The notes beneath the pieces are model-generated. The model saw nothing but the letters and a program-made list of their open reading frames with translations, made no database searches and was not told where the DNA came from. From an uncultured Clostridia bacterium (GTDB lineage Bacteria > Bacillota > Clostridia > Christensenellales > CAG-917), in contig CALVTH010000008.1 in NCBI GenBank assembly GCA_944360115.1, forward strand, positions 1 to 45,895: a stretch of DNA of 45,895 bases. Direction: 5' to 3'. Below, piece by piece: positions 1 to 45,895 of this stretch (position 1 is its first letter; each line of letters starts with the position of its first letter). A program made the translations under genes and the position numbers.

Positions 1-380
1 TTGAGTTCGCAGTAGTCGTCGACGAGCTGAGAAGCCACCTTGGCTTTTTTGACGGGCACGATGTTGCGCCACTTGTAAATTTTGCCGTTTCTCTTGTCGA
101 ACCACACGAAAATGGAGAAGCCGAAAGGACCCGTGTTGTACACCGCCGAGATGAGCGCGCCTTCGTCGAGGTGCACTTCGAAGGCTTCCCACTCGGTGAG
201 ACGACCCTTTTTCATAAAGTCGGGCATACATTTGCCGCATGGTTTCTCGCAGTCGAGCAGATTGAGGTTTCTGAAGGGCTTGTCGAATGTGCCGAAATGC
301 GCCTGACCGTTTTCCACGATGCTTTCGGGAGTGGGCACGGGACGCCTTTTCTCGGAGATATAGTCGGGATAATTGCTCAT
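1..380 (-). CDS. DUF2804-like protein, N-terminal part (3' end outside window)
   Basis: The frame opens at an ATG (complement of 378-380) preceded by GAAAGGAG about six bases upstream, and runs 126 codons to the window edge without a stop, so the C-terminus is missing. The visible product begins MSNYPDYISEKRR, has a Cys-rich spot (DCEKPCGKCM) near residues 45-53, then a beta-rich stretch with LTEWEAFEVHL and YNTGPFGFSIFVWFDK. The 'EW.AF' block followed by 'YN.GPFG.S.FVW' resembles the DUF2804 family of bacterial proteins of unknown function, related to lipocalin-like beta proteins. That assignment is by eye and moderate only. There is no signal peptide, so the product is probably cytoplasmic. 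It is transcribed away from the tRNA cluster from its own promoter. No function is claimed. Confidence 0.6.
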   Translation of the reverse strand, partial: MSNYPDYISEKRRPVPTPESIVENGQAHFGTFDKPFRNLNLLDCEKPCGKCMPDFMKKGRLTEWEAFEVHLDEGALISAVYNTGPFGFSIFVWFDKRNGKIYKWRNIVPVKKAKVASQLVDDYCEL

Positions 381-412
381 GTGTCTCTCCTTTCAACGCT
401 TGTTATATTTTG

Positions 413-441
413 AGTGTATCACGCGCACGCCCGCATTGCAA
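413..441 (-). promoter_or_regulatory. Sigma-70 promoter for the DUF2804-like gene
   Basis: On the minus strand TTGCAA (436-441) is followed by a 17-base spacer and TACACT (413-418). The predicted transcription start lies about 30 bases upstream of the gene's ribosome site. Confidence 0.6.
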
Positions 442-516
442 TAGACATCGGCGGCGAAAAATCCGATATTGAACAATCGGGAAGAATTGTCGAAAAACCG
501 CGTATCTATCGGCACG

Positions 517-548
517 AAAGCCGCGTTCGCCCGCCGATTCGCGGCTTT
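517..548 (+). other. Hairpin between the divergent promoters
   Basis: A perfect 9-bp stem (AAAGCCGCG at 517-525 with CGCGGCTTT at 540-548) encloses a 14-base loop and ends in TTTTG. It looks like a weak intrinsic terminator, but no plus-strand gene precedes it inside the window. Nothing else is recognisable in the 381-617 gap besides the two promoters. Confidence 0.3.
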
Positions 549-617
549 TGTCCCGTCCCCGTTTCTCCCCGTTTCCCCTCATCCTTCCCCGCTTTTATTC
601 CAATGCCCGAAAATCGC

Positions 618-646
618 TTGACAAAATCCTCGCCCCGTCGTATCAT
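618..646 (+). promoter_or_regulatory. Promoter of the tRNA cluster
   Basis: TTGACA (618-623), a 17-base spacer and TATCAT (641-646): a near-consensus sigma-70 promoter whose predicted start lies about ten bases before the first tRNA. Confidence 0.8.
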
Positions 647-661
647 TTACAAGCATCTCGG

Positions 662-737
<76 letters not shown>

Positions 738-776
738 CAGCGACGGCTTCGTTTCGACGAAGCCGCCGCAAAATAA

Positions 777-853
777 GGCGGCGTAGCTTAGTTGGTTATA
801 GCGGCCGGTTCATACCCGGCAGGTCGTTGGTTCGAATCCGACCGCCGCTACCA
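777..853 (+). tRNA. Elongator tRNA-Met (CAT)
   Basis: 77 nt with acceptor GGCGGCG/CGCCGCT (G1-U72 wobble), TA at positions 8-9, anticodon stem GCCGG/CCGGC around TTCATAC, T-loop TTCGAAT and an encoded CCA. CAT could also mark the lysidine-modified Ile2 tRNA, but the 'GGCGGCGTAGCT' start and the GGTTCATACCC arm resemble elongator Met. Confidence 0.9.
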
Positions 854-858
854 AAAAC

Positions 859-933
859 GGCCCCATGGTCAAGCGGTTAAGACATCGCCCTTTCACGGCG
901 GTAACCCGAGTTCGAGTCTCGGTGGGGTCACCA
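859..933 (+). tRNA. tRNA-Glu (TTC)
   Basis: 75 nt with acceptor GGCCCCA/TGGGGTC, anticodon loop CTTTCAC giving TTC, the typical Glu start 'GGCCCCATGGTC', and an encoded ACCA. It begins five bases after the CCA of tRNA-Met, so co-transcription is near certain. Confidence 0.95.
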
Positions 934-944
934 AACAAGAGAAG

Positions 945-968
945 CCGCTCTTCAAGGAGCGGTTTTTT
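945..968 (+). terminator. Intrinsic terminator inside the tRNA cluster
   Basis: The stem CCGCTC (945-950) / GAGCGG (957-962) with a six-base loop is followed by six T (963-968). It lies between tRNA-Glu and tRNA-Val, so tRNA-Val depends on readthrough or on a promoter that is not obvious. Confidence 0.8.
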
Positions 969-988
969 CATAGGCGGAATTTCCGCGC

Positions 989-1065
989 GGAGGCTTAGCT
1001 CAGTTGGTCAGAGCACTTGCCTTACAAGCAAGGGGTCATCGGTTCAAGTCCGGTAGCCTCCACCA
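989..1065 (+). tRNA. tRNA-Val (TAC)
   Basis: 77 nt with acceptor GGAGGCT/AGCCTCC, D-arm GCTC...GAGC, anticodon stem CTTGC/GCAAG around CTTACAA (anticodon TAC), T-arm ATCGG/CCGGT and an encoded ACCA. It starts 20 bases after the T-run of the preceding terminator. Confidence 0.95.
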
Positions 1066-1072
1066 CCTCGCC

Positions 1073-1257
1073 GCAAGGCGAACTTCGCAACACCCTGCAG
1101 AAAAATCCTGCAGGGTGTTTTCGTTTACGCCTGCGGCTCGGTTTCCGCTCCCGTCACGCACTCCGACATAGCGACTGCCTGAATGTACTGTCATTCTCCG
1201 TGCTACCAACGCTCGCGGGTGCGCTTCGCGCGATCTTGTGCAAGGCGAACTTCGCAA
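1073..1257 (+). repeat. Pair of 18-bp direct repeats behind tRNA-Val
   Basis: GCAAGGCGAACTTCGCAA occurs at 1073-1090 and again, identically, at 1240-1257. The core GCGAA-C-TTCGC is itself a small inverted repeat. The first copy runs into the tRNA-Val terminator hairpin. Confidence 0.75.
1090..1122 (+). terminator. Terminator of the tRNA cluster
   Basis: A perfect 11-bp stem ACACCCTGCAG (1090-1100) / CTGCAGGGTGT (1108-1118) with loop AAAAATC, ending in a short T-rich stretch. Confidence 0.85.
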
Positions 1258-1446
1258 TCTTCGTACAATCCCTTGCTACGAGGCGACGGTTTGTCCGCCA
1301 GGAAATGGTAATTTGTCATGCAAAATCGCGGATCTGGAAAGAGAATAAGAATGTGTCTCGACTGACGACGACGCTTTTTTATTTGTTGTTTGCTGATATA
1401 CTGACTCTGCCTGCTGAACACGACTGGGAAAATTAAACTGTGCCGT
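1123..1446. other. Gene-free stretch between the tRNA cluster and the RiPP island
   Basis: I see no convincing gene here. Open frames on both strands lack ribosome sites and resemble no known family. It holds the second copy of the 18-bp repeat and, at 1126-1141, a 16-base sequence that recurs with one change at 4403-4418 on the far side of the island. Confidence 0.5.
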
Positions 1447-1647
1447 TCAGTCTTCAACGCCCAAGATATAGTCTGTCGTTACATCGAAGAACTTGGACAG
1501 CAAAATGATTGCCGTTGCCGTAGGCTCTGTTTTTCCGAGCTCCCATTTGGCAATCGCCGATTGACTGATATTAAGTTGTTTTGCCAGCTGCATTTGGCTC
1601 AGATTTCTTTCCATCCGCAACTCGCGCAACCTAGCCCCGAAACACAT
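1447..1647 (-). CDS. XRE-family helix-turn-helix regulator of the RiPP island
   Basis: A 66-residue protein that is almost only a DNA-binding domain. It opens MCFGARLRELRMERN, followed by LSQMQLAKQLNISQSAIAKW (the helix-turn-helix), ELGKTEPTATAI and the end FFDVTTDYILGVED. This is the classic Cro/C1-type fold (HTH_3) with the C-terminal 'DYLLG' signature of small Clostridia/Bacilli XRE repressors. The frame stays open to 1755, but residues before M37 of that longer frame are not HTH-like and would run into the divergent promoter, so the ATG at 1645-1647 is preferred. No strong ribosome site precedes it, which suits low expression. It is divergent from the peptide gene. The 18-bp palindrome between them overlaps the -35 side of this gene's own candidate promoter, so it probably represses both directions (inference). 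Confidence 0.88.
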   Translation of the reverse strand: MCFGARLRELRMERNLSQMQLAKQLNISQSAIAKWELGKTEPTATAIILLSKFFDVTTDYILGVED

Positions 1648-1660
1648 ACATTCACAGTAT

Positions 1661-1712
1661 ATTTTAGTTGAGTCTAAAAATACTTGACAAGTCTTATAAG
1701 ACTTGATACAAT
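1661..1712 (+). promoter_or_regulatory. Divergent promoters with an 18-bp palindromic operator
   Basis: Plus strand: TTGACA (1684-1689), a 17-base spacer and TACAAT (1707-1712), the best promoter of the region. The spacer is almost filled by a perfect palindrome CAAGTCTTATAAGACTTG (1688-1705). Minus strand: a candidate TTGTCA (complement of 1685-1690), 18 bases, TAAAAT (complement of 1661-1666) toward the regulator. The AGTCT half-site recurs at 1671-1675. A repressor bound here would block both promoters; the XRE protein next door is the obvious candidate. Confidence 0.8.
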
Positions 1713-1741
1713 AACGATAATCTACATAGGAGGTGGCAAAT

Positions 1742-1843
1742 ATGCTGAAAATCACGAAGGCCGTCGGTCACGCCGTCGCGAATATGTCCGGTTGCGGCAA
1801 AATGACTGACAATCAATGTGGTATCCGAGCCAAGCATGGTTGA
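1742..1843 (+). CDS. Putative RiPP precursor peptide, 33 aa, two Cys-Gly pairs
   Basis: The ATG at 1742 follows TAGGAGGTG (about six bases away), one of the strongest ribosome sites in the window, and a near-consensus promoter. The peptide starts MLKITKAVGHAVAN (short basic, hydrophobic leader-like part). It continues MSGCGKMTDNQCGIRAKHG, with C18 and C26, each followed by Gly. There is no signal peptide and no aromatic residue. Small size, high predicted translation, two conserved-looking Cys-Gly motifs near the C-terminus and a radical SAM/SPASM maturase with a PqqD-like domain downstream together suggest a substrate for thioether or other C-alpha/C-beta crosslinking. I do not recognise the peptide family. 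A non-RiPP leader peptide is the alternative. Confidence 0.72.
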   Translation: MLKITKAVGHAVANMSGCGKMTDNQCGIRAKHG

Positions 1844-1862
1844 GCCTCTGGCACAAGTAAGG

Positions 1863-1897
1863 ATAAAGCCGTCAGCCTCACCGTCTGGCGGCTTTAT
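1863..1897 (+). terminator. Hairpin between precursor peptide and modification genes
   Basis: ATAAAGCCGTCAG (1863-1875) pairs with CTGGCGGCTTTAT (1885-1897) over 13 positions with one G-U, leaving a nine-base loop. Only a short T-rich stretch follows. It sits 20 bases after the peptide stop and 55 before the next gene, where RiPP operons often have a partial terminator or processing site that keeps precursor above enzyme. Confidence 0.65.
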
Positions 1898-1952
1898 TCT
1901 GTGCAAGCTATGTTTTGAATTGTTTGAATAGTCGGACGAGAACGATTGGGTT

Positions 1953-2861
1953 ATGATCAAGATTGAAAAATTCAAAGTATTCGGCAGCCAAAATGCGGGG
2001 AGGATTTTATTGCCCGACGGCTTATGCTACGACAAGGTGTCGGCGACGCATATTTCTCCGTGGCACGGCAGAGCGGTGGCAATCAAAACTGATGATTTCG
2101 ACTGGATATCCGTCAAGGGCGGAGGATGGAATTACGGCGGTCCACAGGTCTACATTTCCAACAAAGATGAAGAATTGATTTTCGGATTGTATCCGCTTTT
2201 GTCGGCGCAGAGGGAATTGGAAGTAAGCAGAGAAATAGAAAAATTCTCGAACGATTTCCCGAAAGTGTTGTACTACAAAAGACTTGGCGACTATGAGTTG
2301 CCTAAAAAATTCAAGATTTTAACCGAAGTGACTTTCAGAAACGGTGTGCCGGTTAATCCCTGTTTGCTCTATACTCGCGTAAAATGTCCTTACCGCATTG
2401 CCGATTTGGCATTTTTTTCCGATAGTGAGAAAGAGAATATCGTGAAACATTGTGGCGCGTTCTGGGGGGGAGCGGGCAGGAGCGATTTTCTGATGAATTT
2501 TGTTGCGCAACTTGCAAAAAATGTTGCTTTGCTGCACCTACACGGTTTTATAAACGATACGCTTGACTGGGGCAACATAACATTATTGGCGGAAGTCATG
2601 GATTACGAGTGGGTCACCGCTCCCGGAATACGGCTTACAGACGGGAGCGATGGGCAGGAACTTGCTGCGGAGAGGAGAGAAAAGGAAATTTTGTACGGCG
2701 CGGAAGCGTGCCTTCAAATGGCCGCGCTATTGCATGAGGAGTGCAATCTGTTCGACATTTACGACTGCTTTATAAAGTTCTACCGAGGAGTCAATCCGGA
2801 GTTTGTACAAGAAAATGTCAACATACGAAAAATGCTGGCAAGGGAGAGAATAATCATATGA
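1953..2861 (+). CDS. Kinase/SelO-like protein of the RiPP island (function unknown)
   Basis: 302 residues, soluble, no signal peptide. The N-terminal half has well-ordered blocks (SPWHGRAVAIKTDDFDWISV, KGGGWNYGGPQVY, ELIFGLYPLLSAQRELEVS, DFPKVLYYKRL) and then PCLLYTRVKCPYRIADL. The C-terminal half has LLHLHGFINDTLDWGNITLL followed by AEVMDYEW. The pattern H197-G-x(3)-D202...D205-x-x-N208 and then D217-Y-E recalls the catalytic loop and metal-binding Asp of protein-kinase-like folds. It especially recalls the 'HG..NTDN...TIDYG' segment of SelO adenylyltransferases; this is resemblance by eye, not a proven homology. The start has a weak ribosome site, unlike the peptide gene. The stop overlaps the start of the radical SAM gene by four bases, so the two are translationally coupled and probably act on the same substrate. 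It could phosphorylate or AMPylate the peptide, or be a non-catalytic partner. Confidence 0.85.
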   Translation: MIKIEKFKVFGSQNAGRILLPDGLCYDKVSATHISPWHGRAVAIKTDDFDWISVKGGGWNYGGPQVYISNKDEELIFGLYPLLSAQRELEVSREIEKFSNDFPKVLYYKRLGDYELPKKFKILTEVTFRNGVPVNPCLLYTRVKCPYRIADLAFFSDSEKENIVKHCGAFWGGAGRSDFLMNFVAQLAKNVALLHLHGFINDTLDWGNITLLAEVMDYEWVTAPGIRLTDGSDGQELAAERREKEILYGAEACLQMAALLHEECNLFDIYDCFIKFYRGVNPEFVQENVNIRKMLARERIII

Positions 2862-4267
2862 TGCACAACGGCAGAAAAATTGCAATTCCCAAGTGGATAT
2901 CATGCCATACCTATCTGTTTGGAAAGGAAGAAAGCCGCACATACATTTCTAACGAAAGAAGCCACAGATATGTGCTTCTTGACGGACTTGCAAGCGATAT
3001 GTGGAAATTGTTGTCGGAAGAGGTATCGGAGGAGGAGTTGTTCGTGTGGGCGCAGGAGAACGGCGTGACGGATCAAGTAGACTCGTTTCTGGCTCAGTTA
3101 GAGGGTGAGGAGCTTATTTCGTTCGGGGAATACTCGGCGGGAGCGAATGCGGGATATGAACGCCTCGGAGACAGTTCGGATAACGGGGAAGAGGTGAAGT
3201 TTGTCGAGGAGATGCAGCGTTGGCTGTACGAAAACAATTTTATGTATTCGCTGTTCTTCGAACTGACTTATCGGTGCAATCTTAAGTGTGTGCATTGTTA
3301 TAATCCTAAAAATATCGCCGATTCCGAAATCGACTTCGACATGTGCAAGAAAGCTATTGACGACGCATATTCCGCAGGGTGTTTCCGCATAACCTTTTCC
3401 GGCGGCGAGGCCGTATTGCACAATCGTTTTCTTGATCTTGTCAAATACGCGAGAAGCAAGCGTATTTCGGTGGAGATATTCACCAACGGTCAGATACTGG
3501 CGCGGGATAACGATTTATACAATGATCTTTTGGCACAATACCCGTACAGGATAGGCGTGAGTCTTTACAGTACCGATGAGAAAACCCACGAGGTAGTAAC
3601 CGCAGTAAAAGGTTCCTTCCGCAATACCTACGAACTGATTGAGCGGTTAAGGGAAGATAATGTCAATGTGCAGATTAAGAATTTTCTTCTCAATATCAAT
3701 TGCGCGGATTGCATAGCGGTAAAAAGATTTGCACAGAAAACAGGAGCGATGTATGTTGCCGATATTTCGCTCATTCCGACTATCGAAGGAGACAAAAAGA
3801 CATTGCACTATGTGCTTGAAGAGAGCCAGTTGTTTGAACTTTACACGAATATCGATTCCCCGCTTTATGTGGGAGCGGATTATAAAGTCCGCGATTATGA
3901 AAAGATGAAAGATTCTGCCCCATGTTTTGGGGGATTCACCGGACTTACGGTAACGCCAAACGGGGAGGTAATAATATGCGTCTCTTTGCCGTTGTCCGTG
4001 GGAAATCTGAAAGAGACTTCTTTGTGGGAAATCTGGCGTGCCGCCGCGGAAAAGAGAAAGGACAGCAGACTTTACGCCTGGCGTGAAATAAGCGTTTCCG
4101 ATTTCGAAGATTGTTATAAAGAGGAATACTGTGCGTATTGTGACTTTTGCCCCGGAATGGGTTTTCTCGAAAACGGGTACCTGAAAAAATCTGAAGTTTT
4201 ATGCGCTCAGGCAAAGGTGAAAAAGAAAGCAGTTGATTTTTTGAAAGAAATGCAGCAGCGGAACTGA
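2858..4267 (+). CDS. Radical SAM/SPASM peptide maturase with PqqD-like N-terminus
   Basis: 469 residues from the ATG at 2858, which overlaps the upstream stop (ATGA); a second ATG follows at once, and GGGAGAG lies upstream. The frame also opens at 2741, but that extension lies inside the neighbour and is not protein-like. Residues ~1-90 (KWISCHTYLF...LLDGLASDMWKLL...LEGEELI) look like a PqqD-type RiPP recognition element. The radical SAM cluster motif is C140-x3-C144-x2-C147 (CNLKCVHC), with the SAM-binding SGGE at 181-184. A C-terminal SPASM-type region holds C356, G369-x4-C374, C419, C425, C428, C431 and C449, enough for two auxiliary Fe-S clusters. This is the PqqE/AlbA/CteB-like architecture that crosslinks ribosomal peptides by SAM-derived radicals. 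The cysteine-bearing 33-mer upstream is the likely substrate (inference). The crosslink type cannot be read from sequence. Confidence 0.93.
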   Translation: MMHNGRKIAIPKWISCHTYLFGKEESRTYISNERSHRYVLLDGLASDMWKLLSEEVSEEELFVWAQENGVTDQVDSFLAQLEGEELISFGEYSAGANAGYERLGDSSDNGEEVKFVEEMQRWLYENNFMYSLFFELTYRCNLKCVHCYNPKNIADSEIDFDMCKKAIDDAYSAGCFRITFSGGEAVLHNRFLDLVKYARSKRISVEIFTNGQILARDNDLYNDLLAQYPYRIGVSLYSTDEKTHEVVTAVKGSFRNTYELIERLREDNVNVQIKNFLLNINCADCIAVKRFAQKTGAMYVADISLIPTIEGDKKTLHYVLEESQLFELYTNIDSPLYVGADYKVRDYEKMKDSAPCFGGFTGLTVTPNGEVIICVSLPLSVGNLKETSLWEIWRAAAEKRKDSRLYAWREISVSDFEDCYKEEYCAYCDFCPGMGFLENGYLKKSEVLCAQAKVKKKAVDFLKEMQQRN

Positions 4268-4360
4268 CGGGCGTAGAATTTGCATTTCGCTGAGCGTAAT
4301 GACGGCTCTGTGATTCGCCAACACAGCGTGTTGATAGTTCGAAAATTGTACTGAGTAACA

Positions 4361-4401
4361 ACGCAGGCACCCCGCAAATTCCATTTGCGGGGTGCCTGCG
4401 T
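4361..4401 (+). terminator. Long hairpin closing the RiPP island
   Basis: A perfect 19-bp stem (ACGCAGGCACCCCGCAAAT at 4361-4379 with its complement at 4383-4401) around a three-base loop, 94 bases after the maturase stop. It lacks a T-run, so it may act by Rho, as a processing or stability element, or as a mobile-element-like hairpin rather than a standard intrinsic terminator. Confidence 0.65.
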
Positions 4402-4402
4402 G

Positions 4403-4418
4403 TACGCCTGCGGTTCGG
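4403..4418 (+). repeat. 16-base sequence shared by both island edges
   Basis: TACGCCTGCGGTTCGG here matches 1126-1141 (TACGCCTGCGGCTCGG) at 15 of 16 bases. At both places it stands directly behind a strong hairpin. The two copies bracket the AT-richer RiPP island. Confidence 0.5.
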
Positions 4419-4518
4419 GATCGCTATGCTCATGTTCTTACCGTTTAAGTTCATGATTGTGCACAATCTGATTTGTGTCGCGGAAACTGCGACTTTTGCG
4501 CAGGAATAAGGAAGCGTA

Positions 4519-4547
4519 TTGACACGGTATCGACAAGATGATAAAAA
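4519..4547 (+). promoter_or_regulatory. Candidate promoter of the fusion-protease operon
   Basis: TTGACA (4519-4524), a 17-base spacer and TAAAAA (4542-4547). The -35 is perfect and the -10 is weak. Otherwise the 4268-4587 gap contains only the island hairpin and no gene that I can support. Confidence 0.45.
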
Positions 4548-4587
4548 CAAATCAATCGATTACTTCGGATGAATGGAGGAGACACTT

Positions 4588-7500
4588 GTGAGCGAAAAAG
4601 CGTACAGAATAGATTTCGACATGGAGTGGATTGCGGAGCACAAATCCGATTACGAGACCTATCCTGCGGAGTTTCTGGCAAGTCAGCTGAACAACAGGAA
4701 AATGTACAGGGCGCATGCCGAAGGCAGTTTTTCCGTTATAGTGCAATTGCAGGTCGAAGAGAACAATTCCGAGTCCGCCGAGAAGGCAATCGTCGACACG
4801 GTCGTTGATATTCTGGGAGCGTCGGTTGTCAACAAACTCACGCTCGGTCCTGCCGAACCGTCCGCCTCGGAGTCCGTGCCGGAATACGATGACGAGCAAT
4901 CCCTGATAGATAAAATAGAGGAATGGCGGACGAAATTGTATGAGGAAATCGAGGCGGTGGAGAAAACCGAAGCCGAAGCGGAAGAGCCTGAGAAGCGTGT
5001 CGGCGGCAGGCGAGGCAAAAAGTCCGAAAATCTCGGCGAGGTGGCGGAGTTCACCGACGGGCTGCGCGAGAAGCTGCTCGCGGATGTTAAAGGACAGAAT
5101 CATGCCGTCGACGCCTTTGTGGCGGCGATATTCAAGATGAAGACGCACGGCAATGCCGGCAAAGGGCCGCGTGCGGTGTGTCTGTTTGCGGGAGCGCCCG
5201 GCGTAGGCAAGACTTTCCTCGCGGAGAGGGCGGCGCATTATCTCCGTCTGCCGTACCGCAGATTCGACATGAGCGGTTATGCGGAAGACGATACCGGTCT
5301 TACGACATTCAGAGGCATAAACCCGAGCTTCAAGGCGGCCTCGGCAGGCGAAGTCACGGGATTCGTGGAGGAGAACCCCCGTTGCGTGTTGCTTTTCGAC
5401 GAAATCGAAAAGGCGCACCCCGCCGTAATCAATCTCTTCCTGCAGATTCTCGACGCGGGCACCTGCAAGGATTTCTATCGCGACGAGAATGTCGATTTCT
5501 CGCAGGCGATAATCATCATGACGAGCAATGTCGGGCGCAATCTGTACAATTCGGGCGACCGCAAGAATTTCTCGTTGCTCACCCAGAGCGTGTTGATAGA
5601 CGCCCTCGGCAAGGACATGACCGACAAAGGACAGCCTTTCTTCCCCGCGCCCATACTTTCGCGTATGTCGCGCGGCACGGTTGTCATGTTCAACCGCCTC
5701 GACACCGTCGCGCTCAACGAAATCACCGTTATGGAAACCGAGCGCGTGGCGTCGCAGTTCGGCAGGGTGTTCGGCAAGAAAATCCATGGCAAGAAAAACA
5801 TATCCGCGCTCGTGCTGTTTGCCGCGGGCGGCAATCCCGACGCGCGCAGCATAAAGGGCAGAGTGTCCACCGTAATGGAAGACGAAGTGCAGAGTATGTG
5901 CGCGCAGCTTCCCAAGGAAACCAGAGCCGAAGCCATAGACAAAATCGAGAATATCAACTTCACGCTCGACCTCGACGGCGCGACGGAGGAAGCAAAAAGA
6001 CTGTTCGTCACCGAAGAGAAGCCCGAGATACTCTTGTTCAGCAACGACGGAGCGCAACTCGCCGCCCGAGCGCGCAGGAAGGACTTCAGCCTTGCCGTGA
6101 CCGACAATCTCGGCAAAGCCAAGGAACTGTTGCGCGGCGAAACGGGAATTGCCGTCGTGGATGTGAAGTGCAATCTCCGCGAAATGGGATATGTGCCCAG
6201 CGATGTGGAGGACCTCGATTCCGACGGCAACGCGCTGATAGAGTATATACGCGAATTCTACGAGGAAGTGCCCGTCTACATCCTCGACAGGGAATGGGGC
6301 GACAAGGCGGAAGAGGTGTGCCGCAGTTATCTGCGCAAGGGCGCGAGGGGTGTCGTGCGTTATGACGACGGCAAACCCGCGGCTTTCCTGAAAGAACTGG
6401 AAAGGTGCTGCCACGATACGCATCTCACGGCGGTCGCCGACTATCTCGGCAAGAACAACCGCGTGCTGGCGTACAACACGGCGCAGATTTTCTCCGACGA
6501 CGGCAAGACGGCGGAAATCAGGTTTGCGGACATGGAACTGAAACGCAACCTGTACGCGGGCGACAGCGAGCATATCCTCGGCGACGCCATGCGCCCGACG
6601 GTGCGTTTTTCCGATGTGATAGGCGTTGCCGAAGCAAAGGAAGCGCTCAAAGAGTTCGGCGATTTCTTCGCCAACCCCAGGAAATATGCGGCAACGGGCG
6701 TGAAAATGCCGCGCGGCGCCCTCCTGTACGGACCTCCCGGAACGGGCAAAACCCTGCTCGCGAAAGCCATGGCGGGCGAATCCGATGTCACTTTCATACA
6801 GAAGAACGCGACCGAGTTCATGAAAAAATATTACGGCGAGGGCGTGGACGCGGTGCGCGAGATGTTCCGTCTGGCGCGCAAATACGCCCCGAGCGTGCTT
6901 TTCATCGACGAAGTCGACGCGGTGGGCAGGGAGCGCACGGGCGACGCGTCGGCCATTGCCACCGACCAGCTGCTGACGGCGTTCCTCTCCGAAATGGACG
7001 GCTTTGTCTATGACGAAAAGCGTCCCGTGCTGGTCATAGCCGCGACCAACTTCCACATCGAGCGGCAGTCCCCGGGCGACAACAAGGTGCTCGACCCCGC
7101 TTTTGTCAGAAGATTCGACAGGAGAATAGAGGTGGGGCTCCCCGGCAAGGACGAGCGCAAGCAGTTCATTCTCTATTATCTCGCCAAGCACGGGGTGACG
7201 GGTATATCGGACGACGCCGTGAACAATGTCGCGGTGCGCACCTACGGAAGCAGTCCCGCGGACATCGAGACGATCATCCAGTATGTGCTGCGCAAAAAGA
7301 GAAAAGACGCGATCACCGACAACGACTTGCTCGTCGCGGTCGACGCGGTGGAGCACGGAGCCGAAAAACAGTGGAGCGAAGAGGACATCCGCAAGACCGC
7401 CGTCCACGAAGCGGGACATGTGCTGATGGGATGGCTGGCGGGCAGAATCCCCGAATACGCCACGACGATTTCCCGCGGCGGCTACGGAGGATATGTCATG

Positions 7501-7914
7501 TCCGAGAGCGACGAAGGCAGAATGTCGCCCGACAAACGGGAAGTGCTCGACAGGATATGCATGGCTCTCGGCGGCAGGGCGGCGGAAATGGAGTTCTACG
7601 GAGATGACGGTATCACGGCGGGCGTGTCTTCCGATTTGCGGCACGCCACGGACCTTGCCACCCGCATGGTGTGCGAGTGGGGCATGGAGGGCGACCTCAT
7701 CGCTTCCTTCGGCAACGCGGTCGGCGGCGAAGCAGGACAGAAGCGGTTCGCCGCAATAGAAGGCATACTGGCAAAACAGGCGACGAGAGCGGCGAAATTC
7801 GCCGCCGAAAACCGCGAGACCCTCGGCCTCATTGCGGACGAGCTGGTCAGACGCAACAGCATGACGAGGAAGGACCTCACCGAACTCCTCGCCGACAGGA
7901 CGAGAAACCTGTAA
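4588..7914 (+). CDS. Hybrid ClpB-like / receiver-like / FtsH-like AAA+ metalloprotease
   Basis: 1,108 residues. A GTG at 4588 is chosen because GGAGGAG (4576-4582) sits five bases before it; the in-frame ATG at 4573 would overlap that site. Order: a ~90-residue unknown N-terminus; an acidic linker with EAEAEEPEKR; a ClpA/B-class AAA+ module (Walker A GAPGVGKT ~202-209, Walker B LLFDEIEKAHP ~268, sensor IIIMTSNVG, 'PILSRMSRG...FNRL'); a receiver-like alpha/beta domain at ~480-608 (EILLFSND, VVDVKCN, VPVYILD, YLRKGARGV); an FtsH-class AAA+ (Walker A GPPGTGKT 715-722, VLFIDEVDAVG, pore-loop KYYGEG, RRFDRR arginine fingers); and an M41 zinc protease (HEAGH 940-944, third ligand in SSDLRHATDLA). 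No transmembrane helix is visible, unlike normal FtsH. It likely unfolds and degrades cytosolic proteins. The two engines probably come from fusion of different AAA+ clades. A YbjN-like gene follows 58 bases downstream. Confidence 0.93.
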   Translation: MSEKAYRIDFDMEWIAEHKSDYETYPAEFLASQLNNRKMYRAHAEGSFSVIVQLQVEENNSESAEKAIVDTVVDILGASVVNKLTLGPAEPSASESVPEYDDEQSLIDKIEEWRTKLYEEIEAVEKTEAEAEEPEKRVGGRRGKKSENLGEVAEFTDGLREKLLADVKGQNHAVDAFVAAIFKMKTHGNAGKGPRAVCLFAGAPGVGKTFLAERAAHYLRLPYRRFDMSGYAEDDTGLTTFRGINPSFKAASAGEVTGFVEENPRCVLLFDEIEKAHPAVINLFLQILDAGTCKDFYRDENVDFSQAIIIMTSNVGRNLYNSGDRKNFSLLTQSVLIDALGKDMTDKGQPFFPAPILSRMSRGTVVMFNRLDTVALNEITVMETERVASQFGRVFGKKIHGKKNISALVLFAAGGNPDARSIKGRVSTVMEDEVQSMCAQLPKETRAEAIDKIENINFTLDLDGATEEAKRLFVTEEKPEILLFSNDGAQLAARARRKDFSLAVTDNLGKAKELLRGETGIAVVDVKCNLREMGYVPSDVEDLDSDGNALIEYIREFYEEVPVYILDREWGDKAEEVCRSYLRKGARGVVRYDDGKPAAFLKELERCCHDTHLTAVADYLGKNNRVLAYNTAQIFSDDGKTAEIRFADMELKRNLYAGDSEHILGDAMRPTVRFSDVIGVAEAKEALKEFGDFFANPRKYAATGVKMPRGALLYGPPGTGKTLLAKAMAGESDVTFIQKNATEFMKKYYGEGVDAVREMFRLARKYAPSVLFIDEVDAVGRERTGDASAIATDQLLTAFLSEMDGFVYDEKRPVLVIAATNFHIERQSPGDNKVLDPAFVRRFDRRIEVGLPGKDERKQFILYYLAKHGVTGISDDAVNNVAVRTYGSSPADIETIIQYVLRKKRKDAITDNDLLVAVDAVEHGAEKQWSEEDIRKTAVHEAGHVLMGWLAGRIPEYATTISRGGYGGYVMSESDEGRMSPDKREVLDRICMALGGRAAEMEFYGDDGITAGVSSDLRHATDLATRMVCEWGMEGDLIASFGNAVGGEAGQKRFAAIEGILAKQATRAAKFAAENRETLGLIADELVRRNSMTRKDLTELLADRTRNL

Positions 7915-7972
7915 CATCGCAATGCAACGGCGCAGGACGCCGGGCAAATAAACACATCAAGGGAGTAACAAA

Positions 7973-8443
7973 ATGAGCGACAAAAAGAAACAGGCACAAC
8001 TTGCATTCAAGGCTATTTGCAAGGCACTCGACGACAACAACTGGCGGTACGACAAGGACACCGATAAGATGTCGATTGTCTGCGGAGCGAGAGGCGACGA
8101 CCTGCCCATTCCTCTTCGCATAACCATCGACGGGGACAGGGCGCTGCTCAGGATGTCATCCTATGTCAACAGCATTCCCGAAAGCAAGAGAATGGAAGCG
8201 GCGGCGGTTATCTGCTCGATAAACTACCGCCTCGTGTCGGGATGCTTCGACTACGACATCAGGGACGGAGAGGTCTCCTACCGCCAGTCGATTTCCTTCG
8301 CCGACAGCGTGCTCAGCGACGCAATGTGCGAATATCTTCTCTTCTGCGTTTGCAGCACCGTCGACGAATACAACGACAAGATTGCCGATTACATCGGCGG
8401 CAAGATGTCCTTCGAGGAAATCATGAGAAAGGCATTCGAATGA
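7973..8443 (+). CDS. YbjN-like small protein, partner of the fusion protease
   Basis: 156 residues, soluble. AAGGGAG lies seven bases before the ATG. The sequence runs AFKAICKALDDNNWRYDKD, a beta-rich middle (PLRITIDGDRALLRMSSYV), IPESKRMEAAAVICSINYRL, the block GCFDYDIRDGEVSYRQS, and a helical end. The 'N..L..G.FD.D..DG.v.yr' pattern fits the YbjN/type III secretion chaperone-like fold, whose members often act as adaptors or regulators. It is co-transcribed with the hybrid protease and precedes a strong terminator, which suggests an adaptor, inhibitor or substrate-delivery role (inference). Confidence 0.85.
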   Translation: MSDKKKQAQLAFKAICKALDDNNWRYDKDTDKMSIVCGARGDDLPIPLRITIDGDRALLRMSSYVNSIPESKRMEAAAVICSINYRLVSGCFDYDIRDGEVSYRQSISFADSVLSDAMCEYLLFCVCSTVDEYNDKIADYIGGKMSFEEIMRKAFE

Positions 8444-8503
8444 TTTGCTCCGTTCGAGCGGAAGCGCCGATATTCAACTGAAACGGCACTTCAACAATCG
8501 AAT

Positions 8504-8550
8504 AAAACCGATAAACCGCGTTTTTTGCGGTTTGTCGGTTTTGTTTTTTG
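8504..8550 (+). terminator. Terminator of the protease/YbjN operon
   Basis: A 16-bp stem (AAAACCGATAAACCGC at 8504-8519 with GCGGTTTGTCGGTTTT at 8527-8542, one G-U) with a T-rich loop, followed by GTTTTTTG. Confidence 0.9.
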
Positions 8551-8960
8551 TTTTGAGACACGGCAGGCGCGGGACGGGAGTGCGGGTGTCAGCGGGCGGT
8601 AGCGGGTCTTGCTGCATTGACTGTCCGAAGAGGGACGACGGGATTGCTTCCGCCGTTGCGCGCGCAGCGCCGCACAAGGGTCTTGTGCGCGGGCGTGAAA
8701 CGGGATATAATATGTAATGTTCGGGCATACTCCGTCTCGGAACGGGCGCGCGTTCTGCGCGTTCGGTCGACGCGGGCGTGTGCGCGGGTTTCGGCGACGA
8801 ACGGCGGGGCGGCGGCGGAGTTTATCCGACGGCGAGGAGCGCCGCAAGCGCCGTCTGCGGCAGGGGCGCAAAAAATTGCGCAAAATGTGTAACCTTGAGC
8901 CGCGGCGGTCGTTTTATCGGTGTAATGCCAAGCGGCAGGACATAGGAAGCTAACCACAAT
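8551..8960. other. GC-rich non-coding stretch with promoter and long leader
   Basis: No gene is supportable. Both strands are open by composition alone, with Arg/Ala-rich translations and no ribosome sites. After the promoter at 8683-8711, about 250 bases of untranslated leader precede the next gene. I recognise no riboswitch consensus in it. Confidence 0.5.
8671..8711 (+). promoter_or_regulatory. Promoter with inverted repeat over the -35 (HAAS/acyltransferase operon)
   Basis: TTGTGC (8683-8688), a 17-base spacer and TATAAT (8706-8711). An inverted repeat CGCACAAG (8671-8678) / CTTGTGCG (8682-8689) with three bases between arms covers the -35, so repressor control is plausible. Confidence 0.65.
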
Positions 8961-8971
8961 GGAGGGTGTTT

Positions 8972-9826
8972 ATGGAACTTAAGGACAGATTCAAAAAGTA
9001 TCTGGAAGAGCAGTTCAGGAGCATCAAACCAACGGAAGCCGCAAAGGATTTCCGTATCCGCACGCTCAAAGAACTGATGGACAAGGTGCAGGACCTGCGC
9101 ATAAAGGGCATCGAGGACGAAGAGCTCGTCTACAATATGTGCATCGAAAGCCTCGGCAATTTCCCCGCCCGTCTCAAGGACTTCGAAGAAGAGGAGCACA
9201 AGGTGGAGAACGCCAAGCGTAAAATCTCGTTGGCGGTCGCCTGTGCCGTTGCGGTCGCTCTTGCTCTCGTCATCGTCTATGTCGTCATAGGCGTGACCAC
9301 GGGTGCGTGGCACCCCGCGTGGTTGCTGCTGCTCGGCGGCGCCTTCCTCGGCGTCATCGCCGTGGCGTGCGTGTTCATCGCCAAGTTCGGCAAGGCGCAG
9401 CGCTACGGGCTGATGAGACTGTTTCCGCCCGTCATCATAGTGCTGGTCAGCGTGTTCCTGTTCCTCGTTCTGAACCTTGTGTTCAAAGTGCCCAATTCCT
9501 GGTTCGTTTTCCTCGCGATGGTCATCGTGGGATTCGTGTTCGACACGGCGCTGGCTTACGCCACTTCCTTCAAATTCCGTCACATCGAACTGTGCGTTAC
9601 CGTGGAGATATTCTGCGTGTTGCTCTATGTCATGCTCGGACTGACCGTCGCCGATTTCTGGCATCCCGGCTGGATACTGTGCCTCGGCGGCGTGGTGTGC
9701 GCAATCGCCATGATTATCGCGCTCATCGCAAAACGCAACAAGGAGAGCAACAAGAAAGAAAGAGCCAAAATCGCAAGAAAATACGGCAAAGAGGACGAAG
9801 CTTATTACACCATGTGGGACGACTGA
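8972..9826 (+). CDS. HAAS-domain six-TM membrane protein
   Basis: 284 residues from the ATG at 8972. GGAGGG (8961-8966) lies five bases upstream, which rules out the in-frame GTG at 8966. Residues 1-75 are charged and helical (RFKKYLEEQF, FRIRTLKELMDKVQDLR, YNMCIESLGNFPARLKDFE) and match the HAAS/DUF1700-type prefix found before membrane regions in Bacillota. Six hydrophobic segments follow. The outer pairs carry the related motifs AWHPAWLLLLGG and FWHPGWILCLGG, which points to internal duplication. The tail is basic (KESNKKERAKIARKYG). Such proteins often act as membrane adaptors or in PadR-linked regulation; no enzyme motif is visible. Thirty bases separate it from the acyltransferase gene, so the two are one operon. 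Confidence 0.88.
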   Translation: MELKDRFKKYLEEQFRSIKPTEAAKDFRIRTLKELMDKVQDLRIKGIEDEELVYNMCIESLGNFPARLKDFEEEEHKVENAKRKISLAVACAVAVALALVIVYVVIGVTTGAWHPAWLLLLGGAFLGVIAVACVFIAKFGKAQRYGLMRLFPPVIIVLVSVFLFLVLNLVFKVPNSWFVFLAMVIVGFVFDTALAYATSFKFRHIELCVTVEIFCVLLYVMLGLTVADFWHPGWILCLGGVVCAIAMIIALIAKRNKESNKKERAKIARKYGKEDEAYYTMWDD

Positions 9827-9856
9827 GCGTCCTGCGGATTTCAGAGAGGTTGGTTT

Positions 9857-11155
9857 ATGCCTAAGCTGATAAAAGCCGAGATGTGGGACAAGATGCAGTA
9901 TCTGTTCCGCAACTACTACGACAGAATGGTGCACTGCGTGCAGTACTACGACGGACCTATCGACGTCAAGGTGCTCAAAACCGTGCTGGTCTATATGACA
10001 GAGAAAGTGCCCGTGCTGCACAGTTCTTTCCACGGCAACGTCATCGAGCCGTACTGGACCGTCGAGGATTACACGGTAAACGACATCCTCACCGTGCGCG
10101 ACAGCGTCGACCTCGAAGGGGACATCAACGCTTTCATCTGCCAGTGCATACCCGTGGAAAGCAATGTGCAGTACCGCGTGGCGCTCTTCAACAAGGACGG
10201 CAAATCCACGCTGTGCATGATCGTCAATCACATGTGCATGGACGGCGGCGACTTCAAATACTTTATGAAGAAACTCGCCGAGAACTACAACAAACTGCTT
10301 GACGGGGACTACAACCTCGACATCAAGACGGGCAGCCGCAGTTACGACGCGGTGTACAGCAAACTCACCGAGGAAGAGGAAAAATACGCCCGCAGTCTGT
10401 ACAAGAACATAAGCCAGATTAAGGACGAACACTATTTCCCGCTCACGCCTTCCTCGTCCGCCGATGTCACCCGCATAGTCAGGCGCAAGGTGGGCAAACA
10501 ACTCTTTGCCGATTTCCGCAAAATCGGCAAGGCGCTCGGCGTCACCGTCAACGATATGATGCTGGCGTTCTATGTGCGCTCGTTGTACGAAATAGGTATG
10601 TTCCGCGACGACGAAAGGCTGACCATTCCCTGTATGGTCGACCTGCGCAGACACATCGTCCACGGCGGCGCGGAGACCGGGCTGACCAACCACACGGGCT
10701 TCATGCAGTGCTCGGTGGCGCAGAAGGGCGAGACCATAAACGACACGCTCGTCGAGGTGCTCCATTCCGTCCGCAAGAGCAAGGACGACCCGTATATGGG
10801 ACTGTACAGTCTGCCTCTGCTCAAACTGGCGTATGCGATATTCCCGTTCGCAATCAGCGAGACGGCGATAAAGATAGGTTATCTCAATCCGCTCATCGGC
10901 ATGAGCAACATCGGCGTCATGGACGACAAGGCGCTTGCCATGGGCGACGCCAACATAATAGACGGGTTTATGACGGGCGCGGTCAAATACAAGCCGTATA
11001 TGCAGCTTGCGCTCACCAGCCTGCTCGGCGACATCACCATGACGATAGCCATACGCGGCAGCGACGAGGACGAGAAAATCGTCAACCGCTTCTTCGATAT
11101 GATTATCGCCAACATGGAGAAGTTCGTCGAACTCAACAAATCCCGTCTCGAATAA
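9857..11155 (+). CDS. Condensation-superfamily acyltransferase, copy A
   Basis: 432 residues; AGAGAGG lies seven bases before the ATG. The active-site motif of CoA-dependent acyltransferases and NRPS condensation domains is present as NHMCMDGGD (H125-x3-D129-G130). Further blocks are MVDLRRH, GLTNHTGFM, NPLIGMSNIG (the 'floor' region usually seen as 'SN.G') and SLLGDITMTIAIRG near the end. The full length matches stand-alone two-lobed transferases such as PapA/WES/alcohol-acetyltransferase types. The likely reaction is esterification or amidation of an acceptor with an activated acyl group; the substrate is unknown. It is a paralogue of 12375-13664, and an alpha/beta hydrolase lies between the copies. 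It is cytoplasmic, perhaps membrane-associated through the upstream HAAS protein (inference). Confidence 0.9.
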   Translation: MPKLIKAEMWDKMQYLFRNYYDRMVHCVQYYDGPIDVKVLKTVLVYMTEKVPVLHSSFHGNVIEPYWTVEDYTVNDILTVRDSVDLEGDINAFICQCIPVESNVQYRVALFNKDGKSTLCMIVNHMCMDGGDFKYFMKKLAENYNKLLDGDYNLDIKTGSRSYDAVYSKLTEEEEKYARSLYKNISQIKDEHYFPLTPSSSADVTRIVRRKVGKQLFADFRKIGKALGVTVNDMMLAFYVRSLYEIGMFRDDERLTIPCMVDLRRHIVHGGAETGLTNHTGFMQCSVAQKGETINDTLVEVLHSVRKSKDDPYMGLYSLPLLKLAYAIFPFAISETAIKIGYLNPLIGMSNIGVMDDKALAMGDANIIDGFMTGAVKYKPYMQLALTSLLGDITMTIAIRGSDEDEKIVNRFFDMIIANMEKFVELNKSRLE

Positions 11156-11199
11156 CAACGATGTTGACCCTTCGGGGTAGACATATCGACACCCTTGCA

Positions 11200-11231
11200 G
11201 GAAAACCTCCGCCGTCAGGCGGAGGTTTTCC
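11200..11231 (+). terminator. Terminator after acyltransferase A
   Basis: A perfect 14-bp stem GGAAAACCTCCGCC (11200-11213) / GGCGGAGGTTTTCC (11218-11231) with a four-base loop. The T residues lie within the descending arm. Confidence 0.7.
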
Positions 11232-11300
11232 GTTGCGGAACGGCGCGCGTCCGCGTCGTCCGCCGCGCAAAGGCGCGCATAGGCGCGTGCAAAAATGCGG

Positions 11301-11329
11301 TTTACATAACGAAACCGTTGTGCTAAAAT
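11301..11329 (+). promoter_or_regulatory. Promoter of the hydrolase / acyltransferase B operon
   Basis: TTTACA (11301-11306), a 17-base spacer and TAAAAT (11324-11329), with an extended -10 TGC directly before it. Confidence 0.75.
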
Positions 11330-11358
11330 GTTTTCATCAAAATCGAGAGGGTATTACC

Positions 11359-12273
11359 ATGGGTTTGGCAAGAGCACTTTTCGTTGCAATCGATAAACTC
11401 TACGATCCGCTTCAGAACAAGAGGAGAATGACGAAGTTCAAGGATGTGGACTTTGTCATAAACACCGACATCGTTTACGACGAGTCCGCGCCCGATGTGT
11501 GCAAACTGGACACCTACAAGGTGGAGCGCGAGGGCAAATATCCCGTGCTGTTCTACATACACGGCGGCGGTTTCGTGGCGGGCGACAAGAAATATCGTCG
11601 CGCGCTGTCCCGCTGGAGCGCCAATCAGGGCTATTTCGTCGTCAATGTCAACTACGGTCTGGGACCTCAGTACCTGTTCCCCGAGCCGCTCCGTCAGATT
11701 GTCAGGGCGTTTAACTGGGTGGAGAAGCACGCCGAGGAACTCAACCTGGACACCGACAGAATGATTGTGTCGGGTGACAGCGCGGGCGGTTACTATGCCG
11801 CAATGCTGGCTTGCGTCACCACCAATCCCGTTATGCAGGAGCGTCTCGGCGTGTCCACCAAACTGCGTTTCCAAGGCGCTATATTCAACTGCGGTATCTA
11901 CGACCTTGCGACGGCGCTTACGGCGAAGGTTCCGTTCGGGCTTGCGGACAAAATCCTGTGGGATTTCGCCAATGTCAAGAAGGACGACCTCAAGGATTAC
12001 GAGTGGTACAATATGTGCGCGCCTCTCGACTTCGTCAACGCCGATTTTCCCGCGTCTTTCGTGACCTATGCGGGCAAGGACTTCTTCTGCGGCGGACAAG
12101 GCCCCAAACTCGTCGAGAAACTGAAGTCTCTGGGCGTGCATGTCGAGGAGTACGGTTCCGTCAAGTTTATGGACAACCATTGCTTCTCCCTCACATGGAA
12201 GAGCAAGGCGGCAAGAGCCAACAACGACGCAACCGCCGACTTTATGAAGAGATTTGCCGAAGGCAAAATCTGA
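11359..12273 (+). CDS. HSL-type alpha/beta hydrolase (esterase/lipase)
   Basis: 304 residues from the ATG at 11359, chosen because GAGAGGG and a promoter lie just upstream; the open frame extends further back only into the neighbouring gene's shadow. The oxyanion motif HGGG is at 68-71 and the nucleophile elbow GDSAGG has S141. D241 (AGKDFF) and H274 (DNHCFS) complete the triad. This is the hormone-sensitive lipase / carboxylesterase family pattern. There is no signal peptide, so it acts in the cytoplasm. It lies between two acyltransferase paralogues, which suggests it removes or edits the ester that they make (inference). A 100-base gap leads to acyltransferase B. Confidence 0.93.
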   Translation: MGLARALFVAIDKLYDPLQNKRRMTKFKDVDFVINTDIVYDESAPDVCKLDTYKVEREGKYPVLFYIHGGGFVAGDKKYRRALSRWSANQGYFVVNVNYGLGPQYLFPEPLRQIVRAFNWVEKHAEELNLDTDRMIVSGDSAGGYYAAMLACVTTNPVMQERLGVSTKLRFQGAIFNCGIYDLATALTAKVPFGLADKILWDFANVKKDDLKDYEWYNMCAPLDFVNADFPASFVTYAGKDFFCGGQGPKLVEKLKSLGVHVEEYGSVKFMDNHCFSLTWKSKAARANNDATADFMKRFAEGKI

Positions 12274-12374
12274 CGCGACAAGAATGCGCAAGGGGGAGCG
12301 GCAAGGTCGCTCCCTCTTTCGATTTGTGATAAGGGACGGAGAATTGCATTGAACAACCGTATCAGAGGTAAAGG

Positions 12375-13664
12375 ATGAAAAAGATTTTCAAGGCCGAAAT
12401 GTGGGACAAGATGCAGTATCTCTTTCGCAATTACTATGACAGAATGATGCATTGCGTCCTCTATTACGAGGGGGCAATCGACGCGGCGGCGCTCGAGCGC
12501 GCTTTGCTGTTCCAGGTGAACGAAGTGCCCGTCCTCCACAGTCGCTATCACAACAATTTCATAAAGCCGTACTGGGTGGTGCAGGATTTCGCGCTCGACG
12601 ATTTCTTTTCCGTGCGCGAAAGCGACGACCTCGAACGCGATGTCATGGAGTTTGCCGAACAGCGTATCCCCATAAAGAGCAATGTGCAGATCAGGGTGGG
12701 GCTGTTCGTCAACGGCAACCGTTGCGCGCTAGCGTTCGTCGTCAATCACATGTGCTTCGACGGCGGCGACCTCAAGTATTTCATCATCAATCTTTGCCGC
12801 AACTACAACAAACTGATTGCCGGCGACGGGAATCTGGAAATCAAGCACGGCACGCGCGCCTATTCCGCCGTGTACGCGTCCATGAGCAAGGAGGACGCCG
12901 CGGCGGCGAAGAAACTGTATCACAATGTCAGCGAGGTCAAGGACAAGCACTATTTCCCGCTCACCGAGAAGTGCCCCGAGGACCGCAACCGCATAATCAA
13001 ACGCAAACTGTCCGCCGAGAAGTTCAACGCGGCGCGCGCCGCGGGCAAGAAACTCGGCTTCACGGTAAACGATGTCATGCTGGCGGTTTACGCGCGCTCG
13101 CTTGTCGGCATAGGCGCGGTGGGCGCCGACGAGACCCTCACCATTCCCTGCATGGTGGACCTTCGCAGGCACATGGCGCAGGGCGGTCTGGAGACGGGAC
13201 TGACCAATCACACGGGATTCATGCCCGTCACGCTCAAAGGCATCGGCGCAGACATGAAGGAGACGCTCGACAAGGTCGCCGCCGCCATGAAGACCAACAA
13301 GAAGGACAAATTCCTCGGGCTGTATTCTCTGCCGCTTCTGCACCTTGCCTACACCATTCTGCCGCATTTCGTCAGCGAGCAGGCGATAAAACTCGGCTAT
13401 GACAACCCGCTCATCGGCATGAGCAACATAGGCTCCATAAAACCCGCCGAATACGCGCTCGGCGACGCCCGTCTCGTCGACGGCTTCTATACCGGCGCGG
13501 TCAAGGGCAAGCCCTTCATGCAGCTGGCGTTCACCACCTTCGACGGAGAGGTGACTTTCAGCATAGCCATCACGGGCAACGACGAGGACGAAAGGACGGT
13601 CAACCGTTTCTTCGACATATTCATGAAAAACATCGACGAAGTCATCGCCGCCGCGGCGAAGTGA
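12375..13664 (+). CDS. Condensation-superfamily acyltransferase, copy B
   Basis: 429 residues, closely similar to copy A along its whole length. The N-termini share KAEMWDKMQYLFRNYYDRM, and copy B has the same catalytic HMCFDG (H125, D129, G130), MVDLRRHMAQGG, GLTNHTGFM and NPLIGMSNIG. AGAGG lies upstream of the ATG. Conservation of the catalytic His and Asp in both copies suggests that both are active, with different acyl or acceptor specificity. Only 19 bases separate it from the downstream membrane protein, so they form one transcript. Confidence 0.9.
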   Translation: MKKIFKAEMWDKMQYLFRNYYDRMMHCVLYYEGAIDAAALERALLFQVNEVPVLHSRYHNNFIKPYWVVQDFALDDFFSVRESDDLERDVMEFAEQRIPIKSNVQIRVGLFVNGNRCALAFVVNHMCFDGGDLKYFIINLCRNYNKLIAGDGNLEIKHGTRAYSAVYASMSKEDAAAAKKLYHNVSEVKDKHYFPLTEKCPEDRNRIIKRKLSAEKFNAARAAGKKLGFTVNDVMLAVYARSLVGIGAVGADETLTIPCMVDLRRHMAQGGLETGLTNHTGFMPVTLKGIGADMKETLDKVAAAMKTNKKDKFLGLYSLPLLHLAYTILPHFVSEQAIKLGYDNPLIGMSNIGSIKPAEYALGDARLVDGFYTGAVKGKPFMQLAFTTFDGEVTFSIAITGNDEDERTVNRFFDIFMKNIDEVIAAAAK

Positions 13665-13683
13665 CTTCCTTAAGGGGGGAACA

Positions 13684-14676
13684 ATGAGGAAAGACGCAAA
13701 AGAAACCAGGGAAGAGGAACTCGCGGTGTCCGCGGGTGCGACGGAAGCCGCGCTCCCCGCCGACGAAACCGCCGAACCGCAACCTACCAAGAAGCAGTCG
13801 AGAATCGCCAAGGTCAGTTTCGTATGGACGATAATCAGTATGATTTTCGCCATAGCCTCGGGCGTCACTCTCATTCTGAACAACTGGGTTCTCGCGCCCT
13901 ATTCCTATATAATGCTGGGATTCCTCGCCGCCTACGCCGTGGTGTTCATCGTGGTGGTGGCGCTCAACGCGAAGGATTCCAAGACAGGCAAGGCGAGGGT
14001 CAAGAACCTCAAGAAAATGTTCGGCATTTTCAAGTTGATCACGACGCTCGTGTTCCTCGTCGTCACGGCGATGTCCATGGTCGGCGTGGTGCAGGCGGAC
14101 ACCGTCAAGGGGCTGTGGAAGTGGATTGTCCTCGGTGCCAACATCGCAATCGCGGGCGTTCAGCTGGGACTCAAGATAACCCTGCTCATACTCAAGGCGA
14201 TTTTCAAGAAAAAGGGCAAAGAGTACGCCGTGCGCGTGTCCACCTATGTCAACGGACTGCGCAAGGAAAACGGCGTCGCCACCGCCGTGCGCGCCAAACT
14301 CTTCAACACTGAAAAAGTGACCGACGCGCCCGCGGTAGCGGCACCCGCGGCGACCGCAACGCCGTCGGCTCCCGCCGCGGAGGGACAGCCCGTCGAAACT
14401 GCGACGCCCGTCGTTGCCAAGGCGGTCAAAGCGGACAAGGCGGACGCAATCGGCAAACAGCCCACCGCAATGGAAAAAATCAAGATGTCCGGGCAGAAGG
14501 CGAAGGAATATGCGGCGATAGCCAAAGAGCACGCTGCCCGCGCCATAGCCGACATCAAGGCCGCAAGCAAAAACGGAGCGGAGGAGTCCGCGCCCGTCGC
14601 GGACGAAGTCGCGGCGGACAGCGAGGACACCGCAAAGAAGGGCGTTTTCGCCCGCAAAACCAAGGGCGGCAAATAA
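13684..14676 (+). CDS. Four-TM membrane protein with Ala/Pro-rich cytoplasmic tail
   Basis: 330 residues; AAGGGGGG lies just upstream of the ATG. An acidic, Ala-rich N-terminus of ~45 residues precedes four hydrophobic helices (around VWTIISMIFAIASGV, YIMLGFLAAYAVVFIVV, LVFLVVTAMSMVGVV and GANIAIAGVQLGLKITLLIL). A long hydrophilic tail follows: low-complexity (APAVAAPAATATPSAPAAEG), then a Lys/Ala helix (MSGQKAKEYAAIAKEHAARA). I do not recognise the family. It is the last gene of the acyltransferase operon and might scaffold those enzymes at the membrane. Confidence 0.8.
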   Translation: MRKDAKETREEELAVSAGATEAALPADETAEPQPTKKQSRIAKVSFVWTIISMIFAIASGVTLILNNWVLAPYSYIMLGFLAAYAVVFIVVVALNAKDSKTGKARVKNLKKMFGIFKLITTLVFLVVTAMSMVGVVQADTVKGLWKWIVLGANIAIAGVQLGLKITLLILKAIFKKKGKEYAVRVSTYVNGLRKENGVATAVRAKLFNTEKVTDAPAVAAPAATATPSAPAAEGQPVETATPVVAKAVKADKADAIGKQPTAMEKIKMSGQKAKEYAAIAKEHAARAIADIKAASKNGAEESAPVADEVAADSEDTAKKGVFARKTKGGK

Positions 14677-14752
14677 CGGCGCAAGGGCGTTACGCCCGCG
14701 CGCGACGGCGCGCCGCCCCGTGCGGCGGCGGCTTGTGCGAAACGGAGTAAAC

Positions 14753-14785
14753 AAAAGCGGGGGACGCTTCGCGTCCCCCGCTTTT
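14753..14785. terminator. Bidirectional terminator between convergent genes
   Basis: A perfect 15-bp stem AAAAGCGGGGGACGC (14753-14767) / GCGTCCCCCGCTTTT (14771-14785) with a three-base loop (TTC). The flanking A- and T-runs allow it to serve the plus-strand operon and the minus-strand mutase. Confidence 0.92.
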
Positions 14786-14821
14786 CGTTTGCATAATCGT
14801 TTGATCTGTTTGCGCCGCGCG

Positions 14822-16030
14822 TTACAGCGAGAAAAATTCCCGCGCGAGGTCGGTGGGGTTGGAGTAGAACACGCCCGATTCCGCCGCCGCCTTTTCGCTG
14901 AACACGCAACCTTTCCCGAGCGCTTTTTCCGAACTCCACATTATGAAAGGCACGGGCTCGCGGGAGTGCGTGAGAATGGACACGGGCGTGAAATGGTCGG
15001 GCATTACGAGCATGGCAAAAGGCTCGCCTTTGGCTTTCAGGTGCTCGTAGACGGGGCGTATGATGCGCCCGTCGATTGCTTCAATGGACTTGGTCTTGCC
15101 TTCGGGGTCACCCTGGTGTCCGCACTCGTCGGGGGCTTCCAGGTGCACGAAAACAAAGTCGCAGCCGCCGTCGAGCAGGTCGCATGCCGCCTGTGCCTTG
15201 CCCTCGAAATTGGTGGCAAGGGTGCCCGTCGCGCCCTCGACATCCACGCTCTTCATCCCCGTGCCGATTGCAATGCCCTTGAGCAGGTCCACCGCGCTCA
15301 CCATGCCGCCTTCGAGACCGTAACGCTCTTTGAAACTTTGCAGGGCGGGACGGGTGCCTTGTCCCCAAAACCATACGCTGTTTGCGGGATTTTTGCCTGA
15401 TAAAACCCGTTTTCTGTTGATTGGGTGGTCTTTCAGCAGTTCGTATGATTGCTTTATGAACGCCGTAAGTTCCTCGGCGAAGTCGCCCTTGGGAAGATAA
15501 TCGCCGATCCGTTTTCCGCTGATGTCGTGCGGGGGAGTCAGGGTCATATCCGTGGTGCCCCTGCCGATAATGAGACAGTTGCGGTAACTTACGCCCGCAT
15601 AGAAAGCGAAGCGGCCGTCGCCCATTTTTTCGTTGAGATATTCGAGCAGTTCGCGTCCTTCCTCGGAGGTGATTTCGCCCGCCGAGTAGTCCTTCATCGT
15701 CTTGTCGGCGAAGTTCTCCTCGTCGCCGAGGGTGACCAGGTTGGTGCGTATTGCGACATCGTCGCTTTTCATGTCTATGCCTATGGACAGCGCTTCGAGA
15801 GGACTGCGCCCCGTGTAACATTCCGCGGCGTTGTAGCCCAGCGCGCCGAGGTTGGCGACATCGCTGCCGGGCTTGAAGCCGTCGGGCACGGTTTTCACCA
15901 GTCCCGTTTTCGCTGTTTTGCACAGCATATCGATTGTCGGCTTGTGCGCCGACTCCAGCGGTGTTTTGCCGCCGAGCGCGGGGACGGGGTAATCCGCCAT
16001 ACCGTCGGCGAGAATAAGTGCGTATTTCAT
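14822..16030 (-). CDS. apgM: Cofactor-independent phosphoglycerate mutase (archaeal/apgM type)
   Basis: 402 residues. The ATG at 16028-16030 is preferred over the GTG six bases upstream, because that GTG is part of the ribosome site GGGAGGTG. The start MKYALILADGMADYPV carries the metal-binding Asp of the alkaline phosphatase superfamily. Further blocks are the nucleophile region CYTGRSPLEALSIGI, the metal ligands in HLEAPDECGHQGD, and MPDHFTPVSILTHSREPVPF near the end. It interconverts 3- and 2-phosphoglycerate in glycolysis and gluconeogenesis and acts in the cytoplasm. Length and motif order match the family (about 400 residues). It is a single-gene transcript with its own promoter and a shared terminator. 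Confidence 0.95.
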   Translation of the reverse strand: MKYALILADGMADYPVPALGGKTPLESAHKPTIDMLCKTAKTGLVKTVPDGFKPGSDVANLGALGYNAAECYTGRSPLEALSIGIDMKSDDVAIRTNLVTLGDEENFADKTMKDYSAGEITSEEGRELLEYLNEKMGDGRFAFYAGVSYRNCLIIGRGTTDMTLTPPHDISGKRIGDYLPKGDFAEELTAFIKQSYELLKDHPINRKRVLSGKNPANSVWFWGQGTRPALQSFKERYGLEGGMVSAVDLLKGIAIGTGMKSVDVEGATGTLATNFEGKAQAACDLLDGGCDFVFVHLEAPDECGHQGDPEGKTKSIEAIDGRIIRPVYEHLKAKGEPFAMLVMPDHFTPVSILTHSREPVPFIMWSSEKALGKGCVFSEKAAAESGVFYSNPTDLAREFFSL

Positions 16031-16045
16031 ATTCACCTCCCAGTC

Positions 16046-16074
16046 ATCTTAATTCTTTTGACCGCCTTTGTCAA
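16046..16074 (-). promoter_or_regulatory. Promoter of apgM
   Basis: Minus strand: TTGACA (complement of 16069-16074), a 17-base spacer and TAAGAT (complement of 16046-16051), just upstream of the ribosome site. Confidence 0.8.
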
Positions 16075-16088
16075 ACCGTTGCAAAGGC

Positions 16089-16116
16089 TTGCAAAAGGCT
16101 TGTCGTTGTGTTAAAT
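16089..16116 (+). promoter_or_regulatory. Candidate promoter of the GH127-like gene
   Basis: TTGCAA (16089-16094), a 16-base spacer and TTAAAT (16111-16116), about 50 bases before the start codon. The fit is moderate. Confidence 0.5.
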
Positions 16117-16165
16117 TTAGTTGCGTAAAGCGTGCGCGCGCTTGCCGCGTACGCGCGGTGGAGTT

Positions 16166-18130
16166 ATGGCTAAGGATACCGACACTTTCTTCCGCCGCCT
16201 GCCCGTGGGGAGCATTGTCCCCGAGGGATGGCTGGGCAGACAGATTGAAATCGTCAACGCTCTTCAGAAGAGAATGGGCGCCGATACCGCGCTCCTGTCG
16301 GGCGAAGCGTGGAAGAGCGGCGAAATCTTCCCGCGGTATGTCCGCGGGCTTATTCTGCTTGCGGGAGCGCTCGGCGAGCCGCAGCTCCGCGCCAAAGCCG
16401 ACGGATATATGCACGCCGTGTTCGACGCCGCGGGCGAGGGCGGAGACTTTCTCCCCGCCGACATCGACGGCACTGCGCCCAAGACGGAAGCCGTCAAGAC
16501 TTTGCTTGCCTATTACGAACTCACGGGCGACGACAAGGCGATTGCCACGCTGAGGAAATTTTTCAAATACCGTTTCAACACTCTTTCGGTCACTCATCCG
16601 TGGTATCACGCCCGCGCCCGCCTGCTGGACGAGGTGGCGGCAATGGACGCCGTCTACCGCACGGGCGATTTCGAGTGGCTCAAGGACCTTGCGGAGGCTC
16701 TCCGCGACAAGAGTCCCGACTGGTTCCGTCTCGCCGTCAGATTCCCCTACAAGAAAGCCGCGGAGAAGTGCATTTCGCCTTCCGCCGTCAAAAAGGCGCT
16801 CAAAGTCATAGAGAACGCCGAACATCCCCGCGAGACCAAACGCCCCAAGCCGTTCACTCCCGAGAAAACGGAAGCGGAATGGAAATCTCCCGCGCACCAG
16901 TTCCTCGTCGAGACCGACGCCGTCAACCTGGCAAAGGCGGTCAAATATCCCTGCACATACGGCGCGTTCATGGGCGACAAGGAACTGAGGAAACTTTCCC
17001 TCAGGCTCATTGCCAATCTCGACAAATTCCACGGCAACGCCACGGGTATGTTCGCCGCGGACAGGAGACTGGGCGGCACATCGCCCGCGCGCGGCGTGGA
17101 TGTCGAAGCGGCGGTGGAGATGATGGAGTCGCTCGTCACGGTGCTGGAACACACGGGCGAGTGCGTCTGCGCGGATATGCTGGAGCAGATAGCCTTCAAT
17201 GTCGTGGGCGCGGCGGCTTTCGACGACGCGTCGGCGGTCGAGGACATCGTCATGGTCAACCAGCTGGAGTGCTCCGTCAGACGCAAGGAATTTTTCTCGG
17301 AATATCCTTTCGGCAACGCGTTTGCCCGCGGCGGCATAACCCGCGGCGGCGTGGCGTTGCTGTCTGCGTATCCCCTGTTCATGAGAGCGCTGTGTATGAC
17401 GAGGGGCGCCGACGAACTGAACTTTTTCGCATACGCTCCCTGCACCATCGAGACCGAGGTGCGCGGCGCCAAACTCCGCATAAAGGAGGAGACGGGCTAT
17501 CCCTTCCGCAACAGCGTCGTGTTCAAGGTGACCGAAGCCGACGGGGATGTGGATGTGCGCATAAACTTCCGCGTGCCGCGCTACACCACCATGCAACTCA
17601 TATCGGGCGGACAGACGGTGGCTTCCGGCACGGGGCTGATATCCGTCAAGTGCACTTTGCGTACGGGCAGCACTTTCATGCTCAGGCTGGACATTCCGCT
17701 CACCGCGGTCACCAACCGCGACTCGTCGCTGTCCTTCGTCAAGGGCAGCGTGCTCATGGCGTCCCGTCTCGGCTTCGAGACATCCGCCAAGAATTGCCCC
17801 GCGGGCGGCGCGACCGAGGTCAACGCCGTAAAGAAATGGAGCTTCTCGCCCGTGGTCGCAAAGAAGAGCTCGGGCGGCAGACGCACGCTGTACGACAACG
17901 AACAGACAATCGTCAACAAAATGCCCGAAAAGCCGTTTGACCGCGACAATCCGCCGTTTGAACTGCGTTTTCAGTGCAAAAATGTGTTGAACTGGGATTT
18001 CGACATAAACGGTTTTTCCGCCATTCCGCAGACTCCGAAATTCTCGGAGGAAGCGTTGGAGCGCGCCTTCGTTCCCTTCGGGTGCACTTCCGTCAGAGTG
18101 GCGCAGTTCCCGCCGTGCTATCGCGGGTGA
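16166..18130 (+). CDS. GH127-like (DUF1680-type) protein with apparently altered active site
   Basis: 654 residues from the ATG at 16166 (GGTGGAG just upstream); the 15-codon in-frame extension upstream is Arg-rich and lacks a ribosome site. The first ~350 residues are helical and (alpha/alpha)-barrel-like (LRAKADGYMHAVFDAAGEGG, LLAYYELTGDDKAIATLRKF, VDVEAAVEMMESLVTVLEHT). A beta-rich C-terminal half follows (LRIKEETGYPFRNSVVFKV, VRINFRVPRY). The order and the LEQIAFN...VNQLEC... YPLFMRALCM...FAYAPC blocks resemble GH127 beta-L-arabinofuranosidases. Where that family has 'GCCT.N', holding the catalytic and zinc-binding cysteines, this protein reads ARGGITRGG, so the usual cysteine mechanism looks lost. 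It has no signal peptide. It lies 18 bases before the PH-domain gene. Confidence 0.82.
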   Translation: MAKDTDTFFRRLPVGSIVPEGWLGRQIEIVNALQKRMGADTALLSGEAWKSGEIFPRYVRGLILLAGALGEPQLRAKADGYMHAVFDAAGEGGDFLPADIDGTAPKTEAVKTLLAYYELTGDDKAIATLRKFFKYRFNTLSVTHPWYHARARLLDEVAAMDAVYRTGDFEWLKDLAEALRDKSPDWFRLAVRFPYKKAAEKCISPSAVKKALKVIENAEHPRETKRPKPFTPEKTEAEWKSPAHQFLVETDAVNLAKAVKYPCTYGAFMGDKELRKLSLRLIANLDKFHGNATGMFAADRRLGGTSPARGVDVEAAVEMMESLVTVLEHTGECVCADMLEQIAFNVVGAAAFDDASAVEDIVMVNQLECSVRRKEFFSEYPFGNAFARGGITRGGVALLSAYPLFMRALCMTRGADELNFFAYAPCTIETEVRGAKLRIKEETGYPFRNSVVFKVTEADGDVDVRINFRVPRYTTMQLISGGQTVASGTGLISVKCTLRTGSTFMLRLDIPLTAVTNRDSSLSFVKGSVLMASRLGFETSAKNCPAGGATEVNAVKKWSFSPVVAKKSSGGRRTLYDNEQTIVNKMPEKPFDRDNPPFELRFQCKNVLNWDFDINGFSAIPQTPKFSEEALERAFVPFGCTSVRVAQFPPCYRG

Positions 18131-18148
18131 GAGACTTCGGAGGAGCGT

Positions 18149-18718
18149 ATGCGCAGTCTTGAAAGAGTATATTCCAAGTCGGAGAGGATAGTGGTCAGGG
18201 CGAGGTTTTCCGCGTTGGTTTTCGTCAAGGAACTGTTCCTCGCCGCTGTGCTGGGCACGGCAATAGCCCTGCTGTGGGTGTACGCCGCCGACATCGAGCG
18301 CGCGCTCAACAAATCCTTCGACGGCACCCTGCAGTGGTTGACTCCGCAGAATCTCAGGTGGGCGTTGCTCGCCGCGGGATGTCTCGTCGTCCTTTGCGCG
18401 CTTTGCGAAGCCGTGAGGATGCACCGCAGGGAAATCATCGTCACCGAGGACAAATTCATCTTCAAGCAGGGCGTGTTCAACATCACCAGCGTTATGTTGC
18501 CCCTTGCGGAAATACGCTATATCGATGTCCACCAGAACCTGTTGCAGATTGCGCTCGGCTACGGCAAAATCCGCGTAATCACCGACGGCGAAACGCCTTT
18601 CGTCATAAAAGGGCTGGTGCGCCCAGAGAAGTTCGCGCGCAAGGTCATGAAGCAGAGCGGAGTCATGCGCGGACAGGCTTCGCGCCCGCAGTTCAGCCTT
18701 GCGGCAAAGACCAGATAA
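18149..18718 (+). CDS. Bacterial PH-domain membrane protein (DUF304/YdbS-like)
   Basis: 189 residues; GGAGGAG lies three bases before the ATG. An amphipathic N-terminus leads into two hydrophobic helices (ELFLAAVLGTAIALLWVYAA and ALLAAGCLVVLCALCEAV). A C-terminal bPH2-type domain follows: RREIIVTEDKFIFKQGVFN, MLPLAEIRYIDVHQNLLQIA, LGYGKIRVITDG. The 'I..t..ri....G.......i.l..I..v...q.....l.G.G.i.i' pattern is diagnostic of the DUF304 family of membrane-anchored PH-like proteins, whose exact roles are unknown. It is coupled to the GH127-like gene and followed by a terminator. Confidence 0.88.
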   Translation: MRSLERVYSKSERIVVRARFSALVFVKELFLAAVLGTAIALLWVYAADIERALNKSFDGTLQWLTPQNLRWALLAAGCLVVLCALCEAVRMHRREIIVTEDKFIFKQGVFNITSVMLPLAEIRYIDVHQNLLQIALGYGKIRVITDGETPFVIKGLVRPEKFARKVMKQSGVMRGQASRPQFSLAAKTR

Positions 18719-18795
18719 CGACCTGAAACCGCCCCCGCGAACGCAGGACCTTTCGGCGTTCGGATACTGCGGCGCAAATACTGCGACGCAAAAGG

Positions 18796-18822
18796 AAACC
18801 CCCGTTCGGGGGTTTGTTTTTT
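18796..18822 (+). terminator. Terminator after the PH-domain gene
   Basis: The stem AAACCCCC (18796-18803) / GGGGGTTT (18808-18815) with loop GTTC is followed by GTTTTTTT. Confidence 0.9.
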
Positions 18823-18842
18823 TATTGTGCGCAGGGGGACCG

Positions 18843-19754
18843 TCAGAAAAACACCCAGTTGCCGGGGGAGACTATGAGTCCGCTGACCAACATCAAAATA
18901 ACGGCGAGCACGGGAATGTGCAAAATGAAAAACCACAGCGAGTGTTTGCCGACGAAGTTGAACGGGATGTTCCATTTGCCGTCGAGGAAAGGCAGCAGGC
19001 TGTAACGGCGGGCGTACAGCACGGGCGCGAGCGCCGCCCCCGCGAAGAACGAAGCCGCGTTGGGTATCAGCGTGAAAAGGTCGCCCGGGGAGATGTCCGC
19101 CTGGTCATAGAACAGCGACGGATTGCCGTGGAAATCCTCGGACGGGAACACCACTCCCAGCCATGTCGGGGTGTCGGCGGGCGGCGTGTAGAAGAAATAC
19201 ACGAACACGACTACGACGACGATCGCCGCGCATATCAGCGAACGCGCGAGTTCGGAGCGGCGGCAGATGAGGTCCGTCACCGCGTAGGCGAGTATGCACA
19301 CCGCATAGAAGTGCAGCACGCCGAAGTTGACGATTATGTCGGGCATACCCACAAACTCGGCAAGGGCGTGCGTGACGAGGGAATAGACTATGGCAAGCGC
19401 GGCGAGTATGCCGCCGCGACGGAAGTTGGAACGCGAGAATGTGCAGGAAATCCCCGAAATCGAGAAGAATATGAAGACCACCAGCGGGTGAAGCACCTGC
19501 CGCGCTTCGCTGTCGAAATAGAACCAGTCGCACCACCTGCAGAATTCCGCCAGCGACGAGTCGCCCGTGAGGTATCTGCCGAACCATGCGGGACCGAACA
19601 CGAAAGCGATCAGCATCGCGAAATGGTCCAGCATCATGAGGATTATGGAAACGCCGCGCAAAAAGTCCAGCTCCCACACGCGGGTGCGGGGGCGTTTGGG
19701 GACGAGCACTATCGAGGTGTTTTCGGTGATGAGAGACGCGGCGTCGTGAGTCAT
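18843..19754 (-). CDS. DUF1624/heparan-alpha-glucosaminide acetyltransferase-like membrane protein
   Basis: 303 residues from the ATG at 19752-19754. The longer frame (to 19829) would start upstream of the predicted transcription start, so it is rejected; no clear ribosome site precedes the chosen ATG. The signature RVWELDFLRGVSIILMMLDH lies near the N-terminus and is typical of DUF1624 (HGSNAT_cat), integral membrane acyltransferases that acetylate amino sugars or glycans. Several further hydrophobic segments follow (VFIFFSISGISCTF, LHFYAVCILAYAVTDLI, IVVVVVFVYFFY, LWFFILHIPVLAVILMLV). Family members use acetyl-CoA across the membrane. It is divergent from the GH20 hexosaminidase, which fits amino-sugar metabolism. 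Confidence 0.85.
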   Translation of the reverse strand: MTHDAASLITENTSIVLVPKRPRTRVWELDFLRGVSIILMMLDHFAMLIAFVFGPAWFGRYLTGDSSLAEFCRWCDWFYFDSEARQVLHPLVVFIFFSISGISCTFSRSNFRRGGILAALAIVYSLVTHALAEFVGMPDIIVNFGVLHFYAVCILAYAVTDLICRRSELARSLICAAIVVVVVFVYFFYTPPADTPTWLGVVFPSEDFHGNPSLFYDQADISPGDLFTLIPNAASFFAGAALAPVLYARRYSLLPFLDGKWNIPFNFVGKHSLWFFILHIPVLAVILMLVSGLIVSPGNWVFF

Positions 19755-19800
19755 GATTCTGTTCTGGACGGGGCGCGCCCGCCTTGATTTCGGTGGTACG

Positions 19801-19829
19801 AGGATAGCACAAGCGCGTGCGTATGTCAA
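19801..19829 (-). promoter_or_regulatory. Promoter of the DUF1624-type gene
   Basis: Minus strand: TTGACA (complement of 19824-19829), a 17-base spacer and TATCCT (complement of 19801-19806) with TGC before the -10. It supports the start at 19754. Confidence 0.75.
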
Positions 19830-19858
19830 ACGCGCGGGCGCGCAGTCGCCCGCACATA

Positions 19859-19887
19859 TTGACCTCGCCGACTTGCTTTGTTATAAT
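19859..19887 (+). promoter_or_regulatory. Promoter of the GH20 hexosaminidase gene
   Basis: TTGACC (19859-19864), a 17-base spacer and TATAAT (19882-19887) with an extended -10 TGT. It is divergent from the promoter at 19801-19829. Confidence 0.85.
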
Positions 19888-19929
19888 GATACGAGGCGAA
19901 ATCGCCTGAAAAAAGGGAGGAAATGCGTT

Positions 19930-21474
19930 ATGAATATTATCCCCAGACCAACAACCGTGAAAGAGACGGACGGCAAGTTCGTTTTCGGCGTGAAGAGCGC
20001 GGTGGAATGTCCCGTCCCCGCGGCGGCGGAACTGCTGTCGGGCGTCATTGCCGCTTCAGGGCGTGACGGAGTCGGCAAAATGAGTTTTGCGATTGCGCCC
20101 GTGGCGTCCGATTACGAAATGGACATTACTCCCGACGGAATATCGGCGCGTGCTGCGAACGAATCGGGTCTTTTCCACGCGGCCGTCACCGTCGTACAAC
20201 TGCTTTTCGCTTATCCCGACGGAATCCCTTGCGCGCATATCGAGGATAAGCCCCGTTTTGCTTACCGCGCGGTGTTGCTGGACGTGTGTCGTCACTTTTT
20301 CGACGTCGCGACGGTCAAGAAATTCATCGACTCGATGGCGCTGTTCAAGTTCAATTATCTGCATTTCCACCTCAGCGACGACCAGGGGTTCAGGCTGCAG
20401 GTCGACTGTATGCCGAAGTTGCACGAAATAGGTTCGGTTCGCGCCGAGACTTTGGGCGACGGAAAGGTGCATAAGGGATATTACACAAAAGCGGAAATAG
20501 CCGACCTCGTCGCCTACGCCGCGGCGCGCGGAATAGAAATCGTGCCCGAAATTGATGTGCCCGGGCATATGGGCGCCGCAATCGCCGCATATCCCGAATT
20601 GTGGTGTTCGGGGCGTCCCATAGAAGTGCCCACGGATTTCGGCATACACGACAAGGTGCTTTGCGCGGGCAAGGAAAAGACTTACGATATGCTTTGGGAA
20701 ATGCTTTCCGAAATAGCGGCGATGTTCCCGTGCAAACTGTTTCATCTCGGCGGCGACGAGGTGCCGAAACTCGGTTGGGACAAATGCGAGGACTGCCGAA
20801 ATCTTATGCGCCGCGAGGGGCTGAAAAACTATGAGCAACTGCAGGGCTATTTCACAAACCGTGCGGTCAGAATGCTGGAAAAACTGGGAAAGACCGTCAT
20901 TCTCTGGAACGAGGCGCTTTTCTCGGGTCTGGTTGACGACAGCGCGATTATTCAGTACTGGGCGTTCGGAAAGCGTTCGGCGGACGCCGTCGCGAAAGCG
21001 GTGTCGGAAGGCGGGCGCAAGGTCGTGGTCAGCCGCTGTATGAACTATTATTTCGATTATCCCTACGGCGTGACTCCGCTCAAAAAGGCGTATAAATTCG
21101 AACCCGTGCTGGCGGAATTCGGCGCAAACGGCAACGACTGCGTGTTCGGCGTGGAGTGCACGCTGTGGACGGAGCACATCGCCGACGAGGAATTGCTTTT
21201 CCAAAGGACGCACCCGAGAGCGGCTGCCGTGGCGGAAAGCGGCTGGAGTGCGGCGAAAGACAAGGATTACGCCGATTTCGAGGCGCGTCTGAAAGCGGTA
21301 CTGCCGATGTTGGATTTCTTCAACGTGCCGTACACGCCGCCTGGCAAGTGCAATCCGTCGCTGTTCGGCAGAATACGTCAGAGTTCCGCGTGGGGCGTCA
21401 CCAACCAGAGCGGCGCGAATAAGGATTCGGCGCGCAACTGGCGCAGTTCGCACATGACGCCGCGTGACCTTTGA
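19930..21474 (+). CDS. GH20 beta-N-acetylhexosaminidase
   Basis: 514 residues from the ATG at 19930 (AGGGAGGA about nine bases upstream); the frame extends back to 19753 but that part overlaps the promoter. An N-terminal GH20b-like alpha/beta domain (NIIPRPTTVKETDGKF...GLFHAAVTVVQLL) precedes the barrel. Barrel landmarks are PRFAYRAVLLDVCRHFFDV, FNYLHFHLSDDQGFRLQV, IVPEIDVPGHM and the catalytic HLGGDE, with D276-E277 as the acid/base pair of the substrate-assisted mechanism. Tryptophans of the substrate pocket appear in VILWNEALF and CTLWTEHI. It releases terminal GlcNAc/GalNAc from glycans or chitooligosaccharides. There is no signal peptide, so it probably acts on imported sugars. Confidence 0.95.
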   Translation: MNIIPRPTTVKETDGKFVFGVKSAVECPVPAAAELLSGVIAASGRDGVGKMSFAIAPVASDYEMDITPDGISARAANESGLFHAAVTVVQLLFAYPDGIPCAHIEDKPRFAYRAVLLDVCRHFFDVATVKKFIDSMALFKFNYLHFHLSDDQGFRLQVDCMPKLHEIGSVRAETLGDGKVHKGYYTKAEIADLVAYAAARGIEIVPEIDVPGHMGAAIAAYPELWCSGRPIEVPTDFGIHDKVLCAGKEKTYDMLWEMLSEIAAMFPCKLFHLGGDEVPKLGWDKCEDCRNLMRREGLKNYEQLQGYFTNRAVRMLEKLGKTVILWNEALFSGLVDDSAIIQYWAFGKRSADAVAKAVSEGGRKVVVSRCMNYYFDYPYGVTPLKKAYKFEPVLAEFGANGNDCVFGVECTLWTEHIADEELLFQRTHPRAAAVAESGWSAAKDKDYADFEARLKAVLPMLDFFNVPYTPPGKCNPSLFGRIRQSSAWGVTNQSGANKDSARNWRSSHMTPRDL

Positions 21475-21626
21475 GGCCGCGTGTGCGACGGAACCGACGC
21501 GCGCAAAACGGCAGAAATCCGCAATCTAACGCGGTAAAACGACAAAAATATGCTTCGTCCGAAAGACGGAGCGTTTGGAAAAATTAACTATAATCAACAT
21601 CCGCAAGGGCGTGAAAACGGTGAGAT
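21475..21626 (+). promoter_or_regulatory. Short gap with hairpin and -10 box before the mutarotase-like gene
   Basis: A hairpin GCTTCGTC/GACGGAGC (about 21552-21572, one G-U) has a five-base loop and no T-run. It is followed by TATAAT at 21589-21594 with no good -35. It may combine weak termination of the GH20 gene with a weak promoter. Confidence 0.35.
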
Positions 21627-22481
21627 ATGAAGACCGAAATTTACGGAAACTACGGCAAATGCGCGCGCTTCGAGCGCGGCGGCACCAAGGTGCTTGTCAC
21701 CCTTGACCTCGGTCCGCGTATTATTTGGTTCGGCACCGAGACGACCAATTTCCTGAACGAAGACCGCGAAAGGAATGTCGACAAAGGCGGCGAATATTTC
21801 GACGAAAGGTTCGGCAAAGGCACAAAGTGGTATCTTTACGGCGGACACCGCGTGTGGAAGTCGCCCGAGGATCTGGAGACCTATGTGCCCGACAACGCCC
21901 CCGTCGAGGCCGATGTGCGCGAGTACGGCGGCACTTTCACCTGCCGCGTCGCAGAACACCTCGACTACACCCTCGACATCGAACTGGACGAAAGCGGCGC
22001 GCTGACCGTCAGGGACATTGTCGCCAACAAGGGCGAAGAAAGGTCGCTTGCCGTGTGGGGATTGACCGTCATGGCGAAAGGCGGCGTCATGGTGCTGCCC
22101 ACCAACGACCCGCAGGACGAACTCAACCCCGTTCAGAATCTCGTGTTCTGGCCGTACGACGACCCGCAGGACGCCAGACTGTCGTCGACGCGTAAGCGTA
22201 TCGCGCTCAGGTGGGCGGACAATCCCGCCGCAATCAAGATAGGCACTTTCACGAAGAAGGGCGTCGCGTACTATGTGCTGGGCGACAAGGCGATGAAATG
22301 GGAGTGCGTGCCGGAGGAAGGCGTATACGGTGACTTCTGGTGCAACTTCGAGAGTTACACCAACAATCATATCCTCGAGGTGGAATGGCTGTCGCCCCTG
22401 CGTCGACTGGGCAAGGGCGATTGCGCCGTGCTGACGGAGAGGTGGAGCCTGACCGCGCCGCCCGCCGACCTGCTCGACTGA
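21627..22481 (+). CDS. Mutarotase-like beta-sandwich protein
   Basis: 284 residues with a moderate ribosome site. The start TEIYGNYGKCARFERGG is followed by KVLVTLDLGPRIIWFG, WYLYGGHRVWKSPE, LDYTLDIELDESGALTVRDI and ending blocks such as NHILEVEWLSPLRRL. The 'YG.....L.N....L.vt...GPRI..f' start and the 'GGHR.W.sPE' motif are seen in DUF4380 / aldose-1-epimerase-like (supersandwich) proteins. They bind carbohydrates or modify anomeric sugars; the substrate is unknown here. The catalytic His/Glu pair of galactose mutarotase cannot be assigned with confidence. It lies between a hexosaminidase and a deacetylase, consistent with sugar handling. Confidence 0.8.
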   Translation: MKTEIYGNYGKCARFERGGTKVLVTLDLGPRIIWFGTETTNFLNEDRERNVDKGGEYFDERFGKGTKWYLYGGHRVWKSPEDLETYVPDNAPVEADVREYGGTFTCRVAEHLDYTLDIELDESGALTVRDIVANKGEERSLAVWGLTVMAKGGVMVLPTNDPQDELNPVQNLVFWPYDDPQDARLSSTRKRIALRWADNPAAIKIGTFTKKGVAYYVLGDKAMKWECVPEEGVYGDFWCNFESYTNNHILEVEWLSPLRRLGKGDCAVLTERWSLTAPPADLLD

Positions 22482-22797
22482 ACGGCGTCGCGGTGCGCTT
22501 TCGCGCCCTTGCGGCATAAAACACGAATCGTGCGACGATTTTGCGGGCGGTTCGGACAAAAGCCGCAGCAACGGCGTGCCGACTTGCATTGTGACGCTCG
22601 GATGTCGGGCGAAAAACACGAAATGTGTTATGTGCGGCGAGAGGCTTTGCGCTGGCGAACGGGGCAGAGTACACGAAGCGTGTCGCCATATTGCGCGGTG
22701 CGCGAATATCGGGATATGCGTGATATCATGTTGTCGCGCAGGGTCCCGCTTGGGAAATAATATTTGGAGACGCGGTCTCCGTTCGGAGGAATGCTTT
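22482..22797 (+). other. Gap upstream of the PIG-L gene
   Basis: The following gene's frame stays open back to 22576 and would encode a Cys-rich extension (12 Cys in about 75 codons). It has no ribosome site, and a strong one (CGGAGGA, ~22784-22790) stands right before the ATG at 22798, so the extension is not accepted. A possible -10 (TATCAT, ~22724) is the only other signal. Confidence 0.4.
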
Positions 22798-23598
22798 ATG
22801 GAAAAATTCGTGCCGTCGTCGGCAAGAGACGGCGATGTGGCTTTTCTCGCCGTGTCGGCGCATAAGGACGATATGGAGATGTTCGCGTTCGACGGTATTC
22901 TGCGCTCCGCCCGCGGCGAAGGCGGGTTTGCGGGAGTGGTGCTGACGGACGGCGGGCAATGTCCGCGTGCGCCGCAGTTTGCGGGAGTGTCCGACGAGGA
23001 TATGGCGCAACTGCGCACCGCAGAACAGAAACGCGCCGCCGAGGTGGGCGGATATTCCGCGCTTTATCTGTTCGAGGAGACCTCCGCGGCGGTGAAGTCA
23101 CGCGACGGAAAACTGGTGCGCGGTCTGGAGGAAATACTGCTGGAATTGCCCCGTCTGGAGGTGCTTTACACGCACAATCCTTTCGACAGGCACTCCACGC
23201 ATGTCGGCGCTTTCTGCATCGTCATGGACGCCGTGCGCAGGCTGCCCGACGACAGAAAACCGCGGCGCATATACGGCTGTGAGGTGTGGCGCGACCTCGA
23301 CTGGCTGCCCGATTCCGTCAAGACGGAATTCGATGTCGGCGGAGAGGAGAAATTCGCCTCCGAACTCATGTCGTGCTTCGTCACCCAGAACGCTGTGAAG
23401 CGGTACGACATAGCCGCGCTCGCCCGCCGCAAGGCGCACGCGACCTTCGGCAGGAGTCACGAGGGTGACACATCGACGGGGCTTATCTATGCCGTTGACA
23501 TGACGGCGCTCGCCTGCACCGACGACGCGGGCACGGAGAAATTCGTCGGAGACATTCTCGCCCGCTTCGACGGCGACTTGCACAGGCTCTGGAAGTAG
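22798..23598 (+). CDS. PIG-L/LmbE-family deacetylase
   Basis: 266 residues. The start VPSSARDGDVAFLAVSAHKD continues DMEMFAFDGIL, the N-terminal metal-binding motif of the family (usually AHPDDxE; here Lys replaces Pro while His and both Asp remain). TDGGQCP and AEQKRAAEVGG follow, then the second metal site THNPFDRHSTHVGAF. These are zinc-dependent deacetylases acting on N-acetylglucosamine conjugates, such as MshB, BshB and PIG-L. The substrate is unknown. With the GH20, DUF1624 and mutarotase-like neighbours it suggests amino-sugar turnover. A terminator follows. Confidence 0.92.
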   Translation: MEKFVPSSARDGDVAFLAVSAHKDDMEMFAFDGILRSARGEGGFAGVVLTDGGQCPRAPQFAGVSDEDMAQLRTAEQKRAAEVGGYSALYLFEETSAAVKSRDGKLVRGLEEILLELPRLEVLYTHNPFDRHSTHVGAFCIVMDAVRRLPDDRKPRRIYGCEVWRDLDWLPDSVKTEFDVGGEEKFASELMSCFVTQNAVKRYDIAALARRKAHATFGRSHEGDTSTGLIYAVDMTALACTDDAGTEKFVGDILARFDGDLHRLWK

Positions 23599-23666
23599 GC
23601 GACGGGGCGGCGCGTCCGCATCCCCGCGGGGCGGGGTTTTCAGGCGGATTTGTCAAGAGGCAATCC

Positions 23667-23712
23667 GAAAAAGGCGGAAGGAAATTTTTTCCTGCCGCTT
23701 TTCTTTTTCTGA
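23667..23712 (+). terminator. Terminator after the PIG-L gene
   Basis: An imperfect stem (AAAAAGGCGGAAGGAAA against TTTCCTGCCGCTTTT, one bulge and one mismatch) is followed by CTTTTTC. Confidence 0.7.
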
Positions 23713-23997
23713 CGGTGGCGGAAAGCGTCGCAAAACCGTCGTCGGAATGGCGGGAAAATTCCGTCGGGCGGCGATGTTTTTCCGTTTTACTCGGCAGGGT
23801 ATAATTGCTTGAAAACGCGGTTTATATCTTTGTTTTGACCGTTTATCGTGCTTTTTCGGCAAAATTCGCGTGCGGTTCGGCGGGGAAAAGCGCGGCGCCG
23901 AGGGGCGGGAAACGGGGGCGTCGCGAGGGGGCGCGGGCGGCGAAAAAGCGCGGCGAAAAAATAGGATTTAATGGTTGTTAAATGTAATTAACGGGTA
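23713..23997. other. Gap before the giant gene
   Basis: No gene is seen. A lone TATAAT at 23810-23815 (poor -35) may be a secondary promoter. A G-rich stretch (23875-23950) is followed by an abruptly AT-rich one (~23960-23995) with GTTAA/TTAAC inverted arms, placed like an UP element before the main promoter. Confidence 0.4.
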
Positions 23998-24026
23998 TTG
24001 ACGAGCAGGCGATTGTGGCTTATAAT
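23998..24026 (+). promoter_or_regulatory. Promoter of the giant lipoprotein gene
   Basis: TTGACG (23998-24003), a 17-base spacer and TATAAT (24021-24026). The predicted leader is about 60 bases. AT-rich DNA lies directly upstream. Confidence 0.85.
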
Positions 24027-24094
24027 TCATACTGTCTATTAGTCTCACGTGCATCGCGTGTGCGCAATGTGTGCGGAGGCTCTTGGAGGGAATT

Positions 24095-27000
24095 ATGAGA
24101 AAACTCAAGACAGTCCTGCTCATCATCGTGATGCTGTGCCTCGTATGCGGTACTCTTGCCGCCTGCAACCCCAAGGGTGGCGGCCCCGCCGATCCCGGTA
24201 CGCCCGATGACACCACGCCGTCGAATGTCAACGCCATTTCGAGTACGGCAGCGTACGCCGCGTTCAGAGAAGCGGCGCTGAATACATACCCCGGGAATTA
24301 TTACAATTTCGGGTTGACGCTGGGCCTCGATTATGTCAAGGACGAGAACGGTCGTTATTATTCCGTCAAGATTCAGGCGGCAATCGACCCCGAAAACGAC
24401 GAGAATTCCCAGCTGCTCATCGAGCTGTGGAGGACGACTGCGGACGGAGCGGACGACACTCTGCTGCTCGGCTTCTACTACTATGACGGCACCGTCGTTT
24501 ACGACTGCACCGGCATAAAGAAGGGCGCCACCGTCGTCAAGACGCAGGACCTCAACATGACCGCCGTCGCCAAAGCCGTCAACACCGCGCTCGGCGGCAC
24601 CAGCATCGGCAGCCTGCTCATCGAAAACCTCCTCGGCATCGAACTCGGCGACCTCGGTACGGTCGAAGGTCTGTTGAGCATCCTCTTCGGAAAGACCGCC
24701 CGTATGATAACCGCGGCGGACGGCACCGTCGAATATCAGATCCCCCTCAATCTGGCTTCCCTCCTCAGCGTTGTGGGCGGACTGCTTGCTCCCGACGGCC
24801 TCCTCGGTTCTTACAGCGATCTCGTCAATCAGATCGGCGACATCCTCGGTCTCGACCTCTCCATGCTTCCCGCACTCGTGGATTCTTCCGCGATTTACAT
24901 GATTTCCTCCGTCAGGAAGGGCGATGACGGCGTCACCAGACTCGTCAGCGGTCCCACTTTCCAGATAGGTCTCGACTTCAACACCGCCGGCACTTCCCTC
25001 GAAGGAAGCGTGGGCATTATCCAGAGCGAACTCGACATCAACCTCGGCATCGACGAAATCTCCGTCGGCGCGGACGCTCCCTCCATCAATGTCAGGGATT
25101 ATCTCGTCTCCGTCAGGGAACTCGACATCGACGACCTCGACGAGTATTCGCCTCTTACCCTCGAACTCGGTCTCGAACTCAATCTCGACCTCAAGAAGAA
25201 CAGCTTCGAGGTGCAGACCATTCTCGCGTCTCTCGGCTCGCTGTTCGGCGATGTCTCCATCCCCGAAGCGCTCAAGACCCTCAACATCGACATAGCCGAG
25301 GACACTTCTCTCACGCTCGGTATCGACATCGCCGCCGAAATCAATATGCGCGATCCCGCCGGCACCAATCTCCTCGTCACCATTACGGGCAAGGACGGCA
25401 AGGTGCGCGGCACGGTTGCCTATGTCGGCTCCGAACAGGCTCTCTTCGCCGACCTTACGGGCATCCTCGGCAGGAACGCCAAAGTCATGGTGAGCGGCTT
25501 CAACCTGAACGAATTCCTGTCCGAACAGATAGACGGGCTGCTCATAACCATACGCGACGCAATCGCGGGGCTGTCCGGCAGCGCTCAGCAGTCCGCGCAG
25601 GCTGAATACGACGCGGCGGTCACCGAGCCCATTGCCAACGGCGACATCGTCAAATACTATGTGGCCTCGTCCAGCGACGACGAACCCGCGAACCTCGACA
25701 CCGTCGGTCTCATTCAGGCCCTCCTCGGCGCAATCGAGGTGGATATGAACGGCGACATCTTCAATATCGAGGGTATCGGCGTCACCATTACCAAACAGAT
25801 TCTCAACAGCATACTGTCCCTTGCCGGAGTGCAGGGCACCCTCCCCATAATGGGCGACATCAGACTGCAGTACGCCAACCCCGGCTTCGGCGAAACCAAG
25901 ACCGTCGACATCTCGGGTCTGGCTCTCGGCGTCGACGACGGCACCGGCAACCTCAGAACCCTGCTCGACCTCGGTCTGGGGATGAGTATCCGTATGGGAA
26001 CAATCGAGGATTCCGAGGCGTACGAGAACACGCTTGCCGCCATACGCGCGGGCAACGCCAATCACGAGTACGCCAATCTGCTCACTTTCGAGCAACTGCT
26101 CGACATCAACAATGTCAACATAGCCGACATCCTCGGCAATGTCGGCACCGTCAGCGTCGATATGTCGCTTGGTATCGACATCAACGCAATCGGCGGCGAC
26201 TTCCTCGAATTCGGCTACGACAGCGACAGCATAGTGCTCAAACTGCTGGCGGCGTTTGCCGACGAAGAGGGCATTGACGCCAACGCAATCCTCAAACTTG
26301 CCGCGGACATCAACCTCTCCTCGCTGCTCGCAACTGACCCCGTGACGGGCGCTCTCTCGTTCAATGTCAAGGGTCTGCTCGACGCCAACCTTTACCTCGC
26401 GTTGCTCACGGGCGAGGACGCCGAACCCGCTCTCGAACTGTGGCTCAACGGCGGCGTGGTGTATCTCGTCACCGACCTTCTCGGCGGCATGAACATCAAG
26501 GTAGATCTCGCGCCTTTCCTCGCTATGGCGGACGATTCGCAGGCGGGCGGCAGTTCTTCTGCGGCTCTCACCGCGGCGGACGGCGAAGAGAACACTTCGC
26601 TCGACATCAACCTCATCCTCTCGTTGCTCGCGGGCGTGGGAGTGGGCGACACCTACATCGATGTCTACCTTGCGTCCTTCACGCTCACGCAACTGTTCGG
26701 TCTGCTCGGGCTTGATCTCGGCGGCGCCACGATAAAACTCATCGGCGAAGGCGACGGCGAAGCCAGCATCGACGGCGGCGTCAAAATCGAACTCGGCGAC
26801 GGGCTCAACCTCGGTCAGGCGGGTATCGACATCTATCTCGGCATAGGTCGCAACGCCGCGATCTCCCTGTCGCTCGGCGGCTTCGGCGCGGGTATCGGCG
26901 CCAACGCCAACGCCATAATCCCCGAGGATAAGGCGAACAAGTGCGCCGAAGTCCTCGAAAATCCCTTTGTCTATCTCTACCTCGAAGCGGGTATGGACGC

Positions 27001-30000
27001 GTATGTCGCGGCGCAGGGTATTCCTCTCGGCGAAGACCTCGGCAACATAGTCATCGGCGAGGACATAGACATCGGATATTCCTTTGAAATAGAAGGTTAT
27101 CTCGACCTCAGACCCATAGTCGCCAAACTGTTCGGCGGGGAAGTCTCCTACGCCGGCAACAAGACCCAGCTTGCAATCAAACTCAGCAAGAACGACGGCA
27201 GCGACAAGACCGTCGTCATCGGCGTCTATTACAAGGACGGCAGGGCGTATCTCGACCTGAGCGCGCTCGGCATTGCTCCCGCGTCCGTCGAAATCGACCT
27301 CATGGCGCTCATAGTCGGTCTGGCCATGGCGGATGTCGAACCTCTCGCGGGTGGTCAGGCGCTTTCCTCCGCCGACCCCGTCGAGGGCGGTAACGATGTT
27401 GTCAAAGCCGCCGTCGACCTCGCACTCAAGATAGGCTCCAAGGGCTTCAGCATCACTCTCGTGCAGGGTCTCACCGAAATCCTCGCGCAGTATGTCGCGG
27501 GCATCGAGAGCATGGAACTCGACGCGTTGCTCGCAGTCGACTGGTCGGGCGCGGAAGGCAGCGATCTGCTCGCCCTCAGCCTCGGTCTCACCGACGAAAC
27601 GGGCAAGCCTCTCGCGAGCTTCGGCCTCAGCGTCGGACAGATCGGTCTCGGCATTGCCAAGGAACTCGGCGACGGCGAGGGTATGGTGCAGATGAAAGCC
27701 ATTCCCGACGACGACACCCTGGCTACGATGACCTCCATAGGTTCCGTCGTCACCGAGAATTACACCGCAATCGAAACCGCGGCGGACGCGCAGGCGTACA
27801 CGGGCGACCTCTTCTATTACTGGACGGGCGCCTATCTGCCGTTCACGCTGTCCAAGGCCATTGAAATCTACTACAACGGCGGCAACGGCGGCAATACGCT
27901 CTACATAGCGCAGACCGACTCCGACGGTTCGGTGTCCTATGTCGCCGCGAGCATGATTCAGGCTCAGGCCGCAAGCAAGGTTTACAAGGACGCGAACGGC
28001 ACCGTCGAGTACACTCTCGCCGACGGTATCGCCCTCTATTACGCGGACGGCAACAAACTGTACTCCAGCGCGATAGGCTTCAACCTCACCCTTCCTGCCG
28101 TGCACCTCGAACTCAAAGCGGAAATCGAGATGGGCACCACCCCCGGGGAGAGCACCTGGACGATAGGCAGCTGGATAAGCAACTTCCTCGGCGAAGAGAC
28201 CGACGACGCGATCAAGAGCTTCGTGTCGCAGTTGCTGGTGCAGTTCCAGCTGGTTGAAGAGACCATGGTCACGATAGGTCTCGACCTCGGCATCAATCTC
28301 AGGTTCAACCCCGAGAACATTGCGGACATCAACTACATCCTCGCTCACTCCGACCTCGCGCTCGTCGTGTCTGCGACCGACGCCGACGGTCTGACCGAAG
28401 AACTGCTGTCCCTCTATGTCATCGCCAACGAAGACACGGGCAAGAGCACTCTGTATGTCGCCACCAAGAGCGGCGGGCTCATCGACGGCCTCAAGGTCAA
28501 GGTGCCCGACATCGACCTCGGCGCCCTCGTCGGCAGCCTCACCGGCTCCGACGACACCGCTCAGGGTCAGGCGCTCTCCGCCAACGCTTATTCCAGCGCG
28601 GACGGCGACACGAGCGGAGAAGGCGATGTCCTGTCTGTATTAGAAGGACTTCTTGCCAACTGTATATATAGTATTGTTGTTAATAACAGCGGCGTGACCC
28701 TCAGCCTCGGCGCCTCTCTCGTGGCGTATGTGCTGTCTCTCATCCCCGCGACCGGCGTGCCTTCGCCCACCGACCCCGGTTTCCAGGATTTTGCCGATTC
28801 CTTCGTGCAGCTCAATCCCGCCAAGAGTTATCTCTCGCTCCTCGTCGGCGACAACGCGGGCGGTCTCGGCGGCAAATTCGCGCTGGAAGTCGGTCTCGGC
28901 ATAGACCCCGTCTACTTCAGCCTCGGACTCGGCGGACTCAACATCGATTTCGCGGGTGACGAGCTGTTCGGCAACGGCATCCAGACCGAAGAGGAATTCT
29001 TTGCCGATTATACCAGCCTGTACGACATCGAAGCGCTGTCTCTCGACCTCACTGTCGACCTCAACCTCAAGCTCAAGAACACCAACGCCAACGAGGACGG
29101 CACCCTCGATGTGGGGGCGCTCCTCGACGCTCTCATCGGCGAGGCGCTGGTCACATTCGGGCTCGAAATCCCCGAGGACCTCATCCTCGGTGCCGAACTC
29201 TATGTCGGCGCCAACCTCTCCTTCAACAGTGCGGAAGACACCCAGGTTGTCCTCGAACTGCGCGACACCGCGTCGGGCGACACCGTGTTCGGCGCATATC
29301 TCGACGGCCCCACTCTCTGGGTCAGGGGCGGCGTGCTGCCCATAGGCAATTTCGTGGTCGAGAACACCGGATTTGCCCAGCTCATAGTCGACACCGTGAA
29401 CGAACTGCTCGCGAGACTCAACGACGATAAGGCCGACGGCACGGCGGAAGCCATGACTGCGGCGGACGAGGCGGCGTCCGATTCCTTCGACATCTTCCTC
29501 GAACTCGCCAACGAGCGTATCGCGCTCTCGCTCACCGAGACCTTCATCGTGGCTCTCATCTCCGCGATTGCGGGCGACGGCGCTCAGACCGCCACCGACA
29601 TCGCCGGTATCATCGAGAAACTCAACCTCGGCGCGGAAGTCAAGGCGGAAGTGGACTTCTCCACCTTCACCATCGACATCGGGCTTACATCCAACCTCAT
29701 AGACCTCGGACTCAAGATCGTCGAGCCGCGTATCTCGCTCAGCAAGAGCGATAAGGTGACGACCGCCATAGGTTCGCTCAACCCCGACGATTTCAACAGC
29801 TATTCCACCAGCACCAAGGTGAAGGCGACCGTCGACCTCACTCTCGACATCGACCTCACCGAAGGTGATGTCTCCCTGTCCGACCTCATCGATGTCGCGC
29901 TCGGACTCGATTCCGTGCAGGCGGGTCTCAACGGCTACGACGAACTCATAACCGCAAACGACGCGGTCGCGGCGGCGGCTGCCGGCACCAAACTCTACAA

Positions 30001-33000
30001 GTTCGTCGACGGCGTTGCCGAAGCCTTCGTCGGCACCGAAGCCGAAATCAGGGATTACTATGCCTCCACGGGCAAGAGTCTCTATCAGGCGGGCGGCGTT
30101 GCCGCGGGCACCGGAAGGGATGTCCTCAACGCGCTGCTCAATTCTCTCGGACTCGAGCTCATCCTCTCCGAGAACATAACCACCGACATCGGTATCCACA
30201 TCGAGGCTCTGCTCGACCTTACCGCGCTCGGCGACTTCAAGTCCCTCAACGAAAACGACGCCAAAGCCTTGCTCAAGAAGGGCGGTTATCTCTATCAGAA
30301 AGCCACCGACGGCTCCTATGTTGAATTTGCGGGAGACGAAGCCGAAATCACCTCCGTGTATGCGGGCGGCGGCACGCTGTACACCTTCGGCGCGCTCGTC
30401 GATTCCATTTTCGCGGGTGACTTCGCAAGCCTGTCCGGCGGGGTGTCCGTCAACTTTGAAACGCTCCTCGGCGCGCTCGAAGCCTATGTCCAGCTCCGTC
30501 TCAACAACACTTACATCGACATCTACTTCGCGGGCGGTATGCTCTATATCGACCTCACCACATTCGGCGGCTCCAAGATTGCTCTCGATGTGATGTGGCT
30601 CATCGACGCGCTGTCCGCAAGCGACGACGCGGCGGGCTCCTCCGAAGCGATGACCGCCGACGGCGAGACTCCCGTTGCCGAGAGCAACACGACCAATGTC
30701 ATCCTCGGACTGGTCAACGCCATAATCAAGAGCGTGTCTCTGCAGACCGCGGTCACCGGCGTGGGCGGCAACCTCTTCAAGGGCGGGCTCAGCCTCAAGG
30801 CTATGCTCGGCAGCGAAGTGCTGTCCCTCGTGTTCAGCCAGCTCATCGGCGAGGAAGTCACCGTCGAAGACCTGCTCTTCGGCGACGACGCCAACCTCAC
30901 TCTCAAACTCCAGCCGCAGGATAACGGCAACAAACTGCTCGAACTCGGTCTCCACGCGCCCACCGAGAGCGGCGTGACGGTCGACCTCGGGCTCGGTGCG
31001 GGTCTCAAGGCGAGCTTCGCCGATCCCACCGTCACCCTCATTTCCCAGAACGAAAGGGCGGAATTCACCGATGTCACGGGCATTGTCGAGAACATTCTCG
31101 CAATTGTCAACGGCACCGCCACCGACGCGCAGGGCTCGCAGTATGTGATGTTCAGCGTCATGGGCAGGGTGTACTTCGATGTCAACGGCAACGCGCAGTA
31201 CGAACTCGGCGACACGGTCAACTCGCTCATAGGTTCGTTGCTCGCCGTCTACATCGAGAATCTCGTGTTCAACCTCAACATCGACGAGAGCGCCACGGCG
31301 GGTATAGGCTTCCGCCTCACCGCGGGTCTCGATGTCGCGGAACTTGCGGCAATCGATTTCAACGCCTGCAAGACAGACGGCGCGCTCGACTTCACCAAGT
31401 TCCTCAAGGCCTTCCTCACCGAGGTGCCCAGCCTCAAGATTGCCCTCGAACTCATCGAACTCGACGAGACGCTCAACTTCGCCAAGTACAGCAAGGCAGA
31501 CGCCGAAGCGGGTTATGTCGAAGAGGATGATTATGTCGTCAAGGGCGGCATCTACATCCAGAACGGCAACCTGTATCTCGACGGCACCAGCGTCTTCGAC
31601 GTGGCGGAGAACTACTCCTTCGTGCCCAACTTCACCAAGTTCGTTGCAGACCTCATCGAGGTGCCCGGCGAGGGCGACGGCTCCGACGACGCGGCGGAGG
31701 GCAGCGCTTTGTCCGCAAGCGTCGACGCGTACTCCTCCGCGGACACCGTGTTGCAGAGAAACGCGCTGTTGCAGGTGATTGCCTCCAGCAAGACGCTCAA
31801 GATAGTCATCACCAAGTCCATCCTCAGCGTGCTGCTCGTCACGCTTATGCCCGACCTCGGCGACATCACCGATGTCTTTGACAAACTTGATGTCTCCCTC
31901 GGTCTCGACGCGGAAGCGCCCGACGAAATCTTCATCAATCTCGGCATCGACCTCGGCAAGGGTGATTCCACTCAGAGCATAGGTCTCTCGCTCGGCGGCA
32001 TAGTCGTCGAATTCGGCGAAGACGCCGACAGGAGCGTCGTGCCCGAGTACATCACCGCGCAGAAGTCGCCCGACGGCAGCACCGATGTGCCGCTCACGGC
32101 TTTCTACGATTCCATCATCCGTCTGTCGACCTCCATCGAGCTTGAACTCGGCATCACCGAGGGCACCCTCGACTTCGGCGGATTCCTCAAGGATATCCTC
32201 GGCGACCTCAGCGGTGTGGTCATCGACATGCCCGCCACCGCGAAGGGTTATTCTTCCGCGCACATCCGTCTCGACCTTGCGGTCATGCTGGATATGTACG
32301 ATCCCGCTCAGTCCGAGATTTACATCGAGGTGTACAACCTCTCCAACGAAGCCGGCGCAGAGGTCAAGTGGCTCGGCGTCTACTACACCGGAATGACGCT
32401 GTACCTCGATCTGTCCTTCCTCGGATTGCCCAAGATCGCCGTGCCGCTCACTCTCATCAGCGACTACATCGACGAATATCTCGGCTTCCTGCTCGACAGC
32501 GACATCTATAACACCGTCGTCATCGACGGCAGCTCTTCCGCGGAAGGACTCACCGCCGCAGACGAGCCCGAAACAGAGTCTCTCACCCTGCAGGAGAAGA
32601 CCGTCAAACTGCTCATAAGCAAGAGAACCGTCGTCCTGTCGCTCGGCAACTATATGCTGCGCTATGTCCTCAGCCTCTTCGATATCGGCGGCAAGACTCT
32701 CGAGGACCTCGTCTATGAGAATCTCGAAGGCGGTCTCGACCTGTCGATCAATTACGACGAACTGCTCAACCTCGAAATCGGCGCCTATCTCGAACTCGAA
32801 GGCGACCGCTTCGTACCCGTTACCGTCACCGCCGAGAAATACGCCGACGCAATCAACAATGCAATCGCGGACGGAGAAGAGTATTACGGACAATTCGTCC
32901 GCTACACCGCCGACGACGCGGTGAATATCGCCGACTATGCCTACACGCTTGCCGACGAGGAAGCCGGTACCTACCGTCTGCTCAGCACGTCCGACAAGAA

Positions 33001-36000
33001 CTCCGGCAACGCCGGCAACGCCGACTTCCCCTACGTCGCGCCCGAAGACAGGTATAAGAGCGAGAAACTGTCCTCCGTGTCCGTCGGCACGGTCGTCTAT
33101 CAGCGCGTCGCGGGCGACGCCCTCAACAAGGGCGTGAACGACATGCACCTCGCCCTCGATCTCGGTATCAAGAACTTCGAACTGTCCTTCATAACCGAGC
33201 GCGAACCGCTGCTCACCGGCGACGAACTCAAGTCCTATATGGACTTCAATACCGCCGAGACGGTCACCGTCAGCGAAACCATTTCGCTCGACCTGCTCTT
33301 TGCGCAGAACGCGTCCGACATCAGCCTCGTCGACCTGCTCAATTACCTCTTCGAGGGCAGCTCCGAGGAACTCGAAGCCTTCATCACCGCTGCGGGTCTC
33401 AGCGGCGGCGACCTCAACCGCGCAATCGACGTCGTGGTGGCTCTCGAATTCAGGCTCGGCGCATTCCTCAACTATCTGCGTTCGCTCGACGCGCAATTCG
33501 ACCTCAGGTACGGCACTGCGCGTGACCAGCTGCTCAGCCTCGGAGAAAACGTCGACCTCATCACCTTCGTCAACGCCATCACCGCGGTCATGGGCGCAAA
33601 GAAAGTGCCCAACGCGAGCGGCTCGATTTACTACGTCGACAACAACGTCGACGACCTCGTCGGTCTCGAAGACCTGCTCGAGTTTGTCAACGCTTCCGTG
33701 AGAATAGTCACCAACGGCAAGTCGGAGGACGGCAACGACGACGGCACCAAGCACGATATCCTCGGCGTCTACTTCGTCGGCGGCGAGTTCGTCGAAGCCA
33801 CCGCGGATACTCCCGACAGCGTGCAGAGGTACTCCAACTTCTTCCGCTCCGAAACGGGTATCTACGGATACGTCGACGGCACGTTCAAACTCATATCCGA
33901 AATCGAAAAAGGCGACGAGAACGGTTCGCAGGTCTATTCCGGCGACAGGTACGGATACGATGCGTCGTATATGTATCCCAACGATCGCGGCACCTACATC
34001 CGCAAGGACGCCGGTCTCTACGTCGATCTCAGCTATCTCGGTCAGCCCAGCATTTACATGGCGCTGTCCGAACTGCAGAACTTCATAGGAAGCCTCATGT
34101 CGGACAGCTCCGCGGCGTCCGAAGCGCTGACCGCCGACGACGGTTCCTCCTCCGTCTCTTCCGACGAAGAGGTCGCCCCTCCGTCCGTCAGTCTCGGTTC
34201 GTTCGCCGAGAGTCTGCCGCTGCTTTCGAGCGAGATTGCGAGTTACATCAAGGCGTTCCTGTACGGCGTCAGAATGACGAGTTCCTTCATTCAGGTGCTT
34301 CTGCAGGCAGACTACGTCAACAGCCTCCTCGGCTTGCTGATGGGCGAGAGCAGTCTCCTCCCCGAAGGGACCAACCAGCCTTACCTCACCATCTACACCG
34401 ACGTCAACAACTACAACTACACTTACGCTGCCACTTATAACGCCGACGATCCCGATCAGACCATTACGGTGGTTGCCGACGCGGATCAGGTGGCGTTCGC
34501 CGACACGCGCTTCCACATTAACATCGACGACGAGAACGGTCTGTACTATGTCGATTACACGACGAACAGGCTCGAATTGCGCTCCACCATGTCCGAGAGT
34601 GAGGCGGCGGAGTATCAGGCGAAGGTCGATGCGGGAGAGAAAGGCTACAATTACTACGCCATCACTCCTATCGTCACCTACATTTACGTCGACGGCGAGT
34701 ACAAACTGTTCTCCGCGGCAACCGCGGCGGATAAGCGCAAAGCTCAACGCTATACCGTGACGGACAGCGATCACGGCGTCACCGAGGCGATGATCGGCGC
34801 CTATGTGTTCTACGAGGCGGTCGAGACCGCATACGGCGTAAGATACAACGAACTCGATTACCGCGTGCGTCTCGAATACGACGAAACTACCGGTGCATAT
34901 ATGCCGAAGTACGACGGCAGCGAAGTGTTCTTCGTGTATCCGCTCGCCGAGCAGAACCCTCTCATCGAAGTGGGTCTCTATCTGTGGGATTACAAGGCTA
35001 CGCTTTCCATCAATCTGCCCGAAACCGACGCACTTGACTACAGTTACGTGGCGGCAAGCGCGGAGGAAGTGGCGGCAGGTATCGGCCTCTACGAGAAGAG
35101 TCCCGTGTACGTGTACGAGTCCGCAAACATGATAGTGGACAGCGACGACGCGTTCATCTACTACAGGGGTAACTATCATCCCGTTTACGGCAACCTCTAC
35201 GTCCGCGGCACGGCGTCCTACGACAAAGTCGAAAATCAGAACGACTACACGCTCGACGGCACCTATTACGTGGCGTGTACCGACAGCAACATCATCTACT
35301 ACGTCGCTTTGAACGCCGACAACTACTATCAGCGCGTGATGTACGACGAGATATACACTCCCGTCAGCGCAACAAACGGCGGAACGTACTATGTGCGCGA
35401 AGCGCGTGACACCACGGAGATTTATCAGCCCGATATGTTCGTGGACTTCTCGGTTGCGTACAAGTTCGAGGCGACGGGCGGCGCAACGGCCACCAACGTC
35501 GACATCAGAAACCTGACGGGCATACATCCCAACTCTCTGTATCGTTACGACGAGTCGGCAGACCGGTGGGATGCGGCTGACGGCAACGTGACCGGTGCAG
35601 ACCACGCCAACAACATCTACATGGGTAACGAAATCTTGCACGTCTGGGACGCCAGCTCCGACAGGTTTGTCTCCTACGCGGAGTACGGCGCGCATGCGGG
35701 CAACGTTACCTTCTACATCGCGGAGCCCATCAAGTATGTCGACTCCTCCGAGTTGTACACCATCAGCCTGACCCTCCGCGGCAGCCTGTCGATTTCGGGC
35801 ATGGAGAATTACATCCCCGTCGAGGATTATGTCAAGGTGTCCGGAGGTAAGGAACTTGCCGAAGGCGCCGTCAGATACAATTACGACGAGGCGGAAGGCA
35901 AGTATGTCGAAGCCGAAGACGGCGAGTTCGTCAAGGTCAGCGGCAACGTTATGGCGCTCGGAGACATCCTCGGCGGAATCGTCGGCGATTTGTCCTCGCT

Positions 36001-39000
36001 GCTCATAGTCGGCGACGGCTACAAGGCCGAAATCCTCTTCGAAATCAAGGCGCAGGTGTCTCTCGAATACGGCGAGTACGGAATCCCCGGCACCGACGCC
36101 GTGAGCACCGACACGCTTTGGCTCTCCGAGGTCGACCTCGCCATAGACACATGGCTCAGACTCGAGTACGACAACGGCGACGAATATCTCAGGCACTTCG
36201 TCGGTATCTACTATGACACCGATCCCGAGACCGGTTCCACCGCTCTCTATCTCGACCTCACTTGGCTGCTCGGCTCGGGCGCGAAGTTCAAGATCGATAT
36301 GTCCGCGTTCAGCCTCGAAGATCTCATTCAGAGCAAGGGCGGCATATTCGGGCTGTTCGGTCAGGGCAGCGCGGAAGGCGAAGCGTTGACTGCGGCGGGA
36401 GGCGAAGCGGGAAGCGCGGACGAAGTCGTGCTTACCGATACGGATGTCGCGTCCGTCATCCTCGGCATCTACACCAGGCGCATAGCCCTGCAGGCGAGCG
36501 CCGGTCTCGTGCGCCTGCTCATCGGCCTCATCGCACCCGATGCAAGCGACACCGTTTCCGCAATCCTGCCCAACATAGTTGCGGGTGTGGAAATCGGTAT
36601 GGCTCCGTACAACCTCAACATCTCTCTCGACATCTATGACGACCGTGCCGACGCGGAGGACGCCAACGGTATCCTCAGCATAGGCATTTCGCTCAACCTG
36701 TTCGACGCCAGCGACCGCAACAACGGCACGCGACTCGACCTCGGTCCCACCGAGGACTTCCTCGAGACCAACGCCGAACTGTTGCAGAGCAATTCGTCCG
36801 ATTACATCTTCTATCAGGCGATGTACACAGCGCTTCTCAACGGCGAGACCGCGCCCTCGGGCAGCACCGTCTATATCAGCGCGCCCGCGGCGCCCGGCGA
36901 AGCGGAGAAAGAGTATATCGTGAAACCCGAAGACAGCAATGACGACTATCCGGACGCGATAGAGTATGTCCGCAACGAAAAGGTGACCTATAACCTGGTC
37001 GACGAGGTGTACTACTCCTACGTGCGTGCCGACTACAACAGCCGTTACGCGCTCGTGCCGTCCGACTTCAGCGTATTCACCGGCAGCGTGTTCACCCGAG
37101 TCGATAACGGGGAAGGTAAGTTTACCTACATTCTCTACAGCGGTGCCATAAACGCCGAAGCCGACCTCTATGTGTCCGTCGGCGGCGGTAATTACAAGCG
37201 TCTGGAAGATGCGGGCTACTACTTCTATACATACGACTATGCGACGGGCGGTCCCAAGATGGTGCCTTACACCAAGGCGAATTACGGCGCCTATGTCACG
37301 AGTGTGCTGTCCGACAAGACGAAGGCGAACGCGCCCGAGTCCGTCTACAACATCTACACCGGCAGCAGCGCGGTGGGCGCGAGACTGTACGAGTATCTCG
37401 GCCCGCTTTCGGGCACGAACTTCGACGCGTACGTCGGTGACGCCGCCAACTACACCAAAGCGGTTATGGATACGTTCGGCGCGCATAAGAGCGAGTCTGT
37501 GTTCGGCGGGTTCAGCGAACTGCTCTCGCTCGATCTCAACGCGCTTCTCAACCGCGAAGAGGGCAGTGCCTTCGGAGTGGGTGACATTGCCGACCTCCTG
37601 ACCGTCGAGGATATGGAACTGACGCTCTCCCTCGACCTCAACATGCAGTTCAAAGAGATCATCAACTGGACTCAGCAGATGACCGAGTTGCTTGCCGTCG
37701 ACGGACAGGAGAAGGATTACTTCAAGTTCCTGCTGCAGTCCGCGACGCTCAATCAGGCAGAGTTCCTCTCCTACATAGGCGGCAAACTCGTACTCAGCGT
37801 GTATATCAAGGGCGAAAGCGTCAAGGCTGCACTCAAAGGCATGGCGGACACGGACACCATGACCATGATAAAGACCATGCTCGCGGGCGCGGAAATCTGC
37901 ATTCAGCTCTACTACGATTCCAACTACAACGGCACTCCGCTCGAAGAGCCGCTTACCGTGTGGATCACTTTCGGCGAACTCTACGTCACCGACGGCGAGA
38001 CCGGCGAACAGGTCATCAACCCGAATATGGGTGCGGCAAGCGTTTACATCAACGGCGGGGAATTCGCCAAGTACATCGGTCTTGCGGACAAAGAAGCGAC
38101 CGCGGGTACCTCCATCGGCAATTTCTTCGACAGGGTCAAACTGACCAACATCGACATCTTCTCGCTGCTTGCGGGAGACGAGGCGTCGGGCAGTGCGGAA
38201 GGTATGACGGCGGTTGACGGTACCGTCAACGACGGCGAAGCCACCGACACGGGTCTTATTCCCTCCAACATCTGGTCGTACATCGGAATGGCACTCGGTT
38301 ATGTGATGATTACCGACAACACTATCGGTATCGGACTTGCCGAAACGCTTGCCGCAAACGCGATCGAGCTGCTGGTCTCCAAGTTCACGGGTGCGGAATA
38401 TCTGCCCAAACTGACGGTGACCTACGGCGTCGACTCCAGCGGCGTTGCCATCATCTTCGGCGACACCCCGTCCATCAACATCAACCTCGGTGTGCAGAGC
38501 GGCGGCAACTATTTTGCGACCGCAGATGAAATCAAACAACTGCTCACGACGGACACGCAGGCCGCAACCAACTACAACATAACCGACGCGACGTTCGAAG
38601 CAATAGTCGGCAAGCCCGTGTTGGCGGCCGACGGAAGCGGCGGCTATAGGTTTGTGGGTGCGGAAAGCGCCGAGGCGACGCACTATCTCATCGCCGACGA
38701 CGACTACGCCGTGGCGGCTTACGCCTGCTCCGAATATGTGTGGCTCGGCACCCGTTACACTCTCGTCGCCGACGCCAATTCGAGCAGCGGTTACCGCTTC
38801 GATCCGGTAGCCAATCCTTACGCGGCTGCCTTTGAGCAGAATGACAACGGCTCGTATGTCAAACTCGACGCGAACGATGTCGGCGACACCGGAGCCTTCC
38901 GTACGAGGTACGAGAGCGACGGCACCGTGGTCAAATACGACACCGACGACTATGTCGCGCTCAACACCTACCTGCGCGTTACGGGCATGAGCGAGAGCGA

Positions 39001-42000
39001 CGTGTCGGCGAAAAGAAGGTACAATCTCAATGCAGCCCTGATTAAGGGCGAATACCTGAAGCTCGGTGACTTCCGCGTGTCGATGTCGCTCGGCAACCTC
39101 GGTATCAAGGTCAATCAGGGCGCGGCGACCAATCCCGCCCCCGTGGACGAAAGTTATACCGACTTCGCGAAAGAGGGCGGCATCCGCATAAGCACGTCGG
39201 TTGACGTCAGCTTCTACGGCGCGGAGGGCGAACAGGTCGACCTCAGCAGTCTGCTTGACTTCATTATCGGGCTTATCGGCGTGCAGGGTGTCAGCAACAA
39301 CGACCTGCGTCTCAACATCACGAGTGCGCTCGGTTACGAAGACAACCCCTACTTCAACGTCAAACTCGATATCTTCGTGGACGTGGCGAAACTCCTCAAA
39401 GCGTTGCTCGGCGACGGAACGAACAAAGATACGTCCGACTCTCTGCAGCTTGCACTGTCGATCAGACAGTACGAGCTCAATTCCGCCTACGATCCCGACA
39501 GCGAGAAATACGTTCTCGGCGATGTGCTTATCGGCGTGTATCTTGTCGACGATACTCTGTACATCGACTTGTCGGCGTTGCTCGGCTCGACCGCAAAAGT
39601 CAACATCTCCGAGCTCAACATCATCGATCTCATCATGGGAGCAACCGGCAACGACACCACGGCGTCCGAATCCGCGGAAGCGTTCACCGCGGGCATCAAG
39701 GATGTGCTCAACGCCACCAGCCACGATTACGCTTACCTCGGCGCGCTGGTCAATCCCGGTTACTTCTCGCTGCAACTGACGATGGCGGCCGTGGAGGCAA
39801 TCCTCGGTAAGGTCTCGGAGAATATGCCCGACAAGGGTATCCCGACCTCTCTCATCGACATCGGCGACATCATCATCGAAGCGTACGGCGACAGAGCGGA
39901 CGGCGATATGTTGTCCATAGGCGTCAAGTTCTCGGAAGGCTTTGCGGGGCAACTGGCTATTCAGTATCTGCATCTCGGCACGAAAGACCTCAAGTCGGTG
40001 TCCGGAATCTTGCCGACCGATCTCACTACCGAAGGCGTTTATATTAACGTGTTCAACAATGCGACCCGCGCTCTCGGCAAAGAGCTCACAATCGGCGTCA
40101 AGGCGCAGGCTGCGCTCAACATGACTTCGACCGGTCTCTCCCGTTACCCCTCCAACCCCGCAGAAAACTATGTGGTGTTGTCCAGCGCCGCAGAAGCCAA
40201 GGTCTATAACAACAGACTCTACAAGTATGAAGGTGGAGAGTATAAGGAGTGGACAATTGCCGAAGGTGCCGACAGAGATGCGGAGATAGACAAGTATTAC
40301 GCCAGCGGCAAACTCTATTACAACAAGTATGACACCTCGCTCGCCGGCTGGGCGGTCGACCTCATTGTCGGTCTGCTCGGACCTTCGCTCGAAGGCACGC
40401 TCGGCACCATTGCCTCCGACATGATCAACGTGACCTTCGCTGACGACGACCTCAACCTTGTCATCGATCTCACCGCCGATATCAACATCGCGGCGATAAT
40501 GAAGTACGGTCTTGCGGGCATTCTGTTCAGCGACCTCAAGCTCGATGTGAAACTTGTGGACTTCAACAGGAGTCTGCTCAAGATTTACTATCTCGGGTCG
40601 TCGCGTCTCAAGAGCAACGGCAGTTACTACACGCTGCAGCCCGACGGCAGCATATTCGCAGACTCGCTCTACATCGATGCCAGCGGCCTCGGCTTCGGAC
40701 TCATCAAATTCTCGGGCTTGACCGGTCTCGTGGGCGGTAGTACCGGCGGTATGTACGATGTGCAGGGTTCGACATCTTCGGCGGCGCTTTCCGCGGCGGA
40801 CGGTGACGAATCCGCTTCGAAAGACGACAACTCCGTCAACATCAGCGGTCTCGCGCTGGCAGTCAACATTGCGGACGGCTATGTCGGTATCAACCTCGGC
40901 GCAAGCCTTATCGACTTCGTGTTCGGAATGATAGGCGGGGATATCGCAAAATACATACCCGACATCCAGGAGTTGAACCTCAACCTGAGTTTCGCTGATG
41001 ACGGAATACAACAAATCAGCATAAACTCCACGCTGGATAAGGCGGGCACAGGTCTGCAACTCAGCATAGGCAATTTTGAAGTCGGTCTCGGCGGCGTCAT
41101 ATCCGACGAAGAACTGACCGATCTTACCGATGAAGTCAAAGAAGGGTATGCCGGACTTACTTACTCCGCAAGCGCGGGCATAGGACCGCTTATCGGGTCG
41201 ATACTCGAAAGTCTCGATCCCAACCTGACCATTCAGATTGACAGGAAAGGCGCTTCCACCATCGAATCCACTTACCGCACGTACTACCGTACGGCGACAA
41301 AGGTCGACAACAACTCGCATGTCCGACTCAATCTCTCCCGTGTGCCCAACGACTCGGGCGTCAACGGTCAGGATCCCGCCTACCGTCTCGTCCTCGGACT
41401 AAGTGCGACGCGTAACGACATGGACGGCATCGGCACCGCCAGCCTCAGCGTACACCTTACCTCCGGCGGCATGCTCTATGTTGACAGTGGCTCGATAATC
41501 ATCGGCGGTGCGGCGATAGTCGAGTGGATTTTGTCCAACTTCGTCAACCCGATCGAGCTCAATATGCTGGTCGAGACCATAAGCAATCTCACCAAGCCGA
41601 GCGACTCGTTGCCCAGTTGGTCTGCGCCGCAGGGCGCGACCGCTGCTGCCGAAACCGCGGCCGTATCCGCAAGCGACGAAGTCGCTGCGACCACCGCTGC
41701 AACTTCGAACGTTTCGGCAGGCACCATAAACGGCTCGGGTGCGGAAAGCAGTTATTCTCCCTCTCTCAAGAACCTTATCGAGGGAATAGAAATCAACCTG
41801 TTCAACAGCAACGGTTATCAGCCGTACATAAGCACCATGACCAGCGCCCCGAGCGGTGAAGGCGGGACGAGATACATCTCGCTCAAGATCGAGTTCAACA
41901 AAGACGCATTCAACGAACTGTTGATACTCATTCACTATATGCTCGTCAACATGCTTGCGGAGGCACCCGAACTCGCCAGCATACAGACGCTGTTCATCTA

Positions 42001-45000
42001 CAGCGATAGTGCCGCAAACGGCGAAGAGTTGTATTACAACGTCAACACGAGTTCGGCAAACGGCAATACGCTGCCGCGCAACATCTCCGCGATGCGCGCA
42101 ATCCTTGCGGATACAACAAAGACCACGCAACAGAAGGTCGAGGCGATTGCTCCGTACAGCAAGTCGTTGCCTTGGTCGTTGCTCAGTTACGTGCTCGACG
42201 GCGGTTTGCTCGGCATAGATAACGGAATTGTTTCATTTGGACAGGCGTGGTCGGCACTGGGCAACCTTGCCTGCCTGATTGCCAGCATCCTGCCTTTGCC
42301 GTTCGCAAGTTATGACGACAATGCGCCCAATCCTTCCGCAAACATCTACATCGACCTGTCGCCCGAAGCATCTACTTACGGACTCTCCGACAGAGTGGTG
42401 TTGCCCGGCTTGCAGGCAATAGAGTTGATGATCAACTGCGAGAAGAACGGATACGGCTCGAATATGAGTTACTATTCGGCAACCTCGGGGCGCACCTCCA
42501 ACATCGCCAACGCGACCGAAGCGATGGTGCTGTCCATCAATCCCAGAAACCTCGTCGAATCGAACACGAATTACAGCGGTACGGGTGCGCTCGGCTTCCT
42601 CGAAGCAATCAGCGCGTCCATTGACGGCGGACAGAGTCCCGTTCCCACCGAAGTCGTGATAACCGATCCCGCGACGCGTACGGGTAATATTGTCACGAGC
42701 AACGGAACGTTCAGCAACGTTGTCATCAACGGCAGTACTCTCGGCAATACGAAGTACTTCCCGCAGAATGCGACGGCCAACTATGTGAACGGTCAGAACT
42801 CCAGCGCGGGCAACCTCGGCGGTACCGGTATCATCTGGGACGCCGCCAGTGTCGATTACGTCGCTGCAACCGTCGACGCTTCGACAGGACGTCGACTTGC
42901 CGGATACATCTACGGCTACGCGCTCAACATAGTGGTGGCGGCGGTACCCGTGTACGTCGACAATACCTATGCTCTCAACAAAGTTGAGGCGTACGTCGAT
43001 TACAATGGCGACGGTGCGCGTGAATTCGCGGGTGTCAAACTTGACGTCTCGAGTTTTGCGGGTACCGAATTGCCCGACCTCGTACGCTTCACCTTCGAGA
43101 ACGGTAAAAAGTATATCTTCGCAACCGTGCTGAAGAACGACGCGGGTGAAGCGCTTACCGCGGTCAGAAGGGTCAGCGGAGGCTACGAACAGGTCACGTC
43201 CGGTGAAACCACGTCGTACAAGACCTATTCCGCATATAAGGCATACGCCGAAGTCTACACGGGCGACACTGCCAACACGGACGCTTACATGACCGTGGGC
43301 GGCGTGAATTACGTCAAGGTGACGCTTGACGGCGTCGAATACCTTGTGTTGAGCAACAAGGGTCAGCCCATAACGCAATACTTCCCCGTCGGCGAAATAA
43401 CCTGGGGCAGTGCGGAATTCACGTGGAGCAGCTCCGAAACGATAGAAATCGAGATGTCGTATAAGTGGGGCAATTCCTCCACGGCAACCACCGATTACGT
43501 CTGCGCGGTTGTGGCAAACAACGCCACGGGTATCGCGCAGCTTACGGGTGCGTCCGACGCGCTGACGCTCAACGAGCAGGGCAACACGGTCACGGTCGAC
43601 CTTGACAAATTGCTGGCAGGATTGGAAGTCGCCAAGTACAGGCAGACCATACTCGATGCGTTCAGCGAGCTCAATAATGCGCTCATCGTCAAACTCGGCG
43701 AGAACTCGTCCGCGAAACTGCACGCAGAGTGGGATCTCACCGCACTTGAAAGTGCAATCGACGCGCTGGCCGTGAAGGTCGACGGCGTAATCACCAAGTA
43801 CGACTTCTACAAGGGTCTGCGCGCGGATGTTACGCTGTGGCTCGGCGGCAAGACCGTCGAAGGCGGCAAAGCGTTCTACAACAATCCCGGCGGCTTGTTC
43901 AAGGGCAGCGGCGCAGTCCACAACGACGAGAACGACGTGAATTACGCCGACGAGGGATACATCGCTCAGGCGTTCACCCTCGCCGTGGTGGTCGACAGCA
44001 ATGTCGTTGACGAGGTCGTCGGCGGACTGACGTTCGTGCCGTATGACGAAGATGCGGCGACGCTGGAAGTCTCCGACTTCTACGACGATACCGTCAAGAT
44101 ACTCTTTGCGGACGGCACCACCCGCACCTTCACCGTGTCCGGTACCGAAGTCGGCGGACTCAACATCACGCCCGTGCGCCTCTGCGTCATAGACGGCAAC
44201 GGCGAGAAGACCGTGTGGAACAACACGGGTGACAAGCCCGCCTCCTATGTCCTGTTGTCCGACCTGATGAAAGAAATCAGTTACAAGGGCTACACGGGCA
44301 AGTACGGCGACATCTATCTCGTCGGTACCATCGGCACCGATATCGTCGGCGAGCAGACGGTGTATCTGCCCGTGACGGTTCCTTCGCTGAATCCCGTCTA
44401 CGGCACGCTCGGTTATATCACGACGAGTACCGCGGGTACCGAACTAGACTACGACGCCCGCTATGCGGTGGACGTCAACGGCAACTTCGTTTACAGCGAG
44501 GACGGCGGAGAGACGTACAAACTCGCCGACGGCGTGCACAGCTTCCCGTGGAACTTCCTCAGAAGCGACGGTGTTACGAAACCCTTCACCGTTTATCTCA
44601 ACTGGAACGCAGCCAAGTTCTACACCGACGGCGGCTTCAACAGCGAGATTGCTCTCGGCAACCTGCTCAGCAACTATTACTACTTTGCAATCGTTCCGAT
44701 TTCCGTCAAGGATACCGACGGGAACGACCTCGGACTCAGCAACGTTGCAGGAGCGGAGTATCAGACAATCAAAGTCCAGTTGTATTTCGCGGGGCGCGAC
44801 ATTGATCCTGTGGAGGGTAGTTCGTTGTCCGTTACGGGTCCCTTCCCGAGCAGCGGATATGTCTTCGACAAGGACAACATCCCCAGCACCACGCTTTACG
44901 ACTACATCGTCGCTTCGCTCGGCACGCAGCTCGATTTCGTTTCGTCGCAGGTCGGCAATGTCACGGTTTCTATTGATTCCGTCAACTTCGGCGACTTTGC

Positions 45001-45895
45001 GGGCAGAATGAAGACCAATCTGCAGTCCGTAGCCTCGGAGGGCGGTTACAGCAAGACTGTCACCTACAGCTTCACGGCGACGGCTGAGAACGGAATGCAG
45101 TACAAGTTCTCCGGATCGCTCAAGATTTCGGTGCCGTCGACCAAGCCCGTGGAACCCGTGGTCAATCCCGTCCTGACGGATATTTCCGACATCAGGCTTG
45201 CCACGCTGGTCGTCGATCCGTTCGCGTATGAGTCCTTCGACGCATTCGCGGCGGCGTTCAAGGAGGCGTACGCCGACAAGACATTCACCGCGAATAACGG
45301 CGGCACGGTTGTAAACGGTACATTCGATTCGCTGTCGTTCTCCAAGGTGGGTTATGCCGACGGCAACTCCGCGCAGCTCCCGCTCGCGGGCGGCACTTAC
45401 GACGATGTGAGAGTCGACTTCACAACCGCTGACGGAACCAAGTACTACGCGTTCGTGACCGTCATAATCACCAACCGCGAAGTGAGCGACTACGAATTCG
45501 TGCTGAACGGCTTCACGGACACGGTCACCCGCGCCGGCTACGGTGCGGTGGAAACCATTACCTGGGTCAATGACACGACGGGCGCGGTCGTCAGCATCAC
45601 CACCAACTCGGCGGGTCTGCCCACCGAAATCAACATACTCAACCCCTTCGCCTTCAACTGGGAGACCATCTTCGGCGAGGGCAGCGGATTGCGCGTGACG
45701 CTTGCGGATACGGGCGAAGAAGTGCTGCTCAAGGTCGACAATCCCTTCGTCGACGGCATCGGCGACTTCTCGCTGACGACGGGCTACACCAACGAGGCGC
45801 TGACGCTCTCGCTCTCCAACCACGATGTCAATGTGGCGTTCAACATCACCGTCAAGTTCACCGTTTCGTCCGCGAAACTCACGATGTACAACACC
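24095..45895 (+). CDS. Giant modular lipoprotein, at least 7,267 aa (3' end outside window)
   Basis: The ATG at 24095 follows GGAGGG (24085-24090) and a good promoter. The frame has no stop up to the last base, so 7,267 codons are visible and the protein is longer. Residues 1-24 form a lipoprotein signal (MRKLKTVLLIIVMLCLVCG, then TLAAC; lipobox L-A-A-C24), so it is probably anchored outside the cytoplasmic membrane. From ~70 to ~5,870 the protein is an array of divergent modules. Each has alternating hydrophobic/polar strands (LELGLDLGIN-like), then typically GVYYTGMTLYLDLSFLGLPK-like text, an LxxLI helix, a Ser/Ala-rich tag such as SSAEGLTAADE, and a helix before the next strands. Residues ~5,870 onward lack the tag and look like beta domains. 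Cysteines are few. I recognise no catalytic motif. Candidate roles are a cell-envelope fibre, an adhesin or a lipid-binding beta-groove protein (inference). Confidence 0.95.
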   Translation, partial: MRKLKTVLLIIVMLCLVCGTLAACNPKGGGPADPGTPDDTTPSNVNAISSTAAYAAFREAALNTYPGNYYNFGLTLGLDYVKDENGRYYSVKIQAAIDPENDENSQLLIELWRTTADGADDTLLLGFYYYDGTVVYDCTGIKKGATVVKTQDLNMTAVAKAVNTALGGTSIGSLLIENLLGIELGDLGTVEGLLSILFGKTARMITAADGTVEYQIPLNLASLLSVVGGLLAPDGLLGSYSDLVNQIGDILGLDLSMLPALVDSSAIYMISSVRKGDDGVTRLVSGPTFQIGLDFNTAGTSLEGSVGIIQSELDINLGIDEISVGADAPSINVRDYLVSVRELDIDDLDEYSPLTLELGLELNLDLKKNSFEVQTILASLGSLFGDVSIPEALKTLNIDIAEDTSLTLGIDIAAEINMRDPAGTNLLVTITGKDGKVRGTVAYVGSEQALFADLTGILGRNAKVMVSGFNLNEFLSEQIDGLLITIRDAIAGLSGSAQQSAQAEYDAAVTEPIANGDIVKYYVASSSDDEPANLDTVGLIQALLGAIEVDMNGDIFNIEGIGVTITKQILNSILSLAGVQGTLPIMGDIRLQYANPGFGETKTVDISGLALGVDDGTGNLRTLLDLGLGMSIRMGTIEDSEAYENTLAAIRAGNANHEYANLLTFEQLLDINNVNIADILGNVGTVSVDMSLGIDINAIGGDFLEFGYDSDSIVLKLLAAFADEEGIDANAILKLAADINLSSLLATDPVTGALSFNVKGLLDANLYLALLTGEDAEPALELWLNGGVVYLVTDLLGGMNIKVDLAPFLAMADDSQAGGSSSAALTAADGEENTSLDINLILSLLAGVGVGDTYIDVYLASFTLTQLFGLLGLDLGGATIKLIGEGDGEASIDGGVKIELGDGLNLGQAGIDIYLGIGRNAAISLSLGGFGAGIGANANAIIPEDKANKCAEVLENPFVYLYLEAGMDAYVAAQGIPLGEDLGNIVIGEDIDIGYSFEIEGYLDLRPIVAKLFGGEVSYAGNKTQLAIKLSKNDGSDKTVVIGVYYKDGRAYLDLSALGIAPASVEIDLMALIVGLAMADVEPLAGGQALSSADPVEGGNDVVKAAVDLALKIGSKGFSITLVQGLTEILAQYVAGIESMELDALLAVDWSGAEGSDLLALSLGLTDETGKPLASFGLSVGQIGLGIAKELGDGEGMVQMKAIPDDDTLATMTSIGSVVTENYTAIETAADAQAYTGDLFYYWTGAYLPFTLSKAIEIYYNGGNGGNTLYIAQTDSDGSVSYVAASMIQAQAASKVYKDANGTVEYTLADGIALYYADGNKLYSSAIGFNLTLPAVHLELKAEIEMGTTPGESTWTIGSWISNFLGEETDDAIKSFVSQLLVQFQLVEETMVTIGLDLGINLRFNPENIADINYILAHSDLALVVSATDADGLTEELLSLYVIANEDTGKSTLYVATKSGGLIDGLKVKVPDIDLGALVGSLTGSDDTAQGQALSANAYSSADGDTSGEGDVLSVLEGLLANCIYSIVVNNSGVTLSLGASLVAYVLSLIPATGVPSPTDPGFQDFADSFVQLNPAKSYLSLLVGDNAGGLGGKFALEVGLGIDPVYFSLGLGGLNIDFAGDELFGNGIQTEEEFFADYTSLYDIEALSLDLTVDLNLKLKNTNANEDGTLDVGALLDALIGEALVTFGLEIPEDLILGAELYVGANLSFNSAEDTQVVLELRDTASGDTVFGAYLDGPTLWVRGGVLPIGNFVVENTGFAQLIVDTVNELLARLNDDKADGTAEAMTAADEAASDSFDIFLELANERIALSLTETFIVALISAIAGDGAQTATDIAGIIEKLNLGAEVKAEVDFSTFTIDIGLTSNLIDLGLKIVEPRISLSKSDKVTTAIGSLNPDDFNSYSTSTKVKATVDLTLDIDLTEGDVSLSDLIDVALGLDSVQAGLNGYDELITANDAVAAAAAGTKLYKFVDGVAEAFVGTEAEIRDYYASTGKSLYQAGGVAAGTGRDVLNALLNSLGLELILSENITTDIGIHIEALLDLTALGDFKSLNENDAKALLKKGGYLYQKATDGSYVEFAGDEAEITSVYAGGGTLYTFGALVDSIFAGDFASLSGGVSVNFETLLGALEAYVQLRLNNTYIDIYFAGGMLYIDLTTFGGSKIALDVMWLIDALSASDDAAGSSEAMTADGETPVAESNTTNVILGLVNAIIKSVSLQTAVTGVGGNLFKGGLSLKAMLGSEVLSLVFSQLIGEEVTVEDLLFGDDANLTLKLQPQDNGNKLLELGLHAPTESGVTVDLGLGAGLKASFADPTVTLISQNERAEFTDVTGIVENILAIVNGTATDAQGSQYVMFSVMGRVYFDVNGNAQYELGDTVNSLIGSLLAVYIENLVFNLNIDESATAGIGFRLTAGLDVAELAAIDFNACKTDGALDFTKFLKAFLTEVPSLKIALELIELDETLNFAKYSKADAEAGYVEEDDYVVKGGIYIQNGNLYLDGTSVFDVAENYSFVPNFTKFVADLIEVPGEGDGSDDAAEGSALSASVDAYSSADTVLQRNALLQVIASSKTLKIVITKSILSVLLVTLMPDLGDITDVFDKLDVSLGLDAEAPDEIFINLGIDLGKGDSTQSIGLSLGGIVVEFGEDADRSVVPEYITAQKSPDGSTDVPLTAFYDSIIRLSTSIELELGITEGTLDFGGFLKDILGDLSGVVIDMPATAKGYSSAHIRLDLAVMLDMYDPAQSEIYIEVYNLSNEAGAEVKWLGVYYTGMTLYLDLSFLGLPKIAVPLTLISDYIDEYLGFLLDSDIYNTVVIDGSSSAEGLTAADEPETESLTLQEKTVKLLISKRTVVLSLGNYMLRYVLSLFDIGGKTLEDLVYENLEGGLDLSINYDELLNLEIGAYLELEGDRFVPVTVTAEKYADAINNAIADGEEYYGQFVRYTADDAVNIADYAYTLADEEAGTYRLLSTSDKNSGNAGNADFPYVAPEDRYKSEKLSSVSVGTVVYQRVAGDALNKGVNDMHLALDLGIKNFELSFITEREPLLTGDELKSYMDFNTAETVTVSETISLDLLFAQNASDISLVDLLNYLFEGSSEELEAFITAAGLSGGDLNRAIDVVVALEFRLGAFLNYLRSLDAQFDLRYGTARDQLLSLGENVDLITFVNAITAVMGAKKVPNASGSIYYVDNNVDDLVGLEDLLEFVNASVRIVTNGKSEDGNDDGTKHDILGVYFVGGEFVEATADTPDSVQRYSNFFRSETGIYGYVDGTFKLISEIEKGDENGSQVYSGDRYGYDASYMYPNDRGTYIRKDAGLYVDLSYLGQPSIYMALSELQNFIGSLMSDSSAASEALTADDGSSSVSSDEEVAPPSVSLGSFAESLPLLSSEIASYIKAFLYGVRMTSSFIQVLLQADYVNSLLGLLMGESSLLPEGTNQPYLTIYTDVNNYNYTYAATYNADDPDQTITVVADADQVAFADTRFHINIDDENGLYYVDYTTNRLELRSTMSESEAAEYQAKVDAGEKGYNYYAITPIVTYIYVDGEYKLFSAATAADKRKAQRYTVTDSDHGVTEAMIGAYVFYEAVETAYGVRYNELDYRVRLEYDETTGAYMPKYDGSEVFFVYPLAEQNPLIEVGLYLWDYKATLSINLPETDALDYSYVAASAEEVAAGIGLYEKSPVYVYESANMIVDSDDAFIYYRGNYHPVYGNLYVRGTASYDKVENQNDYTLDGTYYVACTDSNIIYYVALNADNYYQRVMYDEIYTPVSATNGGTYYVREARDTTEIYQPDMFVDFSVAYKFEATGGATATNVDIRNLTGIHPNSLYRYDESADRWDAADGNVTGADHANNIYMGNEILHVWDASSDRFVSYAEYGAHAGNVTFYIAEPIKYVDSSELYTISLTLRGSLSISGMENYIPVEDYVKVSGGKELAEGAVRYNYDEAEGKYVEAEDGEFVKVSGNVMALGDILGGIVGDLSSLLIVGDGYKAEILFEIKAQVSLEYGEYGIPGTDAVSTDTLWLSEVDLAIDTWLRLEYDNGDEYLRHFVGIYYDTDPETGSTALYLDLTWLLGSGAKFKIDMSAFSLEDLIQSKGGIFGLFGQGSAEGEALTAAGGEAGSADEVVLTDTDVASVILGIYTRRIALQASAGLVRLLIGLIAPDASDTVSAILPNIVAGVEIGMAPYNLNISLDIYDDRADAEDANGILSIGISLNLFDASDRNNGTRLDLGPTEDFLETNAELLQSNSSDYIFYQAMYTALLNGETAPSGSTVYISAPAAPGEAEKEYIVKPEDSNDDYPDAIEYVRNEKVTYNLVDEVYYSYVRADYNSRYALVPSDFSVFTGSVFTRVDNGEGKFTYILYSGAINAEADLYVSVGGGNYKRLEDAGYYFYTYDYATGGPKMVPYTKANYGAYVTSVLSDKTKANAPESVYNIYTGSSAVGARLYEYLGPLSGTNFDAYVGDAANYTKAVMDTFGAHKSESVFGGFSELLSLDLNALLNREEGSAFGVGDIADLLTVEDMELTLSLDLNMQFKEIINWTQQMTELLAVDGQEKDYFKFLLQSATLNQAEFLSYIGGKLVLSVYIKGESVKAALKGMADTDTMTMIKTMLAGAEICIQLYYDSNYNGTPLEEPLTVWITFGELYVTDGETGEQVINPNMGAASVYINGGEFAKYIGLADKEATAGTSIGNFFDRVKLTNIDIFSLLAGDEASGSAEGMTAVDGTVNDGEATDTGLIPSNIWSYIGMALGYVMITDNTIGIGLAETLAANAIELLVSKFTGAEYLPKLTVTYGVDSSGVAIIFGDTPSININLGVQSGGNYFATADEIKQLLTTDTQAATNYNITDATFEAIVGKPVLAADGSGGYRFVGAESAEATHYLIADDDYAVAAYACSEYVWLGTRYTLVADANSSSGYRFDPVANPYAAAFEQNDNGSYVKLDANDVGDTGAFRTRYESDGTVVKYDTDDYVALNTYLRVTGMSESDVSAKRRYNLNAALIKGEYLKLGDFRVSMSLGNLGIKVNQGAATNPAPVDESYTDFAKEGGIRISTSVDVSFYGAEGEQVDLSSLLDFIIGLIGVQGVSNNDLRLNITSALGYEDNPYFNVKLDIFVDVAKLLKALLGDGTNKDTSDSLQLALSIRQYELNSAYDPDSEKYVLGDVLIGVYLVDDTLYIDLSALLGSTAKVNISELNIIDLIMGATGNDTTASESAEAFTAGIKDVLNATSHDYAYLGALVNPGYFSLQLTMAAVEAILGKVSENMPDKGIPTSLIDIGDIIIEAYGDRADGDMLSIGVKFSEGFAGQLAIQYLHLGTKDLKSVSGILPTDLTTEGVYINVFNNATRALGKELTIGVKAQAALNMTSTGLSRYPSNPAENYVVLSSAAEAKVYNNRLYKYEGGEYKEWTIAEGADRDAEIDKYYASGKLYYNKYDTSLAGWAVDLIVGLLGPSLEGTLGTIASDMINVTFADDDLNLVIDLTADINIAAIMKYGLAGILFSDLKLDVKLVDFNRSLLKIYYLGSSRLKSNGSYYTLQPDGSIFADSLYIDASGLGFGLIKFSGLTGLVGGSTGGMYDVQGSTSSAALSAADGDESASKDDNSVNISGLALAVNIADGYVGINLGASLIDFVFGMIGGDIAKYIPDIQELNLNLSFADDGIQQISINSTLDKAGTGLQLSIGNFEVGLGGVISDEELTDLTDEVKEGYAGLTYSASAGIGPLIGSILESLDPNLTIQIDRKGASTIESTYRTYYRTATKVDNNSHVRLNLSRVPNDSGVNGQDPAYRLVLGLSATRNDMDGIGTASLSVHLTSGGMLYVDSGSIIIGGAAIVEWILSNFVNPIELNMLVETISNLTKPSDSLPSWSAPQGATAAAETAAVSASDEVAATTAATSNVSAGTINGSGAESSYSPSLKNLIEGIEINLFNSNGYQPYISTMTSAPSGEGGTRYISLKIEFNKDAFNELLILIHYMLVNMLAEAPELASIQTLFIYSDSAANGEELYYNVNTSSANGNTLPRNISAMRAILADTTKTTQQKVEAIAPYSKSLPWSLLSYVLDGGLLGIDNGIVSFGQAWSALGNLACLIASILPLPFASYDDNAPNPSANIYIDLSPEASTYGLSDRVVLPGLQAIELMINCEKNGYGSNMSYYSATSGRTSNIANATEAMVLSINPRNLVESNTNYSGTGALGFLEAISASIDGGQSPVPTEVVITDPATRTGNIVTSNGTFSNVVINGSTLGNTKYFPQNATANYVNGQNSSAGNLGGTGIIWDAASVDYVAATVDASTGRRLAGYIYGYALNIVVAAVPVYVDNTYALNKVEAYVDYNGDGAREFAGVKLDVSSFAGTELPDLVRFTFENGKKYIFATVLKNDAGEALTAVRRVSGGYEQVTSGETTSYKTYSAYKAYAEVYTGDTANTDAYMTVGGVNYVKVTLDGVEYLVLSNKGQPITQYFPVGEITWGSAEFTWSSSETIEIEMSYKWGNSSTATTDYVCAVVANNATGIAQLTGASDALTLNEQGNTVTVDLDKLLAGLEVAKYRQTILDAFSELNNALIVKLGENSSAKLHAEWDLTALESAIDALAVKVDGVITKYDFYKGLRADVTLWLGGKTVEGGKAFYNNPGGLFKGSGAVHNDENDVNYADEGYIAQAFTLAVVVDSNVVDEVVGGLTFVPYDEDAATLEVSDFYDDTVKILFADGTTRTFTVSGTEVGGLNITPVRLCVIDGNGEKTVWNNTGDKPASYVLLSDLMKEISYKGYTGKYGDIYLVGTIGTDIVGEQTVYLPVTVPSLNPVYGTLGYITTSTAGTELDYDARYAVDVNGNFVYSEDGGETYKLADGVHSFPWNFLRSDGVTKPFTVYLNWNAAKFYTDGGFNSEIALGNLLSNYYYFAIVPISVKDTDGNDLGLSNVAGAEYQTIKVQLYFAGRDIDPVEGSSLSVTGPFPSSGYVFDKDNIPSTTLYDYIVASLGTQLDFVSSQVGNVTVSIDSVNFGDFAGRMKTNLQSVASEGGYSKTVTYSFTATAENGMQYKFSGSLKISVPSTKPVEPVVNPVLTDISDIRLATLVVDPFAYESFDAFAAAFKEAYADKTFTANNGGTVVNGTFDSLSFSKVGYADGNSAQLPLAGGTYDDVRVDFTTADGTKYYAFVTVIITNREVSDYEFVLNGFTDTVTRAGYGAVETITWVNDTTGAVVSITTNSAGLPTEINILNPFAFNWETIFGEGSGLRVTLADTGEEVLLKVDNPFVDGIGDFSLTTGYTNEALTLSLSNHDVNVAFNITVKFTVSSAKLTMYNT
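24300..41730 (+). repeat. Array of divergent protein modules tagged by 'SAEALTAAD' linkers
   Basis: Tag copies read by eye in the giant frame: ~26552 SSSAALTAADGE; 27350 GGQALSSADP; 28557 GQALSANAYSSADGD; 29436 TAEAMTAADE; 30636 SSEAMTADGE; 31690 EGSALSASVDAYSSAD; 32530 SSSAEGLTAADE; 34105 SAASEALTADDG; 36366 SAEGEALTAAGGE; 38190 GSAEGMTAVDG; 39663 SESAEAFTAG; 40777 SSAALSAADGDE; 41638 AAETAAVSASDE. Spacing is 0.8-2.3 kb. Just before most tags stands a block such as VYYKDGRAYLDLSALG, YFAGGMLYIDLTTFG, VYYTGMTLYLDLSFLG or VYLVDDTLYIDLSALLG. DNA identity between modules is low, so the duplications are old. Confidence 0.85.

Follow-up and report, generated by a model that had tools for sequence, protein, structure and literature searches.

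The stretch of DNA that we analysed (the window, 45,895 bases) is an entire contig of a genome assembled as 1.49 Mb in 55 contigs, with a completeness of 95%. An open reading frame on its plus strand (24071..45895) is still open at its 3′ end, and the window's ORF list and translation hold zero stop codons in the 7,267 codons that follow its start codon, an ATG at 24095. An earlier note on this DNA had pointed out the same stop-free frame. Because the window is the whole contig, the giant frame runs to the end of the assembly, and the absence of a stop means that the assembly ends inside the gene (24095..45895, plus strand). Alignment to complete orthologues places 631-742 C-terminal residues beyond the end of the window copy, and a full length of about 7,940 aa is expected from these orthologues. 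The start signals described in the note are also borne out by direct reading of the plus strand. A sigma-70-type promoter (23998..24026) combines TTGACG (23998-24003), a 17-nt spacer and TATAAT (24021-24026), and a ribosome-binding site, GGAGG (24085..24089), lies 5 nt before the ATG. The N-terminal signal peptide, lipobox and cysteine by which lipoproteins are recognized are all present, in that the first codons (24095..24166, plus strand) encode the peptide MRKLKTVLLIIVMLCLVCGTLAAC with the lipobox LAAC, and the cysteine at residue 24 is predicted to be lipid-modified.

Other plus-strand genes in the window are of separate interest. A 1,113-aa protein (4573-7914) carries two AAA ATPase regions and a C-terminal FtsH-like peptidase M41 domain, an unusual double-AAA FtsH-like fusion. 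A radical SAM protein with a SPASM domain (2741-4267) adjoins a 302-aa ORF (1953-2861) that has no Pfam match, and the two are possibly a peptide-modifying pair. Two stand-alone condensation-domain proteins lie near one another (9857-11155 and 12375-13664), the first with a weak match to the PapA acyltransferase, and these are possibly a pair for acyl transfer to lipids or peptides.

The giant gene is real. Given the base composition, a stop-free run of 7,267 codons would arise by chance with a probability of about 10^-107, and GC content by codon position keeps a steady pattern along the gene, with third-position values of 0.69-0.87 throughout. One could suspect an assembly artefact or a misread frame, since this MAG contig terminates inside the gene and long antisense ORFs lie opposite it. 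On the minus strand these ORFs span 28640-41320 (4,226 aa) and 24020-28348 (1,442 aa); they follow from codon bias, there being only 4 TTA/CTA/TCA codons among the 7,267, and give no evidence of genes. Moreover, more than 20 independent MAGs share the stop-free frame, and complete copies reach natural stops at 7,256-8,953 aa. Because orthologues in independent MAGs keep the giant frame, the frame-breaking errors and strain-chimeric assembly that the note had feared are excluded. An artefact, already refuted by the relatives' frames, is thus vanishingly improbable.

The first 800 residues of the protein find matches in 25 of 60 related genomes, where the open frames are mostly 7,263-10,465 aa long and have no internal stop. 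Nine orthologues are complete: eight come from the window's genus and the ninth from a different genus of its family. Identity between them is 31-62% across the full alignment. The closest orthologue extends 671 residues beyond the end of the window copy, with 65% identity over the first 800 aa and 55% across the full alignment. Candidatus Limadaptatus stercoripullorum is among the named relatives, as are uncultured Clostridia of roe deer caecum and of sheep colon. Across the order, the repeated module described below is matched in 85 of the 395 genomes with a completeness of 90% or more, and these belong to six families; apart from the window's own genome, it is absent from the class sample (290 genomes) and from the phylum sample (397 genomes). 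Profile building left out seven giants that belong to four other families of this order. Five of these are complete (9,118, 10,380, 10,553, 12,531 and 13,589 aa), and two, at 6,036 and 8,205 aa, are cut by the piece that was fetched. A lipobox is present in all nine full-length family relatives and in all seven held-out giants.

A syntenic giant gene, which the note had proposed seeking, was found in related genomes, with flanks kept on both sides within the family. The upstream flank consists of a GH20 gene, a conserved protein of ~285 aa and PIG-L; downstream lie an auxin-efflux-type transporter, an SPFH-like protein and a zinc-ribbon protein, all three named by eye. No lipid-transport context was seen among the neighbouring genes at giant-gene loci. 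In nine of the ten genomes searched, the modules lie within just one gene; the exception, genome G083, has a second module-bearing gene with a frame of 3,772 aa (G083:C4:263245-263700). The ~285-aa upstream neighbour also lies near the giant gene in G083, which belongs to another family, and this favours vertical descent. The giant gene is single-copy and was probably inherited vertically.

Single-sequence self-comparison missed most of the internal repeats, yielding no pair in one run and weak pairs in another, so profiles built from orthologues were needed. When profiles of 320-residue windows of the protein were compared with one another, stretches matched down to E 3.6e-16. A module profile was then started from nine copies of module 9 and extended in rounds through the family, converging at 191 copies from 14 proteins. 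With this profile, residues 61-5957 of the window protein resolve into 15 divergent copies of one module of ~200-380 aa, all on the plus strand: module 1 (24275..24886, residues 61-264), module 2 (25121..25858, residues 343-588), module 3 (26120..26743, residues 676-883), module 4 (26942..27550, residues 950-1152), module 5 (28079..28789, residues 1329-1565), module 6 (29003..29620, residues 1637-1842), module 7 with an insert (29786..30889, residues 1898-2265), module 8 (31118..31894, residues 2342-2600), module 9 at the protein's conservation peak (32087..32731, residues 2665-2879), module 10 with an insert (33233..34372, residues 3047-3426), module 11 (35903..36583, residues 3937-4163), module 12 (37577..38413, residues 4495-4773), module 13 (39152..39844, residues 5020-5250), module 14 (40286..40984, residues 5398-5630) and module 15 (41147..41965, residues 5685-5957). 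The weakest copy, module 15, has E 2.6e-10, and such values are partly circular for family members, whose own sequences build the profile. Other checks are free of this circularity: the module count is near constant (14-15 in every complete orthologue) in proteins only 31-62% identical, and the seven held-out giants contain 13-21 copies each. Shuffled, locally shuffled and reversed control proteins gave no module-profile match below 0.01. Across relatives, a given module is conserved together with its orthologues, and module number is nearly fixed. An architecture of a lipobox, ~15 tandem divergent modules and a distinct tail is therefore well supported by sequence comparison.

The module consensus runs through long alternating strands, a signature hairpin, a helix, a polar disordered loop, a second helix and further strands. 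Hydrophobic and polar positions alternate in columns 12-24, for example, where Kyte-Doolittle values are 4.0, -1.4, 3.8, -1.7, 1.9, -1.3, 3.0, -1.8, 4.0, -2.5, 3.1, -1.4 and 2.4, and the lag-2 autocorrelation of the consensus strands is 0.38 versus 0.32 for the best of 2,000 shuffles. The signature hairpin resembles L-G-x-Y-Y-x-x-G-x-L-Y-x-D-L-S-x-L-G-x-x-K-I, and its two tyrosines and aspartate are, together with Glu-Ala-x-x-Ala in the loop, the most conserved positions of the module. In the window's family the loop motif S-E-A-x-x-A has Glu in 120 of 183 copies and the two Ala residues in 162 of 183 and 132 of 182. An instance lies after the hairpin at residues 817-830 (26543-26584), in a loop predicted to be disordered, and the motif is repeated in most modules. 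At the same loop position, other families are rich in Ser, Asn and Glu or in Cys, which makes S-E-A-x-x-A specific to the window's family. Cys-rich loop inserts occur in several modules of one relative (G246, L069-L070) and near module 8 of another (G009), and are possibly metal-binding knuckles.

Such a loop, polar and present in nearly every module, with a motif conserved despite predicted disorder, is what might be expected if the chain were a polyprotein that is cut in its disordered loops after export to release numerous surface subunits or small, lipoprotein-like carriers. For Omnitrophota, work cited in PMC13104272 has proposed that giant proteins are processed. However, the loop falls inside the modelled domain rather than between domains, and only the first unit would carry a lipid anchor. 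The motif is also absent from the giants of most other families, and we therefore rejected it as a general cutting site. We consider a polyprotein quite improbable.

Searches of curated family models gave no relevant Pfam or NCBIfam match for the giant protein, which agrees with the note's description of a giant, lipid-anchored protein without enzyme motifs; enzymatic domains of the kind that define NRPS/PKS megasynthases were likewise absent from the Pfam and NCBIfam results. Matches at E 0.005-0.25 (PSMbeta, Peptidase_S37, HMG-CoA reductase, 'invert_tail' and others) were taken as chance, because they are scattered, below the cut-off and confined to one stretch each. No relevant match emerged when 36 modules were searched against Pfam, a PDB sequence search found no match for the module, and none of these Pfam, NCBIfam and PDB searches produced a sequence profile linking the module to LolA or LppX.

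An AlphaFold2 model of residues 24-1118 from 13 sequences is a weak multi-module model (pLDDT 62.9, pTM 0.49), and each of its three consecutive modules aligns to LppX, LprG, LprF, LolA, RseB, LolB or Csa1 with Z 5-7. For the first module the best structures are the LppX, LprG and LprF lipoproteins (2byo, Z 7.0; 3mh8, Z 6.9; 4qa8, Z 6.8). Residues 664-955 (26084-26959, containing module 3), modelled alone from 26 sequences (orthologous to modules 3 and 5), gave pLDDT 75.3 and pTM 0.66, and the top match was LolA (8v1k, Z 7.3, 155 aligned, rmsd 9.3), with LolB and RseB also among the top rows. Of the best 50 rows, 39 are of the LolA/LppX/Csa1/ependymin kind and 11 are porin-like or other barrels; porin-like barrels score near LolA, at Z 6.7. 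Foldseek gave no match below 0.001 for the single module, and for the long model it gave the Csa1 structure 4egd with a probability of 0.97; in the alignments scored by Z, Csa1 has 6.2-6.5. The top Foldseek match for the long model, otoferlin, is noise (TM 0.05), and no viral structure matched below 0.001. All structure matches of the modules have Z below 8, under the secure level, and rmsd values are mostly 5-11 Å, so the fold is probable rather than proven. The module likely adopts a beta-taco fold like that of LolA, LppX, LprG, RseB and Csa1. The note had called the protein structural or lipid-interacting, and the second of these is favoured by the models, at middling match strength.

Downstream of the modules lies a C-terminal tail (41966..45895, plus strand) with no known domain, which continues for ~670 residues more in the closest relative. 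Its mean conservation is 0.25-0.5 (residues 6501-7267) versus 0.5-0.7 for many module stretches. In the tail of the giant of G041 (L071-L073), residues 7277-7333 form a hydrophobic, Gly-rich stretch of 57 residues that resembles a membrane hairpin. Many giant proteins that bacteria place outside the cell are adhesins, and a variable tail at the far end would suit a surface fibre in which rigid, pocketless spacer modules lift the tail beyond the wall to bind host mucus, food particles or other cells. Moreover, an InlB-like repeat was recognized by eye at the end of one relative, and another relative has carboxypeptidase-regulatory-like and weak fn3-like matches. Nevertheless, no adhesin domain was found in the window protein or in the tail of its closest relative. 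The hallmarks of sortase-anchored or Ig-repeat adhesins are missing too, with no C-terminal LPxTG and no clear, isolated membrane helix in the close relatives, and no known adhesin repeats. The 14-15 modules, fixed as they nearly are and conserved orthologue by orthologue, are unlike adhesin repeats that expand and shrink, and lipid carriers are their best fold matches in the models. A giant adhesin is thus somewhat unlikely.

The protein is very acidic, with a net charge of -603 in the visible part of the window copy and of -381 to -1,046 across all giants. This charge, together with the many parallel pockets that the modelled fold would provide and the gut origin of several named relatives, could point to a protective surface coat, not a transporter, that would take up bile acids, fatty acids, cationic peptides or metals. 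Acidity is also common among exported proteins, however, and we regard a store or trap of this kind as improbable. Omp85 is absent from the source genome and 20 relatives, whereas the same search was positive in seven control genomes. This implies that the source bacterium is probably a one-membrane cell, and we rejected an outer-membrane explanation on the basis of these 21 genomes.

From the modelled fold we infer a lipid-handling function for the chain. LprG, LppX and LolA handle lipids with one pocket each, and if the modules are lipid pockets, the simplest function would be to move or hold lipophilic molecules between membrane and surface. Our preferred reading, held tentatively, is a membrane-tethered, very acidic chain of ~15 lipid-pocket domains that spans the wall of a one-membrane bacterium. 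The chain would be held at its N-terminus by the lipid, inserted in the outer leaflet of the cytoplasmic membrane. In each module, amphipathic strands would probably form a curved sheet that, with helices and a disordered polar loop, closes around a hydrophobic pocket. By analogy each might measure ~4-5 nm, so that together they would extend 60-75 nm and cross the cell wall, leaving the tail exposed beyond it. The pockets may bind lipids or other greasy molecules and either pass them along or hold them between membrane and surface. A stronger version, in which ~15-21 pocket domains of a one-membrane bacterium relay lipids through the wall to or from the surface, is doubtful; to our knowledge, lipid-relay machines of such a kind have so far been described only between two membranes.

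A genome of 1.5 Mb devotes ~1.6% of its length (~24 kb) to this one gene, and the copies of relatives reach 41 kb. At least six families, all in one order, retain the gene. Within its own family the domain order is nearly fixed; the gene has no match in the curated databases searched, and it offers a clean test case for why bacteria retain giant genes. If the modules are lipid carriers, these gut bacteria would have a surface function that moves or traps lipids across a Gram-positive wall, for which we know of no machinery. If the fold fails, what is left is an unclassified giant lipoprotein family. Our literature search found no description of this giant protein, a weak absence given that preprints and most subscription papers fell outside its coverage. 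LolA/LppX-like lipoproteins are known as single domains, and an array of 14-21 such putative domains in one lipoprotein, across several families, was not found in the literature searched.

Giant proteins are already known from uncultured bacteria (PMC13104272, citing West-Roberts 2023; PMC11573180). Omnitrophota and Oscillospiraceae MAGs, for example, encode giant proteins with several domains, the largest exceeding 57,000 aa (PMC13104272, citing West-Roberts 2023). These resemble the present family in coming from uncultured bacteria and in reaching tens of thousands of residues in single proteins, but they belong to other lineages and are not described in that source as LolA-like lipoproteins.

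Among smaller proteins, LppX, LprG and LprF of mycobacteria (the LppX_LprAFG family) are likewise lipid-anchored outside the cytoplasmic membrane, and their beta-taco is the best match of the first module as modelled. However, each has one domain of ~200 aa rather than 15 in a row, the giant has no Pfam match, and mycobacteria possess an outer mycomembrane as a delivery target, whereas none is known for the giant's host. LolA, LolB and RseB of Gram-negative bacteria include the best match of the isolated module model (8v1k), but they are soluble or single-domain proteins acting between two membranes, no sequence similarity between them and the giant was found, and its host genomes lack Omp85. 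The Csa1 lipoproteins of Staphylococcus (SAOUHSC_02783) also belong to a one-membrane bacterium and have a fold similar to the modelled one (4egd), but consist of a single domain of ~220 aa.

TamB/AsmA and VPS13-type bridge-like lipid transfer proteins are very long and built of repeated beta modules with amphipathic strands, and in them a single groove runs without a break from one membrane to the other. The giant's modules, in contrast, look like separate domains: they align individually to single-domain carriers, although the multi-module model is weak (pTM 0.49). Bridge-like proteins connect two membranes, whereas the giant shows an N-terminal anchor only. Its host genomes lack Omp85, its close relatives show no membrane helix at the C-terminus, and a second membrane is not known in its host. 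The likeness to these proteins (reviewed in PMC7613979) is one of possible working only, and it lies in great length, repeated beta modules and amphipathic strands.
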